The notes under the pieces: generated by a model
Seen by the model: the letters and a program-made list of their open reading frames with translations, nothing else
The model's database searches: none
What the model was told of the DNA's origin: nothing
Shown: piece by piece, positions 1-64,000 of the stretch
How the letters are laid out: each line of letters begins with the position of its first letter
Position numbering within the stretch: the stretch's first letter is position 1
Position numbers and translations under genes: made by a program
Origin: Alistipes sp.
GTDB taxonomy: Bacteria; Bacteroidota; Bacteroidia; Bacteroidales; Rikenellaceae
Length of the DNA stretch: 64,000 nt
NCBI GenBank assembly: GCA_017631275.1
Contig: JAGBTQ010000003.1
Span: 1 to 64,000, forward strand
Reading direction: 5' to 3'

Positions 1-29
1 AACCCTCTGAAACGATGTTTCAAAGGGTT
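1..29. terminator. Terminator-like hairpin next to the tRNA gene
   Basis: AACCCT-c-TGAAAC pairs with GTTTCA-a-AGGGTT around a GAT loop: a 13-base stem with a single C/A mismatch. On the plus strand it is followed by a T-rich stretch. It lies beyond the 3' end of the leftward tRNA-Gly gene and may end that transcript, one entering from the left, or both. Confidence 0.6.
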
Positions 30-61
30 TTGCTTGATTTTGTCCTTAAAACTTTTGGACT

Positions 62-137
62 TGGAGCGGAAAACGAGACTCGAACTCGCGACCCCAACCT
101 TGGCAAGGTTGTGCTCTACCAACTGAGCTATTTCCGC
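62..137 (-). tRNA. tRNA-Gly (anticodon GCC)
   Basis: Read on the minus strand this is a complete cloverleaf. The 7-bp acceptor stem GCGGAAA pairs with TTTCCGC. The D-arm contains AGCTCAGTTGGTAGAGC, the anticodon loop CTTGCCAAG gives anticodon GCC (glycine), and the T-arm contains GTTCGAGTC. The CCA end appears to be encoded (bases 62-64). A near-perfect Bacteroidetes promoter lies about 45 bases upstream (183-213) and a hairpin follows at 1-29, so this is probably a single-gene transcription unit. Confidence 0.95.
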
Positions 138-182
138 AGTACATTTAAAATTTACGTGTGCAATGTTTTTCGATTGCGAGTG

Positions 183-213
183 CAAAGGTACACCATATTT
201 TTTAATCTGCAAA
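183..213 (-). promoter_or_regulatory. Bacteroidetes-type promoter for tRNA-Gly
   Basis: On the minus strand TTTG (213-210), 19 bases and TACCTTTG (190-183) match the TTTG-N19-21-TAnnTTTG promoter of the Bacteroidetes primary sigma factor in both boxes and in spacing. The predicted start is near 176, giving a short leader before the tRNA. Confidence 0.8.
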
Positions 214-466
214 TTTTTTTGCAACTTTTTTCATATTTTTTTGCAAAATTTCTTGTTTTTGCCCCTTTTTCGGCACAAAAACACCAAAAATCCGCAGATA
301 AATAGCACTCGCCATAGCGAAAATGGGGGCGATGGGAGTGATGGGAAATTGTGAAGATTAGTTCGGTGGAGGATATTGAGAGGGTGTTGGAGAGAATCAA
401 TGTACTTGACAAAGCATAAGAAAGGGAGGTGGTGAGCCTCCCTAAAAACTTAGTATTTAAAAATAC
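214..466. other. Intergenic stretch with no gene seen
   Basis: Between the tRNA promoter and the 3' end of the DUF2971 gene I see no convincing gene. The stretch contains A/T runs, a short GATGGGA-like repeat near 325-345 that resembles the tandem repeats at 5.57 kb, and a terminator hairpin (424-442). Small open frames here have no recognisable sequence. Confidence 0.6.
424..442 (-). terminator. Terminator of the DUF2971/LRR-lipoprotein operon
   Basis: GGGAGG (424-429) pairs with CCTCCC (437-442) around a 7-base loop. On the minus strand, the direction of the upstream operon, it is followed by TTTCTT. It lies about 25 bases past the DUF2971 stop codon. Confidence 0.6.
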
Positions 467-1213
467 TTATTCGCTTTGTATAAAACAATCCCCATCACTA
501 TTTCTTAAATTAGTTTCGCCAAATAAATCTCCTTTTTCAAGAATAAGCATATTGCGTTTAACAATCTTATCCAATATCTTGAAATTTAATGAAGAGAATA
601 CTGTGTCATTTATAGGCATATAGTTATCACAACCATCTGCGTATTGCAACACAACAGCGATGAGACTATCTTTAAAATCTAAAAACAGGTCATCGGAACC
701 ACTATCTATCTTAGTAATAATTCTAAACTCTTGCTCATATTTCCAATCCGATGACTTTGTAAAGAAGAATTCCTTCCGCTTTTTTTCTAAGGATTTTCCT
801 ATGTTATCAGAGTTAATATGAACATACCCTTTGAACTTTCTTTTATAATTCACCTTACGAGAGTACATATCAGTTGACAAACACTTCAAAAGTTTATGTT
901 TGTCAAATACAAGACATACACCTTTCCCTTTTTCGGCATAGTGTCCCCACATAGCAGATATATCAAAACCTTGATAAGTTGAACTATCTATTGTTAAACT
1001 AATCTGTCTATATTGTTGTAACTCACTTTGCACATTCTTCGTCTGTATATTGCTCCAATATTCATAGCTAATGCGCTTGTATGCTTCATTAGTATCATTC
1101 ATATCTCCCAATCTACCAAATTTAAGTTTATTGGATAAGATAATCTTTAAGGCACTACTAAAACTCGTATAATGATATAGTTTTTCTATATCTTGGAAAT
1201 CCTTAGGAGTCAT
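467..1213 (-). CDS. DUF2971 domain protein
   Basis: A 248-residue soluble protein with the hallmarks of the DUF2971 family: an N-terminal LYHYTSFSSALKII segment (residues 12-26), KFGRLGDMNDTNE (31-43), and a WGHYAEKGKGVCLVFD block (89-104). The biochemical role of DUF2971 is not established; members are frequent in variable regions of bacterial genomes. There is no signal peptide or membrane segment, so it is probably cytoplasmic. It starts 2 bases after the stop of the upstream surface lipoprotein gene, so the two are almost certainly co-transcribed. Base composition is more A/T-rich than in the housekeeping genes around it, as in the upstream lipoprotein gene, suggesting the pair is accessory. 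Confidence 0.85.
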   Translation of the reverse strand: MTPKDFQDIEKLYHYTSFSSALKIILSNKLKFGRLGDMNDTNEAYKRISYEYWSNIQTKNVQSELQQYRQISLTIDSSTYQGFDISAMWGHYAEKGKGVCLVFDKHKLLKCLSTDMYSRKVNYKRKFKGYVHINSDNIGKSLEKKRKEFFFTKSSDWKYEQEFRIITKIDSGSDDLFLDFKDSLIAVVLQYADGCDNYMPINDTVFSSLNFKILDKIVKRNMLILEKGDLFGETNLRNSDGDCFIQSE

Positions 1214-1215
1214 AT

Positions 1216-2799
1216 TTAGAAATCATATGGGCTAATGCGTGATTTATACATACACCAGTTATCTTTATATAAGCCATTCTTTCTACTAGAATAACTTACA
1301 TATTCATTGTAGGCACTTCTAGGAACATATATTATTAAAGCCGAATTCTCATCATAAATAGATGGATTGCCACTTGAAACATTGGCTGTCCAATATAACG
1401 CAGGAGGAATATCAGCCTTACAATATATATATACTAAATTTGAGGCAGCAAATGCTAATGCACCTATTGATTGAACATTTTTTCCAATTGTTAATTCTCT
1501 AAGACTAGAGGATGAACCGAATGCCCCAGAGCCAATCTCGATAACGCTATCAGGAATTACCAGTTTGCTTAACTTACAACTAGAAAAAGCATAGTTACCG
1601 ATGGTAGTAACTGAATCTGGAATATTAATATTGGTTAGTTTGTAACAACTTTGGAATGTTCCATCTGCAATAATTGTTAACCCATTTGGCAGAGTAAGTG
1701 TCTGGAAACCGCAACTCTCAAAAGCGGATTTTTCAATTGATGTAACACTATTGGGTATTGAAATTACACTCAGCGCTCCACAATCCATAAAAGCCTGATA
1801 TTCGATAGTGGTAACACTGTTAGGTATATGTATTTTCCACAACTTACTACATTCTTTAAAAGCGTTCTGGGGAATAGTATTAATGCCCGTAAAATACTGA
1901 AGCTCCTTAAAAGCAACTATAGAGGAATTTCCCTTAAAATTGGTTCCAATATCAGTAACAGCACTAGCTTCAGTATACGATAATTCTCCATCATTATTCG
2001 TATCCCAAAGCTTGCAACACAAAACTTTAACATTAAAGTCCTCAAACTGGATATTCTCCTTATCGTGCTTTGGAAGGGTAATCATTGTACCATCAGCAAG
2101 GTTGAAATATACATACTCATCATCTTGTGTTACGCTTGAGAATATGCTATCTCCATCTACTCCATCAATTCCATTAGAACCATTCTCTCCAGTAGCTTTG
2201 CCGAGTTCTATCCAAGTAGCACCCTCATCGTAGGATACATACCAATAGTCATTCTCAATTTTCAATCGTGGAGTAATACCATCTACTCCATTGGTACCAT
2301 CTTCACCGTTACTGCCATCAGTACCGTCAATTCCATTAACACCATTAGCTTGTATCTTGCTACCCTTGCCATCGAGCAACCACTCTCCATCAATAGTCCA
2401 ATAGTAGATACCATCGGTGTCCTTCATAACACCAATTTGTGGGGTGTAGCCATCTTTGCCGTCAACACCATCTTTGCCGTCTTTGCCATTATAGATAGTG
2501 ATGGTGTCGCTATTGGCAAATGAAATAGTGTAACCTACAATCTCGCCATCTTCACGTACTGGAGAAACATTGGTCACATAGTCCTTCTTCTCCAAAGCCT
2601 CAACGATAGTTTGTAGAGCATTGATGTTTGTGTTCATTTGCTTGCACAACTCCTCAAGGGCTGCAATACGCTTCTCGTGGTCATTAAGGGTTTGCTCCTG
2701 TTCATTGAGCTTGTCCCAAATAGCAGAGTCATCGAACTTACTACACGATGACGCTACAACCGCCAATGCAATGGCAAATAGTGTTAATAGCTTTTTCAT
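1216..2799 (-). CDS. BspA-like leucine-rich surface lipoprotein with collagen-like triplets
   Basis: The start at 2799 gives a clear lipoprotein signal (MKKLLTLFAIALAVVASSC, lipid-modified Cys19); an in-frame ATG at 2820 would add seven residues before it. After the Cys comes a heptad-rich segment resembling the DUF4988/PL29 N-terminal domain. Three runs of Gly-X-Y triplets follow (GKDGKDGVDGKDG, then GIDGTDGSNGEDG and GSNGIDGVDGD). The second half is a row of about eight LRR_5 (BspA-type) repeats of the form 'IPNSVTTIEYQAFMDC'. Such proteins are displayed on the outer surface of Bacteroidetes and may bind host or microbial ligands; the ligand here is unknown. It forms an operon with the DUF2971 gene. 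Confidence 0.88.
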   Translation of the reverse strand: MKKLLTLFAIALAVVASSCSKFDDSAIWDKLNEQEQTLNDHEKRIAALEELCKQMNTNINALQTIVEALEKKDYVTNVSPVREDGEIVGYTISFANSDTITIYNGKDGKDGVDGKDGYTPQIGVMKDTDGIYYWTIDGEWLLDGKGSKIQANGVNGIDGTDGSNGEDGTNGVDGITPRLKIENDYWYVSYDEGATWIELGKATGENGSNGIDGVDGDSIFSSVTQDDEYVYFNLADGTMITLPKHDKENIQFEDFNVKVLCCKLWDTNNDGELSYTEASAVTDIGTNFKGNSSIVAFKELQYFTGINTIPQNAFKECSKLWKIHIPNSVTTIEYQAFMDCGALSVISIPNSVTSIEKSAFESCGFQTLTLPNGLTIIADGTFQSCYKLTNINIPDSVTTIGNYAFSSCKLSKLVIPDSVIEIGSGAFGSSSSLRELTIGKNVQSIGALAFAASNLVYIYCKADIPPALYWTANVSSGNPSIYDENSALIIYVPRSAYNEYVSYSSRKNGLYKDNWCMYKSRISPYDF

Positions 2800-2904
2800 A
2801 GTAATATAATTTTGAAACATAAAATTTCAAGACTAATTACCGTAGCATCTCCTATGCGGTGGATTAGTATATAAAAAGAAAGTGTGGAGATGATTCCCGT
2901 TTAT

Positions 2905-3070
2905 TTAATCGAAGGTTGTGGAAAGACCTGACAGTAATAAACGATACAATGCCCCACACTTGGATAGTATGGGGTATATATGCACGAATAGTGCATAGCC
3001 GCATAGCTATACAAGAAATGAGTGCTGTTCGTTATCCTACTGTCTTGAAAACTTCCACATTTTCGATTAA
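2905..3070. repeat. Structured inverted-repeat element with internal hairpins
   Basis: Long imperfect inverted repeats bound the element: TTAATCGAA (2905-2913) with TTCGATTAA (3062-3070), TGTGGAA (2917-2923) with TTCCACA (3053-3059), and GACAGTA (2930-2936) with TACTGTC (3038-3044). Between them lie three smaller hairpins: CCCCA/TGGGG (about 2952-2974), ATGCAC/GTGCAT (about 2980-2996) and ATAGC/GCTAT (about 2995-3010). The layout suggests a folded RNA, a small non-autonomous mobile element, or a regulatory inversion substrate upstream of the surface lipoprotein. Overlapping small open frames on both strands look like by-products of the repeat. Confidence 0.55.
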
Positions 3071-3185
3071 GGATTGCGAAAAACACTTTCAATATGTCTG
3101 CTACTCTATCTGAATAGCACTACAAAATTAAAAAGAATTTCCCAAACGAACAACACTCCTCTGGGACATTGTTCGAATAGAATAC

Positions 3186-3225
3186 ATAAATTCGCCTCTC
3201 GCTATCGAGCAAGAGGCGAATTTAT
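3186..3225. terminator. 14-bp perfect hairpin after the SDR gene
   Basis: ATAAATTCGCCTCT (3186-3199) is exactly complementary to AGAGGCGAATTTAT (3212-3225) around a 12-base loop. It sits 32 bases past the stop of the leftward SDR gene. The A/T-rich feet flanking a G/C-rich stem fit a terminator that could work in either direction. Confidence 0.65.
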
Positions 3226-3257
3226 AGAGGCGTACTTAAAATACTAATACCGCTTAA

Positions 3258-4010
3258 CTAATTCTTAACTATCGTCAGGCGTTCCCAGAGGCAGCGGGGG
3301 ATAAGGCGCCAGAGGAGCACGATGAGCTTAAAGCGCCAGTCGAAGATGATGACACGACGGCGGCGCTTAAGGCCTCGCAGGATATGGCGCGTGGCGGCTG
3401 CGGGGGTCATGAGCATAGGATAGCGCTTCTCGGGATTAAGGATCTCGGTAGCCACGAAGCCAGGGCGGATGTCGCTAAACTGGGCGGGGACGTCGTACAT
3501 GCGCACATACTGAGCCAGCGCCGAGAGGTAGGTGCTCTGCATCGACTTGGTTGCCGAGTAGGCGGGTGCTGAGCCCATGCCCTTGGTGCCTGCCACGGAG
3601 CTGATAACGGCAACGTGTGCCTTATGCTTAGCGTCGTACTCCGACGAGCGCTTGACATAGCCCAGGAAGTGCACCACGAGGCGCACCATGCCCACAGAGT
3701 TGGTTGCCACGGTGTTAAGCTCGATAGCGGGGTCGAGCTCGGGGTTTTGCTTGCCTATGCCCGAGGCATAGAGCAGCAGGTCGGGAGCGCCCACCTTCGA
3801 GATGAGAGCATCGAGGCGCTCGGTGGCATCGTCACGTGTAACGTCCATCTCGGCGATATGTACCCTCTCCTCGCCGAACTCGGCTTGGAGCTCCACAAGG
3901 CGCTCGGCACGTCGGCCCGCCACGCCCACAACAACGCCCCTCTTAGCAAGAGCGCGAGCCACCTCACGGCCTATGCCCGAGGTGGCTCCGATGATTATAG
4001 CTCGCTTCAT
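3258..4010 (-). CDS. Short-chain dehydrogenase/reductase (SDR)
   Basis: A 250-residue classical SDR, an NAD(P)-dependent oxidoreductase of unknown substrate. The cofactor-binding motif GATSGIG is at residues 8-14, followed by an AGRRAER segment (31-37) whose arginines suggest NADP preference. The catalytic Ser138, Tyr151 and Lys155 (ISSVAG, YSATK) are all present. The C-terminus carries a hydrophobic segment (LIVLLWRLIPRCLWERL) that could rest on the membrane. The gene begins 3 bases after the acyltransferase stop codon, so a role in lipid metabolism is a reasonable guess from context, not something the sequence proves. Confidence 0.9.
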   Translation of the reverse strand: MKRAIIIGATSGIGREVARALAKRGVVVGVAGRRAERLVELQAEFGEERVHIAEMDVTRDDATERLDALISKVGAPDLLLYASGIGKQNPELDPAIELNTVATNSVGMVRLVVHFLGYVKRSSEYDAKHKAHVAVISSVAGTKGMGSAPAYSATKSMQSTYLSALAQYVRMYDVPAQFSDIRPGFVATEILNPEKRYPMLMTPAAATRHILRGLKRRRRVIIFDWRFKLIVLLWRLIPRCLWERLTIVKN

Positions 4011-4013
4011 ACG

Positions 4014-5387
4014 TTAGTCGATAATCTTATCGAGGCGCTCATATATTGACGCACGTAGCGCGCGCAACTCGGCAACCTTAGCGCGGTTCTTACGACATGT
4101 AAACTTGCATGTGCCCACAAACTTGAGGAAGAGGCGCATGTAGTTCCATGCGAGGATAAACATAAATGGGAATGCCACAAAGTAGCCAAATGCCCACCAG
4201 AAGCCCGCAAATATCCACAACAGCACGACAGGGATAATAAGGCATATAGGCACCGAGATAAAGGCACTAACACCGATATTGAACGAGCTCAGGAACATAT
4301 TATCCTTGATAAGCTTGCGGATAAAGAGCTTAGGAATGATAAACATCAAGCACGTAGGAATTATCGATATGATGAAGAGTGGCAAGAGCAACAATAGTCC
4401 TAAGCCACGAAGCAACAGTGCACCGATGCCTGGGTTGCGCTGGAATAGCCAGTCGCGCAAGCCCAGCTCCTTAAGACCACCAGACAAGCGCTTAGTATCC
4501 TCATATATAGGCTCCATCTTTTCGGGCTGCTCCTGGGTGGCTGTCTGCATCTTAGCCACAAACTGCTGGTCGGAGATTAGGCGCGAGGGGAGGAAGCGAG
4601 GCTTGAAGCCATGCTCGGTGGCATACTTATAGCCGTAGCCTGTCTCGCGCAAGAAGTCTATCTCGTCGTAGTGCTCGAGGTCCTCGACATGGAGCATCAT
4701 CTCCAAGATGCGGTCACGCACAATCTTGTTTACCTCCATCATGGTCTCGCGTGGCGACTCCTTGTAGCGCTCGTAGTAGGGCTTGAGCGATATTGGGCGG
4801 TCGAACTTGATGAGCATGTCGGTGCGTGCGTGGAAGTAGTTCGAGTAGTGGTTGCACGAGGGGAGCACCATCACGTCCTGCTCGAAGTTCATCTTCTCGG
4901 CAGCCTCGAAGGCTATGCGTAGGTAGCCGAGCTTAAACTTGCCGAGCCAGCGCTTATCCTGGTGGTCAGCCTCGGGGTAGAGCATCAGTGTCTCGCCGTC
5001 GGTGAGCGCCTGGCCAGCGTCGTCCATCGTCTCACGGTTTTTGTTGATTGCCGAGAATCCCTCGTGGCTCATGCGGTAGGCGGGCAACAAGCCCATGGCA
5101 CGCAGCGCCTTGTTGAAGATTGGGTTCTTGAACACGTTGGCACGTGCAATGAAGTTCATGCGTCGGTCGGTGAGCATAAGACATACGCACAATGGGTCGT
5201 TGAGGCAGTTCTGGTGGTTAGACACCACAACCACGGGCGTGCCATCTGCTGGCACATTCTCCAAGCCGATAATATGCTCCTTGCGGAAATATAGACCAGA
5301 ATTTACATATTGCAAATAGATGCGAAATGCCTTCAAAAAGAGCGAGTGCTCTCTTGGTTTTCGTTGTTTTCTCATAGGTTTCTTCAT
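4014..5387 (-). CDS. PlsC-type glycerophosphate acyltransferase, membrane protein
   Basis: A 457-residue protein. Its N-terminal half is a PlsC/LPLAT acyltransferase domain, the family that transfers fatty acyl groups onto glycerol-phosphate or lysophosphatidate. The first block is SNHQNCLNDPL (His58, Asp64), with five residues between His and Asp instead of the usual four. The block containing YPEADHQDKRW stands where the FPEG motif is expected. The C-terminal third has two long hydrophobic regions (about residues 325-410) that should span the membrane, followed by a basic tail. It leads a two-gene operon with the SDR. The exact acceptor lipid cannot be read from the sequence. Confidence 0.85.
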   Translation of the reverse strand: MKKPMRKQRKPREHSLFLKAFRIYLQYVNSGLYFRKEHIIGLENVPADGTPVVVVSNHQNCLNDPLCVCLMLTDRRMNFIARANVFKNPIFNKALRAMGLLPAYRMSHEGFSAINKNRETMDDAGQALTDGETLMLYPEADHQDKRWLGKFKLGYLRIAFEAAEKMNFEQDVMVLPSCNHYSNYFHARTDMLIKFDRPISLKPYYERYKESPRETMMEVNKIVRDRILEMMLHVEDLEHYDEIDFLRETGYGYKYATEHGFKPRFLPSRLISDQQFVAKMQTATQEQPEKMEPIYEDTKRLSGGLKELGLRDWLFQRNPGIGALLLRGLGLLLLLPLFIISIIPTCLMFIIPKLFIRKLIKDNMFLSSFNIGVSAFISVPICLIIPVVLLWIFAGFWWAFGYFVAFPFMFILAWNYMRLFLKFVGTCKFTCRKNRAKVAELRALRASIYERLDKIID

Positions 5388-5499
5388 TTTTCAACGTGTA
5401 AATATAGGAAATATATACCAAAGAAACATAATACTCTATGAGCTTTTTTGCATAAATAAGTATTTATAGGTATGAGTTTTAGGGGTAAGAGCACCACGG

Positions 5500-5691
5500 G
5501 AAAGTGAAAGGGGAAAGGGGAAAGGTGAGAGGTGAAAGGTGAGGTGTGCTTCGCACGGGGTTTATTTTATGGGAAAGATGGGACGAATGGGATAAATGGG
5601 ATAGATGGGAAATTCTCATCAAGCGAAGCGCTCCCATCAAGCGTTAGCGATCCCATTTATCCCAGCCCCTGCCCACCTCAATCAGCGCACT
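5500..5691 (-). repeat. Downstream module block attached to structured repeat copy A
   Basis: Read on the minus strand from the end of element A: TAGTGCGCTGATTGA, then two copies of a CCCATCAAGCG-like unit, then a TCCCAT tandem array of 8-9 bp period (about 5566-5616). Next come CCCC plus the hairpin GTGCGAAGCAC (5546-5556), and last a pyrimidine heptad series built on CTTTTCAC and CCTCTCAC (about 5500-5543). The same blocks in the same order follow element C at 38.56-38.74 kb. There is no convincing gene; an open frame at 5532-5735 only translates the tandem repeat. Confidence 0.75.
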
Positions 5692-5821
5692 ATTTCTTGT
5701 TAGAAGGGGTCAGATTTGGCTTATCGCAAAAGTGAGCACCTGAGGATAGTACAAGAAGTACAGCCTCGGGTGCTCAGCCTTTTGGGATAGGTCGAAGATG
5801 ACCCCTTATCACAAGAAATTA
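5692..5821 (-). repeat. Stop-codon-anchored structured terminator repeat, copy A
   Basis: On the minus strand the element starts with TAATTTCTTGTGATAAG (5821-5805); its first three bases are the stop codon of the FadL-like gene. It ends with CTTCTAACAAGAAAT (5706-5692). The two ends pair (TTTCTTGT with ACAAGAAA, then AAGGGGTCA with TGACCCCTT). A central 13-bp stem (5733-5745 with 5764-5776, one wobble pair) carries the conserved GTAC-n5-GTAC tip and is flanked by AAAA and TTTT, as in a two-way terminator. Four further copies are listed below. Confidence 0.85.
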
Positions 5822-7483
5822 GAAGCGGAGACCAAGCGTCAGCACCGCAACATGCTTCACAATCTCGGTTGATACGGGAGCACTCTCGATGCTTATGCCA
5901 TAGCCTGTGGCGTAGAACGACTGATAGGCGGTATGGCACGTATTATTATATTGGTATGCAAGGTCGAGATATGTCGTTTCGCTGAAGCGAATGCCGATAC
6001 CCGCAGTGATATAGCGCTGTGAGGCGATTAGCGGGTGGGTATAGAGCTGGCTCTCGTCCTTGATAGCATCGCCACTATAGATATATCCCGCACGTAGGTC
6101 GAGGCATGGCAGAGCTCTAAACTCGGCACCAAGGCGTAGTGTATTTGAGTGGCGGAACATCTCGTGGATAGTTGCCGTATAATCGAGGTTCTTGATGGGC
6201 GAGCGACGCAGCCACATATCGTCGTAAAATGCCGCCTCGTAGTCTGCCGAGAGGATAAGACGCTGTGCGATGGTGAGGGCAACACCCGCCATTAGGCGCG
6301 ATGGCGAGCTTACACGCCATGAGTAAGAGCCTGCGTCCTCCCACTCGGGGGTCTGCACATAGTCGCTGGTGTAGCCACGGCTATCGAGGTCGTAGCCATC
6401 GGGGTTGTTACCGGCGCTAAAGGTGCTCGACCACATGTCGCCATAGTAGCTTAGCGAGAGGTTATAGGCTGTGCGTGTGTGGTATGCTGCACCGATGCGC
6501 AACCACGCCACAGGGCGCCACGTGAAGCCCACCTTAAAGTTTACGCCAGTGCCCGAGAGGCGTGTGGCCTGCAAGTAGTTCATATACTCCAACTGGTATG
6601 GCATCTCGTCGCCTGAGGGGTAGCCATCAGGATAGTTGTAGTTCTCGCCATAGTATACATTGCGCTGATACTCAACACTCTGAATGCCAAGCGTAGCACC
6701 CAAGTAGAACTTATCGACAAAGTTGAAGCCCATGGTGAAGGCATACTCGCCAATGCCACCAATGGTCTCGACAGCGGTAAACTGATCCACAGCCGAGTCG
6801 ATGCCTATGCGGTCGATAAACCAGCCCTGGTCGTCCTTGTTGGTCAAGCCATTCTTATAGGCGAGTATCGCACCCCAGTAGTAGGGGTCGTTACCCCAGT
6901 TCATCTTGCCGTCGGCACCCGTTGTCAGGCCATCGGCATTCGACTGCTCGCAGAAGAGGTTTGCCAACGAGTTCACCGCCTCGTTGCCAAGCTGCGCAAA
7001 TTTGTAGCTCTGGTTGAAGTCGGCAATGCGGTTATAGGCGAAGCCGAGGTTAAAGTTGGTGAGTGCTCCAGAACCACGATATACTGTGCCGACACCACCG
7101 ATGCTCGACATGGCTAAGCGGCTCTTCTTGTTCTGAAACTCCGACGAGTCGAAGCTATCGGCACCAGGAGTCTTAGCTCGCGCAAAGTTAATCACTGGCG
7201 TAACGCTAAAGTCGCTATTTACGTACATACCTATACCTGCTGGGTTGAGCGAGGCAGAGACCATATCGGCGCCGAGTGCCGTGAAGGCATTACCCATAGC
7301 CATAGAGCGCGCTGTGCCATAGTTATGCGCTGTGAACGAGAGGTTGTATAGGTCGCCCCAACCCACGATGTCGTTATTCATCGTAACGCCACCTACATTT
7401 ATCTGCTGAGCCATAGCTCCCGACATTAGCCATAGGCTAAGTGCGGCTGAGGCTATAAGCGAATATATCTTCTTCATAACCAT
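5819..7483 (-). CDS. FadL/OmpP1-like outer-membrane transport protein
   Basis: A 554-residue beta-barrel protein of the OMPP1/FadL/TodX type common in Bacteroidetes, which moves hydrophobic compounds across the outer membrane. A signal peptide (MVMKKIYSLIASAALSLWLMSGAMA) precedes the mature start QQINVGG. The N-terminal hatch region carries the family signature GTARSMAMGNAFTALGAD and SASLNPAGIGMY. The rest alternates in short aromatic-rich strands and ends in LTLGLRF, a typical terminal barrel strand with Phe last. An alternative start lies two codons in (7477). It is the second gene of an operon with the preceding lipoprotein gene (17-base gap), and its TAA stop is the first triplet of repeat copy A. 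Substrate unknown. Confidence 0.88.
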   Translation of the reverse strand: MVMKKIYSLIASAALSLWLMSGAMAQQINVGGVTMNNDIVGWGDLYNLSFTAHNYGTARSMAMGNAFTALGADMVSASLNPAGIGMYVNSDFSVTPVINFARAKTPGADSFDSSEFQNKKSRLAMSSIGGVGTVYRGSGALTNFNLGFAYNRIADFNQSYKFAQLGNEAVNSLANLFCEQSNADGLTTGADGKMNWGNDPYYWGAILAYKNGLTNKDDQGWFIDRIGIDSAVDQFTAVETIGGIGEYAFTMGFNFVDKFYLGATLGIQSVEYQRNVYYGENYNYPDGYPSGDEMPYQLEYMNYLQATRLSGTGVNFKVGFTWRPVAWLRIGAAYHTRTAYNLSLSYYGDMWSSTFSAGNNPDGYDLDSRGYTSDYVQTPEWEDAGSYSWRVSSPSRLMAGVALTIAQRLILSADYEAAFYDDMWLRRSPIKNLDYTATIHEMFRHSNTLRLGAEFRALPCLDLRAGYIYSGDAIKDESQLYTHPLIASQRYITAGIGIRFSETTYLDLAYQYNNTCHTAYQSFYATGYGISIESAPVSTEIVKHVAVLTLGLRF

Positions 7484-7500
7484 TGATTTATTAGATTATG

Positions 7501-8934
7501 TTATCTGCGTGATGATGTGCTACCACCTCGTGAGCTACTGCTGCTTGAGCCACCAAATGAGCCACTGCCCATCGAGCGTGTTGTGGTCGATGACGAGCCT
7601 ACGCTACGGCTGCTCGAACCCACGGTGGTGCTACGCGAGGTTGTTGTGGTTGTGCCACTCGAACGTGAGCTCGACGACGAGGTGCCACGCACGGTTGTCG
7701 ATGTTGTGCTACGGCTCGACGATGTTGAAGTACCCTTGTTCACCTTTGTGGTGGTTGTGGTAGTACCTCTATTTGTGGTGCTGCCCGAGCCTCCAGTGCT
7801 CTTTGTTGTTGTCGTAGTCTTGGTGCTCTGGCGGAAGTTGCCATTGCCACTGTTGCCACTATTTGTTGTTGTCGTGGTTGTTGTGCCACGGCTAACATTT
7901 GTAGGCGTTGTTGTGCCACTACCCTTGGTGGTGGTTGTGCCACGGTCAACAGTCGTTGTGGTTGTGCCACGATACTTACTATCGGTGTTTACGCCTGTAG
8001 ATACCGAGCCACGGCCATTTGTTGGGCGTGTTACTACGGTTGTGCCGCCATAGTTCTTGTTCGATGTTGGCGAGGTGTAGCGTGTGCCCGAATTGTCGCG
8101 ACCATTGTGGTTGCCCGCGATAGGTCCTGACGAAGCACCCGAGCCAGTAGATACAAAGCCATGGTTAGAGCGGTTGTGGTCTGGGCGCTGAGGGCGGTGC
8201 TGTGGCGGACGCGGCGACACAGGCTTATGTGGGTGATAGTGGTTGTGGTAGTGGTGATAGTAGTGGTTGTGGTAGTGCGACCAATAGTAGCTATCGTAGT
8301 ACCATGGGTTATAACAGATGGTCCAGTTCCAATCGTACCACGAGTAGTGAGGATAGCCCCAGCATGAGTAGTAGAATGGATCTACACGATAGCTCCAGCC
8401 ATAGTTCCATGGCGAGGCATAGATGCCGAAGGTTACGTTTGTAGCACCCCACGAGCCAAACATCGAGGTGATGAACTTAGGCTCTACCCACACCTGGTTG
8501 CCCGACACCATGATGTTATAGAGTGCAGGGTCATACGCCGTAGCATACTGCATTGCACGGCTGTAGGATAGGTCGTAGTAGCTCGATGGCATGCGGTATG
8601 AGGGCGAGTTGAAGCCATACAACCTGCGAGCATAGGCGCTCTCATAGTCGTTGGCAATGATTGTCTGGTAGTTTGGCTCGGCAAGCGATGCGTAGTATTC
8701 AGCCTCGGCACGCTCCGCCTCTGCCTCTGCCTGACGTGCTGCCCACTGCGCCTCACGAGCCTCTGCCTCGGCTCGCTGTGCCTCAGCCTCAGCCTTAAGA
8801 CGGTTGGCAACAGCCACACGGTTGTCGGTGCGATATAGGTCGCTTGAGCCCAGCGACGATGTCATAAATAGCGACGAGCAACTTGTGAGCATTACCCCAC
8901 CCACAAGCGCAAATATCATAACAAATCTTCTCAT
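7501..8934 (-). CDS. Low-complexity Ser/Thr/Gly-rich lipoprotein
   Basis: Starting at 8934 gives a lipoprotein signal, MRRFVMIFALVGGVMLTSC, with lipid-modified Cys19; an ATG at 8985 would lie only a few bases after the predicted transcription start, so it is unlikely. Domains in order: an Ala/Glu-rich helical segment (repeated AEAEAQRAEAEAR), a middle part rich in Tyr, Trp and His (SWYDWN, then a YYHHYHNHYH run), and a long C-terminal region dominated by Thr, Ser, Gly and Arg (RGTTTTT, GTSSSSSR). I do not recognise the family. The tail is probably disordered and could be O-glycosylated, as extracytoplasmic Ser/Thr-rich proteins of Bacteroidetes often are. It precedes the FadL-like gene by 17 bases. 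Confidence 0.75.
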   Translation of the reverse strand: MRRFVMIFALVGGVMLTSCSSLFMTSSLGSSDLYRTDNRVAVANRLKAEAEAQRAEAEAREAQWAARQAEAEAERAEAEYYASLAEPNYQTIIANDYESAYARRLYGFNSPSYRMPSSYYDLSYSRAMQYATAYDPALYNIMVSGNQVWVEPKFITSMFGSWGATNVTFGIYASPWNYGWSYRVDPFYYSCWGYPHYSWYDWNWTICYNPWYYDSYYWSHYHNHYYHHYHNHYHPHKPVSPRPPQHRPQRPDHNRSNHGFVSTGSGASSGPIAGNHNGRDNSGTRYTSPTSNKNYGGTTVVTRPTNGRGSVSTGVNTDSKYRGTTTTTVDRGTTTTKGSGTTTPTNVSRGTTTTTTTNSGNSGNGNFRQSTKTTTTTKSTGGSGSTTNRGTTTTTTKVNKGTSTSSSRSTTSTTVRGTSSSSSRSSGTTTTTSRSTTVGSSSRSVGSSSTTTRSMGSGSFGGSSSSSSRGGSTSSRR

Positions 8935-8997
8935 AACGCCAAAGGTTTTAGTATTGGAGAAGAGCAAAAACTCTGCTATGTCCACTCTCTCCTATGG

Positions 8998-9005
8998 CAA
9001 AGATA
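8998..9005 (-). promoter_or_regulatory. Promoter -7 box for the lipoprotein/FadL-like operon
   Basis: TATCTTTG on the minus strand matches TAnnTTTG exactly. Transcription would begin near 8991, leaving a leader of about 57 bases before the preferred start codon at 8934. No good -33 TTTG box is visible. Confidence 0.5.
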
Positions 9006-9118
9006 GTAAAAAATTTACTATTTCCCATATTTTCTCCCTCGAAACGCCCACTTCATGGGGTGAAACGCCAAATTAGCAGGGCGAAACGACAATGTTGAGT
9101 GCTTCGGCAGCTCTTATC
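9006..9118. other. Intergenic stretch between divergent operons, nothing further seen
   Basis: This part of the roughly 330-base gap between the divergent lipoprotein and moxR operons has no gene. It includes three related CGAAACG(C/A) motifs (about 9041-9088), which could be coincidence or a binding site. Confidence 0.4.
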
Positions 9119-9149
9119 TTTGCCTTTTCCACTTTTTTTTATATATTTG
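9119..9149 (+). promoter_or_regulatory. Bacteroidetes promoter for the moxR/Bat operon
   Basis: TTTG (9119-9122), 19 bases and TATATTTG (9142-9149) fit the consensus in both boxes and spacing. The resulting leader of about 105 bases includes a small hairpin, ACGTCC-TCT-GGACGT (about 9175-9189). Confidence 0.75.
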
Positions 9150-9262
9150 CAATAATTTGGACCATAGTTTCGTTACGTCCTCTGGACGTGAGGCGGTAAC
9201 AAACCCTAAAATATCAGGTCCTAACCCAACCACGTAAACAAAATAAAAACATATAACACACA

Positions 9263-10261
9263 ATGAACGAGGTAGTTAACATCAAAGAGCTTAATGCTCA
9301 CATCGAGCAGGAGTCGATATTTGTCGATACCCTACGCAAGGAGATTGGACGCGTGATTGTTGGTCAGCAGCATCTTGTAGATACGCTCCTTATAGGTCTT
9401 CTTTCGGGCGGACACATTTTGTTGGAGGGTGTGCCAGGCTTGGCTAAGACACTTGCCATAACAACACTTTCGAAGGCTGTAGATGCCAAGTTTGCACGTA
9501 TTCAGTTTACCCCCGACCTGCTCCCTGCCGACCTTATAGGTACGCTCATCTACTCGCAGCGCAACGAGGAGTTTACCGTGAAGCGAGGCCCTATCTTCGC
9601 CAACTTTATCCTTGCCGACGAGATCAACCGCTCACCAGCAAAGGTGCAGTCGGCACTCTTGGAGGCTATGCAGGAGAAGCAGGTGACAATTGGCGATACT
9701 ACCTTCGCTCTTCCCGAGCCTTTCCTTGTTCTGGCTACGCAGAACCCATTGGAGCAGGAGGGTACCTACCCACTTCCTGAGGCGCAGGTAGATCGTTTTA
9801 TGCTCAAGGCTAAGATCTCGTATCCTAAGCGTGCCGAGGAGCTCGACATCATTCGCATGAACCTCAATGGCGCAGGCCTTCCCGAGGTGCAGCGTGTCAT
9901 TCGCCCCGAGGACATCATGCGTGCCCGCGAGGTGGTGAGCCAGGTATATATGGACGAGAAGATCGAGAAGTATATCATAGATATCATCTTTGCTACGCGT
10001 GAGCCATCGGAGTATAAACTTAATCATCTTCAGCCACTTATCGCATATGGCGGCTCGCCACGTGCCAGCATCTCGCTAGCTAAGGCAGCCAAGGCCTACG
10101 CCTTTATTCAGCGCCGTGGCTATGTCATTCCCGAGGATGTGCGTGCCGTGTGTCACGACGTATTACGCCACCGCATAGGTCTAACGTATGAGGCTGAGGC
10201 TGAGAACATCACTACAGAGCAGATTATCACCGACATTCTTAACAACGTCATCGTGCCCTAA
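9263..10261 (+). CDS. MoxR family AAA+ ATPase
   Basis: A 332-residue AAA+ ATPase of the MoxR group, chaperone-like ATPases that act with von Willebrand factor A (VWA) proteins. Walker A is GVPGLAKT (residues 56-63) and Walker B ends ILADE (116-120). The sensor region includes LATQNPLEQEGTYPLPEAQVDRF. It is the first gene of a six-gene operon (DUF58, BatD-like, TPR, two VWA proteins), the Bacteroidetes 'Bat' (Bacteroides aerotolerance) arrangement. Its stop overlaps the next start (TAATG). The operon is linked to stress or oxygen tolerance in Bacteroides fragilis; the molecular target is unknown. Confidence 0.95.
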   Translation: MNEVVNIKELNAHIEQESIFVDTLRKEIGRVIVGQQHLVDTLLIGLLSGGHILLEGVPGLAKTLAITTLSKAVDAKFARIQFTPDLLPADLIGTLIYSQRNEEFTVKRGPIFANFILADEINRSPAKVQSALLEAMQEKQVTIGDTTFALPEPFLVLATQNPLEQEGTYPLPEAQVDRFMLKAKISYPKRAEELDIIRMNLNGAGLPEVQRVIRPEDIMRAREVVSQVYMDEKIEKYIIDIIFATREPSEYKLNHLQPLIAYGGSPRASISLAKAAKAYAFIQRRGYVIPEDVRAVCHDVLRHRIGLTYEAEAENITTEQIITDILNNVIVP

Positions 10262-11145
10262 TGCAGCTTAGCGAGAACGAAATATTGCGCCGTGTGCGCC
10301 GAGTCGAGATTAAAACCCGAGGCCTCTCCGACGAGATATTCGCCGGAAAGTATCATACTGCCTTTCGTGGTCGAGGCATGTCGTTCTCGGAGGTGCGCGA
10401 GTACCGCGTGGGAGACGATGTGCGAGATATCGACTGGAACGTTACAGCCCGCACGGAGCGTGCTCATGTCAAGGTATATGAGGAGGAGCGTGAGCTTACG
10501 ATGATGCTCCTTGTGGATGTGTCGCCATCACGCCTCTTCGGCTCGAAGGAGCTCACAAAGAAGAATGTGATAACCGAGATTGCGGCGACGCTCGCCTTCT
10601 CGGCATCGAAGAACAACGATAAGGTGGGCTGCATACTCTTCTCGGACCATGTCGAGAAATTTATACCGCCAAAGAAGGGTCGTAGCCACATCCTCACGAT
10701 TATCCGTGAGCTTGTGGGCTTCCAGCCTACGGGAACATCGACACACCTCTCTGAGGCACTACGCTACCTTGTGGGCGTGAATAAGAAGCGCACAACAACC
10801 TTTATCCTCTCCGACTTTATCAACTCGGAGGGCGACAGACAGAAGCTTGAAGATGCCCTAAAAATCGCCTCGTCGAAGCACGACATCGTGGCTATCGAGG
10901 TCTATGATGAGCGCGACAGAGAGCTTCCCGATGTGGGTATTATCGAGGTTGAGGATGCCGAGACAGGGCAGCGAGAGTGGCTCGACACCTCGTCGGGCAA
11001 GGTGCGCGAGTATTGGCTCAAGCGCTTCGACGAGGAGCATGCAGATATGCAGTCGCTCCTTAAGCACAACCGCATAGATAGGGCAAGCGTGGCTACCGAT
11101 GGTGACTACGTTGCCGAACTTATCAAGATGTTTAAACAGCGATGA
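10261..11145 (+). CDS. DUF58 domain protein
   Basis: A 294-residue soluble protein of the DUF58 family, the constant partner of MoxR ATPases. The signature region RGMSFSEVREYRVGDDVRDIDWNVTART is at about residues 37-64. A VWA-like fold follows, with LLVDVSPSRLFGS in the place of the metal-binding DxSxS motif. Its start overlaps the moxR stop codon and its TGA overlaps the next ATG (ATGA), so translation is coupled on both sides. Probably an adaptor or substrate of MoxR. Confidence 0.93.
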   Translation: MQLSENEILRRVRRVEIKTRGLSDEIFAGKYHTAFRGRGMSFSEVREYRVGDDVRDIDWNVTARTERAHVKVYEEERELTMMLLVDVSPSRLFGSKELTKKNVITEIAATLAFSASKNNDKVGCILFSDHVEKFIPPKKGRSHILTIIRELVGFQPTGTSTHLSEALRYLVGVNKKRTTTFILSDFINSEGDRQKLEDALKIASSKHDIVAIEVYDERDRELPDVGIIEVEDAETGQREWLDTSSGKVREYWLKRFDEEHADMQSLLKHNRIDRASVATDGDYVAELIKMFKQR

Positions 11146-12281
11146 AACAACTACTTAACATACGCCGTTGGGTCGTTGCCCTAACCTTTGCGCTATGCTC
11201 CGTTGCCGCCTTTGCCGAGCAACCAACGCTCAGCGCCAGCTTCTCGCGCGATAGTGTCGAGGTGGGCGACCAGTTCGACTATACCATCGAGGTTGTTAAG
11301 GATCGTGCCACCGAGATTGGCATCCCCGACTTCGACGGCAACCCCACGGCAGAGGATATTCGCAAGCGCAACGAGGCACTCGCACACATATCTACCCTCA
11401 AGGAGTATAACGAGAGTAAGCTGGAGCTTATAGAGGAGTACCCAATCGACACTCTCAAGGTTGAGGGACGCACACTCCACCTACGCAAGCGCTACCGCCT
11501 TGCCGCAATGGAGACCGGCGACCTGCGCCTACGCCCCGCCATACTCTACTTCGAGAAGAACCGCGAGCAGCCCGACACCATCTATGCCAAGGACACCCTT
11601 GTGCTCAGCGTGGCACGCTACGAGGAGCTCGACACCCTCAGCTTCATGATGCTCGACCCCACGGGGCAGGGCACAAAGATAAACACCCAGCTTGCACAGC
11701 AACATCTTGGCACTGAGGGCATAACAACACAGAAAGACCTCCCCTTCCGCTTTCTTGAGGTGCGCGACTATGTCATCTACGGCTTAATTGCTTTGGTGCT
11801 TCTAAGCCTCACGGTCTGGCTTGTAGCGTCGCAACTATACAAATATATGCGCAAGCGTGAGGCTACGGAGCGTGTGCTACCGAAGATTGCGCCACACATC
11901 GTTGCCAACAAGGCTCTCGTGGAGCTCAACCACCGCAAGCTATGGCAGAATGGCAAGTACAAACTATACTATACCGAGCTCACGGCTATTTTGCGTGTCT
12001 ATATCTCTGAGCGCTGGGGCATTAGCGCCATGGAGTACACCACGCCCGAGATTATCGAGGCTCTCAGCGACATAGATATGCCTCGTGACAGTCGCTTTGC
12101 GCTTGTTGCCCTGCTTCGCACCGCCGACATGGTGAAGTTTGCCAAGGCAGAGCCCGATGCCGACGAGAACGAGGAGAACTACACCCGTGCCTACTACTTC
12201 GTCGAGAACACCAAGCTCATAGATGAGGCTGAGAACGAGGGCAAGGAGGATATAACCATTGAGACAAAGATTGGAGAGTGA
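11142..12281 (+). CDS. BatD-like membrane protein of the Bat operon
   Basis: A 379-residue protein with a signal peptide (ending SVAAFA), an Ig-like extracytoplasmic region beginning QPTLSASFSRDSVEVGDQFDYTIEV, and one strong transmembrane helix near residues 210-230 (YVIYGLIALVLLSLTVWLVA). A cytoplasmic helical domain of about 150 residues follows. The N-terminus resembles the start of BatD, but the protein is well short of the roughly 600 residues usual for BatD. It overlaps both neighbours by ATGA. It probably anchors or presents the MoxR/VWA assembly at the inner membrane; this is inferred from context and topology. Confidence 0.75.
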   Translation: MKQLLNIRRWVVALTFALCSVAAFAEQPTLSASFSRDSVEVGDQFDYTIEVVKDRATEIGIPDFDGNPTAEDIRKRNEALAHISTLKEYNESKLELIEEYPIDTLKVEGRTLHLRKRYRLAAMETGDLRLRPAILYFEKNREQPDTIYAKDTLVLSVARYEELDTLSFMMLDPTGQGTKINTQLAQQHLGTEGITTQKDLPFRFLEVRDYVIYGLIALVLLSLTVWLVASQLYKYMRKREATERVLPKIAPHIVANKALVELNHRKLWQNGKYKLYYTELTAILRVYISERWGISAMEYTTPEIIEALSDIDMPRDSRFALVALLRTADMVKFAKAEPDADENEENYTRAYYFVENTKLIDEAENEGKEDITIETKIGE

Positions 12282-13138
12282 TGAGAGGTAGTTTTATACA
12301 TATAGCTATATTTGCGGTTGTTGCCATAGTGCTGAATATCAGCCCACTATCGGCACAGCTACTCCCCGAGCGCAAACTTGTGCGCCAGGGCAACGAGCAG
12401 TTTGAGCGTCGCAACTTCAACAATAGCCTCAACCGCTACAACGAGGCGTTGGAGCATGCGCCCCACTCCTACGAGGCGCAGTACAACCGTGCCAATGCCT
12501 ACCTTCAAAAAAAGTTGGCTAACCCTCAGGACTCGACACTCAGCGATGTTACGTCGAACCGCTACTTCGAGCAAATAGCCTCAAACAAGAGCCTCAGCCC
12601 CGAGCAGCGTGGCGAGGTGCTACGCAACCTTGGCGAGAGCCTCTTTCTGCAGGAGGAGTACGAGGCGTCGCTAAATGCCTTTCGCGAGTCGCTAAAGCTC
12701 AACCCCAACGATGCTGAGACCAAGCGCAACTATGTGCTAACCAAGCGCATAGTAGATCAGAAGCGCAATCAGCAGCAACAACAACAACAGCAAAACGACC
12801 AGCAACAGCAGCAGGACAATCAGCAAAACAACGACCAGCAACAGAACAACGACCAGCAGCAAAACCAGAATAACAACAACCAGAACGAGCAGAACAACCA
12901 GAACGAGCAGCAGGACAAGGGCAACAACAACGAAAACAAGCCCGAGGAGCAGCCTCAGAATGGTGACGAGCCTAAGCAAGATGAGCAGTCTGAGGGTGGC
13001 GATAAGCCAAAGCCTGAGGGTGCTACGCCCGAGCAGGAGCGCATGCTCGATGTTATTCAGGGTGAGGAGGATAAGACTCAGGACAAGATAAAGGATGCTA
13101 AGCAGGGTGTTGTGGTCTTTGGCAAGAAAAATTGGTAA
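12278..13138 (+). CDS. TPR protein with Gln/Asn-rich tail (BatC-like)
   Basis: A 286-residue protein: an N-terminal signal or anchor segment ending SPLSA, then two or three tetratricopeptide repeats (about residues 30-160, ERRNFNNSLNRYNEALEHAPHSYEAQYNRANAYL and similar). Next comes a tract of about 50 residues almost entirely Gln and Asn, then an acidic/Lys-rich tail. TPR proteins in this operon are called BatC. The Gln/Asn run uses CAG, CAA and AAC codons mixed together, so it is not a simple recent DNA slippage product. A periplasmic scaffold role is likely. Confidence 0.85.
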   Translation: MMRGSFIHIAIFAVVAIVLNISPLSAQLLPERKLVRQGNEQFERRNFNNSLNRYNEALEHAPHSYEAQYNRANAYLQKKLANPQDSTLSDVTSNRYFEQIASNKSLSPEQRGEVLRNLGESLFLQEEYEASLNAFRESLKLNPNDAETKRNYVLTKRIVDQKRNQQQQQQQQNDQQQQQDNQQNNDQQQNNDQQQNQNNNNQNEQNNQNEQQDKGNNNENKPEEQPQNGDEPKQDEQSEGGDKPKPEGATPEQERMLDVIQGEEDKTQDKIKDAKQGVVVFGKKNW

Positions 13139-13141
13139 AGT

Positions 13142-14128
13142 ATGACATTTCAAAATCCCGAAATATTGTGGCTGCTTCTGATAGTGCCACTCTTGATTGC
13201 CTACTACATATGGGTGGGTCGCCTAAGGGCAACACTCATTGTATCGACGCTTGGCAGTGGTCGTGGTCGTGCACCACGCACATGGCGCTACTGGCTACGC
13301 CACCTACCCCACGCACTACGCCTCATGGCGCTCTCGCTCCTTATCATAGCCCTTGCTCGCCCCGTTGAGCAGCACGCCGAGAGCGAGACGACAATCGAGG
13401 GTATCGACATCGTGTTGGCAATGGATATATCTGGCTCGATGCTCGCCCAGGACTTCAAGCCCAACCGCATAGAGTCGTCAAAGAAGATTGCCTCGGAGTT
13501 TGTTGCCGACCGCCAGGGCGACCGCCTCTCTATAGTGGCATTTGCTGGCGAGGCCTTTGCGCAGTGTCCGCTAACATCGGACCGCAGTGCCGTGCAGACA
13601 TCGCTTGCTCGCCTACGTAGTGGCATTATCGACGACGGTACTGCCATAGGTAATGGTCTGGCTACTGCCATCAACCGCCTACGCGAGAGCGGCTCAAAGT
13701 CGAAGGTTGTGGTGCTGCTGACCGATGGTGTGAACAACAGTGGCTCGATGTCGCCACTCATGGCTGCCGACATAGCTAAGAACATGGGTATCAAGGTATA
13801 TACCATTGGCGTAGGTCGCCGTGGCACAGCCCCAACACCCGTCATGGACCCATTCGGAAACGTAGGCTTGGCAATGGTGAACGTCGAGATTGACGAGGAG
13901 CTGTTGCGCGAGATATCGTCTATGACAGGTGCTAAATACTTCCGTGCTGAGAATGCCGAGGCGCTGACAAAGATCTACGACGAGATCGACAAGATGGAGA
14001 AGAGCAAGGTTGAGGTAAACGACTACATATCCTACGAGGAGCTATATCTCGGCTGGCTAATATGGGGCTTGATACTGCTCATTGCCGAGTTGTTTGTTAG
14101 CCGTGTAGTACTCAACCGATTGCCATAA
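13142..14128 (+). CDS. VWA domain membrane protein, BatA-like
   Basis: A 328-residue protein with hydrophobic helices near the N-terminus (residues 8-25 and 57-72), a von Willebrand factor A domain with the metal-binding motif DISGS (Asp95, Ser97, Ser99), and a C-terminal helix (LGWLIWGLILLIAELFV). The VWA domain should face the periplasm or lie close to the membrane. It starts 3 bases after the TPR gene. Such paired VWA proteins are the predicted clients or partners of the MoxR ATPase. Confidence 0.92.
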   Translation: MTFQNPEILWLLLIVPLLIAYYIWVGRLRATLIVSTLGSGRGRAPRTWRYWLRHLPHALRLMALSLLIIALARPVEQHAESETTIEGIDIVLAMDISGSMLAQDFKPNRIESSKKIASEFVADRQGDRLSIVAFAGEAFAQCPLTSDRSAVQTSLARLRSGIIDDGTAIGNGLATAINRLRESGSKSKVVVLLTDGVNNSGSMSPLMAADIAKNMGIKVYTIGVGRRGTAPTPVMDPFGNVGLAMVNVEIDEELLREISSMTGAKYFRAENAEALTKIYDEIDKMEKSKVEVNDYISYEELYLGWLIWGLILLIAELFVSRVVLNRLP

Positions 14129-14152
14129 CAACATATAACAAAGATAGTTACA

Positions 14153-15208
14153 ATGGTAAATATATTTCATTTTGCATCGCCCGAGCGTCTGTGGCTACTA
14201 GCTATTGCCCCAGCCATACTGCTACTACATTGGCTTGTGGGCAGATACTCCAAGCGTAAGCTTAGGCGCATGGGTAACCCCGCAACGCTTGGCGAGCTTA
14301 TGCCCGCAAAATCTGTGGCACGAGGCTGGATTAAGTCCTCGCTCATTGCCCTCGCCGTAGTCTTTATCGCCCTCGCCGCAGCACGCCCACAGACAGGTGC
14401 TAAGCTAAGCAGCAAGGAGCGCAAGGGTCGCGAGATAGTGCTTGTGGTAGATGTATCTAACTCGATGCTTGCCGAGGATGTCGAGCCGAGTCGCATGGAG
14501 CGCACACGCTATGCCATAACAAACCTTGTGGATAAGATGAAGGAGGACGGCGTGGGTATCGTAGCCTTTGCCGACGAGTCGTTGGTGGTGCTCCCCGTGA
14601 CGAGCGACTATAAAATGGCGCTATCGAAGGTTAAGCGACTATCGCCCGCGCTAATCCCAGCGCAAGGAACCGACGTTGGTGAGGCCATCGAGACTGCCAT
14701 GCTCTCATTCTCAAGCAACACACACACCTCTAAGAGCCGTGTGATGATACTTATAACCGACGGCGAGGACCACGACGAGCAGGCCCTGGAGGCGGCAAAG
14801 CGTGCAGCACAGATGGGTGTCACTATATGTTGCATCGGTATCGGCACACCCGAGGGTAAGCCCCTCAAGGTAAATGGCGACTTTATCGAGGACGAAGATG
14901 GTAAGATGGTGCTCACAAAGCTCAACGAGGAGCTTTTGCAGCAGATTGCCGAGACCACCGAGGGTATATATACCCGCTCACGCAACGAGGACTTCGGCCT
15001 TGAGGGTATTGTCGAGCGCCTCAACCAGATTGAGGCATCGGAGCTTACGGAGATAACCTTTGCCGAGTACGACGAGGAGTATCAGTGGTTCTTGGGCGTA
15101 GCACTCCTACTGCTTATCGCTGAGGTAGTTATCCTCCCACGCCGCAACCCACTGCTACGTGGTGTGAAGCTCTTTGAGAGAAACGAACAAGGTGAAACAC
15201 ATAAATAA
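14153..15208 (+). CDS. VWA domain membrane protein, BatB-like
   Basis: A 351-residue relative of the preceding BatA-like protein, with two N-terminal membrane helices (about 12-30 and 62-78), a VWA domain whose metal site is DVSNS (Asp100, Ser102, Ser104), and a C-terminal helix (WFLGVALLLLIAEVVIL). It is 24 bases after its paralogue and is the last Bat gene here. No full-length BatD or BatE follows; the next gene is pepD. Confidence 0.92.
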   Translation: MVNIFHFASPERLWLLAIAPAILLLHWLVGRYSKRKLRRMGNPATLGELMPAKSVARGWIKSSLIALAVVFIALAAARPQTGAKLSSKERKGREIVLVVDVSNSMLAEDVEPSRMERTRYAITNLVDKMKEDGVGIVAFADESLVVLPVTSDYKMALSKVKRLSPALIPAQGTDVGEAIETAMLSFSSNTHTSKSRVMILITDGEDHDEQALEAAKRAAQMGVTICCIGIGTPEGKPLKVNGDFIEDEDGKMVLTKLNEELLQQIAETTEGIYTRSRNEDFGLEGIVERLNQIEASELTEITFAEYDEEYQWFLGVALLLLIAEVVILPRRNPLLRGVKLFERNEQGETHK

Positions 15209-15234
15209 ACTAACTCAATAAAACTAACCTGATT

Positions 15235-16689
15235 ATGACAATTCGTGAATTAGAGCCAAAGCTCATTTGGGAGCAATTTGACGACATTACTAAGGTGCCA
15301 CGTCCTTCAAAGAAGGAGGGCAAGATTATCGAGTGGTTGGTAGCCTTTGCCCAGAAGCATGGCTTCGACTATCAGACCGACGCTACAGGCAACGTTGTTA
15401 TGCGCAAGGCGGCAACACCTGGCTTCGAGGATCGCCCAGCCGTTATCCTCCAGTCGCACATGGACATGGTGTGCGAGAAGAACTCTAACGTTGAGTTCGA
15501 CTTCGAGAACGACCCTATCGAGACATATATCGACGGCGAGTGGGTTAAGGCTAAGGGCACAACTCTTGGTGCTGACTGCGGTATCGGTATGGCTGCTGCA
15601 TTGGCAGTGTTGCTCGACAACACACTTGAGCACCCTGCAATCGAGGCACTCTTCACCGTAGATGAGGAGACAGGCCTCACAGGTGCTTTCGGCCTTGGCG
15701 AGGGCATGCTCACAGGTAAGTATCTCGTAAACCTCGACTCTGAGGACGAGGGCGAGTTGTTCATCGGCTGCGCTGGTGGTATCGACACTGTGGCTACTAT
15801 GACATACGAGAGCGAGGAGCTCCCTGAGGACTACACCTTCGTGCGCCTCGAGGTTGGCGACCTGCTTGGTGGTCACTCTGGCGACGACATCGACAAGGGT
15901 CGTGCCAACTCTAACAAGCTTCTTGCACGCTTCCTCTACAACGCTATCGACAAGTTCGGTGTAGCCTTGGCAGAGTTCGATGGCGGTAACCTCCGCAACG
16001 CTATCCCTCGTGAGGCATACGCTATCGTGGGTGTTCCTTCGGCTGAGGTCGAGGACTTCGAGGAGCGCTACTTGGAGTTTGGTCAGATGATGATGGAGGA
16101 GTTCAAGCACACCGAGCCACGCATGCGCTTTGCTGTGACCGACGCTGAGGCTCCTAAGCACGTTATGTCGAACGACGATATGTGCTACTTGCTTCTCACT
16201 CTTGTGGGTCTTCCTAACGGCGTTCTCGGCATGTCGTTCGCTATGCCAGGCCTCGTTGAGACATCATCGAACCTCGCCTCTGTTAAGTTCGACCTCGAGA
16301 AGCAGGAGATTAAGGTTACCACATCGCAGCGTTCATCTGTTGAGAGCGCTAAGCTCTACGCATCGCAGCACATCGAGTCAGTATTCTATCTTGCCGGCTT
16401 CGACGTTGAGCACTCTGACGGTTACCCTGGCTGGGCGCCTAACCCAGAGTCTAAGCTCCTCACCGAGAGCGTTGAGTGCTACCGCAAGCTCTTCGGCACC
16501 GAGCCTAAGGTGCGTGCTATCCACGCTGGCTTGGAGTGTGGCTTGTTCCTCGAGAAGTACCCACACCTCGAGATGGTGTCATTCGGTCCTACGTTGCGTG
16601 GCGTACACTCGCCCGACGAGCGTCTTGAGATCTCTACCGTTGATAAGTTCTGGAGACTCCTCGTTGAGCTTCTCCGCACAATCAAGTAG
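15235..16689 (+). CDS. pepD: Aminoacyl-histidine dipeptidase (M20C)
   Basis: A 484-residue cytosolic zinc peptidase of family M20, subfamily C, which cleaves Xaa-His and a broad range of other dipeptides. The metal site is readable: QSHMDM (His75, Asp77), GADCGIG (Asp114), DEETG (catalytic Glu144, metal Glu145), the NLDSED Asp, and a C-terminal HAGLECG His. Length matches the family. It follows the Bat operon by 26 bases and could be read through from it; a clear terminator stands at 16707-16749. Confidence 0.95.
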   Translation: MTIRELEPKLIWEQFDDITKVPRPSKKEGKIIEWLVAFAQKHGFDYQTDATGNVVMRKAATPGFEDRPAVILQSHMDMVCEKNSNVEFDFENDPIETYIDGEWVKAKGTTLGADCGIGMAAALAVLLDNTLEHPAIEALFTVDEETGLTGAFGLGEGMLTGKYLVNLDSEDEGELFIGCAGGIDTVATMTYESEELPEDYTFVRLEVGDLLGGHSGDDIDKGRANSNKLLARFLYNAIDKFGVALAEFDGGNLRNAIPREAYAIVGVPSAEVEDFEERYLEFGQMMMEEFKHTEPRMRFAVTDAEAPKHVMSNDDMCYLLLTLVGLPNGVLGMSFAMPGLVETSSNLASVKFDLEKQEIKVTTSQRSSVESAKLYASQHIESVFYLAGFDVEHSDGYPGWAPNPESKLLTESVECYRKLFGTEPKVRAIHAGLECGLFLEKYPHLEMVSFGPTLRGVHSPDERLEISTVDKFWRLLVELLRTIK

Positions 16690-16706
16690 TGTGAACTTAT
16701 ATAGAC

Positions 16707-16749
16707 AAAATAGGCTGGCTCCGTTGTCGAGTCAGCCTATTTTATTTTA
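16707..16749. terminator. Terminator between pepD and the S41 protease gene
   Basis: AAAATAGGCTGGCTC (16707-16721) pairs with GAGTCAGCCTATTTT (16729-16743) with one wobble pair, followed by more T-rich sequence. The A-tract before and T-tract after the stem allow it to end transcription of both convergent operons. Confidence 0.8.
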
Positions 16750-16762
16750 TATGTGCTTTGAG

Positions 16763-18175
16763 TTAATATACCCTGATGCCCTCCGCTTCGCGTGGAATGA
16801 CAATATCCGATGCCTCGATAGCCGCACCTGAGCGCGTTGCGGGCGCAGTGAGGCTCTTGCCCGTGAGCTTGGCGAGGGCTGTAGCAAGAGCTATGTCGTG
16901 CTGATAGTCGCCCCATGTGGTGCGTGGCAGTGGGTAGTTCTTGTCGCACACGCCATACTCGTTATCCTCGCTCGTAAGGTCGATATCGGGCACAATACCC
17001 TCGCCCCAGTCGCCATTGCCCTTGGCATTGAAGCACATAAAGGTGATGGGCGCAAACTCCACCGTGGTATTCGATATTGTGCGTGTTGTAACGTCCATAC
17101 CGCAGTTCTTACCCTCAGTCTGCGAGCCGATGAGCATCACGGGGAAGTCCATGCCACGAAGACCAATAACAACAAGCTCCGAGGCCGAGGCAGTATAGTC
17201 GGAGCAGATGACATAGAGGCGCTCGAGGCTAAGTATCTGACCGCTATTCTCGATGAGGTAGTCGGCTTGCTTCTGCACCACGGTGTTGCGCTTGTTGCGC
17301 TCAAGGTGGCAGAGCACCCTACCCTCATAGTCGATGGGCAGAAGTGCCGAGCATAGCTTCACTGCCGAGAGCACCGAGCCACCACTATTGCACCTTAGGT
17401 CGAGTATAAGATCGGTAGCGCCCTGCGCCTTAATCTCGCGAATGGCATTAAGCAGCTCCTCGTCGTACTCGCCAACAAAGCTCGTGTATGCCAAGTAGCC
17501 AATCTTCTTATTATCAACCTCTATGACATCGCTATAAATCACAGGAGTCTCAGAATATGAGGTTTTGGTTAGCTCCACGTCGTGCGTGGTGTTGTCGCTC
17601 TGACGGCGTAGCTTAAGCTCGAGGCTCGAGGCTGTGTTCTGCTCGATAGAGTTAAAGCGTGTGGCGTAGTTGCTTGGGTTGATATATGAGTTGCCAATCA
17701 TCGTTATCACGTCGCCACGCAACACTCCCGCCCTCGCGGCAGGCGAGTCGGGATAGACCTTCTCCACAACAAATCCGTAGTGCTGGTTCTCGCTATCAAT
17801 GACAGCTATTGTATAGTGCAAGCCTATGCCAAAGCCCGCGACCGTAGCACGTGTTGTAGAGTTCGACTTGCGTATGTATGAGTAGAATACACGCTGCCCC
17901 TTGCTATTTATGTATCCGTCATCGCTATTTGTCGAGAGCATAGCCAACGACGCATCGAGGTAGTTCTCCCACTTAAGGTTGCGATTAAATCGGCTCTGCT
18001 TCTCCTCAACCTCGTCGAGCCAGTAGTACTCCTGGCTTAGGCGCTGGTCGATATAGTCTATAATCTTGCGGTCATTGGCCGAGCCACCCTGCTGAGGATT
18101 ATCAATATCGGGGTAGCCTGGTTGGGTACATGCCACAGCCAACAACACAAGGATATATAACACTCGTTTAATCAT
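16763..18175 (-). CDS. S41 family C-terminal processing protease, lipoprotein
   Basis: A 470-residue protease with a lipoprotein signal (MIKRVLYILVLLAVAC, Cys16), so it is membrane-anchored in the envelope. A helical N-terminal region leads to a PDZ domain (about residues 105-190, GVLRGDVITMIGNSYI) and then the S41 tail-specific protease domain (LGYLAYTSF, LDLRCNSGGSV). The catalytic Ser lies in DYTASASELV and the Lys in QTEGKNCG. Bacteroidetes have many such lipoprotein proteases of unknown target. It overlaps nth by ATGA and is the last gene of the helicase/GT/nth operon. Confidence 0.92.
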   Translation of the reverse strand: MIKRVLYILVLLAVACTQPGYPDIDNPQQGGSANDRKIIDYIDQRLSQEYYWLDEVEEKQSRFNRNLKWENYLDASLAMLSTNSDDGYINSKGQRVFYSYIRKSNSTTRATVAGFGIGLHYTIAVIDSENQHYGFVVEKVYPDSPAARAGVLRGDVITMIGNSYINPSNYATRFNSIEQNTASSLELKLRRQSDNTTHDVELTKTSYSETPVIYSDVIEVDNKKIGYLAYTSFVGEYDEELLNAIREIKAQGATDLILDLRCNSGGSVLSAVKLCSALLPIDYEGRVLCHLERNKRNTVVQKQADYLIENSGQILSLERLYVICSDYTASASELVVIGLRGMDFPVMLIGSQTEGKNCGMDVTTRTISNTTVEFAPITFMCFNAKGNGDWGEGIVPDIDLTSEDNEYGVCDKNYPLPRTTWGDYQHDIALATALAKLTGKSLTAPATRSGAAIEASDIVIPREAEGIRVY

Positions 18176-18813
18176 AATGCATTCTTTTTGAAGTATTTAC
18201 ACGCTGCCGTAATGCCACACTCATTGCACTTGGGCTTGCGTGCCAAGCATACATATCTGCCGTGAAGTATCAGCCAGTGGTGGGCAATGGGTAGCAGATG
18301 GCTGGGAAAGCCCTTCTCCAACTGTCGCTCTGTTGCCAGGGGTGTCTTGGCATTGCGACTAAGGCCTATGCGTGCTGCCACACGAAAGACGTGGGTATCT
18401 ACGGGCATCACCTCTCTGCCCCACAGCACAGCACCCACAACATTTGCCGTCTTACGACCCACGCCCTGCAACGATTGTAGGTCGTCGGGGTCGCTGGGCA
18501 CCTCGCCACCAAACCTCTCGACAATCTGTCGAGAGAGCACAGATAGGTGCTTAGCCTTATTATTGGGATATGATATGCTCTTAATAAGTTCGTATATCTC
18601 CTCCACCGAGGCCTTCGCCATAGCCTCAGGTGTGGGGTACTTGGCAAAGAGGGCGGGCGTGGTGAGGTTCACACGCTTGTCGGTGCACTGCGCCGATAGC
18701 ACCACCGCCACCAACAGCTCGAAGGCGTTGCTATAGTTGAGCTCGCTCTCGGCCGTAGGCATAGCCTTCGAAAAGTAGTCAATAATATAGTCGTATCTCT
18801 GCTTAACCCTCAT
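18172..18813 (-). CDS. nth: Endonuclease III (DNA glycosylase/AP lyase)
   Basis: A 213-residue base-excision repair enzyme that removes oxidised pyrimidines and cuts at abasic sites. The helix-hairpin-helix LQGVGRKTANVV carries the catalytic Lys, the catalytic Asp is in PVDTHVFRVA, and the C-terminal [4Fe-4S] ligands are spaced Cys-x6-Cys-x2-Cys-x5-Cys (CLARKPKCNECGITAAC). It overlaps the protease start by 4 bases and follows the glycosyltransferase stop by 6. Confidence 0.96.
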   Translation of the reverse strand: MRVKQRYDYIIDYFSKAMPTAESELNYSNAFELLVAVVLSAQCTDKRVNLTTPALFAKYPTPEAMAKASVEEIYELIKSISYPNNKAKHLSVLSRQIVERFGGEVPSDPDDLQSLQGVGRKTANVVGAVLWGREVMPVDTHVFRVAARIGLSRNAKTPLATERQLEKGFPSHLLPIAHHWLILHGRYVCLARKPKCNECGITAACKYFKKNAL

Positions 18814-18819
18814 AATAAA

Positions 18820-19755
18820 CTACTTTGTTTTGTGCCACATACGCCAAAATATCTTCTTGGCAAAGAGTCCGTATGAGGCGATATTCTTTATTAGTGGTCT
18901 GTGTTGCTTAACATCTCTATGCCAGCGCTTTATGTACTCTGCCACCGAGCCATTGTAGGACAACACCCATAGTGCCGTGTTGTGCTTGGCAAGGAGCAGT
19001 TCGTCGCGTAGCTTCGAGTTGTTATATCGCTCGTCGTACCATAGACTTATGTCTGATAGCGAGTCCACAAAGGCTATTTTCTTGCGGAAGTCGGGGTTGT
19101 GGCTCACGCTATACGTAAGCACTCGGTGCACCGACATCGGGCAGTCGATACCCACATACTTGCTACGAGCGGCAAACCATAGCCACATAGGCAGGTCGTC
19201 GGTTAGCCACTCGGGGTGCTCCTCGGGCTTAATCTCACGATAATACTGCACAACAAGCTCCTTGCGGGCTACCACGGTGCAGTTCTCGGCAGGGTTGCGC
19301 CTGAGCATGGCATCAAGCGTCGTGGGCAGAGCCTCACACTCGGGGTATATCACCACGCCACCATTCTCGTCCTTGCGCTCCGAGCGACCGTAGCACATTC
19401 CCACATCGGGATTTTGCTCCAGTAGCTCCACCTGCATCTCGAGCTTCTTGCGGTGGGTGAAGTAGTCGTCGCCATCGAGCAGGGCTATATACTCGCCACG
19501 TGCCGCCTCTATTGTGCGACGATAATTTTTGCGCCAGCCCACATTCTCCTCGGAGCGAATGATGCGTATCGCCTCGGGATACATCTGGGCATAGCTCTCG
19601 ACAATATTTAGCGTTCTATCGGTGCTACAATCCTCGCCCACAACAATCTCAACGCCAAACGAGGTCTGCTGACGAAGCACACTCTCGATAGCCTCGGCAA
19701 TATATCGTTCGTGGTTGTAGGTGGTCATCACCACCGATAGTTTTACCTCGTGCAT
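18820..19755 (-). CDS. Family 2 glycosyltransferase
   Basis: A 311-residue GT-A fold enzyme. The N-terminal SVVMTTYNHERYIAEAIESVL and VGEDCSTDRT form the nucleotide-sugar site, and LLDGDDYF (about residue 93) supplies the metal-binding DxD. Cytoplasmic and probably membrane-associated; donor and acceptor cannot be predicted. It sits between the helicase gene (2-base gap) and nth (6-base gap), an odd place for a surface-sugar gene. Confidence 0.92.
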   Translation of the reverse strand: MHEVKLSVVMTTYNHERYIAEAIESVLRQQTSFGVEIVVGEDCSTDRTLNIVESYAQMYPEAIRIIRSEENVGWRKNYRRTIEAARGEYIALLDGDDYFTHRKKLEMQVELLEQNPDVGMCYGRSERKDENGGVVIYPECEALPTTLDAMLRRNPAENCTVVARKELVVQYYREIKPEEHPEWLTDDLPMWLWFAARSKYVGIDCPMSVHRVLTYSVSHNPDFRKKIAFVDSLSDISLWYDERYNNSKLRDELLLAKHNTALWVLSYNGSVAEYIKRWHRDVKQHRPLIKNIASYGLFAKKIFWRMWHKTK

Positions 19756-19757
19756 AG

Positions 19758-22157
19758 TTATAACTTTCTGAGTTTCGCAAACTTAGCGAGTAGCGTCTTT
19801 GAGCCATACTCGTCGAACATAACCACCACTTTATGGTCGGTAGCTAACGCCTCGATACGCTCCACGGTGCCGGCACCAAACTTAGGGTGCTCCACACGCT
19901 CCGATATACGGTAGGGGCAACCCTCAACCACAGGCGACTGAGCCTCGCTACGCACACCCACCGAGCGCATACCGGCACGTGCGGGGTCGAGAGGCTTAGG
20001 CGTAGCTATGATATCTGCGCGTGGGCGCTGTGGCTGTTGTGGCATGGCACGGCGCACAGGCACCTCGCCACGGCGTGTGTCGTAGCGCTGTTGTGGCTGG
20101 CGAGGACGCAAATCGTCGTCGTCGTCATCGTCGGCACGCTCCCAACGGCTTCTGCCACGAAGCTCCGAAAGCTTGAAGTTAGCATCGAGATACTCCTCGC
20201 TAATCTCGCGCAAGAAGCGGCTGGGTGATGTATTCTCGGTCTTACCCCACACCCTACGCATCTCGGCAAAGGATAGCATGGCGGCGCGCTTAGCACGTGT
20301 TATTGCCACATACATCAGTCGGCGCTCCTCCTCAAGGTCGGCAAGTGACTCTGCCGAGCGACTAGAGGGGAACAAGCCCTCCTCCATACCTACAATATAT
20401 ACATAGTCGTACTCCAAGCCCTTAGCCGAGTGCACGGTCATCAGCGTGACACGGTTATCATCGCCCTCCTGGTCTTGGTCGGTTTGCAACATTATGTTCT
20501 GCATCCACTCATCAATGGTAGGCTCAAAGTCGGCATCACGCAGACCCTCGTCTACATCCTTTGCGCACTCCTCCTCGTAGGAGCTCATCATCGAGAGCAG
20601 CTGGTCGAGATAGTCTTTTGACGTGTCGTTCTCGGGCTTCTTCTCCGCCTCAAGCATATGTAGTATTCCCGAGCGTGCCATAATCTCCTTACCGAAGTCG
20701 CAGACACCCATCGTCGTGCGCATAGCCGAGAGCTCCGATATCATGCGCATAAAGTCGCCCACCTTGCGCACCACGACCTTCTCGACCTGGTCCAACACCG
20801 GCGAGTGCATAAGCTCGCTCACAGCGTGCCACATCGACATATTTTTTTGACGAGCTATCTCCTCGATGCGGGCTATTGTCGTGTCGCCAATGCCTCGTGC
20901 AGGGTAGTTCACGATGCGCTTAAATGCCTCATTATCATTAGGATTGATGATAAGGCTTATGTATGCCAACAAATTGCGCACGTCCTTATGCTCCAAGAGC
21001 GACATGCCCTTATATACGCGGTACGGAATGCCTCGGCGTGTTAGTGCCGCCTCGAACAGACCGTGCTGCTTGTTGGTGCGATACAATATGGCGAAGTCGC
21101 GCCACTCAGCACCATCGCGTGCCCTATCCTTGATGTCCATAGCCACCTCTACAGGCTCGTAGCTATCCTCCAACACTCTGACCACCTTAATCTTCTCGCC
21201 CTCCTCGGCAGCCGAGAAACAGCGCTTCTCCAATCGGCGCGAGTTATGCGCAATGAGCGAGTTGGCAGCGTCGACAATAGTCTGCGTCGAGCGGTAGTTC
21301 TGCTCAAGCTTATATACCTTAGTTGTTGGGTAGTCGCGCTGGAACGAGAGGATATTCTCGATCTTGGCACCACGAAAGGCGTAGATACTCTGCGCATCGT
21401 CGCCCACAACGCAGACGTTGGAGTGCTTCAATGCTAGGCGACGCACGATGATATACTGCGCCATGTTGGTGTCCTGATACTCATCAACAAGCACATACTT
21501 AAACTGATCCTGATACTTCTCCAACACCTCGGGGGCATCACGCAACAAGATGTTTGTCTGCAACAGCAAGTCGTCGAAGTCCATTGCTCCGTTGCGCTTG
21601 CAGCGTATGCAATACTCGTTGTATATGTCGCCTATCTCGGGCATCTTAGCCTCGCGATCCTCAGCCACAAGCGAGGCATTGGCAACATAGGCACCTGGCG
21701 TGATAAGGCAGTTCTTAGCCATAGAGATGCGTGCTGCCACATTCTGCGGCTTGTAGCGCTCCTCCGAAAGGTTCTTATCCTTGATGATGCTCTTGATAAG
21801 GTTCTTCACGTCGTTGGGCTCGTAGATGGTGTAGCTCTCGGGGAAGCCTATTCTCGAGGCATTCTCGCGCAGTATTCGGCAGAATACCGAGTGGAAGGTA
21901 CCCATACGTATGAAGCGAGCCTCCGAGCCCACCATCTTCTCGATACGCTCACGCATCTCGCGTGCCGCCTTGTTGGTAAACGTCAGGGCAAGTATCGAGC
22001 TGGGCTTCACGCCGTTAGCAAGCATATAGGCAATACGTGTGGTGAGCACACGCGTCTTGCCAGAGCCCGCACCCGCAATAATGAGCGAGGGTCCCTCGTA
22101 GTTCACAACAGCATCGCGCTGTGCGGGATTTAAACCTTGTAAAATATCTTCGTGCAT
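19758..22157 (-). CDS. UvrD/Rep/PcrA-type DNA helicase
   Basis: A 799-residue superfamily 1A 3'-5' helicase that unwinds DNA in repair and replication restart. The Q-motif LNPAQRDAV and Walker A GAGSGKTR lie at the N-terminus; later motifs include DEYQDTN, GDDAQSIYAFRGA, QNYRST and VTLMTVHSAKGLEYDYV. The C-terminal tail has the FGAGTVERIE Tudor-like segment typical of PcrA. I chose the ATG at 22157 because it begins the conserved region and lies just after a promoter -7 box at 22178-22185; a further ATG at 22235 would place the start upstream of that promoter. First gene of the helicase-GT-nth-protease operon. Confidence 0.94.
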   Translation of the reverse strand: MHEDILQGLNPAQRDAVVNYEGPSLIIAGAGSGKTRVLTTRIAYMLANGVKPSSILALTFTNKAAREMRERIEKMVGSEARFIRMGTFHSVFCRILRENASRIGFPESYTIYEPNDVKNLIKSIIKDKNLSEERYKPQNVAARISMAKNCLITPGAYVANASLVAEDREAKMPEIGDIYNEYCIRCKRNGAMDFDDLLLQTNILLRDAPEVLEKYQDQFKYVLVDEYQDTNMAQYIIVRRLALKHSNVCVVGDDAQSIYAFRGAKIENILSFQRDYPTTKVYKLEQNYRSTQTIVDAANSLIAHNSRRLEKRCFSAAEEGEKIKVVRVLEDSYEPVEVAMDIKDRARDGAEWRDFAILYRTNKQHGLFEAALTRRGIPYRVYKGMSLLEHKDVRNLLAYISLIINPNDNEAFKRIVNYPARGIGDTTIARIEEIARQKNMSMWHAVSELMHSPVLDQVEKVVVRKVGDFMRMISELSAMRTTMGVCDFGKEIMARSGILHMLEAEKKPENDTSKDYLDQLLSMMSSYEEECAKDVDEGLRDADFEPTIDEWMQNIMLQTDQDQEGDDNRVTLMTVHSAKGLEYDYVYIVGMEEGLFPSSRSAESLADLEEERRLMYVAITRAKRAAMLSFAEMRRVWGKTENTSPSRFLREISEEYLDANFKLSELRGRSRWERADDDDDDDLRPRQPQQRYDTRRGEVPVRRAMPQQPQRPRADIIATPKPLDPARAGMRSVGVRSEAQSPVVEGCPYRISERVEHPKFGAGTVERIEALATDHKVVVMFDEYGSKTLLAKFAKLRKL

Positions 22158-22177
22158 TGTATATCTTCTTTGAGTTG

Positions 22178-22185
22178 CAAAGATA
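22178..22185 (-). promoter_or_regulatory. Promoter -7 box of the helicase operon
   Basis: TATCTTTG on the minus strand fits TAnnTTTG exactly and lies 21 bases upstream of the helicase start codon. The -33 box is not clear. Confidence 0.55.
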
Positions 22186-22235
22186 CTATTTCCCACGCCA
22201 ACGAGCAATTTCCGAGGCGATATTTTTTCCCTCAT

Positions 22236-22269
22236 TTTGCGAAATATTCAAATACTTTCACTAATTTTG
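22236..22269 (+). promoter_or_regulatory. Promoter of the YD-repeat-like gene
   Basis: TTTG (22236-22239), 22 bases and TAATTTTG (22262-22269) match the Bacteroidetes promoter with slightly long spacing. It lies about 43 bases before the start codon, divergent from the helicase promoter. Confidence 0.55.
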
Positions 22270-22311
22270 TATTAGTCAATACTTTTAGGTTGTTACCAAA
22301 ACTACACAAAC

Positions 22312-23325
22312 ATGAAACGACTATTTTTGCTTATGGCTGTCATCCTTGCCACAGCCCTCACCGCATCAGCACAAACAGCACCCGAGCGACACGGGTGGTC
22401 AGAGGGAGTTCCCCTACATGGCGACGTGGAGTGGGTTGGAATTAAAACTTATGAGCTTGAGGAGCACGACGGCGAGCTATTATACAACGAGGCAAAAAAC
22501 ACTGAGGTATACGAGTTTAACAAGGCTGGCAACGTTTTCAGTTACAGCTGCTGGGATGGCGATGGCAACCTAATATATATGAAGCTCTACGGCTATAACT
22601 CGGAGGGAAAATGCAGTGATTTAACGGAGTATGACTCGGAGGGTAATCTTTTGAGCAGGTATGAGTACTTCTACAACTCGGAGGGCAAGCTCACCGAGAC
22701 ACACCGATATAACTCAGAGAAGATACTTTATCTAAAAGAGATCTACAAGTATGACCGAAAGGGAAACATGACCCTACAAGAGAACCAAAATCCTGACGGC
22801 ACGTTAGAGGTTGGATACTTCTTTGTGTATGACGAACATAATAATCTTGTAAGAGAGGGACAATACGATTATAATAGGGTAAAAGATTGGGAGATCAATT
22901 ATAGTTTTCACAGGCTCTCAACTAACCTTGAGGAGAAGGTGATCTACTTCTATACCAATAATACAGAGCAAAGATGGACATACGAATATAACGGACGAGG
23001 AGACCTATGTAAAGAGTATAGCTATGATACAGAGGGTAATCTCAAAAGTGAGATTATCTACAAATACAACACTGAGGGGCTTCTTGTTGGAAGTTATTAC
23101 TTCGACTCGGAAATGAATTTAAAATGGGGTTCTTTAATTACGTATGACAACAATGGCAACAAAACCATCCAAGCAACACATAATTCCCAAGGAAAAATGA
23201 CGAGCAGGTTGTCTTGCAAATACGACTCGTCGAACAACGTTATCGAGATAATTGAGTACTATAGCCCAGAGGAGGGATTTACCTCCGAATACAAGGAGTT
23301 CACGATAGGCTACCGAAAAGAGTAA
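22312..23325 (+). CDS. Secreted protein with YD-like repeats
   Basis: A 337-residue protein with a signal peptide (MKRLFLLMAVILATALTASA) and a mature part made of about a dozen short repeats of the type YNSEGKLTE or YDSEGNLLS, each with an aromatic-rich strand. They resemble the YD (Rhs-type) and MORN-like beta-hairpin repeats of Bacteroidetes secreted proteins. The specific family and function are unknown; sugar or protein binding in the periplasm or at the surface is a guess. It is a single gene with its own promoter and terminator. Confidence 0.8.
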   Translation: MKRLFLLMAVILATALTASAQTAPERHGWSEGVPLHGDVEWVGIKTYELEEHDGELLYNEAKNTEVYEFNKAGNVFSYSCWDGDGNLIYMKLYGYNSEGKCSDLTEYDSEGNLLSRYEYFYNSEGKLTETHRYNSEKILYLKEIYKYDRKGNMTLQENQNPDGTLEVGYFFVYDEHNNLVREGQYDYNRVKDWEINYSFHRLSTNLEEKVIYFYTNNTEQRWTYEYNGRGDLCKEYSYDTEGNLKSEIIYKYNTEGLLVGSYYFDSEMNLKWGSLITYDNNGNKTIQATHNSQGKMTSRLSCKYDSSNNVIEIIEYYSPEEGFTSEYKEFTIGYRKE

Positions 23326-23371
23326 CCTAAGCCGACTATGTCGCATCAGTGGCTTTGTCACCTTAAAATCA

Positions 23372-23417
23372 TGTGGGCTTGCCTGACAAAAATGTTGGGC
23401 AAGCCTACATCTTTTTT
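23372..23417 (+). terminator. Terminator after the YD-repeat-like gene
   Basis: GTGGGCTTGCC (23373-23383) pairs with GGCAAGCCTAC (23398-23408) with one wobble pair, and a run of six T (23412-23417) follows. Confidence 0.75.
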
Positions 23418-23502
23418 ACGCAACTCATCGGAAGCTACACTGACTACCACTTTTACCTCATTTTTTAGCCCCGAAAGTGCGCACTTTTCATAAAATTTTT
23501 AT

Positions 23503-23510
23503 TACCTTTG
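23503..23510 (+). promoter_or_regulatory. Promoter -7 box of metG
   Basis: TACCTTTG matches TAnnTTTG exactly, about 70-80 bases upstream of metG. The -33 region is not a good match. Confidence 0.5.
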
Positions 23511-23573
23511 TTCCATATTATGCGCTGGGGCGTAGCATGTAGTGTGCTTACTGCCGTAGCATCAACAAATTAA

Positions 23574-25625
23574 GTGATAAAAATGAGCAAAGAGTATAAG
23601 CGTTATCTTATAACATCGGCACTCCCCTATGCCAATGGTCCCGTGCATATCGGCCACCTGGCTGGTGTTTATGTGCCCTCAGACATCTATACACGTTACC
23701 TTCGCCTAAAGGGTCACGACGTGATCTCAGTGTGCGGCAGCGACGAGCATGGTGTGCCCATCACCATCAAGGCACGCAAGGAGGGTATCACCCCTCAGCA
23801 GGTGGTTGACCGCTACCACGAGATTATCGAGAAGTCGTTCCGCCGCCTCGGCATGTCGTTCGACATCTACTCACGCACATCGTCGCCAACACACCGTGTA
23901 ACAGCGTCGGACTACTTCCGCAAGCTCTACGACGAGGGTAAGTTTATCGAGCAGACATCAATGCAGTTCTTCGACGAGGAGGCACAGCAGTTCCTCGCTG
24001 ACCGCTATATCGTGGGCACATGTCCACGTTGCCAGAACGAGAAGGCATATGGCGACCAGTGCGAGAAGTGTGGCTCAACACTCTCGCCCGACGAGCTTAT
24101 CAACCCACGCAGTGCGCTCTCTGGTGGCAACATCGTAAAGCGCGAGACAAAGCACTGGTACTTGCCTTTGGATAAGTATGAGGGCTTTCTTCGTGAGTGG
24201 ATATTGGAGGGTCACAAGGAGTGGAAGTCGAACGTATATGGCCAGTGCAAGAGCTGGCTCGACCTCGGCCTTCAGCCACGTGCCGTAAGCCGCGATTTGG
24301 ACTGGGGTATTCCTGTGCCTGTAGAGGGTGCTGATGGTAAGGTGCTATACGTATGGTTTGATGCGCCTATCGGCTATATCTCTGCTACTAAAGATCTTAC
24401 ACCCGACTGGGAGAAGTACTGGAAGTCAGAGGATACCAAGATGGTGCACTTCATCGGTAAGGACAACATCGTATTCCACTGCATCGTGTTCCCTGCAATG
24501 CTTAAGGCACATGGCGATTACATTCTTCCTGAGAATGTTCCTGCCAACGAGTTCCTAAACCTCGAGGGCGACAAGATCTCTACATCGCGCAACTGGGCAG
24601 TATGGCTCCACGAGTATCTCGACGAGTTCCCAGGCAAGGAGGATGTGTTGCGCTACGTGTTGTGCGCCAACGCCCCTGAGACCAAGGATAACGACTTTAC
24701 ATGGAAGGACTTCCAGGCACGCAACAACTCAGAGCTTGTTGCCGTGTTGGGTAACTTCGTAAACCGCGCTTTGGTGCTCACAAAGAAGTACTACGAGGGC
24801 ATCGTGCCTGAGCGTGGCGAGCTTACTGAGTACGACGAGGCTACTATCGACGAGATGCAGAAGATCAAAGCATCGTTGGAGCGCAACATCGAGCACTACC
24901 ACTTCCGCGAGGCGTTGAAGGATGCTATGAACTTTGCACGTATCGGTAATAAGTATCTTGCTGACACCGAGCCATGGAAGCTCATAAAGACTGACCCTGA
25001 GCGTGTTAAGACAATCCTTAACATCGCCCTACAGATTACTGCCAACACAGCTATCGCTATCGAGCCATTTATGCCATTCTCTGCCGAGAAGATGCTTAAG
25101 ATGCTCGCTGTGGAGAAGTTCTCGTGGGAGCAGATGGGCTCAATGGAGCTTATTGCTGCAGGCCACACCATTGGCGAGGCAGTGCTCCTCTTCGAGAAGA
25201 TTGAGGACGACGTTATCCAGGCACAGCTCGACAAGCTTGAGGCAGCACGTAAGGCTATTCTTGAGGCTGAGGCAGCGCAGAACGTAACCGAGCAGAAGGC
25301 TGAGGTATCGTTCGACGACTTCCAGAAGATGGATATTCGTGTATCGACAATCCTTGCTGCCGAGAAGGTGGCTAAGACAAAGAAGCTCCTTAAGCTTTCG
25401 ATCGACACAGGTATCGACAAGCGCACCATCGTATCAGGCATCGCCGAGTACTACACTCCTGAGCAGCTCGTAGGTCGTCAGGTGCTTGTATTGGCTAACC
25501 TCGCACCACGCGAGATCAAGGGCATCGAGTCGCGAGGCATGATTCTCATGGCTGAGGATGCTTTGGGTCGCTTGGTATTGGTACAGCCCGAGGACAAGAC
25601 CATGTCGGGTGCAATGATTGGATAG
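23574..25625 (+). CDS. metG: Methionyl-tRNA synthetase
   Basis: A 683-residue class I synthetase that charges tRNA-Met. Motifs: PVHIGH near residue 20, a zinc knuckle CPRC/CEKC (about 145-165), and [10 protein letters not shown] as the KMSKS equivalent. An extra C-terminal EMAP/Trbp111-type tRNA-binding and dimerisation domain starts at [15 protein letters not shown]. The start may be MSKEY at 23583 instead of MIKMSKEY. The ilvE gene follows after 85 bases. Confidence 0.96.
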
Positions 25626-25710
25626 CTAAACAAATGATAATCAAATGGTTAGATAATAACCAATAAGAAATAAAAGTTAATAACAACCAACTTAAACTTT
25701 AACATTTACT

Positions 25711-26724
25711 ATGGAAAACATTAAATGGGGAGAGCTTGGTTTTGCCTACTACAAGACCGCTTTCAATGTTCGCTACCACTACGCTAACGGTCAGTGGAGC
25801 CAGATGGAGGTAACTGATGACGAGTACATCAAGATGCACATGTCAGCAGCTTGCTTGCACTATGGTTTGGAGATCTTCGAGGGTCTTAAGGCATTCCGTG
25901 GCGTTGATGGTAAGGTACGTTTGTTCCGTCCAGACGAGAACGCTAAGCGTATGATCAACTCAGCAAACCGCCTCTGCTTGCCAGCTCCAACTGTTGAGCA
26001 GTTCGTTGAGGGTTGCGTTGAGTGTGTTCGCCGCAACGCTGACTTCATTCCTCCTTACGAGACTGGCGCATCACTCTACTTGCGTCCAACTCTTCTTGGT
26101 ACTAAGACTTGCCTTGGCGTACGTGCTGTTGATGAGGCCGACCTTATCATCTTCTGTGCTCCTGTAGGTCCTTACTTCAAGGGCGGCATGTCAGCTATCA
26201 AGGCTCTCATCATGCGTGATCAGGACCGTGCTGCTCCACGTGGAACAGGTGACGTAAAGGTAGGTGGTAACTACGCTTCATCTATCTGGTCGTTGGAGGC
26301 TGCTCACGAGAAGGGCTTCTCTAACGTATTGTATCTCGACGCTGCAACCCACTCAAAGGTTGAGGAGTTTGGTGCTGCAAACTTCTTCGGTATCAAGAAC
26401 AACACTTATGTAACTCCTAAGTCAGCATCTATCCTTCCATCAATCACCAACAAGAGCCTTCGTCAGATCGCTGCTGACCTCGGTCTTACTGTTGAGGAGC
26501 GCGATATTCCTGTTGAGGAGCTCGCTACGTTCGAGGAGGCTGGTGCTTGCGGTACTGCTGCAGTTATCTCACCTATCGGTGCATTGTATGACCTCGACAA
26601 TGGTGTTACTTACGACTACGGCATGAAGGTTGGCGAGACTTGCAAGAAGATGTACGACCACCTTCAGGGCATCCAGTACGGCCGTGTTGAGGATATCCAC
26701 AACTGGAACGTAGAGGTAATGTAA
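25711..26724 (+). CDS. ilvE: Branched-chain amino acid aminotransferase
   Basis: A 337-residue class IV pyridoxal-phosphate enzyme that performs the last step of valine, leucine and isoleucine synthesis and the first step of their breakdown. The substrate motif HYGLEIFEGLKAFR is at about 50-63; the cofactor Lys is expected in the DVKVGGNYASS segment; VLYLDAATHSKVEEFGAANFF is the family signature. Codon use is strongly biased, as for a highly expressed gene. Its TAA stop is followed at once by structured repeat copy B, which brings a second in-frame TAA. Confidence 0.95.
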   Translation: MENIKWGELGFAYYKTAFNVRYHYANGQWSQMEVTDDEYIKMHMSAACLHYGLEIFEGLKAFRGVDGKVRLFRPDENAKRMINSANRLCLPAPTVEQFVEGCVECVRRNADFIPPYETGASLYLRPTLLGTKTCLGVRAVDEADLIIFCAPVGPYFKGGMSAIKALIMRDQDRAAPRGTGDVKVGGNYASSIWSLEAAHEKGFSNVLYLDAATHSKVEEFGAANFFGIKNNTYVTPKSASILPSITNKSLRQIAADLGLTVEERDIPVEELATFEEAGACGTAAVISPIGALYDLDNGVTYDYGMKVGETCKKMYDHLQGIQYGRVEDIHNWNVEVM

Positions 26725-26854
26725 TAATTTCTTGTGATAAGCCGTAATCTGCGGCACATCTCAAAAAGCTGACTACCCGAGGCTGTACGTCTTGTACTAT
26801 CCTCGGGTAGTCCCTTTTTATATGCACCACATCTAACGACTTCTAACAAGAGAT
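26725..26854 (+). repeat. Stop-codon-anchored structured terminator repeat, copy B
   Basis: It starts TAATTTCTTGTGATAAG directly after the ilvE stop codon and ends CTTCTAACAAGAGAT. The end pairing TTTCTTGT/ACAAGAGA has one wobble pair. The central stem GACTACCCGAGG (26771-26782) with CCTCGGGTAGTC (26801-26812) is perfect, with AAAAA before and TTTTT after, and the tip contains GTAC-n5-GTAC. Unlike copies A, C and E it lacks the GCTGATTGA extension; the parS-like sites lie just beyond it. Confidence 0.85.
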
Positions 26855-26871
26855 TCCTTGCCAAGGACAAC

Positions 26872-26885
26872 GTTCCACGTGGAAC
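26872..26885. promoter_or_regulatory. parS-like site 1 (GTTCCACGTGGAAC)
   Basis: A perfect 14-base palindrome, extending to 18 bases (ACGTTCCACGTGGAACGT, 26870-26887). It fits the ParB/Spo0J-binding consensus GTTnCACGTGnAAC, the centromere-like sites that cluster near replication origins. It lies in the gap beyond the 3' end of mnmG. Confidence 0.7.
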
Positions 26886-26917
26886 GTAGAGAACAGTTTA
26901 CTACAACAAAAGGGAGC

Positions 26918-26931
26918 GCTCCACGTGGAAC
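26918..26931. promoter_or_regulatory. parS-like site 2 (one mismatch)
   Basis: GCTCCACGTGGAAC differs from site 1 at one position (T to C) and lies 46 bases away centre to centre. It is enclosed by AAAAGGGAG (26908-26916) and CTCCTTTT (26933-26940), which can pair with one bulge and may also act as the mnmG operon terminator. Confidence 0.6.
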
Positions 26932-26962
26932 ACTCCTTTTATATATAATATATAGTATAGAA

Positions 26963-28846
26963 CTATCTACCAAATTTAACCAACAAGACATTAATATCGG
27001 CTGGCGAGACTCCAGGAATGCGACTTGCCTGACCGAGGGTTGTTGGTCGAATGCGACTAAGTTTTTGGCGTGCCTCGATGGTTAGCGACTGCATAGCGTT
27101 AAAATCGAAGTTCTCGGGAATAGCAATATTCTCCAGGCGATGCATCTTTTCGGCATAGTAACGCTCGCGCTCAATATATCCTCGATACTTAATTTGTATC
27201 TCAGCCTGCTCGATAACCTCCTTGTCGAGGTTGTTTTCGGTAATATACTTAGCCAGCTTTTTGTGCACTCGGCTAAGGTCGAAAATCGTAACGTTACTAC
27301 GAAGAACGATATCGTAGAGCTTTTTTCCTTGCGTCAAAGGCTCTTCACCCACCGAAATTAAATAGCTGTCAATTTCGCCTATTTTGACCGACGTTGCACG
27401 GAGCATCGAAATAAGCGATTCTACAGCCGTATTTTTTTTGAGCAAATTTTCATATTTTTCTTCGCTCACAAGACCAATTTTATGGCCAAGCGGAGTGAGT
27501 CGCTGATCGGCATTATCCTGACGAAGGAGTATTCGATACTCGGCTCTTGAGGTGAACATGCGGTATGGTTCATCAACACCCTTAGTCACGAGGTCATCTA
27601 TCAACACGCCGATGTATGCCTCATCGCGACCAAGCACAACCTCCTCCTCGCCACATAGCGAGCGGTGGGCATTGATACCCGCCATAAGACCCTGCGCTGC
27701 CGCCTCCTCATATCCCGTAGTTCCGTTAACCTGACCTGCGAAGTAAAGTCCATCAACGAGCTTTGTCTCGAGCGTATGCTTTAGCTGCGTAGGTGGGAAG
27801 TAGTCGTACTCGATAGCGTAGCCGGGGCGATATACGTGCACATCCTCGAAGCCCACGATGTTGCGCAACGCCTCCATCTGCACCTCGAATGGTAGTGACG
27901 ACGAGAAGCCATTTAGGTAGTACTCATTTGTATCACGACCCTCAGGCTCAAGGAATAGCTGATGCTGATCCTTATCGGCAAAGGTGCGTAGCTTATCCTC
28001 GATGCTTGGGCAGTAGCGAGGACCTATGCCATGTATCGTGCCATTGAATAGTGGCGAGCGATCGAAGCCAGTGCGTAGAATGTCGTGCACACGCTTCGAT
28101 GTATAGACCATAAAGCAGGGTAGCTGATTGCTAACCGCCTCAGTATCTGCATCATACGAGAATTTAGAGGGCTCTGCATCGCCCTCCTGCACCTCCAGCG
28201 CATCGAAGTTAATGGTGCGTGCATCAAGCCTCACAGGTGTTCCCGTCTTCATACGGCCACTCTCAAATCCGAGCTTTAGGAGGCTTGTCGTTACGCCATG
28301 TGCTGCCTGGTCGCCGGCGCGGCCACCCTCAGCACTCGCCTCGCCACAGTGCATCATGCCCTCGAGGAATGTTCCTGCGGTGAGCACTACCCTACCACAC
28401 TCTATCTCCACGCCCATGCGCGTTTTTACGCCTTTTACACGGGGTTTCTCGCCTGAAAGGTCAAAGAGTATATCTACAACAGAATCTTGCCACAGATAGA
28501 GGTTTTTGGTGTTCTCGACGATATGTCGCCACTCGCGCGAGAACTTATGCTTGTCGCACTGCGCACGAGGGCTCCACATGGCAGCACCCTTCGAGCGGTT
28601 GAGCATTCGGAACTGTATTGCCGAGCGATCAGCAACGCGACCCATCATACCACCAAGAGCATCTATCTCTCTGACTATCTGACCCTTAGCCACACCACCC
28701 ACAGCAGGGTTGCACGACATAGAGGCAATCTTCTCCATGTCGATAGTGATGAGCAGTGTGCGTGAGCCGAGGCGTGCAGCAGCCGTAGCCGCCTCACAGC
28801 CAGCATGTCCAGCACCAATAACCACTACGTCGTAGCTTAGTATCAT
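26963..28846 (-). CDS. mnmG: tRNA U34 carboxymethylaminomethyl synthesis enzyme MnmG (GidA)
   Basis: A 627-residue FAD protein that, with MnmE, modifies the wobble uridine of several tRNAs. The FAD-binding motif GAGHAGCEAA begins at about residue 12; GGVAKGQIVREIDALGG and NGTTGYEEAAAQGLMAGINA are family signatures; the C-terminal helical domain binding MnmE is complete. It overlaps ybeY by ATGA and is the last gene of the pheS operon. The chromosomal neighbourhood of gidA is origin-proximal in many bacteria, which fits the parS-like sites at its 3' side. Confidence 0.97.
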   Translation of the reverse strand: MILSYDVVVIGAGHAGCEAATAAARLGSRTLLITIDMEKIASMSCNPAVGGVAKGQIVREIDALGGMMGRVADRSAIQFRMLNRSKGAAMWSPRAQCDKHKFSREWRHIVENTKNLYLWQDSVVDILFDLSGEKPRVKGVKTRMGVEIECGRVVLTAGTFLEGMMHCGEASAEGGRAGDQAAHGVTTSLLKLGFESGRMKTGTPVRLDARTINFDALEVQEGDAEPSKFSYDADTEAVSNQLPCFMVYTSKRVHDILRTGFDRSPLFNGTIHGIGPRYCPSIEDKLRTFADKDQHQLFLEPEGRDTNEYYLNGFSSSLPFEVQMEALRNIVGFEDVHVYRPGYAIEYDYFPPTQLKHTLETKLVDGLYFAGQVNGTTGYEEAAAQGLMAGINAHRSLCGEEEVVLGRDEAYIGVLIDDLVTKGVDEPYRMFTSRAEYRILLRQDNADQRLTPLGHKIGLVSEEKYENLLKKNTAVESLISMLRATSVKIGEIDSYLISVGEEPLTQGKKLYDIVLRSNVTIFDLSRVHKKLAKYITENNLDKEVIEQAEIQIKYRGYIERERYYAEKMHRLENIAIPENFDFNAMQSLTIEARQKLSRIRPTTLGQASRIPGVSPADINVLLVKFGR

Positions 28847-29280
28847 AGCATCTCCTCGCGTAAAAGTTTGAGATATTTGTTCTCCATGCGGCGCATATTG
28901 CGCTCTGCCGTAGGAGCCTTGTCGCGATGTCCGCAGAGGTGGAGTGCTCCATGCACAATAACACGGCGCATCTCGTTGATAGGCAACGAGTTGTACAACG
29001 AAGCATTATCCGTAACTGTCGCCACGTCGATATATACCTCGCCATTTACAATGCCCTCCTCTACCCTACTTTCGCGCTCCTCGAACGTGATAACGTCGGT
29101 ATAGTAGTCGTGTCCCAAGAAGTCGCGGTTCATCTGTCGGTGGTAGTCCGACGAGCAGAAGACATAGTTTATCTCGCCCGCCTGGTAGCCCTCACGACGG
29201 ATAACCTCCTCGATCCAACGACGTAGAACGAGGCGTTTTGTAGGCAAATAGTTAGACTCTTGATTGTAGAAGTGAATCAT
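28843..29280 (-). CDS. ybeY: rRNA maturation endoribonuclease YbeY
   Basis: A 145-residue metalloenzyme for 16S rRNA 3'-end processing and ribosome quality control. The zinc motif is HGALHLCGHRD: the first two His are present, but the position of the third His ligand (H of 'GYDH') is Asp. The upstream strand CSSDYHRQMNRDFLGHDYYTDVITF is typical of the family. It overlaps mnmG by 4 bases. Confidence 0.93.
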   Translation of the reverse strand: MIHFYNQESNYLPTKRLVLRRWIEEVIRREGYQAGEINYVFCSSDYHRQMNRDFLGHDYYTDVITFEERESRVEEGIVNGEVYIDVATVTDNASLYNSLPINEMRRVIVHGALHLCGHRDKAPTAERNMRRMENKYLKLLREEML

Positions 29281-29304
29281 AGAAGTAGCTATTTATAGAC
29301 GTCA

Positions 29305-30441
29305 CTATTTTTTGAAGCAGTCCATAACGTTCATTGGTGTAGTGGACTCCGTATTTATTATCATAAATTGCATATAGGCGCTCATCACACCCTTGTGGTC
29401 GACACCAATGCCAATTGTACCTATACGCTCATTGCGCTTAACCACATCGCCCACAGCCACACGTATCTGGCTGAGGTGCGTATATACCGAGACATAGCTA
29501 CCGTGGGCAATCATCACCGTTGAGTGGTTGGTGTTATCCACAACAATGCGGATTACCTTACCCTCATAAATGCTATTTACAGCATCTCCCTTCGCTCCCA
29601 CGATTTTGACCATGTTGGTCTGCATCTTCTCGGTCTTACCGCCCTTTACGGGGAGATTTAGCGCCTTTGTTGACTTGTTGAAACTCTTACCCACCTTGTT
29701 GCCTTGTGTGAGCTTACGTAGCTCCTTAGTGGCCTTATCGAGGAGCTGCTGCTGGCGTTTCTGCTCCTCGAGTGCCTTACGCTCCTTCTCGGATAGCTCC
29801 TCATAGGTGCGCTTAGCCTCCTCCCTATCGCGTTTTAGCTCGCGGTGCTCAGCCTCCAGCGAACGTTCGAGCGAGTCGAGCTCGGTACGGCGAACGGTGA
29901 GCTCGTTGCGCATGCCCTTGAGGCGCTCACTCTGCTCAACAATCTCATCGGCAAGCTCCTGACGTTGCTCAGCAACATGGCGTATGTTAACTATGCGACG
30001 AGTGGCATCCGAGAGGTCGGTTGATGAGAATAGATATGTCGTGGTGCGCTCTGTGCGATAGTTGCGGTATGCCACACGCACAGCCTCGGCATATATCTGC
30101 TTGTTGTATTCGAGCTGCTTAGAGAGCGAGTCTATTGTTTTATCGAGAGTGTTTGCCTCAACCTTTAGCAGTTCTTGTTTGCGCTCAGTCTCAGCGATAT
30201 ACGACGTGCGAAGGTTCATCTGCTCGGTAAGCTTGTCTACACGCTCCGTGGCACTACCCTTCTCCTTTTTGAGGTTCTGCACCTCCTTCTTTGTACGCTC
30301 CAAGTCGCGCTTATACTGCTCCACACGCCTCTTCTGCTCGGCAACCGTCGTTGTCTTCTTCTGTGCCGACACACTATCGGTTGCAGCTGCCATAAGCACC
30401 ACAACGCATAGAAGGAAAATATGTCTAAAAAAACGACTCAT
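29305..30441 (-). CDS. EnvC-like murein hydrolase activator (degenerate LytM/M23)
   Basis: A 378-residue periplasmic protein: a signal peptide (ending TDSVSA), a long coiled coil (about residues 27-245, with repeated KRDLERTKKEVQNLKKEK-like heptads), then a LytM/M23 domain. The domain lacks the catalytic HxH: the segment aligned with HLHFE reads YMQFM. This fits EnvC-type proteins, which do not cut peptidoglycan but activate amidases that split the septal wall. It lies 8 bases after the TPR gene in the pheS-mnmG operon. Confidence 0.9.
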   Translation of the reverse strand: MSRFFRHIFLLCVVVLMAAATDSVSAQKKTTTVAEQKRRVEQYKRDLERTKKEVQNLKKEKGSATERVDKLTEQMNLRTSYIAETERKQELLKVEANTLDKTIDSLSKQLEYNKQIYAEAVRVAYRNYRTERTTTYLFSSTDLSDATRRIVNIRHVAEQRQELADEIVEQSERLKGMRNELTVRRTELDSLERSLEAEHRELKRDREEAKRTYEELSEKERKALEEQKRQQQLLDKATKELRKLTQGNKVGKSFNKSTKALNLPVKGGKTEKMQTNMVKIVGAKGDAVNSIYEGKVIRIVVDNTNHSTVMIAHGSYVSVYTHLSQIRVAVGDVVKRNERIGTIGIGVDHKGVMSAYMQFMIINTESTTPMNVMDCFKK

Positions 30442-30449
30442 GCGCTACC

Positions 30450-32177
30450 CTACTTATCTTGTTTTAACTGGGCAATATGCTCTGCCATCTCGTCTACGTC
30501 GTAGCCCGCATCTATAGCCTTTTGCCAGTAGATATCTGCCATAAAGCCCTCGCCCAACGCCCAGAGGATGTCACCATAGTGGGCAAGCAGCGATGCTTCG
30601 CCATGCTGCGAGAGCATGAGCGCCTGACGCATATACCTCTTAGCCTCGTCGTTGCGACCCAGGCAGTGCAACACCCAAGCATGGGTGTCGATATAGTTGT
30701 AGTTGTCAGCCTCCAGTACGATAGCCAGCGACGACATGGCGAGAGCCTTATTGAGCTGCTCGTTGCGTAGGCTCAGGAAGTAGGCATAGTTGTTCAGCAC
30801 CTCCGCATTCTCGGGGTTGTAGTCGAGTGCTTTGCGGTATGCTTTAAATGCCTGTTTGTCGTTGTCAATCTCGTGATATAGGTCGCCAATACGTCCCCAG
30901 CAGTAGCTCAAATCCTCACTCTTTTTAAGCCTCTTGGTGGCATCGCTGAGTACGCGTATCGCACCCTTAGTATCGTCGCTATAGTGATGAAGCAGCGAGT
31001 ATATGCCAATGAGCTGAACATCTTCGGGGAAAAGGGCCAAGCCTCGCTCCACGTCGCTAAACAGAGCCTCCTGGTCCTCAAGCGTGGTATTTAACGCTAC
31101 AAGCAGGGAGAAGTCCTCCGGCGTAACATTAGCATCGTAGGTGTGGCTTCGCAGATACTCGGTAGCCTGATCTATCATGCCACCGTTGCATAGGTACTGG
31201 GTGTTGAGATGAACAACATCTCGGTCGGTAGGGTAGTGCTTCACAAGAACTTTCAACAAGCCTCCGACATGGAAGAAGTTGTTGCGATAGAAATCACCCT
31301 CCATAAAGGCATGCATGCGCTCGAGCTTAACATCGAGGGGCACACGCTCATGGCCAAGAATCAACCCCTCCCACTTAAACTGCTCAGCGAGGTTGCCCTG
31401 ACGAATGTTGTAGTCGAGCAGCTCAACAATAGTCTCAAGACGCGTAGTATCTATGAGATATGCCTCCTCGTATGTCGCACGTGCCAACGAGTCGCGCTTT
31501 GCTCTCTCGTAGGTTGCAGCAAGGCTGAGTCGCGCATCAACATCGTAGGGGCTATCATCGACTACTCTGCGCCCAAGGCTTATCGCCCTGTCGTACTGAT
31601 GCGTGCTTATGAGTAGCTCGACCTTTATCCTATCGAGATAGACATTAGGGCCCATGCGAACCTCCGCCGAGTCAAGAATGGAGATGGCAGAGTCTATATC
31701 CTCGTTATTGGTGTAGATACACGACAGATAGTAGTACGTAGAGGTCTGATGACTATCCTTAGCCAACAATCGCTTAAATAGTGGCAACGCCTCGTCGAAC
31801 TCCTCTGAGTCGAAGAGCATTGTGGCATAACTATCTAAATACCACTTATTTGTCGTATCGGCATAGTATGCTCGCTTGGCAAGTGGGGTAGCCTCGCTTA
31901 GGTTTGCACGATGCAGCAAGCTAAGGTTGTAGAGTGCTGGAGCATAGTTGCCATCCTCGGCAACTATCTCTCGCCATAGCCTCTCGGCACGCACCGTATC
32001 TTTCCACACATGAAGGCTTCTCACAGCCTCCAAATGTCGGCGCGACAAAGAGCTACTATCCTTGACAACCCTCTCGCCAGCCTCGTTATAGGCAACAGTA
32101 GGGCTATCGACAACACTAAATGCTGTCGATACCACTACAAACAAAAGTGCACAAAGAGTGTAAAAGACTCTTCTCAC
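30450..32177 (-). CDS. Secreted tetratricopeptide repeat protein
   Basis: A 575-residue protein with a signal peptide (MRRVFYTLCALLFVVVSTAFS) and TPR motifs through most of its length. The clearest are near residues 85-170 and 415-520 (AFKAYRKALDYNPENAEVLNNYAYFL). It is 12 bases after pheS and 8 before the EnvC-like gene. A related TPR gene precedes envC in other Bacteroidetes, sometimes with a DUF4292 lipoprotein between them (from memory); none is present here. A periplasmic scaffolding role in envelope assembly or division is inferred. Confidence 0.88.
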   Translation of the reverse strand: MRRVFYTLCALLFVVVSTAFSVVDSPTVAYNEAGERVVKDSSSLSRRHLEAVRSLHVWKDTVRAERLWREIVAEDGNYAPALYNLSLLHRANLSEATPLAKRAYYADTTNKWYLDSYATMLFDSEEFDEALPLFKRLLAKDSHQTSTYYYLSCIYTNNEDIDSAISILDSAEVRMGPNVYLDRIKVELLISTHQYDRAISLGRRVVDDSPYDVDARLSLAATYERAKRDSLARATYEEAYLIDTTRLETIVELLDYNIRQGNLAEQFKWEGLILGHERVPLDVKLERMHAFMEGDFYRNNFFHVGGLLKVLVKHYPTDRDVVHLNTQYLCNGGMIDQATEYLRSHTYDANVTPEDFSLLVALNTTLEDQEALFSDVERGLALFPEDVQLIGIYSLLHHYSDDTKGAIRVLSDATKRLKKSEDLSYCWGRIGDLYHEIDNDKQAFKAYRKALDYNPENAEVLNNYAYFLSLRNEQLNKALAMSSLAIVLEADNYNYIDTHAWVLHCLGRNDEAKRYMRQALMLSQHGEASLLAHYGDILWALGEGFMADIYWQKAIDAGYDVDEMAEHIAQLKQDK

Positions 32178-32189
32178 GTCGATTTAAGA

Positions 32190-33215
32190 TTATAGGGCGC
32201 TCTCAAACTGGTTGAGGAAGCGAACGTCGTTCTCAAAATATAGGCGAAGGTCACCCACACCATACTTCAACATTGCGATACGCTCAACTCCCATACCAAA
32301 GGCAAAGCCTGAGAACTCCTTAGGGTCGATATTGTTTGCCTCCAACACGTTAGGGTCAACCATACCACAACCCATAATCTCGAGCCAGCCAGTGCCCTTA
32401 CATACGCCACAGCCCTTACCGCCGCAGATTGAGCACGACACGTCAACCTCAGCCGATGGCTCAGTAAATGGGAAGTATGATGGACGCATACGAATCTGTG
32501 CCTGCTCGCCAAAGAGCTCCTTAGCGAAGTAGAGCAACGACTGCTTCATGTCGGCAAACGACACGTTGCGGTCGATATACAAGCCCTCGATCTGGTGGAA
32601 GATGCAGTGTGCACGATACGAAATAGCCTCGTTACGGAACACACGGCCTGGGCAGATTACGCGGATAGGTGGCTTCTGACGCTCCATGGTGCGCACCTGG
32701 ATAGATGAGGTGTGGGTACGGAGCACTACATCTGGGTTCTTCTCGATGAAGAAGGTATCCTGCATGTCGCGTGCTGGGTGCTCGGGTGGGAAGTTGAGGG
32801 CTGAGAACACATGCCAGTCGTCCTCGATCTCAGGGCCATCAGCCACGGTATAGCCAAGGCGCGAGAAGATGCCAATAATCTCGTTCTTCACGATTGAGAT
32901 AGGGTGGCGTGAGCCCACCTGCTCCTGAGTACCTGGGCGTGTCATATCGTCGATGCGTGAGGCATTCATCGCCTGAGCATTCGAAATCTCCTCCTTGAGG
33001 GTGTTGATACGCTCGGTAGCTACATTTTTGAGGTGGTTGAGCTTCTGACCGAGCTCGCGCTTCTGCTCAGGAGCAACGCTCTTAAACTCCTCCATAAGAG
33101 CGCCAAGCTCGCCCTTCTTGCCAAGAATCTTAATTCTGAAAGCCTCGACATCGGCAGCATTCTGTGGTGCAAATGCCTCGATCTCGGCCAAAAGTTGTTC
33201 AATTTTGTTGATCAT
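32190..33215 (-). CDS. pheS: Phenylalanyl-tRNA synthetase alpha subunit
   Basis: A 341-residue class II synthetase subunit that works as an alpha2-beta2 tetramer with PheT (not in this window). An N-terminal coiled coil binds tRNA; the catalytic core shows HPISIVKNEIIGIF, RTHTSSIQVRTM, PGRVFRNEAISYRAHCIFHQIEG (motif 2) and GFAFGMGVERIAML (motif 3). A CSICGGKGCGVCKGTG insert in the core resembles a zinc knuckle and occurs in other bacterial PheS. First gene of the five-gene operon ending in mnmG. Confidence 0.96.
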   Translation of the reverse strand: MINKIEQLLAEIEAFAPQNAADVEAFRIKILGKKGELGALMEEFKSVAPEQKRELGQKLNHLKNVATERINTLKEEISNAQAMNASRIDDMTRPGTQEQVGSRHPISIVKNEIIGIFSRLGYTVADGPEIEDDWHVFSALNFPPEHPARDMQDTFFIEKNPDVVLRTHTSSIQVRTMERQKPPIRVICPGRVFRNEAISYRAHCIFHQIEGLYIDRNVSFADMKQSLLYFAKELFGEQAQIRMRPSYFPFTEPSAEVDVSCSICGGKGCGVCKGTGWLEIMGCGMVDPNVLEANNIDPKEFSGFAFGMGVERIAMLKYGVGDLRLYFENDVRFLNQFESAL

Positions 33216-33243
33216 AGATTATCGTTTGTTTTATCTCTTGCTT

Positions 33244-33266
33244 ACGTTTCAAAACGTACAAAGTTA
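33244..33266 (-). promoter_or_regulatory. pheS promoter -7 box overlapped by a palindrome
   Basis: TAACTTTG on the minus strand (33266-33259) fits TAnnTTTG. The palindrome ACGTTT-CA-AAACGT (33244-33257) covers the predicted transcription start and could be an operator. Confidence 0.45.
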
Positions 33267-33492
33267 CTAATATTTTCGCAAATCACAATATTAATTGTGG
33301 ATTAATTCGCTAAATGGGTTTTTCGCACCTAAAAAGCGCCCAACCTCCGCCCTCAAAAATCTATGTTTTGACACCCTGTTTTTAGCCCCGAAAATAGGGT
33401 AGTTTTAGGCTCAAAAAATAGCAATTTTTTAGTGGCGTTATTTACCAAGTTTATACTATTTCTCCACAACAAAAAAGGCGCAAAGAGCCACG

Positions 33493-33509
33493 AATAACGT
33501 AACGTTATT
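33493..33509. promoter_or_regulatory. AATAACGT-A-ACGTTATT palindrome upstream of yebC
   Basis: A perfect 8+8 inverted repeat with a one-base spacer, 55 bases upstream of the yebC -7 box. It has the form of a dimeric regulator's operator; no regulator can be assigned. Confidence 0.35.
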
Positions 33510-33563
33510 TAGGGGGTAGTGTTTTTTTGAGGTTTTGCAGTTTCATTTTTTAATATTTTTTAG

Positions 33564-33571
33564 TATATTTG
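33564..33571 (+). promoter_or_regulatory. Promoter -7 box of yebC-ileS
   Basis: TATATTTG matches TAnnTTTG and lies 49 bases upstream of the yebC start codon. Confidence 0.55.
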
Positions 33572-33619
33572 CGCCATTGTACTTATTCGACAAAATTAAC
33601 AACAAAAAAATATAAAACT

Positions 33620-34354
33620 ATGGGAAGAGCATTTGAGTATCGCAAGGCGAGAAAGATGAAGCGCTGGGGACACATGGCGCGAGTATTTACAAAGATTGGT
33701 AAGGAGATTGAGATGGCAGTTAAGGCTTCAGGTCCAGACCCATCATCAAACCTCCGTCTTCGCCTTCTTATCCAGAACGCCAAGGCTGAGAACATGCCAA
33801 AGGAGAATGTTGAGCGTGCTATCAAGCGTGCAACAGACAAGGACGCTGCCGACTACAAGGAGATGATTTATGAGGGATATGGACCTCACGGTATCGCTAT
33901 CTTGGTTGAGACAGCTACCGACAACACAAACCGTACTGTTGCCTCTGTACGTATGTACTTCAACAAGTATGGCGGTACTCTCGGCACATCGGGCTCTGTG
34001 GGCTTCATGTTCGAGCACAAGTGCGTATTTAAGTTCAAGCCTACCGAGGGTGTTGACTTCGAGGAGATGGAGCTTGAGATGATCGACTTTGGCGTTGATG
34101 AGTTCTACGCTGAGGAGGGCGAGGTAACAGTATATGCTGCTTACGAGTCGTTCGGTCAGATTCAGACATGGATCGAGGAGAAGGGCTTCGAGCTTGTATC
34201 GGGTGAGGCTGTGCGTATCCCAACCGACACCAAGGAGCTTACAGCAGAGCAGCGCGAGGCTGTTAACAAGCTTATCGAGCACCTCGAGGAGGACGACGAC
34301 GTAACAAACGTATATACTACCATGGCCGAGTCTGACGAGGACGAGGAGGAGTAA
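33620..34354 (+). CDS. YebC/PmpR family protein
   Basis: A 244-residue protein of the YebC family, described as DNA-binding regulators and, for some members, as factors that relieve ribosome stalling. The start at 33620 gives the conserved N-terminus MGRAFEYRKARKMKRW; an upstream ATG at 33569 would add 17 residues of non-family sequence and would overlap the promoter. Family blocks include KAENMPKENVERAIKRA and YEGYGPHGIAILVETATDN. It precedes ileS by 22 bases and is probably co-transcribed. Confidence 0.95.
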   Translation: MGRAFEYRKARKMKRWGHMARVFTKIGKEIEMAVKASGPDPSSNLRLRLLIQNAKAENMPKENVERAIKRATDKDAADYKEMIYEGYGPHGIAILVETATDNTNRTVASVRMYFNKYGGTLGTSGSVGFMFEHKCVFKFKPTEGVDFEEMELEMIDFGVDEFYAEEGEVTVYAAYESFGQIQTWIEEKGFELVSGEAVRIPTDTKELTAEQREAVNKLIEHLEEDDDVTNVYTTMAESDEDEEE

Positions 34355-34376
34355 TCATATATTCAACACTTGTTTT

Positions 34377-37300
34377 ATGAAGAAATTTACTGAGTATAAG
34401 GGTCTTGACCTTAGTGGCATCGCCGACGAGGTGTTGGCGCAGTGGACTAAGGAGGACTCTTTTCACAAGAGCATAACCACACGTGAGGGCCACCCTACAT
34501 TCGTCTTTTATGAGGGTCCCCCATCAGCAAATGGTACGCCAGGTATCCACCACGTTATGGCGCGTACCATCAAGGACGTATTCTGCCGCTTCAAGACACA
34601 GCAGGGTTATCTCGTACACCGTAAGGCGGGTTGGGACACACACGGTCTTCCTGTGGAGCTTGGTGTTGAGAAGAAGATGGGCATCACAAAGGAGGATATC
34701 GGCAAGACAATATCTATCGAGGACTACAACAAGGCGTGCCGCGAGGCTGTCATGGAGTTCACCGACCTCTGGGAGGACCTAACACGCAAGATGGGCTACT
34801 GGGTGAACATGGACGACCCATATATCACCTACGACAACAAGTTTATCGAGACCCTTTGGTGGCTTTTGAAGCAGCTCTACGAGAAGAACCTTCTCTACAA
34901 GGGCTACACCATCCAGCCATACTCGCCAGCAGCAGGTACTGGTCTTTCGACACACGAGCTCAACCAGCCTGGTTGCTACCGCGATGTTAAGGACACGACT
35001 TGTACTGCTCAGTTCCGCATCCTCGAGCCTAAGGCTGAGATGGAGGGCTGGGGTACTCCTGTCTTCTTGGCATGGACAACAACACCTTGGACACTTCCAT
35101 CAAACACTGCACTCTGCGTAGGTCCTAAGTACGACTATGTTGCAGTACGCTCATACAACCCTTACACCGCTGAGAAGATTACAGCTGTTGTTGCCGAGCC
35201 ATTGCTCTACTCAATCTTCAACAAGAAGGGCGAGGAGCTAGCTCTCGATAGCTACAAAGCTGGCGATAAGGTTATCCCATTCGAGGTTGTTGGCAAGTGG
35301 AAGGGTACTGAGCTCGAGGGCATGCACTACGAGCAGCTCTTGCCTTGGGTTAAGCCTGTTGAGGCTGACGAGCAGGGCAACTGGAAGGAGGCTTCGGAGA
35401 AGGCATTCCGCGTGATCCTCGGCGACTACGTAACTGTTGAGGACGGTACCGGTATTGTACACATCGCTCCTACCTTCGGTGCTGACGATGCCTTTGTAGC
35501 ACGTCAGGCAGGCATACCTTCGCTCTTCATGATTAACAAGCGTGGCGAGACACGTCCTATGGTCGATTTCGCTGGTAAGTTCTACCTTACTGAGGAGCTC
35601 GACGAGAAGTTTGCGAAGGAGTGCGTTGCGGAGTCATACAAGGAGTATGAGGGTCGCTTCGTGAAGAATGCCTACGACCCACAGTTCACCGTAGATGGTC
35701 GCTACGACGAGAAGGCTGCAGCCGCTGCCGAGAACCTCGACATCTACATCTCTATCAAGCTTAAGGAGTCGAACAAGGTGTTCAAAATCGAGAAGCACAC
35801 CCACAACTACCCACACTGCTGGCGTACCGATAAGCCTGTGTTGTACTACCCACTCGACTCATGGTTTATCCGCACCACAGCTCTCCGTGAGCGCATGATG
35901 GATCTCAACAAGACCATCTACTGGAAGCCTGAGTCAACAGGTACTGGTCGCTTCGGTAAGTGGCTCGAAAACATCAACGACTGGAACCTCTCACGTTCAC
36001 GCTTCTGGGGTACTCCACTTCCAATCTGGGCTACTGAGGATCGCTCAGAGCTCAAGTGCATAGGCTCGGTTGAGGAGCTTATCGCCGAGATTGAGAAGGC
36101 AGTAGCTGCTGGCGTGATGGCTGAGAACCCATATAAGAACTTCAAGGTTGGCGACATGTCGAAGGAGAACTACTCTACCGACAACATCGACCTTCACCGT
36201 CCTTATGTAGACAACATCGTGCTTGTGTCATCTAAGGGCGAGCCTATGCGCCGTGAGCCAGACCTCATCGACGTATGGTTCGACTCAGGTGCTATGCCTT
36301 ATGCTCAGGTGCACTACCCATTCGAGAACAAGGAGGGCTTCGACCAGATCTATCCTGCCGACTTCATCGCTGAGGGTGTTGACCAGACACGTGGTTGGTT
36401 CTACACATTGCACGCCATAGCAACAATGCTCTTCGACTCTGTAGCATTCAAGAATATCATCTCTAACGGCTTGGTATTGGATAAGAATGGCAACAAGATG
36501 TCTAAGCGCTTGGGTAATGCCGTAGATCCATTCGAGGTATTGAAGAAGTATGGTGCTGACGCTACACGTTGGTACATGATCTCTAACTCGCAGCCTTGGG
36601 ACAACCTTAAGTTCGACGTTGATGGCGTTGACGAGTGTCGTCGTAAGTTCTTCGGCACATTGTACAACACCTACTCATTCTTCGCCCTCTATGCCAACAT
36701 CGATGGCTTCACAGGTGCCGAGGAGGAGATTTCGGTTAATGAGCGCCCAGAGATTGACCGCTGGATTCTCTCGGAGCTTAACACCCTTGTCAAGGATGTT
36801 ACCAAGTATCTCGAGGACTACGACCCAACACCTGCGGCACGCCGCATCGACGAGTTCGTAAACGAGAACCTCTCTAACTGGTACGTACGTCTTAACCGCA
36901 AGCGTTTCTGGGGTGGTTCTATGACAGCCGATAAGCTCGCAGCATACCAGACCCTCTACACATGTCTTGAGACTGTTGTGATGCTTGCAGCGCCTATCGC
37001 TCCATTTATCTCTGACCGCATCTTCCGCGACCTTAACGCCGTAAGTGGCCGCCACACCGAAGAGAGCGTACACCTCGCTACGTTCCCTAAGTGCGACGAG
37101 AGCCTTATCAACACTGAGCTTGAGGATATGATGCAGCTTGCACAGCGCACATCGTCAATGGTGCTTGCTTTGCGTCGTAAGGTGAACATCAAGGTGCGCC
37201 AGCCACTTCAGAAGATTATCATTCCTGTGTTGGACAAGGCTATGGCTGAGCACATCGAGGCTGTTAAGCAGCTTATCATGGGCGAGGTAAACGTCAAGGA

Positions 37301-37862
37301 TATCGAGCTTATCACCGACACCACAGGTATCATCACTAAGCGCATCAAGCCTAACTTCAAGACGTTGGGTGCTAAGTGTGGTAAGTATATGAAGCAGGTT
37401 GCTCAGCTCGTAGCATCGTTCACTCAGGAGCAGATTGCCGCTGTTGAGTCAAATGCCGAGACAATCCTAAAGGTTGAGGACGCAGAGTTTGTTACTACTG
37501 CTGCTGACTTCGAGATTACATCGGAGGATATGCCAGGCTGGTTGGTAGCCTCTGAGGGCAAGCTCACCGTGGCTCTCGACATCACCATCACTGACGAGTT
37601 GCGTCGTGAGGGTGTAGCACGTGAGTTGGTAAACCGCATCCAGAATATCCGTAAGGAGTCTGGCTTCGAGGTTACCGATAAGATCCGTGTTGAGATTGAG
37701 GCTACCGAGCTCACAACACCAGCTATCGAGAGCTTCGCCGAGTATATCGCACAGCAGACCTTGGCGTTGGAGGTTAAGGCTTCAGCCGCTCCTGCGGGCG
37801 ACAAGATTGTTGACTCCGACATCGACGAATCACCTTTGAAGATTGCTGTAACTAAGGCATAA
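34377..37862 (+). CDS. ileS: Isoleucyl-tRNA synthetase
   Basis: A 1161-residue class I synthetase. The HIGH motif appears as GIHHVM, the editing (CP1) domain includes the WTTTPWTLPSNTALCVG block, and the KMSKS motif is GNKMSKRLGN. The anticodon-binding domain and a C-terminal extension (about residues 980-1161, with the ITDELRREGVARELVNRIQNIRK block) make it the long type with no C-terminal zinc finger. Heavy use of a few codons suggests high expression. Confidence 0.97.
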   Translation: MKKFTEYKGLDLSGIADEVLAQWTKEDSFHKSITTREGHPTFVFYEGPPSANGTPGIHHVMARTIKDVFCRFKTQQGYLVHRKAGWDTHGLPVELGVEKKMGITKEDIGKTISIEDYNKACREAVMEFTDLWEDLTRKMGYWVNMDDPYITYDNKFIETLWWLLKQLYEKNLLYKGYTIQPYSPAAGTGLSTHELNQPGCYRDVKDTTCTAQFRILEPKAEMEGWGTPVFLAWTTTPWTLPSNTALCVGPKYDYVAVRSYNPYTAEKITAVVAEPLLYSIFNKKGEELALDSYKAGDKVIPFEVVGKWKGTELEGMHYEQLLPWVKPVEADEQGNWKEASEKAFRVILGDYVTVEDGTGIVHIAPTFGADDAFVARQAGIPSLFMINKRGETRPMVDFAGKFYLTEELDEKFAKECVAESYKEYEGRFVKNAYDPQFTVDGRYDEKAAAAAENLDIYISIKLKESNKVFKIEKHTHNYPHCWRTDKPVLYYPLDSWFIRTTALRERMMDLNKTIYWKPESTGTGRFGKWLENINDWNLSRSRFWGTPLPIWATEDRSELKCIGSVEELIAEIEKAVAAGVMAENPYKNFKVGDMSKENYSTDNIDLHRPYVDNIVLVSSKGEPMRREPDLIDVWFDSGAMPYAQVHYPFENKEGFDQIYPADFIAEGVDQTRGWFYTLHAIATMLFDSVAFKNIISNGLVLDKNGNKMSKRLGNAVDPFEVLKKYGADATRWYMISNSQPWDNLKFDVDGVDECRRKFFGTLYNTYSFFALYANIDGFTGAEEEISVNERPEIDRWILSELNTLVKDVTKYLEDYDPTPAARRIDEFVNENLSNWYVRLNRKRFWGGSMTADKLAAYQTLYTCLETVVMLAAPIAPFISDRIFRDLNAVSGRHTEESVHLATFPKCDESLINTELEDMMQLAQRTSSMVLALRRKVNIKVRQPLQKIIIPVLDKAMAEHIEAVKQLIMGEVNVKDIELITDTTGIITKRIKPNFKTLGAKCGKYMKQVAQLVASFTQEQIAAVESNAETILKVEDAEFVTTAADFEITSEDMPGWLVASEGKLTVALDITITDELRREGVARELVNRIQNIRKESGFEVTDKIRVEIEATELTTPAIESFAEYIAQQTLALEVKASAAPAGDKIVDSDIDESPLKIAVTKA

Positions 37863-37895
37863 GCTAAATAGTGGGGTATAACCCCTTTGTAAAAG

Positions 37896-37928
37896 ACTCC
37901 GAACGGCATATGTTGTTCGGAGTTTTTT
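37896..37928 (+). terminator. ileS terminator
   Basis: ACTCCGAAC (37896-37904) pairs perfectly with GTTCGGAGT (37915-37923), followed by a run of T to 37928. Confidence 0.85.
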
Positions 37929-38061
37929 TATGTTGCAATTTTGGTTATTCTCAGCCTTAAGCTCTGTTATTTTACTATTTTTTTATCTAATATTTGCGTA
38001 TTTCATAATTTTTGCTTAATTTTACAATTATTATAACGACAAAACTAAAAAAATAACGACT

Positions 38062-38436
38062 ATGGCAGAGGAGAAAACCCGTTACAACGACGCTGAGCTC
38101 GAGGAGTTCCGCCTGTTGATTGAGCAGAAGTTGGCCTCGGCAAGAGCCGACTACGATATGTTGCGCACAGCAACAAGCAACGAGAACGACACCGAGGATT
38201 CATCTCCTACGTTCAAGGTTATGGAGGAGGGTGCCACAACACTCTCTAAGGAGGAGTATGGCCGTTTGGCACAGCGCCAGGCTAAGTTTATCCGCAACCT
38301 CGAGATGGCTTTGGTGCGTATCAAGAACAAGACCTACGGCATTTGCAAGACCTCAGGCAAGCTCATTCCACGTGAGCGTCTATTGCGTGTTCCGCATGCT
38401 ACTGAGTGCATCGAGGTGAAGGAGGCCCGCAAGTAA
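38062..38436 (+). CDS. TraR/DksA family protein with degenerate zinc finger
   Basis: A 124-residue helical protein of the TraR/DksA type, which binds the secondary channel of RNA polymerase or acts as a general regulator. The coiled-coil part is at residues 10-85; the C-terminal block YGICKTSGKLIPRERLLRVPHATECIE has Cys only at the first and last of the four metal positions (CxxS ... HATEC). Such loss is seen in Bacteroidetes homologues. Its TAA stop is the first triplet of repeat copy C. Confidence 0.88.
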   Translation: MAEEKTRYNDAELEEFRLLIEQKLASARADYDMLRTATSNENDTEDSSPTFKVMEEGATTLSKEEYGRLAQRQAKFIRNLEMALVRIKNKTYGICKTSGKLIPRERLLRVPHATECIEVKEARK

Positions 38437-38561
38437 TTTCTTGTGATAAGGAGTCGATTGCGGCCCCTAGAAAAAATGCCACCAATGGGACGTACATCTA
38501 GTACTACCCATCGGTGGCATTTTTGCCGAGTGTAGCACTCGGCACCCTTCTGACAAGAAAT
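38434..38561 (+). repeat. Stop-codon-anchored structured terminator repeat, copy C
   Basis: TAATTTCTTGTGATAAG (38434-38450) begins on the stop codon of the DksA-like gene; CTTCTGACAAGAAAT (38547-38561) closes the element. AAAAAATGCCACCAATGGG (38471-38489) pairs with CCCATCGGTGGCATTTTT (38507-38524), one mismatch, a strong two-way terminator with the conserved GTAC-n5-GTAC tip. An extra perfect hairpin, GCCGAGTG-TAG-CACTCGGC (38525-38543), lies in the right arm. The core is nearly identical to copy E. Confidence 0.87.
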
Positions 38562-38745
38562 CTAGTGCGCTGATTGATGTGGTAGATTAAGGAGTTTAGT
38601 GATAGCCTTTCCTTAATCTCCTTAAATTCCCTAATCTCCCTATTTCAGCGCTTCCATCTATCCCATTCGTCCCATCTTTCCCATAAAATAAACCCCGTGC
38701 GAAGCACACCTTACTTTTCACCTCTCACTTTTCACTTTTCACCTT
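38562..38745 (+). repeat. Downstream module block attached to copy C
   Basis: In order: TAGTGCGCTGATTGA, then a GGTAGATTA ... AAGGAGTTTAGTGATAG block shared with copy E, CTCCCTAATCT-like short repeats, TCCCAT units (38654-38683), CCCC plus the hairpin GTGCGAAGCAC (38697-38707), and TTTCAC(C/T) heptads (38713-38745). The heptads run into the ComM-like gene, whose TGA stop (38739-38741, minus strand) lies inside the last repeat. Confidence 0.75.
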
Positions 38746-40277
38746 CCCCAGTTCTCTCTGTCGAGTGATCGATAGCCGATGGCCTCGCTGAGGTGCTGTG
38801 GCTCGATAGACTCCTTCGCTTCGAGGTCGGCAATGGTGCGGGCAACCTTTATTATACGGTCGTAGGCGCGTGCCGAGAGGTTTAGGCGCTGCATGGCACG
38901 CTCCAAGAGCTCGCTACACTCCTTCGTAAGTGGTGCAAACCTACGAAGCATAGAGCTATTCATCATGGCGTTGCAGTGTATCTCTAGGCCCTCGAACCTC
39001 TGGCGTTGCAGCTCGCGTGCTGCGACAACCCTGCATCTTACGTCGGCGCTACTCTCCTCGCGCCTCTCCGACGACATATCCTTAATGGACACGGGGGTAA
39101 CCTCAACATGTATATCTATACGATCCATCAGTGGACCCGATATATGCGACATATAGCGGTGCACCGCCGCCGCCGAACATGTACACTCCTTAGTAGGGTG
39201 GTTATAATAGCCACAGGGGCATGGATTCATCGATGCTATGAGCGTGAAGTTAGCGGGGTAGTCCACCGAGTACTTAGCACGCGATATGGTTATATGTCTA
39301 TCCTCCAGCGGCTGGCGCAACACCTCCAACACATTACGTCCAAACTCGGGCATCTCGTCCAAAAATAGCACTCCATTATTTGCCAGCGACACCTCGCCCG
39401 GCTGAGGATATGTGCCACCACCAATGAGTGCCACCTGCGATGTTAGGTGGTGTGGAGCACGGAAAGGACGCTCCAAAATAAGTCCTCGGTGTGCACCTAT
39501 CTTACCCGCCACGGAGTGTATCTTCGTTGTTTCGAGCGCCTCGTCGAGCGTCATAGGGGGCATGATTGTGGGCATGCGTCGTGCAAGCATGGTCTTACCC
39601 GAGCCAGGCGAGCCTATCATGATAATGTTGTGACCACCCGCCGCAGCAATCTCCAGGGCACGCTTTACGTATGCCTGACCCTTGACATCGGCAAAATCCT
39701 CGGCATAGAGCGACTCCTCAGCCATATCTACACTGCTTATGACATGCTCCGCAGGAGTATATGACATACGCTCCGATAGTATCTCGCAGAGCTCCACAAG
39801 GCTACTTACGCCGATAATCTCGACACCCTCGACCACAGCGCCCTCGGCAACATTCTCCTTAGGCATAAAGACACGTTTTAAGCCCCTCGCGCGCGCCATG
39901 GCAACCAACGGAAGTACACCCTTAACGCCACGTAGCTCGCCATTTAGCGAGAGCTCGCCGATAAACATACTGTCGTCTATAAACTTCGACGATAGCTGCT
40001 CGGTAGCCACCAATATACCCACGGCAATAGGCAGGTCGTACAACGAACCCTCCTTGCGCAGGTCGGCAGGGGCGAGGTTTACGACAATCTTCTTTGCCAA
40101 GAGCCTATATCCGCTATTCTCGTAGGCAGCTTGAATACGTTGTTCGCTCTCCTTGATGGTGTTATCTGGAAGTCCAACGATAAAGAGGCCAATGCCGCCA
40201 CCAGCGACATTAACCTCTACACTTACCTCGACTGCCTCGATACCCGAGATAGCGCCACTATGTATCTTTATAAACAT
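38739..40277 (-). CDS. YifB/ComM-like Mg-chelatase AAA+ ATPase
   Basis: A 512-residue protein of the YifB/ComM family; ComM is a helicase that aids branch migration during natural transformation, and homologues are widespread in non-competent bacteria. The N-terminal Lon-like ChlI fold (residues 1-165) is followed by an AAA+ core with Walker A GSPGSGKT and Walker B LFLDEMPEF, an intervening CPCGYYNHPTKECTC cysteine cluster that may hold zinc, and the C-terminal Mg-chelatase domain. It is 11 bases after dnaB and presumably co-transcribed with it. Confidence 0.94.
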   Translation of the reverse strand: MFIKIHSGAISGIEAVEVSVEVNVAGGGIGLFIVGLPDNTIKESEQRIQAAYENSGYRLLAKKIVVNLAPADLRKEGSLYDLPIAVGILVATEQLSSKFIDDSMFIGELSLNGELRGVKGVLPLVAMARARGLKRVFMPKENVAEGAVVEGVEIIGVSSLVELCEILSERMSYTPAEHVISSVDMAEESLYAEDFADVKGQAYVKRALEIAAAGGHNIIMIGSPGSGKTMLARRMPTIMPPMTLDEALETTKIHSVAGKIGAHRGLILERPFRAPHHLTSQVALIGGGTYPQPGEVSLANNGVLFLDEMPEFGRNVLEVLRQPLEDRHITISRAKYSVDYPANFTLIASMNPCPCGYYNHPTKECTCSAAAVHRYMSHISGPLMDRIDIHVEVTPVSIKDMSSERREESSADVRCRVVAARELQRQRFEGLEIHCNAMMNSSMLRRFAPLTKECSELLERAMQRLNLSARAYDRIIKVARTIADLEAKESIEPQHLSEAIGYRSLDRENWGR

Positions 40278-40288
40278 CTTACTATATA

Positions 40289-41893
40289 TTAGAATGGAGC
40301 AATGTCGTCACCAGGCTTTGAGGGTGTTGGTGCTGGACCAAGGTCGAAGTCGCTCGGCACACCGCTCATGCCACCAAAGCCACCCATATCGGCTGGAGCA
40401 CTACCCATAGGAGGTAGCGAGTTAGCACTCGATGCTGCATAGTCGTAGCTCTCGCTATATCCGCCACCATTGAGCACATCTGCCGTGATAGATGAGTCGG
40501 CATCCATAAACTTAGCCTGCTCCTTAACAAAGCGCAAAGGTACATCAGTAACCTCACCATTACGGTGCTTGGCAATGATAATCTCCGCCATACCCTCGGT
40601 AGATAGTCCCTGCTCGTTTGTTGTAAGTCCGTAGTACTCAGGACGGTGGATAAATGCTACCACGTCGGCATCCTGCTCAATAGCTCCCGACTCACGAAGG
40701 TCCGAAAGCTGTGGTCGCTTCGATCCACCACGGTTCTCCACATTACGGCTAAGCTGCGATAGGGCGATGATTGGCACATCCAACTCCTTGGCAATAGCCT
40801 TCAATGTACGCGAGATAAGAGATACCTCCTGCTCACGGTTACCTCGTGTCTCGGGCGATGCAGCCGTCATAAGCTGTAGGTAGTCGATGATAATAATCTT
40901 GATGTCGTGCTGCGTCTTTAGGCGACGCGCCTTCGAGCGAAACTCATAGACAGACAAGGCTGGAGTATCGTCGATAAATAGGGGAGCACGACCAAGCTCC
41001 AAGGTCTGCTTCTCGAGGTGCGCCCACTGCGCTGGCGAGAGGTTACCCGTACGCAAATCCTTCGACTTGAGCTGGGTCTCGGCAACAATAAGACGGTTCA
41101 TAAGCTGCACCGACGACATCTCCAACGAGAAGAAGGCAACAGGCGACTTAAGCTCCACTGCCATGTTACGCGCCATGGTAAGCACAAAGGCTGTCTTACC
41201 CATTGATGGACGCGCCGCAATGATGATAAGGTCTGAGGGCTGCCAACCGAGAGTGATGCTATCGATGTCGGTAAAACCTGAGCGCACACCATTATACTCG
41301 CCCGCAGTCTTTGCTGCCGCCTCAATCTGCTTGATAGCCTTATGCAGAATGTCGGATGCCGACTGCACCGAGCGCTTCACGTTACCCTCCGACACCTTGA
41401 AAATCTCCTGCTCGGCAAAGCCAATAAGCTCGGTAACATCCACCTCCTCGTCGTATGAGCGACGCTGAATCTCGGTTGCCGAGCGTATGAGCTCACGCTG
41501 AACATATTTTTGTGCAATAATCTTGGCATGAAACTCGATATGTGCTGCCGATGCCACACGCTGTGTTAGCTGCGCGAGATATGCCGCACCTCCCACCTTC
41601 GTAAGCTCCTTCTGCGACTTAAGCTTCTCGGTTACGGTAAAGAGGTCGATAGCCTTCATCTCGAACGAGAGATCCTGGATAGCCTTGTAGATAATTTTAT
41701 GCTCCTCGCTGTAGAAGGTATCTGCGCTAAGATACTCTTGAACATCGATGATAGCATCTTTCTCCAACATCAATGCACCCAGCACCGCCTGCTCCAACTC
41801 TATAGACTGAGGAGGTGTAACACCCGTGATATCAGTTAGTTGAGCCAATGCCTCACTATTATTTTTCGTAGCTTTGTTATATTGTTTTGCCAT
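40289..41893 (-). CDS. dnaB: Replicative DNA helicase DnaB
   Basis: A 534-residue hexameric helicase of the replication fork. The N-terminal DnaB domain (about residues 18-120, PQSIELEQAVLGALM) leads through a linker to the RecA-like motor with Walker A ARPSMGKTAF, Walker B IIIIDYLQL and the arginine-finger region. The C-terminal tail (PPMGSAPADMGGFGG) is Gly/Pro-rich and flexible. First gene of an operon with the ComM-like ATPase. Confidence 0.97.
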   Translation of the reverse strand: MAKQYNKATKNNSEALAQLTDITGVTPPQSIELEQAVLGALMLEKDAIIDVQEYLSADTFYSEEHKIIYKAIQDLSFEMKAIDLFTVTEKLKSQKELTKVGGAAYLAQLTQRVASAAHIEFHAKIIAQKYVQRELIRSATEIQRRSYDEEVDVTELIGFAEQEIFKVSEGNVKRSVQSASDILHKAIKQIEAAAKTAGEYNGVRSGFTDIDSITLGWQPSDLIIIAARPSMGKTAFVLTMARNMAVELKSPVAFFSLEMSSVQLMNRLIVAETQLKSKDLRTGNLSPAQWAHLEKQTLELGRAPLFIDDTPALSVYEFRSKARRLKTQHDIKIIIIDYLQLMTAASPETRGNREQEVSLISRTLKAIAKELDVPIIALSQLSRNVENRGGSKRPQLSDLRESGAIEQDADVVAFIHRPEYYGLTTNEQGLSTEGMAEIIIAKHRNGEVTDVPLRFVKEQAKFMDADSSITADVLNGGGYSESYDYAASSANSLPPMGSAPADMGGFGGMSGVPSDFDLGPAPTPSKPGDDIAPF

Positions 41894-42194
41894 ACCCTAA
41901 ATAAGCACAAAAATTTTCACATCCACAAAATTAGAAATTTTATCGAAAAGAGCAACTATATTTTCCCTATAAGTTATCATAAGTTGTTTTCGGGTTGTTA
42001 ACACCAAATTGTTAATAATGTAGAATTAGTACCACGCCTCGCACCTCACTATATTTTCAACTTATACCACTATAAGAAAATAATATTAAAGAAAATAGAT
42101 ATAAAATATTACATCTAAAATATTATTTATACATTTGCAGCGGAATAAAATTTGTAACAAGTTTAGTAGATATAATAAATAAAGTATAAAGATT
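41894..42194. other. A/T-rich divergent region between dnaB and the peroxidase gene
   Basis: No gene seen. It contains a dnaB -7 box on the minus strand (TAATTTTG, 41933-41926), the peroxidase -7 box at 42130-42137, and long A/T-only stretches (about 42065-42130). No clear operator found. Confidence 0.45.
42130..42137 (+). promoter_or_regulatory. Promoter -7 box of the glutathione peroxidase gene
   Basis: TACATTTG fits TAnnTTTG, 57 bases upstream of the start codon. No clear TTTG -33 box. Confidence 0.5.
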
Positions 42195-42785
42195 ATGAAG
42201 ACAACAAATAAATCGTGTGGTTGCTCATGCAACACAACAAAAAATCTATACAACTTCGAGGTAATGGCGCAGGATGGCAAGCCCCTAAAGCTCGACACAT
42301 TCAGGGGCAAAGTAGTGCTTGTGGTGAACACTGCCAGCAAGTGTGGCTTCACCTCTCAGTATGCCAATCTTGAGGAGCTATATAAGAAGTATCACGACAA
42401 GGGCTTAGAGATTTTGGATCTTCCATGCAATCAGTTTGGTGGTCAGTCGCCCGAGAGCGATGCTGAGACTACACAGTTCTGCCAGCTAAACTACGGCACC
42501 GAGTTTCCGCAGATGAAGAAGTGTGAGGTGAATGGCACAAACGAGCTACCATTGTACACATGGCTTAAGTCGCAGCAGGGTTTCAAGGGTTTTGACGAGG
42601 GTCACCCTCTTTCGAAAATTCTCGACTCGAAGCTTCGCGAGGCAGATGCCGACTACGACAAGAAGAGTGACATTAAGTGGAATTTCACAAAGTTCCTCAT
42701 CAACCGCCAAGGCGAAGTAGTTGCCCGCTTCGAGCCTACTGCCGACATGGCAAAGGTTGAGGAGAGCATAGTAGCGCTTCTGTAA
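42195..42785 (+). CDS. Glutathione peroxidase family protein
   Basis: A 196-residue thioredoxin-fold peroxidase that reduces hydrogen peroxide or lipid peroxides, in bacteria usually with thioredoxin as reductant. The peroxidatic residue is Cys (not selenocysteine) in NTASKCGFTSQY; Gln in LPCNQFGGQ and Trp/Asn in KWNFTKF complete the catalytic tetrad. An N-terminal extension with three closely spaced Cys (SCGCSC, residues 7-12) is unusual. It lacks a signal peptide. It has its own promoter and terminator. Confidence 0.94.
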   Translation: MKTTNKSCGCSCNTTKNLYNFEVMAQDGKPLKLDTFRGKVVLVVNTASKCGFTSQYANLEELYKKYHDKGLEILDLPCNQFGGQSPESDAETTQFCQLNYGTEFPQMKKCEVNGTNELPLYTWLKSQQGFKGFDEGHPLSKILDSKLREADADYDKKSDIKWNFTKFLINRQGEVVARFEPTADMAKVEESIVALL

Positions 42786-42796
42786 ATAAAAGTAGA

Positions 42797-42830
42797 GAGC
42801 CTGACCGCTAATCATAAGTTGGTCAGGCTC
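42797..42830 (+). terminator. Terminator of the peroxidase gene
   Basis: GAGCCTGACC (42797-42806) pairs perfectly with GGTCAGGCTC (42821-42830), followed by the T-rich ATTATTTTAT. It may also serve the convergent SH3 gene. Confidence 0.85.
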
Positions 42831-42852
42831 ATTATTTTATATTATAGGTTAA

Positions 42853-43599
42853 TTATTCATCTTTCTGAATTTTCACCTTTCTCTTTTCTAAATCAATGAT
42901 ATCGTTTCGCAGATATTCTTTTATTCTTTTTGCCTCATTTTTAAAATTTGTCTTGGTACACAAGTTAAAATCTGTTCCCTCCAACTCCTCTTCTGATTCA
43001 TATCCTGTTAGAAAATCAATACGATTATCGCTATTGAGTATATTAATATCAATAGAACCATAATCTTTTCTTACTTTCACATAACCAGGAATACCACTGC
43101 TCATATCCTCAAAATCAATCTCTCTAACGGCAATTAGCTTAATTTGATTGTTCTCCAAGATATAATATCCGTAAGCAGTATCATAATAGTTGCCAAATAG
43201 ACTCCAATATCCGTTGTCATAAATAGATAATGGACCAAAGAATCCTACACTCCACATACCCTCAATGGTACTAGCTGTTGCCGTGCCAGTATATGCCACT
43301 GTTGGCTCATCTTGCACAAAGCGTGATGGAACGTAGCCACGCACGCCATTATAGTTTATCTCCATCCACTCGCCCAAGTTTCTTATAAGTGTTGCTCCCG
43401 TTGGGCCATTCTTAAACTTACCAATCTTAGCTGCTTGAAATGATGGTGCTTGGCGCATATTCACAAAGCCGTCGTAGGCACAGCTATATATCTTCTCGCC
43501 GGGCTGGGCATCACCACTATACTTCACATTTGCATTTTGCGCCGAAAGAGTTAGGTTTGATAGTAGCACTATAAGTGCTACAAGGAGTAGTCGTTTCAT
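42853..43599 (-). CDS. Secreted SH3-domain protein
   Basis: A 248-residue protein with a signal peptide (MKRLLLVALIVLLSNLTLSA), a bacterial SH3 domain (about residues 35-95: SCAYDGFVNMRQAPS ... GEWMEINYNGVRGYVPSRFV), and a C-terminal part with no family I recognise. SH3b domains usually bind peptidoglycan. It is isolated, flanked by the peroxidase terminator and a long A/T-rich gap, and is itself rather A/T-rich. Confidence 0.82.
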   Translation of the reverse strand: MKRLLLVALIVLLSNLTLSAQNANVKYSGDAQPGEKIYSCAYDGFVNMRQAPSFQAAKIGKFKNGPTGATLIRNLGEWMEINYNGVRGYVPSRFVQDEPTVAYTGTATASTIEGMWSVGFFGPLSIYDNGYWSLFGNYYDTAYGYYILENNQIKLIAVREIDFEDMSSGIPGYVKVRKDYGSIDINILNSDNRIDFLTGYESEEELEGTDFNLCTKTNFKNEAKRIKEYLRNDIIDLEKRKVKIQKDE

Positions 43600-44083
43600 C
43601 TTACTTTTTATTTAGTGTTTTCAAATTTTAATTCGAGGTTATATCTCTACAACAAATTTAGGTATTTTTTCTCGAACCACAAAGGCCAACTTTTCAACAT
43701 TATAATTTTTATTGTTTTATACTTATATATATAATTAAAAATAAAATATAAATAATAATAGCTGTTGATAGTGTCAATAACTTTGAAGTGGGGTAGTTCT
43801 CAACATTTAGTTTTATTTTTGTTGATTATTTTTTATTTGTAATTTATTGAAAATAAGTAAAATAGATAGAAATTAACAATATCAACAATTATATTATAAA
43901 CATATAAACAAAGCTAAAATATTAACATCTGATGATAATAACCTCGCTTTTTGAAGTTGATAACTGACATGAAAGATTTATTCAATTTTATTTGCAAAGA
44001 AAGAGTGACCGTATATACAACGACCACTCTCAAACTTGCAAATCTTTTTATTAAAAATTTACCGACAATTACTAACACTGTTT
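43600..44083. other. Long A/T-rich gap with six TGTTGA-type motifs
   Basis: This 480-base gap has no gene and contains long stretches of nearly pure A/T. Six 9-mers close to TGTTGATAA occur in both orientations: 43691-43699 (-), 43763-43771 (+), 43797-43805 (-), 43820-43828 (+), 43879-43887 (-) and 43955-43963 (+). They differ by one or two bases from the DnaA-box complement TGTGGATAA. At the right end is a hairpin serving the Mrp gene. Confidence 0.45.
43991..44042 (-). terminator. Nested hairpin after the Mrp gene
   Basis: The outer pair TTTGCAA/TTGCAAA (43991-43997 with 44036-44042) encloses AGAGTG/CACTCT (44002-44007 with 44025-44030). It lies about 40 bases past the Mrp stop codon on the minus strand. 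Confidence 0.5.
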
Positions 44084-45139
44084 TTAACAATCGGCAGGTA
44101 GCTTTTCAACAACCTTGTCGGCGATGTTAGCATAGTACTCCTCGACACGTGGGTCGAAGCCACCAGCAGGACGACCCTCGTCGCCACCCTCCATGATAGA
44201 TTGGATAATAGGTACCTGACCCAATAGCTCGATGCCCGCCTCCTCAGCATAGCGTGCAGCACCACCCTTACCAAACAAGTAGTAGCGGTTATTTGGCAAC
44301 TCCTCAGGCGTAAACCATGCCATATTCTCAACAACACCCAACACAGGAATGTTTACCTGTGGGTGGCGGAACATCTCGACACCACGCACAACATCGGCAA
44401 CAGCAACCTGCTGAGGTGTAGATACGATGACAGCACCAGAAATCTTAAGCTCGTTGATAATAGAGAGGTGAATATCGCCAGTTCCTGGAGGAAGATCTAT
44501 GAGTAGGTAGTCGAGCTTACCCCAACGTGTCTGGTGAATGAGCTGATGTAGGGCATTTGACGCCATACCACCACGCCACATAAGAGCGTCGGTAGGCTTG
44601 ATGAAGAAGCCGATAGACATAACCTTGATGCCCAACGATTGTGCTGCAATCATATACTCGTTGCCCTCCTCGTCTTTCTCAGCCTCAGGAATGTAGCCCT
44701 CAACACCAAACATCTTAGCCTGCGAAGGGCCGTAGATGTCAGCATCGAGAATACCTACATTATAGCCATGCTGGCGCAGTGCCACAGCGAGGTTAGCAGT
44801 GATTGTTGACTTACCTACACCACCCTTACCCGAGGCAATAGCAATTATGTTGCATATCTGAGATATTGTTGTCTGCTGCTCACGACGGCGAGGCTTTGGC
44901 GCTGCCTCACGAATAATTACCATGCAGTCGTTCTCAGGGAACGACTGCTTCATGAGCTCCTCAACCTGGCGCTTTACCTTCTGTGCAAAGGGGTCGCGCG
45001 CCTTCTGAAAGCGTAGAGTGATGGCAATAGAGCCATCTTCGCCTCTATCGGCACGATCAACAAAGCCGCTATCTACGATATTTTGCTCGGTCTCTGGGTG
45101 TATGATTTGACGCAGTAGCGCCTCCAACTGTTCATTCAT
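44084..45139 (-). CDS. Mrp/ApbC family iron-sulfur carrier ATPase
   Basis: A 351-residue P-loop ATPase that carries and delivers Fe-S clusters. The N-terminal MIP18/DUF59 domain (residues 1-75) is followed by the deviant Walker A GKGGVGKST (about 110) and DLPPGTGD. The CxxC pair expected near the C-terminus of Nbp35/ApbC proteins is not seen; the C-terminus ends KLPADC. It starts 24 bases after sppA and may be transcribed with it. Confidence 0.92.
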   Translation of the reverse strand: MNEQLEALLRQIIHPETEQNIVDSGFVDRADRGEDGSIAITLRFQKARDPFAQKVKRQVEELMKQSFPENDCMVIIREAAPKPRRREQQTTISQICNIIAIASGKGGVGKSTITANLAVALRQHGYNVGILDADIYGPSQAKMFGVEGYIPEAEKDEEGNEYMIAAQSLGIKVMSIGFFIKPTDALMWRGGMASNALHQLIHQTRWGKLDYLLIDLPPGTGDIHLSIINELKISGAVIVSTPQQVAVADVVRGVEMFRHPQVNIPVLGVVENMAWFTPEELPNNRYYLFGKGGAARYAEEAGIELLGQVPIIQSIMEGGDEGRPAGGFDPRVEEYYANIADKVVEKLPADC

Positions 45140-45163
45140 ATCTATAAGGGGTACTATATTTAA

Positions 45164-46957
45164 TTAAAGGTTTACTTCTATTTTTTGTGGCATCTCCATT
45201 AATATACCTGTGTGGGTGAAGATGTATAGGTTATCCTTAACAAGGCTGTTAAGCTCCTTGCCATATATGCCATAGTTTATGCCGCACGCCTTGGCTGTCA
45301 TCATGCCCATAGCCTCGAGCCATGCCTCAAATGGTGTTAGTGGAGTCTTTATCTCCTTGAGTTTAAACTCAGCACCGAGGTCGGCAAGGTCAGCAGCCTT
45401 AGCTATAGCCTCGTGCAAACCACCATTAGCATCTACCAAGCCGTTGCCCACAGCCTGATTACCACTCCACACTCTACCCTCAGCAATGTCGTACACCTGC
45501 TCGATAGTTAGGTTACGACCCTCAGCCACCTTGCTTGTAAAGGTGGTGTAGATGTTATCCACGCTCTTTAGTAAAACCTCCTTCTGGCGCTCGGTCATAG
45601 GGTTAAGGTAGCTCATAGGCATAGCCTCGGGCGATGTGAGAGCATAATCTACGGTTATGCCGATACGGTTTTTAAGAAGTTTTGAAATATTTGGAATCAT
45701 GCCAAACACACCTATTGAGCCGGTCATAGTAAGTTTATTAGCAATGATATAATCGGCTGGAGCAGAGATGTAGTAACCACCGCTTGCTGCATTCTCACCC
45801 ATAGATATAACCACAGGCTTGCTCTCTTGTAGCAGCTTCATCTCTCGCCAGATGATATCTGAGGCGAGGGCTGAGCCACCAGGCGAGTTAACACGTACAA
45901 CAACAGACTTAACACTACTATCGAGGCGTGCCTCACGAATCTGCTGTGCAAGGCTATTACCAAAGATGTAGCCGCTACCCACCTCGTTGCCATCAACTAT
46001 CTGACCATCAGCATAGATAATACCTACATTCTGGGTGCCAGCCATCTGAGGATTTACCACAGTGAGATTATTGGCATACTCGCCAAGCGATATCTTATGT
46101 AGCTCACCTCGGCGGTTAGACTTTACACCCATCTCCTCGAGATATTTGTATAGTCCGTCCTCATACTCCACCTCGTTGATAAGTCCATGTTTCTTAGCCT
46201 CCTGTGGCGTGTTCACACTAAGGTTTGCAGCAAGCGCCTTGAGCTTTGCTGGCTCTATGTTGCGCTGTAGGGCAACATCATTAACAATAGTTGTCCACAT
46301 ATCTTCGGCGAGACTCTCCAACTGCTGGCGGTTAGCCTCCGACATTTGTGTTAGGAAGAATGGCTCAACTGCACTCTTATATTTACACACCGTAGGGCGG
46401 AAGATCTCGACACTAACATCCAACTTATCGAGCAGGCCCTTTATAAACACAGTGACGAAAGCCATTCCTCGCCACTCAATGGAGCCTTCTGGGTGCATTG
46501 ACACGCGGTCGGCAACAGATGCTAAGTAGTACTCGCTCTGTGTGAAGTTGTCGTCGTAGGCAACAACAAACTTTCCCGACTGCTTGAAGCGCAAGAGTGC
46601 CTGACGTAGCTCCTCGATGTTTGTTGCCGAGATTGTGCCCAAGCCATTCTGGTAGATGCATACACCCTCGATGTTTGGGTCTTGTGCAGCATACTCTAAT
46701 GCCGACAGCGCCTGCAAAATGGTTATTGACGACTCCATGCTAAGGGAGTTCACATCTATCGTAGGCATAACATTTGGCGAATCTACAACACTCTCGCCAA
46801 GGTCGATATATAGAACCGAATTTTTCTGAGTCATTGTCGTCTCTCCACCAAACGATGCGAGTAGCGAGAAGCCAAAGATTAGGCTTAGAATAAATACCAC
46901 TCCCGAGCCAATGACCACTGCGGCAAGGGCTGCTAAAAATGTCTTCCAGAAATTCAT
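45164..46957 (-). CDS. sppA: Signal peptide peptidase SppA (67K type)
   Basis: A 597-residue membrane protease of family S49 that degrades cleaved signal peptides. One N-terminal membrane helix (about residues 5-30) precedes two tandem S49 domains. The catalytic Lys is expected in the first domain (FVTVFIKGLLDKLDV) and the Ser is in the second (GENAASGGYYISAPADYI). The active site faces the periplasm. Promoter at 46989-46996. Confidence 0.94.
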   Translation of the reverse strand: MNFWKTFLAALAAVVIGSGVVFILSLIFGFSLLASFGGETTMTQKNSVLYIDLGESVVDSPNVMPTIDVNSLSMESSITILQALSALEYAAQDPNIEGVCIYQNGLGTISATNIEELRQALLRFKQSGKFVVAYDDNFTQSEYYLASVADRVSMHPEGSIEWRGMAFVTVFIKGLLDKLDVSVEIFRPTVCKYKSAVEPFFLTQMSEANRQQLESLAEDMWTTIVNDVALQRNIEPAKLKALAANLSVNTPQEAKKHGLINEVEYEDGLYKYLEEMGVKSNRRGELHKISLGEYANNLTVVNPQMAGTQNVGIIYADGQIVDGNEVGSGYIFGNSLAQQIREARLDSSVKSVVVRVNSPGGSALASDIIWREMKLLQESKPVVISMGENAASGGYYISAPADYIIANKLTMTGSIGVFGMIPNISKLLKNRIGITVDYALTSPEAMPMSYLNPMTERQKEVLLKSVDNIYTTFTSKVAEGRNLTIEQVYDIAEGRVWSGNQAVGNGLVDANGGLHEAIAKAADLADLGAEFKLKEIKTPLTPFEAWLEAMGMMTAKACGINYGIYGKELNSLVKDNLYIFTHTGILMEMPQKIEVNL

Positions 46958-46988
46958 AACATCACGTGTTTTAGGTAAAACGTTAGTG

Positions 46989-46996
46989 CAAATATA
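46989..46996 (-). promoter_or_regulatory. Promoter -7 box of sppA
   Basis: TATATTTG on the minus strand fits TAnnTTTG, 32 bases before the start codon. Confidence 0.55.
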
Positions 46997-47105
46997 CTAA
47001 TAATTCTCCAATTATAACCCCTAAAAAATAGATATATCAACATAATAATTTAAGTTGTTGTGTGTTAAAATAGGGGTAATATTAGGAGATTATACCTAAT
47101 TTTAT

Positions 47106-47113
47106 TATATTTG
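47106..47113 (+). promoter_or_regulatory. Promoter -7 box of the nrnA/ABC exporter operon
   Basis: TATATTTG fits TAnnTTTG, 20 bases before the start codon, divergent from the sppA promoter. Confidence 0.6.
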
Positions 47114-47132
47114 CATACTTAATACTATTAAT

Positions 47133-48158
47133 ATGCAGTTAGCATCTTCAAAGATAGAGGCCCTTCGCGAGCTACTTGCAAAGCCTCAGTCGATAGTTAT
47201 TCTTTCGCACACCAACCCCGATGGCGACGCTATTGGCTCGTCGTTGGCATGGGCTGAAATATTGCGCAAAGAGGGTCACGATGTAACATGTATAGTGCCT
47301 AATCGTTATCCCTACTACCTCGAGTTTATGCCCAATATCTCTGATATTGTGATCTTCAAGAGCGATAGCGAGGGTAGAGCCAAGGAGGCACTAAAGCGTG
47401 CCGATATCATCTTCTGCCTCGACTTTCATCTACTATCTCGCCTCGACCAGCTTGGCGACATCATCGATGAAAACCAGCATGCTAAGCGTGTGCTTATCGA
47501 CCACCACCTCGATGCTTCCGACGACTTCGACATCATGTTCTCGCACAGCGAGGCATCGAGCACCTGCTACCTCGTGGCACGCCTCATCGAGGAGATGTAT
47601 GGTGTGGAGCACATATCCCGCTCCATGGCAGAGAACCTCTTTGTGGGCATGATGACCGACACGGGCAACTTCTCATTCTCGTCGGTTACACCCGATGTAT
47701 TCCGTGTTGTGAGCCTTCTTGCCGAGACAGGCATATCTATTCCCGATATCCATATCCACGTATATAACTCCTTCACAGAGGGTCGTGCACGACTGTTTGG
47801 CTATGTCATCAACCGCAAGATGAAGATCTTCCACAACGGCACTGTAGCCCACATGTCGATTACCGAAGAGGAGATGCGTAGGTTCTGGTTCCAGCAGGGC
47901 GACTCCGAGGGCTTTGTAAACTATCCGCTAACAATCAAGAAGATGAAGCTCTCGGCAATGTTTACCGAGCATAGCGACTTTATCCGTGTGTCGCTTCGCT
48001 CACGTGGCGACATCGATGTCAACCTCTTTGCCCAGCGCTACTTCAATGGCGGTGGACATAAAAATGCTGCTGGCGGTAAGTCCTACCTCTCGATGGAGGA
48101 TACTATCAAGCACTACGAGAAGTGTGTCAAGGAGTATGCCGCGGAGGGTAGATTGTAG
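47133..48158 (+). CDS. nrnA: DHH/DHHA1 phosphoesterase, NrnA-like
   Basis: A 341-residue manganese enzyme that degrades very short RNA (nanoRNA), pAp, or in some relatives cyclic dinucleotide products. Metal motifs: SHTNPDGDAIGSS (about 29-41), FCLDFH (Asp), and LIDHHLDASDDF (the DHH signature, about 112). The C-terminal DHHA1 domain ends in GGGHKNAAGG. It is followed after 17 bases by the ABC exporter gene. Confidence 0.95.
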   Translation: MQLASSKIEALRELLAKPQSIVILSHTNPDGDAIGSSLAWAEILRKEGHDVTCIVPNRYPYYLEFMPNISDIVIFKSDSEGRAKEALKRADIIFCLDFHLLSRLDQLGDIIDENQHAKRVLIDHHLDASDDFDIMFSHSEASSTCYLVARLIEEMYGVEHISRSMAENLFVGMMTDTGNFSFSSVTPDVFRVVSLLAETGISIPDIHIHVYNSFTEGRARLFGYVINRKMKIFHNGTVAHMSITEEEMRRFWFQQGDSEGFVNYPLTIKKMKLSAMFTEHSDFIRVSLRSRGDIDVNLFAQRYFNGGGHKNAAGGKSYLSMEDTIKHYEKCVKEYAAEGRL

Positions 48159-48175
48159 AACGAAACACAAAAACC

Positions 48176-50014
48176 ATGTTCAAAACATATTTACGACTAC
48201 TCAATTTTGCTAAGCCACTAAGTAGGTACACCGTGCCCTACTTCTTCTTTGCCGCCTTTCATGCGTTGTTCAACACCTTCAACTACGCGATGATTATCCC
48301 CATTCTCAACGCCATGTTTGAGAGCGACGGCGGCTTCGGCTTCGAGCCATTATATGAGTTTCCGGGTGTCGAGTTTAGCGAGGCGGGCTTCACGGCTATT
48401 CTCAGCTACCTCTACACTTGTGTCTTTGGTGCGTCGTTTAGTGCTGTGCGCTTCTTGGCGCTTCTTGGCGTTGTCACCATCATGATGAACTTCCTGAGCA
48501 ACGCCTTCCGCTATGCTGCGGCGATGACTGTCGAGAGGTTGCGTGTAAACACCATTCAGCGCATGCGCGACGATATGTACTCGCACATCATCAACCTCAA
48601 CGTAGGCTTCTTCGCTGGTCAGCGCAAGGGAGATATCATGTCACGCATCACACAGGATGTCATGGTTGTGCAGTATTGCATCACCAACACCCTGCAGGTA
48701 GCCTTCCGCGACCCCTTCCTTATCATCGGCTTCCTTGTGCTCATGATTAGCATATCGTGGCAGCTATCGCTCTTTGCCGTTGTCTTCCTCCCCATCGTGG
48801 GTCTTGTCATCGGCCGTGTTGTCAAGCGCTTGCGCCACCCCGCTATGCGTAGCCAGGAGCGCATGGGCGAGCTTGTGTCGGTGCTCGACGAGTCGTTGTC
48901 GGGAATTAAGATTATCAAGGGCTACAACGCCTCAGGCTTCCTTGTCGAGAAGTTTAAGTTTATAAACACGCAGCTCTCCAACCTCCTTATATCTATGGCA
49001 CGCCGCCAGCAGCTCGCCTCGCCTATGAGCGAGTTTATGGGTATCACAGCCGTTGCCGTAATCCTTGTCTTTGGAGGTATCCTCGTGGGTAATGGTCTTA
49101 TCGGAGGTGCTGGCTTTATCGCCTTTATCGCAGCCTTCTCGCAGATAACACGCCCCTTGCGTTCGTTTATCGACCAGTTTGCTAACATCAACCAGGGTGT
49201 TGCTGCTGGTGAGCGCATCTTCGCCATGCTCGACTCTCAGAGCGAGGTGCAGGACGCACCCAATGCTCGCGACTTCGAGGGCTTGAAGCACTCTATCGAG
49301 CTTCGCAATGTGCGCTTCTCATACGACGGCGAGCGCGATGTTATTGACGGCGTTACTATCAAGATAAACAAGGGCGAGACCGTTGCCCTGGTGGGCGCGT
49401 CGGGTGGCGGTAAGTCAACACTCAGTGAGCTTATACCACGCTTCTACGATGTTCAGGCGGGCGAGGTGTTGTTCGATGGCGTGAATGTCAAGGAGTACAA
49501 ACAGGAGTCGTTGCGCCAGAAGATGAGCATCGTGGCGCAGGAGACAGTCCTCTTCAACGACTCTATCGAGGGTAATATCCTTATGGGTCGCCCTGCGGCT
49601 ACTCACGATGAGGTGGTCGAGGCATCGAAGGTTGCTAATGCCCACACCTTCATCATGGAGAGCCCTGAAGGCTATGCCACAAATATTGGTGACCGTGGCT
49701 CAAAGCTCTCGGGCGGTCAGCGCCAGCGTATTAGCATTGCACGTGCTGTGCTCAAAGATCCCGAGATACTCATCCTCGACGAGGCAACATCGGCTCTCGA
49801 CACCGAGAGCGAGAAGCTCGTGCAGGATGCTCTCACTAACCTTCTTGAGGGTCGCACATCAATAGTCATTGCCCACCGCCTAAGCACCATCTACAATGCA
49901 GATAGAATCTACGTCATCGACAAGGGTAAGGTTGCTGAGGAGGGCACTCACTCCGAGCTCCTCGCTCTCAATGGCATCTATGCGCACTTAATAGCAATGC
50001 AAAGCTTCAAGTAA
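48176..50014 (+). CDS. MsbA-like ABC transporter (fused permease and ATPase)
   Basis: A 612-residue half-transporter that works as a homodimer. Six membrane helices occupy residues 20-330; the nucleotide-binding domain has Walker A GASGGGKST, signature LSGGQRQR, Walker B ILILDEATSALD and the H-loop AHRLSTI. The architecture is that of MsbA-type lipid or drug exporters; the substrate cannot be told. Its TAA stop is the first triplet of repeat copy D. Confidence 0.94.
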   Translation: MFKTYLRLLNFAKPLSRYTVPYFFFAAFHALFNTFNYAMIIPILNAMFESDGGFGFEPLYEFPGVEFSEAGFTAILSYLYTCVFGASFSAVRFLALLGVVTIMMNFLSNAFRYAAAMTVERLRVNTIQRMRDDMYSHIINLNVGFFAGQRKGDIMSRITQDVMVVQYCITNTLQVAFRDPFLIIGFLVLMISISWQLSLFAVVFLPIVGLVIGRVVKRLRHPAMRSQERMGELVSVLDESLSGIKIIKGYNASGFLVEKFKFINTQLSNLLISMARRQQLASPMSEFMGITAVAVILVFGGILVGNGLIGGAGFIAFIAAFSQITRPLRSFIDQFANINQGVAAGERIFAMLDSQSEVQDAPNARDFEGLKHSIELRNVRFSYDGERDVIDGVTIKINKGETVALVGASGGGKSTLSELIPRFYDVQAGEVLFDGVNVKEYKQESLRQKMSIVAQETVLFNDSIEGNILMGRPAATHDEVVEASKVANAHTFIMESPEGYATNIGDRGSKLSGGQRQRISIARAVLKDPEILILDEATSALDTESEKLVQDALTNLLEGRTSIVIAHRLSTIYNADRIYVIDKGKVAEEGTHSELLALNGIYAHLIAMQSFK

Positions 50015-50141
50015 TTTGTTGTGATAAGCCGCAATCTGCGGCACATCGTAAAAAGTTAATCACCCTGGGCTGTACTTTTTGTACTATCCCAGGGTGATTA
50101 CTTTTCAGATGCACCACATCTCACGGCTTCTAACAACAAAT
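50012..50141 (+). repeat. Stop-codon-anchored structured terminator repeat, copy D
   Basis: TAATTTGTTGTGATAAG (50012-50028) begins on the exporter stop codon; CTTCTAACAACAAAT (50127-50141) ends the element. The ends differ from copies A-C by C to G, and the partner end changes G to C, preserving the pairing. The central stem TAATCACCCTGGG (50057-50069) with CCCAGGGTGATTA (50088-50100) is perfect. The left arm CCGC-aatct-GCGG forms a small hairpin. Confidence 0.87.
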
Positions 50142-50142
50142 T

Positions 50143-50268
50143 ATTTCTCGTGATAAGGGGTCGATTGCGTCCCCTAGAAAAAATGCCACCAATGGGACGT
50201 ACATCTAGTACTACCCATCGGTGGCATTTTTGCCGAGCGTTGCATCTGCAACCCTTCTAACGAGAAAT
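50143..50268 (+). repeat. Structured terminator repeat, copy E, in tandem with copy D
   Basis: It starts one base after copy D with ATTTCTCGTGATAAG and ends CTTCTAACGAGAAAT (50254-50268). The ends pair as TTTCTCGT with ACGAGAAA, another compensatory change. The central terminator hairpin (50178-50196 with 50214-50231) is the same sequence as copy C, 11.7 kb away. The right arm has GTTGC-atct-GCAAC. This is the only copy not at a stop codon. Confidence 0.87.
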
Positions 50269-50360
50269 TTATCTCGCTGATTGAGGGGGTAGATTATAAG
50301 GAGTTTAGTGATAGTCTTTCCCTAAATTCCCTAAATTCCTTATTCTCCCTATCTTCTCTC
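50269..50360 (+). repeat. Module block attached to copy E
   Basis: It carries GCTGATTGA, then the GGTAGATTA ... AAGGAGTTTAGTGATAG block nearly identical to that after copy C, and CCCTAAATT-type short repeats. It stops about 10 bases before the end of the glutamine synthetase gene and lacks the GTGCGAAGCAC and heptad modules. Confidence 0.7.
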
Positions 50361-50369
50361 TTCTGTCCT

Positions 50370-51872
50370 CTATCCGCAGTGGAAATATTTGTGGACAAGC
50401 TCCAGCATCTTCTCGTTATCAGAGCCGATGTCGGCACGCAATGTGCGGTCGTCGAACGAGCGCAACGACTTAAGGATGCCGTCGATCATAGCGGGGCTAA
50501 ACACGCCACGGCTCTCGTATATCGAGCGCTGCTTCTCGAGGCAGTCTGCCGACGCAGCACAGCTATCAGGAAGCTGAGCGAGGCCCTTGAGCTTATCCTC
50601 ATTCTCCTTGAGGTGGATATTTACATTAACATAGGTATTATCGGCAACCTCCAGGGCATTATCCATCTCGAAACCATAGCGGCAAGCCACAGCCAAGCCT
50701 GCGATAAGCTCATATACATCTGCCGAGCCATCGGGTGAACGCATCTCCACGGTCTGCTTCTGCGTAGTGTCGTATGTGCTCTCGCCCTCAAGAGGGTTGG
50801 CAATACGACACATGTCGCTCTTAGCAACCCAGCCCAGAGGCACACGCACCAACACCGAGCGGTTGCGGTCGCCCCAGCAGACGTTTGTAGGTGCCTCCTG
50901 GTGTGGCACAAGGCGGAAGTATGATGTAGGGTTGGTATTACCAAAGGCGGTGATTGATGGTGCAAGCTCCATCATACCGGCAATGGCGCAGCGTGCCACA
51001 GGCGAGAGCTCGCCATCTTCGAGCATCATATTCTTGCCCTCCTTGGTTATGCGCATGTGTATATGTAGTCCTGAGCCAGCCTTGCCCGCAGTAATCTTTG
51101 GTGCAAACGTAATGTCGAAGCCATAGCGATAGGCGAGGTTGCGGATAATCCACTTGGCGATGACGAGCTGGTCTGCCGCCTCAGCCGCCGCCGTAGGCAA
51201 GAACTCTATCTCGTTCTGCTCGTAGATAAGGCCGTCGATGGTGAAGTTACCCACCTCCGAGTGGCCATACTTAATCTGACCGCCCGCCTGAGCGATATAT
51301 GCCATGCACTCGGTGCGGAACTCGTTGAACTTGGCATAAGGTGACGACTCGTGATAGCCCTTCTGGTCGGTAGCGGGGAATAGGCCCTCGTCCTCAGCAA
51401 TAACGTAGTACTCCAACTCGCCCATAGCCTCAAACTGCATGCCTGTAACCTGCTCGAAGGCTGCACACGCCTTGAGGAGTGTGTAGCGAGGAGCCGAAGC
51501 CAAAGGCTCGCCATCCTTGTTAAAGAACGAGCAGAGCATCGTAAGCGTAGGAATCTCGGCAAATGGGTCGAGGAAGGCTGTGCGGAAGCGAGGCACAACA
51601 TATAGGTCGCTGCTGCCCGCCTCGATAAATGGGAAGAGGCTCGAGCCATCGACACGCTCACCGCAGGTGAGTATAGCATCGAGGTACGCAGCATTGTTGA
51701 TTACAAAATTTAGGGTCTTAAGGCGACCGTCGCCCGCAGGATACATGAAGTTTACCATGCGAATACCATTCTCGCTGATATAGCGAACTATATCTGCCTT
51801 TGTAAACTCCTTTGCAGGCTTACCCAAGAAGGCAACAACCTTATTGGGGTTTAGTTCTAACTCTCGTGTCAT
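50370..51872 (-). CDS. Glutamine synthetase family protein (type I-like)
   Basis: A 500-residue ligase of the glutamine synthetase fold, joining ammonia to glutamate. The N-terminal beta-grasp part includes MVNFMYPAGDGRLKTLNF; the catalytic barrel shows MGELEYYV, GHSEVGNF, GSGLHIHM (metal/glutamate loop) and NPTSYFRLVPHQEAPTNVCWGDRNRS. Length fits type I rather than the long type III enzymes also found in Bacteroidetes. Whether it makes glutamine or a related gamma-glutamyl compound is not certain. It lies 39 bases after the SUI1-like gene. Confidence 0.9.
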   Translation of the reverse strand: MTRELELNPNKVVAFLGKPAKEFTKADIVRYISENGIRMVNFMYPAGDGRLKTLNFVINNAAYLDAILTCGERVDGSSLFPFIEAGSSDLYVVPRFRTAFLDPFAEIPTLTMLCSFFNKDGEPLASAPRYTLLKACAAFEQVTGMQFEAMGELEYYVIAEDEGLFPATDQKGYHESSPYAKFNEFRTECMAYIAQAGGQIKYGHSEVGNFTIDGLIYEQNEIEFLPTAAAEAADQLVIAKWIIRNLAYRYGFDITFAPKITAGKAGSGLHIHMRITKEGKNMMLEDGELSPVARCAIAGMMELAPSITAFGNTNPTSYFRLVPHQEAPTNVCWGDRNRSVLVRVPLGWVAKSDMCRIANPLEGESTYDTTQKQTVEMRSPDGSADVYELIAGLAVACRYGFEMDNALEVADNTYVNVNIHLKENEDKLKGLAQLPDSCAASADCLEKQRSIYESRGVFSPAMIDGILKSLRSFDDRTLRADIGSDNEKMLELVHKYFHCG

Positions 51873-51911
51873 AGTTCTATGTGTGTTAGTTATACTCTCT
51901 TGTTCGAGAGG

Positions 51912-52253
51912 CTATCCTCCCGCCTTCTTGCAGCGGTAGCCCGCCTTGGTGAGTAGCTCTACTATGCGGTCGCGGTGGTCGCCCTGAATGATTATCTCGC
52001 CATCTTTGGCAGTGCCACCCACGCCACAACTCTTCTTGAGCTCCTTGCCCAGTGCTGCTAGGTCGTCGCTACTACCCACAAAGCCTCGCACCACCGTAGC
52101 CACACGCCCACCCTTAAGGCGGTCAAGCCATATCTTAAGATTCTGCTTCGAGGGGTCGAGGGTTACACTCTCCTCCTCTGTAGAGGTCTCATATTTATAG
52201 TCGGGGTTGGTGGAGAACACCACACCTAACCTCTCCTTCCAATCATTATTCAT
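51912..52253 (-). CDS. SUI1/eIF1-like translation factor (YciH family)
   Basis: A 113-residue protein whose C-terminal two-thirds is a SUI1 domain (LKIWLDRLKGGRVATVVRGFVGSSDDLAALGKELKKSCGVGGTAKDG). Bacterial members (YciH) influence start codon choice at the ribosome. The N-terminus (about 40 residues) is unstructured. A -7 box lies at 52305-52312. Confidence 0.9.
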   Translation of the reverse strand: MNNDWKERLGVVFSTNPDYKYETSTEEESVTLDPSKQNLKIWLDRLKGGRVATVVRGFVGSSDDLAALGKELKKSCGVGGTAKDGEIIIQGDHRDRIVELLTKAGYRCKKAGG

Positions 52254-52304
52254 GCTAAATAGATAATAATGTATAAATTATAGATAAATAAATATACCTT
52301 AACA

Positions 52305-52312
52305 CAAAGATA
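52305..52312 (-). promoter_or_regulatory. Promoter -7 box of the SUI1-like gene
   Basis: TATCTTTG on the minus strand fits TAnnTTTG, 52 bases before the start. A weaker box for the divergent DUF4435 gene, TAACTTTA (52326-52333), lies close by. Confidence 0.5.
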
Positions 52313-52337
52313 TAAAAAATTTTTGTAACTTTACGAT

Positions 52338-53408
52338 ATGAAACCTAATAAAAAACATAGACCTCGTCGCGACCTTACGGCGTATAATCCCGAGCGCCTA
52401 CCCGACATTCTGCCTCCCGAGGACGATAGACACCTTGTGCACGTATATGTCGAGGGCTACGAGGATGTCGCCTTTTGGCGTGGCATATTCGACCACTTCC
52501 GCAACCCCTATCTGCGTTTCGAGATATCGGTGCCCAACCGCGACGACCTGCCTAAGGGCAAAAAGGTGCTCATGTCGATGATTGGCAAGAGCGACCCCGA
52601 GCGTGTGATACTATGCGTCGACTCCGACTTCGACTACCTCTTCGACGGCGCTAACGAGCAGTCGCGCGAGGTGCTCGGTGCCGAGAATATGTTTCACACC
52701 TACGTCTATGCCACAGAGAACTACCTGTGCTATGCTCCGTCGCTGCGCAACGTCTGCGTAAAGGCTACCAAGAACGACACCCGCATCTTCGACTTTGTCG
52801 AATTCTTTGCCAACTACTCGCGTGTGATATATCCTCTCTTTTTGTGGTATGCCTACTCGGCACAGCTGTCGCACGAGAGCGTCTTCACCCTTGCCGAGTT
52901 TCGCGCTGCCGTGCGCCTCGGCTATGTCGATATTCGTCATAATGGCGAATCGACCCTTGCATGGCTACAGCGCAACGTGGAGCGCAGACACAACGCCCTT
53001 ATGCAGGCTAATCCTCAGATGCATGATGAGATAGAGCAGTTTGCCGAGCGCCTCAAAAAGCTTGGCGTTGAGGCGGATAACTGCTATATGTTCATGCACG
53101 GACATACGCTCATGGATAATGTTGTTATGGTTGTGCTCACGGCAGTATGCGAGAAGCTGCGCCAGCTCTCCATTGCCAAGATTCACTCATCGAAGGTCGA
53201 GGGCGTGGCACTCAAAAACGAGCTTAACAACTATACCAATACCCTGCGCTCGATACGTGATGTGCTGCTCGACAACGAGAACTACACATCGAGCCCACTC
53301 TATAAACGCCTGCGCGACGATATTCAGACATACCTCGACTCGATGATTGCTAAGATAAAGGAGCGTCAGGAGCCCCCTGTGATGCTCAGGTGCAACTTCG
53401 AGCCATAG
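52338..53408 (+). CDS. DUF4435 domain protein
   Basis: A 356-residue soluble protein. The N-terminal part has VYVEGYEDVAFW (about residue 37) and VILCVDSDFDYLF (about 92), acidic motifs of the DUF4435 family, which is thought to adopt a TOPRIM-like fold as in OLD nucleases. The rest is mainly helical and carries no motif I recognise. DUF4435 proteins elsewhere appear beside ATPases in defence loci, but here the gene stands alone between housekeeping genes with its own strong terminator. Function unknown. Confidence 0.82.
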   Translation: MKPNKKHRPRRDLTAYNPERLPDILPPEDDRHLVHVYVEGYEDVAFWRGIFDHFRNPYLRFEISVPNRDDLPKGKKVLMSMIGKSDPERVILCVDSDFDYLFDGANEQSREVLGAENMFHTYVYATENYLCYAPSLRNVCVKATKNDTRIFDFVEFFANYSRVIYPLFLWYAYSAQLSHESVFTLAEFRAAVRLGYVDIRHNGESTLAWLQRNVERRHNALMQANPQMHDEIEQFAERLKKLGVEADNCYMFMHGHTLMDNVVMVVLTAVCEKLRQLSIAKIHSSKVEGVALKNELNNYTNTLRSIRDVLLDNENYTSSPLYKRLRDDIQTYLDSMIAKIKERQEPPVMLRCNFEP

Positions 53409-53450
53409 AGCGAGGCAATCCAGACTGTTAAGATATATTCTTCAAGATAA

Positions 53451-53489
53451 GTTATCGGGTCTTTTTAACCACTAAAAAGACCCGATAAC
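53451..53489. terminator. 17-bp perfect terminator hairpin
   Basis: GTTATCGGGTCTTTTTA (53451-53467) pairs perfectly with TAAAAAGACCCGATAAC (53473-53489) around the 5-base loop ACCAC. It follows the DUF4435 gene by about 40 bases. Confidence 0.75.
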
Positions 53490-53554
53490 TATCCTATTTG
53501 CACACTTTTTTATCTTTTTAGTCGTAAAAAGCTTGGATTTCAATTTTATTTGCG

Positions 53555-53562
53555 TATATTTG
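53555..53562 (+). promoter_or_regulatory. Promoter -7 box of the AraC-family gene
   Basis: TATATTTG fits TAnnTTTG; CTTG 19 bases upstream (53532-53535) is a one-base variant of the -33 box. The start codon is about 47 bases downstream. Confidence 0.6.
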
Positions 53563-53608
53563 TAAAGTGAATAACAATATATTAATATAACCCAAAACCT
53601 ACAACCTT

Positions 53609-54472
53609 ATGTCTAATCAGTGTCCTGCATCCTGCCATTCATATACGTCGCAGCCCGAGGCTGGCTTTACGTACATCACCCTAAAGGAGGGCGAGAAGCT
53701 TGTAGTTGACCGTGGCGATTTCAATAGCCTATTGTTCCTCACCGCAGGTAGCTTCGAGATTTCCTCTGAGGAGCGTTGCGACTATGTTGTGCGCGAGAAC
53801 CACTTTGTGTTCTGCTATCGTGCCTACCGCTACGAGGTTACGGCTTTGTCTGATGTTGAGATTATCAAGGCTCACTTTATCACTGCGGGTGCTACATGTG
53901 ATATGATTCCGTTCAACAGCATTGTTGGCAAGATCAAGAAGATTAACTATAAATTTACGCAGGTGGCGTTCAACGAGGCTATTGAGGCCTTCATGCGCTC
54001 TATGCAGCTCTACCTGAAGAACAACATGCACTGCAACCACCTGCACCATGCCAAGATTCAGGAGATGTTCATCATCTTCAAGTTCTTCTACTCACCACAG
54101 ATACAGTTGCGCACATTCTATAACCTCTTCGACCGCAACCAGTCGTTCGCATCACTCGTGAAGAACAATGCTCCACGTGTTAAGACTGTTGAGGAGCTTG
54201 CCGACATCTGCGGCTTTAGCATTCAGCACTTTAACAACATGTTCAAGCAGGAGTTCCACGACACGCCATATAGCTGGATGCAGAAGCAGCGCATCGTGGA
54301 GATCGAGCACCTGCTCACCGAGACCAATGTGCCACTAAAGAGCATCATCAAGATGTATAGCTTCACCAACCATGGCCACTTTGCCCTCTTCTGCCGCAAG
54401 TACCTCAAGAAGACACCTCTCAAAATCCGCAAGGAGGCTCGTGCCAAGCGCGAGGCCGCCGCTCAGGAGTAA
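53609..54472 (+). CDS. AraC-family transcriptional regulator
   Basis: A 287-residue regulator. The N-terminal part (residues 1-130) has a cupin-like ligand-sensing pattern; the C-terminal part (about 185-280) is the double helix-turn-helix of the AraC family (VEELADICGFSIQHFNNMFKQEF and the second helix FTNHGHFALFCRKYLKKTPLKIRK). Its effector is unknown. A perfect hairpin at 54494-54521 follows. Confidence 0.9.
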   Translation: MSNQCPASCHSYTSQPEAGFTYITLKEGEKLVVDRGDFNSLLFLTAGSFEISSEERCDYVVRENHFVFCYRAYRYEVTALSDVEIIKAHFITAGATCDMIPFNSIVGKIKKINYKFTQVAFNEAIEAFMRSMQLYLKNNMHCNHLHHAKIQEMFIIFKFFYSPQIQLRTFYNLFDRNQSFASLVKNNAPRVKTVEELADICGFSIQHFNNMFKQEFHDTPYSWMQKQRIVEIEHLLTETNVPLKSIIKMYSFTNHGHFALFCRKYLKKTPLKIRKEARAKREAAAQE

Positions 54473-54493
54473 TATAGAAGAGGTATAATACTA

Positions 54494-54521
54494 AAAAAGG
54501 AGTGCGACTGCACTCCTTTTT
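54494..54521. terminator. Bidirectional terminator between the AraC gene and the DAHPS/CM gene
   Basis: AAAAAGGAGTGC (54494-54505) and GCACTCCTTTTT (54510-54521) form a perfect 12-bp stem with a 4-base loop, flanked by A and T tracts, between convergent genes. Confidence 0.9.
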
Positions 54522-54526
54522 CTTAT

Positions 54527-55588
54527 TTAGTTATCTCCGTTAATTTCGCTCTGTTGGCGCACCGACTCCTCGTGGATAGCGGTGATGATGGTGTGGATAA
54601 AGCTGCGTGAGAGGCCCATAAACTCGGCACGCGCCTCAGCCGACTTGAGCACCTCGTTAAACCTATCACGTTGAACGATGGCCATGCCGTGTTGGCGCTT
54701 GTGCTCGCCAATCTCGCGGGCTACCTCCATACGCTCGGCAAGAAGCTCGACGATGCGGCTGTCGATAGTGTCGATATGCATGCGGTGCTGTGCTAGTATG
54801 CCATTATCCGCAGGTGTGCGTCGCCACTTAAGACCAGCAATAACCTCACTAAACACCTCGGGCGTTATCTGCTGCGATGCATCGCTCAGCGCCATGTCGG
54901 GCGTAGGGTGGCACTCGACCATAAGTCCCGAGAAGCCGAGGTCGAGGGCTTGCTGCGATAGTGGTGCAACAAGGTCGCGACGGCCGCCAATGTGGCTTGG
55001 GTCGGAGATTAGCGTGATGCTTGGCATGAGGCGCTGCAGCTCGATAGGCACCGACCAGTGAGGGTCGTTGCGGTAGAGCGTGGCATGGTGTGTGCCGAAG
55101 CCACGGTGCACAGCGGCAATGCGACGGATACCACTATTATATATACGCTCGATAGCTCCTATCCACAAATCGACATCGGGGATAACGGGGTTCTTAATAA
55201 GCACTGCCGTATCTACGCCATGTAGGGCATCGGCAATCTGCTGTGTGGCAAAGGGGTTTGTGGTGGTGCGAGCGCCTATCCATACGCCATCTACGCCCGC
55301 TTTGAGCGCAAGCTCCAGGTGCTCGGGTGTTGCCACCTCGGTGACTATACGTAGCGCATAGCGCTCCTTAGCCTCCTTGAGCCACTCGAGAGCCTCAGCA
55401 CCCATGCCCTCAAATGAGCCGGGCTTGGTGCGGGGCTTCCACACTCCGGCACGGAAGATTCCTACGCCGGCTCGCGACACACCCTCGGCTGCCGAGAGTA
55501 GCTGTTCGCGGCTCTCAGCACTACAAGGGCCCGCAATATATAGTGGGCTAAGTGTGCAATCCTCGAAAAGTGGCTTAAACTCCTTCAC
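54527..55588 (-). CDS. DAHP synthase fused to type II chorismate mutase
   Basis: A 353-residue bifunctional enzyme. The N-terminal domain (residues 1-250, IAGPCSAESREQLL ... GFGTHHATLYRNDPHW) is a 3-deoxy-7-phosphoheptulonate synthase of the short KDO8PS-like type, first step of the shikimate pathway. The C-terminal AroQ-type chorismate mutase (about 262-345, MHIDTIDSRIVELLAERMEVAREIGEHK) leads towards tyrosine and phenylalanine. The fusion is typical of Bacteroidetes and can allow feedback control through the mutase domain. Last gene of the leftward hflX operon. Confidence 0.94.
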   Translation of the reverse strand: MKEFKPLFEDCTLSPLYIAGPCSAESREQLLSAAEGVSRAGVGIFRAGVWKPRTKPGSFEGMGAEALEWLKEAKERYALRIVTEVATPEHLELALKAGVDGVWIGARTTTNPFATQQIADALHGVDTAVLIKNPVIPDVDLWIGAIERIYNSGIRRIAAVHRGFGTHHATLYRNDPHWSVPIELQRLMPSITLISDPSHIGGRRDLVAPLSQQALDLGFSGLMVECHPTPDMALSDASQQITPEVFSEVIAGLKWRRTPADNGILAQHRMHIDTIDSRIVELLAERMEVAREIGEHKRQHGMAIVQRDRFNEVLKSAEARAEFMGLSRSFIHTIITAIHEESVRQQSEINGDN

Positions 55589-55601
55589 GCCTTACTTAGG
55601 T

Positions 55602-56039
55602 TTACTCTTCAACAATAGTTATCGAGAGAATAAGGTCGCCAGGACGAATGTCGTCGATAACATCAAGACCCTCAACAACCTTACCGAAGCATGTGTGCAT
55701 GCCGTCGAGGTGCTGGGTGTTCATGCGGTTGTGGCAGATGAAGAACTGCGAACCACCAGTGTTAGGGCCACGGTGTGCCATCGACAACACGCCACGGTCG
55801 TGGTACTGACGCTCGGCACGTGTCTCGCAAGGGATAGTATAGCCAGGACCACCTGTACCGTCGCCCTTAGGGCAGCCACCCTGAATAACGAAGTCAGGAA
55901 TAACACGGTGGAAGCACAAAGCATCGTAGAAGTGGCTCTCAGCCAACTTAACGAAGTTATCAACAGTAATAGGGGTCTCGTTCTGATACAACTCAGCCTT
56001 CATGTCACCCTTCTCGGTAGATATAATTGCGTATTTCAT
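55602..56039 (-). CDS. Cyclophilin-type peptidyl-prolyl isomerase
   Basis: A 145-residue cytosolic cyclophilin with no signal peptide. The catalytic Arg is in [14 protein letters not shown], and the GTGGPGYTI and GSQFFICHN strands are typical. It catalyses proline cis/trans isomerisation during folding. It is 13 bases from the DAHPS gene and 21 from upp. Confidence 0.94.
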
Positions 56040-56060
56040 AACGTCTTAAATATTAATGGT

Positions 56061-56714
56061 TTATAGTTTAACGCCGTAGGCAAGGTCGCCAGCATCGCCG
56101 ATGCCTGGCACGATATACGACTTTGATGTAAGCTCGGGATCGACCGCTGCGCACCACAAGGTGCACTTCTCGGGGTTGGTGTGCTTGCGCACATACTCCA
56201 CGCCCTGCTCCGAGGCGAAGGCTGCGGCAAAGTGGGTGTGCTCAGGCTCGCCAGCACGACGAATAAGAGCGTCGTAAACAAGCATGAGCGATGTTCCTGT
56301 AGCGAGCATAGGATCGACCAAGATAAGGGTCTTGCCCGCAAGCGACGAGGTAGATACATACTCAACATCTACGATGAAGCTACCATCGGGACGGCTCTTG
56401 CGGTATGCCGATACGAAGCCATTGTCGGCATCGTCGAAATAGTTGAGGAAGCCCTGATGGAAGGGGAGTCCTGCACGAAGAATTGTGGCGATGACCACCT
56501 TATCGCTAATCTCCTCCACAGCAGCAATGCCGAGAGGTGTCTCGACCATGCGTGTGGTGTAGTTTAGCCTCTTCGAGATCTCGTATGCCATAATCTCGCC
56601 AACGCGCTCCATGTTGCGACGGAAGCGCATAGAGTCGCCCTGCACATGCTTGTCGCGCATCTGCGAGAGGAACTTGTTGAGAATAGAGTTCTCCTTGTTT
56701 AGTATCTTGACCAT
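56061..56714 (-). CDS. upp: Uracil phosphoribosyltransferase
   Basis: A 217-residue enzyme that salvages uracil to UMP using PRPP. The PRPP-binding loop is ILVDPMLATGTS; the C-terminal GDAGDLAYGV forms the uracil site. The start at 56714 is 20 bases after hflX. Confidence 0.95.
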   Translation of the reverse strand: MVKILNKENSILNKFLSQMRDKHVQGDSMRFRRNMERVGEIMAYEISKRLNYTTRMVETPLGIAAVEEISDKVVIATILRAGLPFHQGFLNYFDDADNGFVSAYRKSRPDGSFIVDVEYVSTSSLAGKTLILVDPMLATGTSLMLVYDALIRRAGEPEHTHFAAAFASEQGVEYVRKHTNPEKCTLWCAAVDPELTSKSYIVPGIGDAGDLAYGVKL

Positions 56715-56734
56715 ATTATTGAGGTGTTGTTAGC

Positions 56735-57970
56735 TTAGTATAGGAAGTTGTTGAAGGGGTAGCGACCAGCATGTATCTCGCGCACCATGCCGTAGAGGTC
56801 GTTGCGCAGCTTCTCCACGCCCACCTTCTCGCGCGCCGAGATAAATATGCAAGGGGTGTTCGCCTTTGCTATCCAACTCTTTTTGAGGTCGTCGAGCGAG
56901 AGGTTCTCCTTGGTTGCAGGTGTTAGGTCGTCCTCCTCCTTAGGGGTGTATGTGTAGGCATCTATCTTGTTGAAGATAAGGAATGTAGGCTTGTCGCCAG
57001 CACCAATATCCGATAGTGTCTGCTTAACCACGGCAATCTGATCCTCGAAGCCGGGGTGCGAGATGTCCACAACGTGAAGTAGAAGGTCTGCCTCGCGCAC
57101 CTCGTCGAGCGTAGATTTGAACGACTCGATAAGCTCGGTAGGGAGCTTGCGGATAAAACCTACGGTGTCGGACATGAGGAATGGAAGATTGTCGAAGACA
57201 ACCTTACGTACGGTGGTGTCGAGTGTCGCAAAGAGCTTATTCTCGGCAAACACCTCGCTCTTCGATAGTAGGTTCATCAACGTTGACTTACCCACGTTGG
57301 TATATCCCACCAATGCCACGCGCACCATCTGACCACGGTTAGAGCGCTGAACAGCCATCTGGCGGTCAATTTTCTTGAGGTCCTCCTTAAGTTTTGTGAT
57401 GCGGTTGCGCACAATACGTCTATCGGTCTCGATCTCGCGCTCACCAGCACCACCACGAGTACCCGTACCACCTCGCTGACGCTCAAGGTGCGTCCACATA
57501 CCTGTTAGGCGAGGTAGCATATACTCGTTGTGCGCCAACTCAACCTGTGTCTTGGCGTATGCTGTCTGCGCGCGCGACATGAAGATGTCGAGAATTAGGC
57601 GTGTGCGGTCCATCACCTTACAAGGCATGGCCTGCTCGATGTTGCGTGTCTGCGCTGGCGACAACTCGTCGTCGAAGATGGCAACATCTATCTCATTCTC
57701 CTTGCACCACAAGGCAATCTCCTCGAGCTTACCAGGGCCCACATATATCTTAGATAGTGGCTGAGGTAGTCGCTGAGTGAAGCGCTTAACGCTCTTTATG
57801 TTTGCTGTCTCTGCTAAGAACTCCAACTCGTCGAGATACTCGTGTGCCGTATCGGGGTTTTGGCTATCACGAATCACGGCTACGAGCACGGCACGTATGT
57901 CGCGCTCCTCAACGGTAGGTTGTGGCTCGCCTTGGCGACGCTTAGTACTATCTTTTGTTTCCTCTTTCAT
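56735..57970 (-). CDS. hflX: Ribosome-associated GTPase HflX
   Basis: A 411-residue GTPase that rescues stalled or stressed ribosomes. The N-terminal HflX-specific domain (YVGPGKLEEI, VAIFDDELSPAQTRNIE) is followed by the coiled-coil GGTGTRGGAGEREIETDRR and the G domain: G1 GYTNVGKST, G3 DTVGFI, G4 FNKIDAY, G5 near ISAREKVG. First gene of the leftward operon with upp, PPIase and DAHPS/CM. Confidence 0.95.
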   Translation of the reverse strand: MKEETKDSTKRRQGEPQPTVEERDIRAVLVAVIRDSQNPDTAHEYLDELEFLAETANIKSVKRFTQRLPQPLSKIYVGPGKLEEIALWCKENEIDVAIFDDELSPAQTRNIEQAMPCKVMDRTRLILDIFMSRAQTAYAKTQVELAHNEYMLPRLTGMWTHLERQRGGTGTRGGAGEREIETDRRIVRNRITKLKEDLKKIDRQMAVQRSNRGQMVRVALVGYTNVGKSTLMNLLSKSEVFAENKLFATLDTTVRKVVFDNLPFLMSDTVGFIRKLPTELIESFKSTLDEVREADLLLHVVDISHPGFEDQIAVVKQTLSDIGAGDKPTFLIFNKIDAYTYTPKEEDDLTPATKENLSLDDLKKSWIAKANTPCIFISAREKVGVEKLRNDLYGMVREIHAGRYPFNNFLY

Positions 57971-58106
57971 TATATATTAAATAGGAGGGGAATATTTAGT
58001 TAGAAATAAGTAATCAGCAATGTTTTTCAATGAGTAATGAGTAATTGGGAATTAGTAATATTTTTTCGTTGCTCTTTATTACTAATTACTCACTACTAAT
58101 TACTAA
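57971..58106. repeat. TAATTACT-type low-complexity repeat with hairpin
   Basis: The gap upstream of hflX holds degenerate 7-8-base units related to TAATTAG/TAATGAG. AATTAGTAATA (58050-58060) and TATTACTAATT (58077-58087) form a perfect 11-bp stem. No gene. It is joined directly to the next heptad module. Confidence 0.55.
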
Positions 58107-58177
58107 TTAAACTTGTGCGAAGCACACCTTACTTTTCACTTCTCACCTTTCACTTTTCACCTTTCACTTCTCACTGA
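58107..58177 (+). repeat. Stand-alone GTGCGAAGCAC plus TTTCAC heptad module
   Basis: The hairpin GTGCGAAGCAC (58115-58125), then ACCTTACTTTTCAC and alternating CTTCTCAC/CTTTTCAC/CCTTTCAC units to about 58174. The first 20 or so bases match the module after copy C. Here it is not next to a structured element but lies between the tonB and hflX genes. Confidence 0.75.
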
Positions 58178-58199
58178 AGCCAACCGCCTCATATAATTA

Positions 58200-58228
58200 A
58201 GGGGTGCCACCTATTAAGCGGTACCCCT
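58200..58228 (-). terminator. Terminator of the tonB-like gene
   Basis: AGGGGTGCC (58200-58208) pairs with GGTACCCCT (58220-58228) with one wobble pair, about 20 bases past the stop of the leftward gene, followed by TTAATTATAT on the minus strand. Confidence 0.7.
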
Positions 58229-58248
58229 CAATACTATGTGGCTAAGCC

Positions 58249-58944
58249 TTACTGCTTAATCTGGAATGAGATTGGCAATGTGTAGGTAACACGTACAGGC
58301 TTGTTACGCTGCTTACCTGGCTTCCACTTTGGTGACTTCTGGAGCACCTGGATAGCTGCCTCAGACAAGGTCTTATCTGGAGACTGGAGCACCTGGATGT
58401 TAGAGAGCTTACCGTCCTTCTCAACGACAAACTTCACAACAACGTTACCCTGGATACCGTTCTCAAGAGCGATTGCTGGATACTTCACGTGCTGCATAAC
58501 CCATGCACGGAACTTACCGAGGTCGCCGCCCTGGAATGTAGGCATCTCCTCAGCAGTAACGAAGATCTCCTCCTCAACAATCTGCTCAACAACCTCCTCT
58601 ACCTCAAACTCGAAGTCCTCGAATGCTGATGCATCGTCAGAGAACAAAAGGTCTGGAGTGTCGATCTTAGTGTCGTTAGATACGATTGTAAGAACGTCGG
58701 CAAGAACCTGAGTCTTTGCCTTCTGCTGCTCTGGCTGCTGCTGCTCCTGCTGCTGGATTGTACGATCCATCTCAAACTCCTGCTCACGAACATCCTGCTT
58801 TGGAGGTGTGTAAGGCTCTGGCTCTGGCTTTGAGCTAATAGCAAATGCTGTACCAGCTGCTGCTAATGCAATTACAAGACCGATCTCCAAGAAAAGCGTC
58901 TTCTTGTTTTCGAGATCTGCTTTAGGTGATTTCTTAATCTCCAT
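58249..58944 (-). CDS. TonB-family energy transducer
   Basis: A 231-residue protein anchored by one N-terminal membrane helix (LFLEIGLVIALAAAGTAFAIS, about residues 17-37), with a periplasmic Pro/Glu/Gln-rich linker and a C-terminal TonB domain (about 140-231, VVVKFVVEKDGKLSNIQVLQSPDKTLSEAAIQVLQKSPKWKPG). It transmits proton-motive force to outer-membrane receptors such as SusC. No ExbB/ExbD genes are near. Its leader contains the palindrome TGTGCA-TG-TGCACA (58991-59004). Confidence 0.93.
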   Translation of the reverse strand: MEIKKSPKADLENKKTLFLEIGLVIALAAAGTAFAISSKPEPEPYTPPKQDVREQEFEMDRTIQQQEQQQPEQQKAKTQVLADVLTIVSNDTKIDTPDLLFSDDASAFEDFEFEVEEVVEQIVEEEIFVTAEEMPTFQGGDLGKFRAWVMQHVKYPAIALENGIQGNVVVKFVVEKDGKLSNIQVLQSPDKTLSEAAIQVLQKSPKWKPGKQRNKPVRVTYTLPISFQIKQ

Positions 58945-59014
58945 GTATTGTCAATTTTTTAGTTTTTAGTAACTTAGGCATGAAGTTTCATGTGCATGTG
59001 CACACAACACTACG

Positions 59015-59022
59015 CAAAGATA
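59015..59022 (-). promoter_or_regulatory. Promoter -7 box of the tonB-like gene
   Basis: TATCTTTG on the minus strand fits TAnnTTTG; the leader to the start codon is about 65 bases and includes the TGTGCA palindrome. Confidence 0.55.
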
Positions 59023-59075
59023 TACATTAATTTTGAAAAAATGTCACTTCAGACTAAAAAATATTTATTTTTTCT

Positions 59076-59083
59076 TAATTTTG
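59076..59083 (+). promoter_or_regulatory. Promoter -7 box of rlmN
   Basis: TAATTTTG fits TAnnTTTG, 27 bases upstream of the start codon and divergent from tonB. Confidence 0.55.
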
Positions 59084-59110
59084 TAGTCGGAAAACTATGT
59101 TAGTTGCAGT

Positions 59111-60136
59111 ATGACCATTTCGAAATTCACTCTATATGGGGCATCGCTCGCCCAACTCAAGGCTCTTTGCGACGAGCTCGGCTTGCCACGTTTTGCCCAC
59201 AAGCAGATAGCTCGTTGGCTCTACTCGCGCTTTGTTACCGACATCGACGCTATGACCGACCTGTCGAAGGCTGCACGCGAGGTGTTGAAGCAAAATTGTG
59301 AGCTTGGGCTAAGTGCTCCACTCAAGGAGTCGGTGTCGGTTGATGGCACCAAGAAGTATCTGTTTCGTACCTCCGAGGGTGAGTATATCGAGTCGGCACT
59401 TATCCCCGATGGCGAGCGCATGACGCTATGTGTATCGTCGCAGGCTGGCTGCAAGATGGGCTGCAAATTTTGCGCTACGGGACGTATGGGCTTCCGCCAC
59501 CATCTCTCAGCAACAGAGATAATTAATCAGATACTATCTATCCCCGAGCGTGATAAGCTCACCAACCTTGTGTTTATGGGTATGGGCGAGCCGCTCGACA
59601 ACATCGACAACCTGCTACAGACGCTCGACATCCTCACGTCGGAGTGGGGCATGGCATGGTCGCCAACACGCATCACGGTATCGACAGCGGGTGTTGCGCG
59701 CACACTGCCTCGCCTGCTCGACGAGTCGAAGGTGCACATCGCCGTGTCGCTTCATAACCCCTTCCCCGAGGAGCGCCGCGAGATTATGCCTATTGAGAAT
59801 AGCTACTCCATTCGTGAGGTGTGCGACATCTTGCGTCGCTACGACTTCACGCACCAGCGCCGCGTGTCGTTCGAGTATATCGTATTGGAGGGCATGAACT
59901 CGTCGATGCGCCACATCAAGGAGCTATCGCGATTGCTCGATGGCATCAAGTGTCGCATCAACCTTATACGCTTCCACAAGATTCCCGACTCGCCATTCTA
60001 CTCGCCTGAGCTTGAGAAGATTATCGAGTTTCGTGATACACTCACTAAGCGTGGCATACAGACCACTCTGCGTGCCTCACGAGGCGAGGATATAGAGGCT
60101 GCATGCGGACTACTATCAACAGCCGAAAAGAGGTAG
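59111..60136 (+). CDS. rlmN: 23S rRNA adenine-2503 C2-methyltransferase RlmN
   Basis: A 341-residue radical SAM enzyme that methylates A2503 of 23S rRNA and A37 of some tRNAs. The [4Fe-4S] motif is CKMGCKFC (CxxxCxxC, about residue 116); the GEPLDNIDN and STAGVARTLPRL blocks are typical; the C-terminal AACG supplies the second catalytic Cys. The GH97 gene starts 3 bases after its stop, implying co-transcription. Confidence 0.96.
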   Translation: MTISKFTLYGASLAQLKALCDELGLPRFAHKQIARWLYSRFVTDIDAMTDLSKAAREVLKQNCELGLSAPLKESVSVDGTKKYLFRTSEGEYIESALIPDGERMTLCVSSQAGCKMGCKFCATGRMGFRHHLSATEIINQILSIPERDKLTNLVFMGMGEPLDNIDNLLQTLDILTSEWGMAWSPTRITVSTAGVARTLPRLLDESKVHIAVSLHNPFPEERREIMPIENSYSIREVCDILRRYDFTHQRRVSFEYIVLEGMNSSMRHIKELSRLLDGIKCRINLIRFHKIPDSPFYSPELEKIIEFRDTLTKRGIQTTLRASRGEDIEAACGLLSTAEKR

Positions 60137-60139
60137 ACG

Positions 60140-62089
60140 ATGAAGAGATTTTTGCTCATATTTTTTGCTTTGTGCCTATGTATTAGCGTCGAGGCTAAGC
60201 GCCCACGAGATATCGTAGGCGTGGTGTCGCCATGTGGCAATAACCTTGTGTCGTTGGATTGGCGTGAGGGCGAGCTACGTTGGTGGGCTTATAGCTACAA
60301 AACAAACACTAAGGCCGTGGAGCCTTCGGCACTTAAGATGGTAACATCGAAGGGCGTTTGGGGCGAAAATGTAGGTAGGGGCAAGATAAAAACCTATAAA
60401 CATGAGCTCTACAACTCGGCAGTGGTAGAGTTCGATGGCTATGCTGTTGAGCTGCGTGCCTACGACGATGGCGTGGCATATCGCTTTATCTCGAATACCG
60501 ATGGCGACTATGTTGTTGTTGATGAGTTGGCCGAGTTTGGCTTTGGCTCAAGCGACATGGCGTGGGTGCCCTACGTGAACTTCAAGCCCGATGCTACGTC
60601 GGACTACTCGACACAGTTTTATACTTCGTTTGAGAATACATATAACCACGTGGCTCTTAGCGACATAGATTGGCGCAGACTGATCTTTACGCCAGCCGTT
60701 GTTGAGCATAATGGCCTTAACGTCTGCATCGTAGAGTCTAACCTCGAGGACTACCCAGGTATGTTCCTCTCAAACCGCAATCAAGATGGTGTTGTGGATA
60801 CCGAGTTTGCCACCGTTCCTGATGTGGTGGAGCAGGGCGACTACAATATGTTGCAGGGCGTGGTAAAGTCGCGCAAACCATATATCGCTGAGTGCTCGGG
60901 CAAGCGCGCATTCCCTTGGCGCGGTATTGTCATCGCCACCGAGGATAAAGAGTTGGCTGATAGTCGCTTAGTGTGGAACTTAGCTGACGAGTGTCGCCTC
61001 GCAGATACCTCGTGGATTAAGCCTGGTAAGGTTGCCTGGGAGTGGTGGAACGACTGGGGCTTGGAGGGTGTTGATTTTGAGGTAGGCATCAACAACCAAA
61101 CATATAAATATTATATCGACTTTGCTTCTCGCTACGGTATCGAGTATGTCATCTTGGACGAGGGCTGGTCGGTTAAGGGCGAGGCTGACCTTATGAAGGT
61201 TGTGCCTGAGATTGACATCAAGGAGCTTGTTGATTATGGCAAGGAGCGCGGTGTTGGCATAATCCTCTGGGCGGGCTATTGGGCCTTGCAGCGTGACGTA
61301 GAGGGGTTGTGCAAGCACTATTCGGAACTTGGTGTTAAGGGCTGGAAGGTCGACTTCCTCGACCGTGACGACCAGCAGATAGTGCGCTTCGTATACGACT
61401 TGGCGGAGATAGCTGCAAAGTACCATCTACTCGTTGACTATCACGGTGTTTACAAGCCTACGGGCTTGCAGCGCACCTATCCTAATGCCATAAATTTTGA
61501 GGGTGTGCACGGACTCGAAACCATGAAGTGGCTCGGCAGGGAGCACGATCAGCTAACATACGATGTGACCATTCCGTTTATCCGCGCCGTGGCTGGCCCT
61601 ATGGACTATACGCCAGGAGCTATGCGCAACGCTCAGCGCGAGGAGTTTGAGCCCAACTACTCTCGCCCCATGAGTCAGGGTACGCGCTGCCATCAGTTGG
61701 CAATGTATGTGGTTTACGATCAGCCTCTTGCCATGCTCTGCGACTCACCTACGGCATACGAGGCAGAGCCCGAATATACAGCGTTCCTCGCCTCTATTCC
61801 TACAACGTGGGCATCGAGCACAACGCTCTCGGGTGCTATTGGCGAGCATATAGTGATGCAACGCATAGCCGACGACGGCACACTATATATTGCGGGTCTT
61901 AATGGCGAGAGAGATGCAATGACTATTGAGCTAGCACTCCCCGCCGAGGCAGATATTATAGAGGTGTATAGTGATGCGGAGAGTGGCTGCGGATACCGCT
62001 ACGAGAGGATAACCACGCCCACTGATAAATTAAATATAGTTATGCAGAGGGGTGGCGGATTTGTTATAAAGTGTAAAATGAAGAGATAG
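60140..62089 (+). CDS. Glycoside hydrolase family 97 (alpha-glucosidase/galactosidase)
   Basis: A 649-residue secreted enzyme with a signal peptide (MKRFLLIFFALCLCISVEA). The N-terminal beta-sandwich, the central TIM barrel (KVAWEWWNDWGLEG, VILDEGWS, GIILWAGYW) and the C-terminal sandwich are complete. The barrel has VDFLDRDDQ with Asp405 and NFEGVHG with Glu454, at positions that would suit the nucleophile and acid/base of a retaining GH97; inverting SusB-type members use a different set. It should release alpha-linked galactose or glucose in the periplasm. It lies 3 bases after rlmN and 6 before GH92. Confidence 0.93.
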   Translation: MKRFLLIFFALCLCISVEAKRPRDIVGVVSPCGNNLVSLDWREGELRWWAYSYKTNTKAVEPSALKMVTSKGVWGENVGRGKIKTYKHELYNSAVVEFDGYAVELRAYDDGVAYRFISNTDGDYVVVDELAEFGFGSSDMAWVPYVNFKPDATSDYSTQFYTSFENTYNHVALSDIDWRRLIFTPAVVEHNGLNVCIVESNLEDYPGMFLSNRNQDGVVDTEFATVPDVVEQGDYNMLQGVVKSRKPYIAECSGKRAFPWRGIVIATEDKELADSRLVWNLADECRLADTSWIKPGKVAWEWWNDWGLEGVDFEVGINNQTYKYYIDFASRYGIEYVILDEGWSVKGEADLMKVVPEIDIKELVDYGKERGVGIILWAGYWALQRDVEGLCKHYSELGVKGWKVDFLDRDDQQIVRFVYDLAEIAAKYHLLVDYHGVYKPTGLQRTYPNAINFEGVHGLETMKWLGREHDQLTYDVTIPFIRAVAGPMDYTPGAMRNAQREEFEPNYSRPMSQGTRCHQLAMYVVYDQPLAMLCDSPTAYEAEPEYTAFLASIPTTWASSTTLSGAIGEHIVMQRIADDGTLYIAGLNGERDAMTIELALPAEADIIEVYSDAESGCGYRYERITTPTDKLNIVMQRGGGFVIKCKMKR

Positions 62090-62095
62090 AAGAGT

Positions 62096-64000
62096 ATGAG
62101 GCGACTACAACTAACGCTATTGGCGACAATATCATGCTTCACGCTTTGGGCTTCGGAGCCCGCAAAGTGGGTAGATCCATTTATTGGCACTGCCGACTAC
62201 TCGGTGACACACCCTGGTGCTGTTGTGCCCCATGGCATGATGGCTGTTGTGCCATTCAATGTTACGGGCTCGGAGCTTAATCGCTACGACAAGGATAACC
62301 GCTGGTGGTCAGCGCCTTACGACATTCGCAATAAGTATAGCGTGGGCTTTGCGCATGGAGCTTTGAGTGGTGTTGGCTGCCCCGAGCTTGGAGCCATAAT
62401 CACGATGGCTACCGTGGGCGATGTCATGCCCGATAGGTATGACCATGGCTCGACATACACTGACGAGGTAGCTGTGCCTGGCTACTATGCTACTACGTAT
62501 GATAAGTATGGCGTGCGCGCCGAGGCAACAGCTTCTGAGCGAGCATCTATCGAGCGCTACACCTTTACCGAGGGTGGCAAGGCAAATATCCTAATTAATT
62601 TGGGCACTGCACTCTCTAATGAGACGGGAGCTATGCTTCGTCGTGTTAGCGATAGCGAGGTTGAGGGCATGCGCCTCTTGGGCACATTCTGCTATACCAA
62701 CCAAGCCGTATTCCCCGTCTATTTCGTAGCTCGCATATCGCACAAGGCTGAGAGCACGGGCTACTGGAAGCTACAACCCGAGATGACGGGCGTTGAGGCG
62801 CAGTGGTCGGGCGATAGTGGCGAGTATAAACTATATAGGAGCTATGCCCGCGAGATGATGGGCAACGATATAGGCTTCTACTTCTCGTTGGGCGATGTAG
62901 CACCGGGTGCCGAGGTGGAGGTAAAGATTGGTATATCGTACACCTCTATTGAGAATGCTCGCAAAAACCTTGAAGCAGAGGTTGCTCGACGCTCGTTCGA
63001 CGAGGTGCGCACCGAGGCCTACAACACATGGAACGAGGCGCTCGGCAAGATACGTGTCGAGGGAGGGTCAAACGATGACCGCACAATATTCTATACGGGA
63101 CTATATCATGCACTGTTGCACCCCAACATTCTCAGCGACGTAAATGGCGAGTACCCAGCCATGGAGAGCGGCGCTACGGGTCTGGCTGAGGACTATAACC
63201 GCTATACTGTATTCTCGTTGTGGGATACCTATCGCAATGTTCATCAGCTACTTACGTTGATATGTCCTGATGTGCAGACCGACATGATACGTTCGATGGT
63301 GGCTATGTCGAAGGAGTGGGGCTGGCTGCCACGCTGGGAGCTATATGGCAGAGAGACATTTACCATGGAGGGCGACCCAGCAATCCCCGTGATTGTAGAT
63401 AGCTACCTCAAGGGGTTGCGCGATTTCGATGTTGAGGCGGCATACGAGGCTATGAAGCGCTCGGCAACAACCCCTGGCAAGAGCAACACTATGCGCCCCG
63501 ATATCGACCCATATATCGAGCGAAGCTATATCCCCGTAGGCTTGTTTGCGCAGGATATGTCGGGCGATAACTCGGTGTCGCACGCACTCGAGTACTACGT
63601 TGCCGATAATGCCCTTGCACACCTTGCCCGTGAGCTGGGCGACACAAAATTTGCTCAGGAGATGGAGCGTCGTGCCTCGGGTTGGCGACACTACTACTCT
63701 AAGGCTGATGGCGCTATGCGCCCTATTGGTGAGGATGGCAAATATGTCGGCGAGTTCGACCCTACGGCGGGTGCTAACTTCTCGAATACCATTGGTTTTC
63801 ATGAGGGTAGCTCGTGGAACTACACCTTCTTTGTGCCCCACGATGTTGAGGGCCTAATAAAATATATGGGTGGTAGCAAGGTCTTTACAAATAAGCTATG
63901 GAGCGTCTTCGAAAATGGTTACTACGACCCTACCAACGAGCCAGATATTGCCTACCCCTATCTCTTTAGCCGTGTTAAGGGCGAGGAGTGGAGAACGCAG
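62096..64000 (+). CDS. GH92 alpha-mannosidase, cut by the window end
   Basis: The open frame runs from ATG at 62096 to the last base of the window (635 codons, no stop), beginning MRRLQLTLLATISCFTLWASEPAKWVDPFIGT after a signal peptide. The N-terminal beta-sandwich has HPGAVVPHGMMAVVPF and SVGFAHGALSGVGCPELG; the catalytic (alpha/alpha)6 domain has LWDTYRNVHQLLTL and GFHEGSSWNY, with Glu570 as the likely general acid, and NEPDIAYPYLF. GH92 enzymes are calcium-dependent exo-mannosidases acting on host N-glycans or yeast mannan. Family length is about 730-760 residues, so about 100 residues lie beyond the window. The gene follows GH97 by 6 bases. Confidence 0.93.
   Translation, partial: MRRLQLTLLATISCFTLWASEPAKWVDPFIGTADYSVTHPGAVVPHGMMAVVPFNVTGSELNRYDKDNRWWSAPYDIRNKYSVGFAHGALSGVGCPELGAIITMATVGDVMPDRYDHGSTYTDEVAVPGYYATTYDKYGVRAEATASERASIERYTFTEGGKANILINLGTALSNETGAMLRRVSDSEVEGMRLLGTFCYTNQAVFPVYFVARISHKAESTGYWKLQPEMTGVEAQWSGDSGEYKLYRSYAREMMGNDIGFYFSLGDVAPGAEVEVKIGISYTSIENARKNLEAEVARRSFDEVRTEAYNTWNEALGKIRVEGGSNDDRTIFYTGLYHALLHPNILSDVNGEYPAMESGATGLAEDYNRYTVFSLWDTYRNVHQLLTLICPDVQTDMIRSMVAMSKEWGWLPRWELYGRETFTMEGDPAIPVIVDSYLKGLRDFDVEAAYEAMKRSATTPGKSNTMRPDIDPYIERSYIPVGLFAQDMSGDNSVSHALEYYVADNALAHLARELGDTKFAQEMERRASGWRHYYSKADGAMRPIGEDGKYVGEFDPTAGANFSNTIGFHEGSSWNYTFFVPHDVEGLIKYMGGSKVFTNKLWSVFENGYYDPTNEPDIAYPYLFSRVKGEEWRTQ

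What the first reader, a model, noticed from the sequence alone, without database searches (positions are those of the whole stretch)
5692..50268. Family of structured ~130-bp elements, five copies (A-E)
Copies at 5692-5821 (-), 26725-26854, 38434-38561, 50012-50141 and 50143-50268 share an end-to-end plan: pairing termini, a conserved GAT/CTA internal loop, small side hairpins, and a central A-tract/stem/T-tract with a GTAC-n5-GTAC tip. No known element I can name matches this plan: REP sequences are much shorter, and integron attC sites have differently placed boxes. This looks like an undescribed mobile or recombining terminator cassette.
Basis: partly seen in the sequence, partly recalled or inferred. 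Interest (0 to 1): 0.85.

Follow-up and report, generated by a model that had tools for sequence, protein, structure and literature searches.

The report
Swappable DNA hairpins at stop codons
A gut bacterium carries well over a hundred copies of a small DNA hairpin sitting exactly at gene stop codons and mostly pointing along the direction of DNA replication; a sister species keeps the sites but mostly holds different versions, which suggests an unknown system that moves or swaps folded DNA.

Summary
The five copies are real and belong to a much larger family: 130 distinct covariance-model hits at 106-107 sites in this genome (a lower bound), hits in 74 of 121 genomes of the genus, this one included, and a few distant relatives elsewhere in the order. 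(1) Of 105 sites with fetched flanks, 97 begin within -12..+10 bases of the stop of a same-strand reading frame, 66 at one exact offset, so that the element supplies the AA of T|AA. (2) 94 of 105 sites share their contig's majority orientation, which is the putative leading-strand sense in 17 of 18 contigs. (3) The bottom (antisense) strand is the one that folds better: 119 of 126 own copies, 98 of 107 from other assemblies. (4) In a sister species 35 of 37 orthologous stops carry an element, but the closest own cassette sits at the orthologous site for only 5 of 50 cassettes. No RAYT or extra integrase tracks them. Best reading: attC-like folded-strand cassettes, exchanged by an unidentified enzyme. 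A sense-strand terminator role is not supported.

The parts
5692..5821 (-). Copy A; starts at the TAA stop of the outer-membrane transport gene 5819-7483 (-). Lies 21 kb left of the parS-like site and is the only copy of this window on the - strand
26725..26854 (+). Copy B; starts right after the TAA stop of the aminotransferase (ilvE-like) gene 25711-26724; convergent with gidA/mnmG
38434..38561 (+). Copy C; shares the TAA stop of the dksA/traR-type gene 38062-38436
50012..50141 (+). Copy D; first cassette of a two-cassette array, shares the TAA stop of the ABC transporter gene 48176-50014
50143..50268 (+). Copy E; second cassette of the array, close to C
50021..50028 (+). Left conserved box GTGATAAG of D
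   Evidence: sequence; box in 203 of 233 copies
50127..50157 (+). Joint between cassettes: CTTCTAAC, linker, GTGATAAG; an imperfect dyad
   Evidence: sequence; similar joints in arrays of both species
5508..5691 (-). Repetitive tail after A (conserved GTGCGCTGATTGAGGTGG, then short repeats)
38562..38745 (+). Repetitive tail after C, related to those after A and E
50269..50363 (+). Repetitive tail after E
26872..26885 (.). parS-like palindrome GTTCCACGTGGAAC, the only exact one in the genome; taken as an origin-side marker

Best explanation
These are non-coding, attC-like recombination cassettes. The functional unit is the bottom (antisense) DNA strand, which when single-stranded snaps into a long hairpin; in A, B and D this is a foot stem, then mismatch - one pair - mismatch, then a long stem with a GTAC-n5-GTAC tip. 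The conserved foot boxes (GTGATAAG and CTTCTRAC) would be the recombinase sites and the variable stem a terminal structure. A trans-acting enzyme, not yet identified (the resident XerC/XerD pair is the simplest candidate), would exchange cassettes between sites and add them in tandem, so that sites persist while their contents turn over. New sites would arise by insertion at the T|A of stop codons of genes that run with the replication fork. Shown: the family, the stop-codon position, the orientation bias, the bottom-strand fold, site retention with content turnover, and empty orthologous sites. Inferred: that DNA strand exchange (not copying through RNA, and not plain homologous recombination) does it, which enzyme does it, that element strand means leading-strand sense, and why stop codons are chosen.
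For: Covariation. Bottom strand more stable in 119 of 126 own and 98 of 107 other copies, also where the next gene is codirectional (42 of 44). A.C exceeds G.T on the top strand in the inner (25/7) and central (64/12) helices, though not in the outer one (16/19). In 5 of 5 distant copies folded the bottom strand is again more stable, and the three copies of G328 (another family) show the same mismatch - pair - mismatch foot. Stop-codon position: 97 of 105 own sites; in other assemblies 63 of 78 against 728 of 15600 random positions. Orientation: 94 of 105 sites. Turnover in the sister species: the closest own cassette is at the orthologous site for 5 of 50 cassettes, at 4 of 35 sites; for first cassettes alone 4 of 36, median rank 30 of 105, median identity 0.78 for orthologs and 0.94 for the best paralog. 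At C5:49708 and C11:59274 the G066 array has one whole extra proximal unit beginning at GTGATAAG, and at C6:243325 a single cassette differs between conserved flanks. Empty sites: G021 and G004 lack C and D, and G055 lacks D.
Against: No enzyme was found. Bottom strands lie on the presumed leading-strand template, which exposes little single-stranded DNA (in sedentary integrons this arrangement limits recombination; PMC11023631, passages). attC R boxes: 0 of 233. Nothing in attC biology known to me predicts exact placement at stop codons. Repeated ends give enough homology for RecA-dependent conversion to produce some swaps. Some contents are inherited: 12 of 35 sites share a cassette at 0.90 identity or more, against 6.5 in shuffled site pairs. 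Proximal growth of arrays could not be shown by counts (4 sites with two or more cassettes in both species).
Confidence: 0.42

Rival explanations
1. Functional DNA elements at the 3' ends of leading-strand genes, spread long ago and now homogenised by ordinary RecA-dependent ectopic gene conversion; no dedicated enzyme is active today.
For: Sites are retained in the sister species while contents resemble paralogs. Conserved ends and tails give tens of bases of homology: in C6:243325 both flanks are kept. In C5:49708 the unusual outer arm AATTTGTC is kept at the site while the first interior differs. No family searched tracks copy number.
Against: Whole-unit differences at GTGATAAG, presence or absence of whole elements at orthologous stops and nested left ends need insertion or excision, not only conversion. 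It does not explain how copies first reached stop codons.
Confidence: 0.3
2. A miniature inverted-repeat element (MITE) of a TA-targeting transposase, for example IS630/Tc1 type: the outer arms are terminal repeats and TA is the duplicated target.
For: Outer six-base arms are perfect complements in 138 of 176 copies; TA precedes ATTT in 66 of 86 sites with both ends readable.
Against: TA directly follows the right end in only 24 of 86, and TT in 35. MITEs are not known to me to be held to stop codons or to the replication direction, nor to select a fold of one strand (recalled).
Confidence: 0.1
3. 3'-UTR RNA hairpins (terminators or mRNA stabilisers) of the upstream genes.
For: Same strand as, and starting at the stop codon of, the upstream gene; central stem flanked by A- and T-tracts; one terminator-like match in E, against a mean of 0.4 in shuffles.
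Against: The sense strand folds worse than the antisense strand with RNA parameters too (111 of 126 own, 97 of 107 others), and top-strand A.C mismatches exceed G.U pairs over all model pairs (220 to 80). The scan gave no terminator match in D.
Confidence: 0.08
4. REP-like repeats mobilised by a RAYT/IS200-type transposase.
For: Palindromic, dispersed, next to gene ends; GTAG REPs can supply a stop codon (PMC3733652, passages); single-strand bias.
Against: PF01797 absent in 26 of 26 genomes, element-rich ones included, while the control search finds it in E. coli and four others. Size and boxes differ. Many assemblies are incomplete.
Confidence: 0.02
5. Copies made through an RNA intermediate by a reverse transcriptase (group II intron, retron or DGR-like).
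For: Position at stop codons could reflect an mRNA-linked step; orientation follows replication, as recalled for some group II introns; PF00078 is present in 5 of 15 element-rich genomes searched.
Against: PF00078 absent in the other 10 of those 15: G000, G011, G020, G021, G050, G053, G059, G066, G071, G074; the assemblies are incomplete. The folded strand is antisense to the mRNA.
Confidence: 0.05

Closest known systems
Integron attC sites / CALIN (clusters of attC without integrase)
   Same: Imperfect palindrome of similar size (size recalled) with conserved foot boxes and a variable tip; bottom strand is the strand that matters and, on my reading, lies on the leading-strand template as in sedentary integrons (PMC11023631, PMC8946536, passages); placed at the 3' end of an open reading frame (recalled); tandem arrays.
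   Different: No RYYYAAC...GTTRRRY box pair (0 of 233); cassettes carry no gene; about a hundred dispersed sites instead of one array; no sign of an integron integrase: the two Xer-type proteins of this genome fall under that model's cut-off and element-rich G055 and G021 have only two tyrosine recombinases. For Bacteroidetes the passages seen name one complete integron, in Salinibacter ruber, after only In0 before (PMC9024848, passages).
REP / BIME / REPIN (GTAG) and CGTC palindromic repeats
   Same: Dispersed palindromes near gene ends; termini of GTAG REPs often supply a stop codon (PMC3733652, passages); non-autonomous. CGTC repeats occur in Bacteroidetes and apparently lack a dedicated transposase (same passages).
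   Different: REPs are 20-40 bp; here about 130 bp, and no RAYT family member in 26 of 26 genomes; anchoring at one exact stop-codon offset in 66 of 105 sites.
MITEs (NEMIS/Correia, RUP and the like; recalled)
   Same: Short, non-autonomous, terminal inverted repeats, TA at the left junction.
   Different: Compensatory evolution of the interior, strand-specific fold, orientation bias; parent transposase not searched for.
Xer-exploiting elements (dif modules, IMEX phages; recalled)
   Same: Would need only the resident XerC/XerD; some use a folded single strand.
   Different: They sit at dif or at one attachment site, not at stop codons; no dif could be identified in this genome for comparison.

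Membership tests
Integron attC site | R''/R' boxes RYYYAAC ... GTTRRRY at the two ends (consensus recalled) | tested here: not met
   0 of 233 copies on the top and 0 of 233 on the bottom strand
Integron attC site | Bottom strand is the strand whose fold matters | tested here: met
   Bottom more stable in 119 of 126 and 98 of 107 copies; that it is the recombined strand is not testable here
Integron attC site | Served by an integron integrase | tested here: not met
   G055 and G021 (element-rich) hold only 2 PF00589 proteins; the two Xer-type proteins of this genome score 151 and 133 bits against a cut-off of 265 for TIGR02249; incomplete assemblies are a caveat, and the proteins of other genomes were not scored
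Integron attC site | Located at the 3' end of a mobile gene cassette | tested here: not met
   Three upstream genes tested (ilvE-like, dksA-type, ABC) exist without an element in some relatives; the other upstream genes were not tested
REP/BIME | RAYT (Y1) transposase in the genome or lineage | tested here: not met
   PF01797 in 0 of 26 genomes, control positive
REP/BIME | 20-40 bp palindrome with a GTAG or CGTC tag at one end | tested here: not met
   About 130 bp; ends are AATTT-like and AAAT in nearly all copies aligned
MITE | Terminal inverted repeats | tested here: met
   Outer arms perfectly complementary in 138 of 176 copies
MITE | Target-site duplication | tested here: inconclusive
   TA before in 66 of 86; TA after in 24 of 86, TT in 35
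MITE | Related full-length transposon with a transposase | not tested
   No DDE family searched; lone ends in the fetched stretches, printed for own and relatives' loci, showed no evident gene-bearing copy
Rfam RNA family | Match at or above a gathering score | tested here: not met
   Only a tRNA in the window; three weak sub-threshold hits at D/E
Intrinsic terminator | Fold kept on the sense strand | tested here: not met
   Sense strand folds worse with RNA parameters in 111 of 126 own copies
Xer/dif-type site | Similarity to the host dif | tested here: inconclusive
   A dif-like pattern recalled from memory gave no excess over the reversed control (10 against 11)

The most novel reading that the evidence does not exclude
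A previously unknown class of site-specific recombination in Bacteroidales: gene-free, single-strand hairpin cassettes that install themselves exactly at the stop codons of genes running with the fork, form short arrays, and are swapped wholesale between dispersed sites by a resident enzyme. In effect a dispersed, cargo-free integron without an integron integrase, older than the genus (distant copies in two other families also begin at stop codons).
Probability: 0.35. Interest if true: 0.92.

Novelty: new variant of a known kind. Interest (0 to 1): 0.78.

Why it matters
If the reading holds, folded single-strand DNA recombination is not confined to integrons, and a chromosome can keep about a hundred fixed landing sites whose contents turn over faster than the genes beside them. 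How a DNA element finds a stop codon to the base is an open question with no mechanism that I know of. The copies per genome, empty orthologous sites and a strand-specific fold make insertion, exchange and the responsible enzyme directly testable. The family also breaks assemblies (several contigs of this genome end in or beside an element) and can mislead annotation of gene ends.

Tried and rejected
REP/RAYT: argued against. Integron membership: rejected, although the likeness in behaviour stands. Retro-copying: disfavoured. Terminator or 3'-UTR RNA: disfavoured. Antisense transcript of a convergent neighbour as the folded strand: rejected, because codirectional sites show the strand bias more strongly. 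Autonomous copy with a gene between the ends: none evident among lone ends of the own and relatives' stretches printed. Addition of new cassettes at the stop-proximal end: suggested by single arrays, not shown by counts (4 sites). dif comparison: inconclusive. Viral contigs: 2 pattern hits, not followed; phages and plasmids: no match to D/E. Chimeric stems: 2 of 57 other copies with 4 mismatches, none above 2 in 64 own copies; A.C was counted as paired there, so this is a lenient count. GC skew of the window is weak and gave no origin by itself. One search was a first alignment with seven copies in the wrong orientation; it was replaced and not used. One search looked at first cassettes only; one search repeated the test with all cassettes that the model recognises. 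One search cut arrays by a text pattern that found no cassette in 1 own and 5 G066 arrays of 36. Literature: searches returned no description of such elements in their listings; only open-access papers are held. Papers: passages seen of PMC11023631, PMC8946536, PMC3733652 and PMC9024848; all others only as search listings.
Full report
Observation. The five copies exist where stated and fold far beyond shuffles on both strands. A covariance model from 30 copies of this genome shows real compensation: 94 cells with both sides changed against 32.6 in shuffles, 0 of 500 reaching it; RNAalifold left to itself proposed only the foot, the tip and one other helix. Searched on this genome the model gave 149 matches, which merge to 130 distinct places at 106 or 107 sites, depending on the clustering distance (83 single, 22 double and one triple site at the 106-site clustering). 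Only 150 of 709 candidates were scored, so this is a lower bound.

Distribution. In the 41 genomes, 13 hit, this one included, all in one genus; 0 of 16 genomes of other families hit. In 121 genomes of the genus 74 hit. In 295 genomes of the order, 3 besides this one hit: G328 (5 matches), G262 and G279 (1 each). In G328 and G262 the elements inspected again sit at stop codons: two start on the TAA and one 9 bases before the end of a TGA; the G279 copy has no long reading frame ending beside it. All five copies folded from these three genomes are more stable on the bottom strand, and the three of G328 show the mismatch - pair - mismatch foot.

Position. Of 107 arrays, 105 had fetched flanks; genes were called simply as reading frames of at least 70 codons. 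98 of 105 have a same-strand frame as nearest upstream neighbour; 97 begin between -12 and +10 of its stop and 66 at exactly -2, so that the element's AA completes T|AA. 4 have an opposite-strand neighbour and 3 none. One of the four (C17:38087) looks like the end of a shorter gene, by comparison with the sister species. The stop codon used is TAA in 86, TGA in 9 and TAG in 2 of 97; the 7 sites at -12 end in the TGA of TTGTGA. Upstream bases show no motif beyond T at -1 (88 of 105). In other assemblies, 63 of 78 first-of-array copies lie at -13..+2, 47 at exactly -2, against 728 of 15600 random positions.

Orientation. 94 of 105 sites share the majority orientation of their contig; none of 20000 shuffles reaches this. 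Genes of 150 codons or more in the same stretches, leaving out the abutting gene, are 189 on the element strand and 169 on the other, so gene strand alone would give about 53% (p = 6e-16). At four-fold sites the element strand is the T-rich one in 17 of 18 contigs (p = 1.4e-4; C5 is the exception). The single exact parS-like palindrome of the genome lies at 26872-26885 of this window; A, 21 kb to its left, points left, and C, D, E point right. B lies just left of it and points right. In contig C6 16 sites are + and 4 are -. That parS lies near the origin and that leading strands are G+T rich is recalled, not tested. On this reading the bottom strand is the leading-strand template, as in sedentary chromosomal integrons (PMC11023631, passages).

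Which strand folds. With DNA parameters the bottom strand is more stable in 119 of 126 own copies and 98 of 107 copies of other assemblies; with RNA parameters in 111 and 97. Shuffles show only a small bias from base composition (mean -0.94 against -5.35 kcal/mol). It holds at convergent (77 of 82) and at codirectional sites (42 of 44), so it is not an antisense transcript of the neighbour. Top-strand A.C exceeds G.T in the inner and central helices but not in the outer one (16 to 19). The tip GTAC...GTAC is in 214 of 233 copies and GTGATAAG in 203 of 233.

Empty sites. At ilvE, close relatives carry other subfamilies (G053, G055, G059, G011; G056 a few bases further on; G020 by its model hit at C5:708-838), a truncated copy (G071) or none (G074, G050, G021); G004 has only a weak trace (E = 0.03); in G024 the contig ends. 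At C, G021 (99% identical protein) and G004 have none; at D, G021, G004 and G055 have none and end in TAG, while G056 and G050 have an element and TAA; at A, G055 (66% identical) has none.

Swapped sites. Those stretches had been chosen around G066 elements; of the 15 sites whose element did not serve for the choice, 13 carry one. The closest of 128 own cassettes lies at the orthologous site for 5 of 50 G066 cassettes, at 4 of 35 sites. Some inheritance remains: 12 of 35 sites share a cassette at 0.90 identity or more, against 6.5 on average (11 at most) in 60 shuffles of sites. For first cassettes alone (36 pairs, one dropped because its alignment stopped short) the ortholog is best at 4, the median rank is 30 of 105, and median identity is 0.78 against 0.74 for a random copy and 0.94 for the best paralog. 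Of 15 arrays printed side by side, several differ by whole units with conserved flanks. By a cruder cut of the arrays, first cassettes are shared at 9 of 30 sites against 3.9 expected and last ones at 5 of 30 against 2.3.

Enzyme. PF01797: 0 of 26 genomes. PF00589: all 26 genomes, but only 2 in the element-rich G055 and G021, and up to 19 in an element-free one; the two Xer-type proteins of this genome are XerD-like and XerC-like. PF00078: absent in 10 of 15 element-rich genomes searched.

Conclusion. The finding is sound and much larger than reported. The structure is better kept on the antisense DNA strand, its place is the stop codon of genes that run, on my reading, with the fork, and its contents are shuffled between retained sites. 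It works like an attC system in several respects but fails the defining tests of attC; the enzyme and the reason for the stop codon are open.

Noticed in passing
window 5508-5691, 38562-38745, 50269-50363, 58105-58177: Mosaic tails after the elements: GTGCGCTGATTNAGGTGG, then short (roughly 9-base) repeats in one sense and in the other, then a GTGCGAAGCAC module. A loose form of the tail motif lies within 450 bp of 44 of 105 own sites and the module within 700 bp of 15; its start looks like a degenerate left end.
   Followed up: partly
window 26872-26885: Only exact copy of the parS-like palindrome in the genome, between copy B and gidA; several relatives carry similar palindromes downstream of ilvE.
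   Followed up: partly
L205, L213, L242, L262 (own), L327, L331 (G066): Internal-deletion mini cassettes keeping little more than the two foot boxes and about 15 bases between them; those seen lie inside arrays.
   Followed up: partly
L175, L186, L221, L227, L242 (own) and G066 sites: Nested left ends such as TAATTTCTTG|AATTTGTTGTGATAAG: a new element seems to have entered the foot of an older one.
   Followed up: partly
L255, C21:82667-82796: One copy follows a terminator-like T-run instead of a recognised stop codon.
   Followed up: no
G000 contigs C2, C5, C17, C21, C23, C28, C32: Contigs end in or within a few hundred bases of an element, so the assembly seems to break at this family and copies are likely undercounted.
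   Followed up: no
G000:C13:4420-4881 and C13:6428-6683: The XerC-like gene lies about 1.5 kb from a two-cassette array; at this density of elements probably chance.
   Followed up: no
L358, L359: Two IMG/VR contigs match the element pattern.
   Followed up: no
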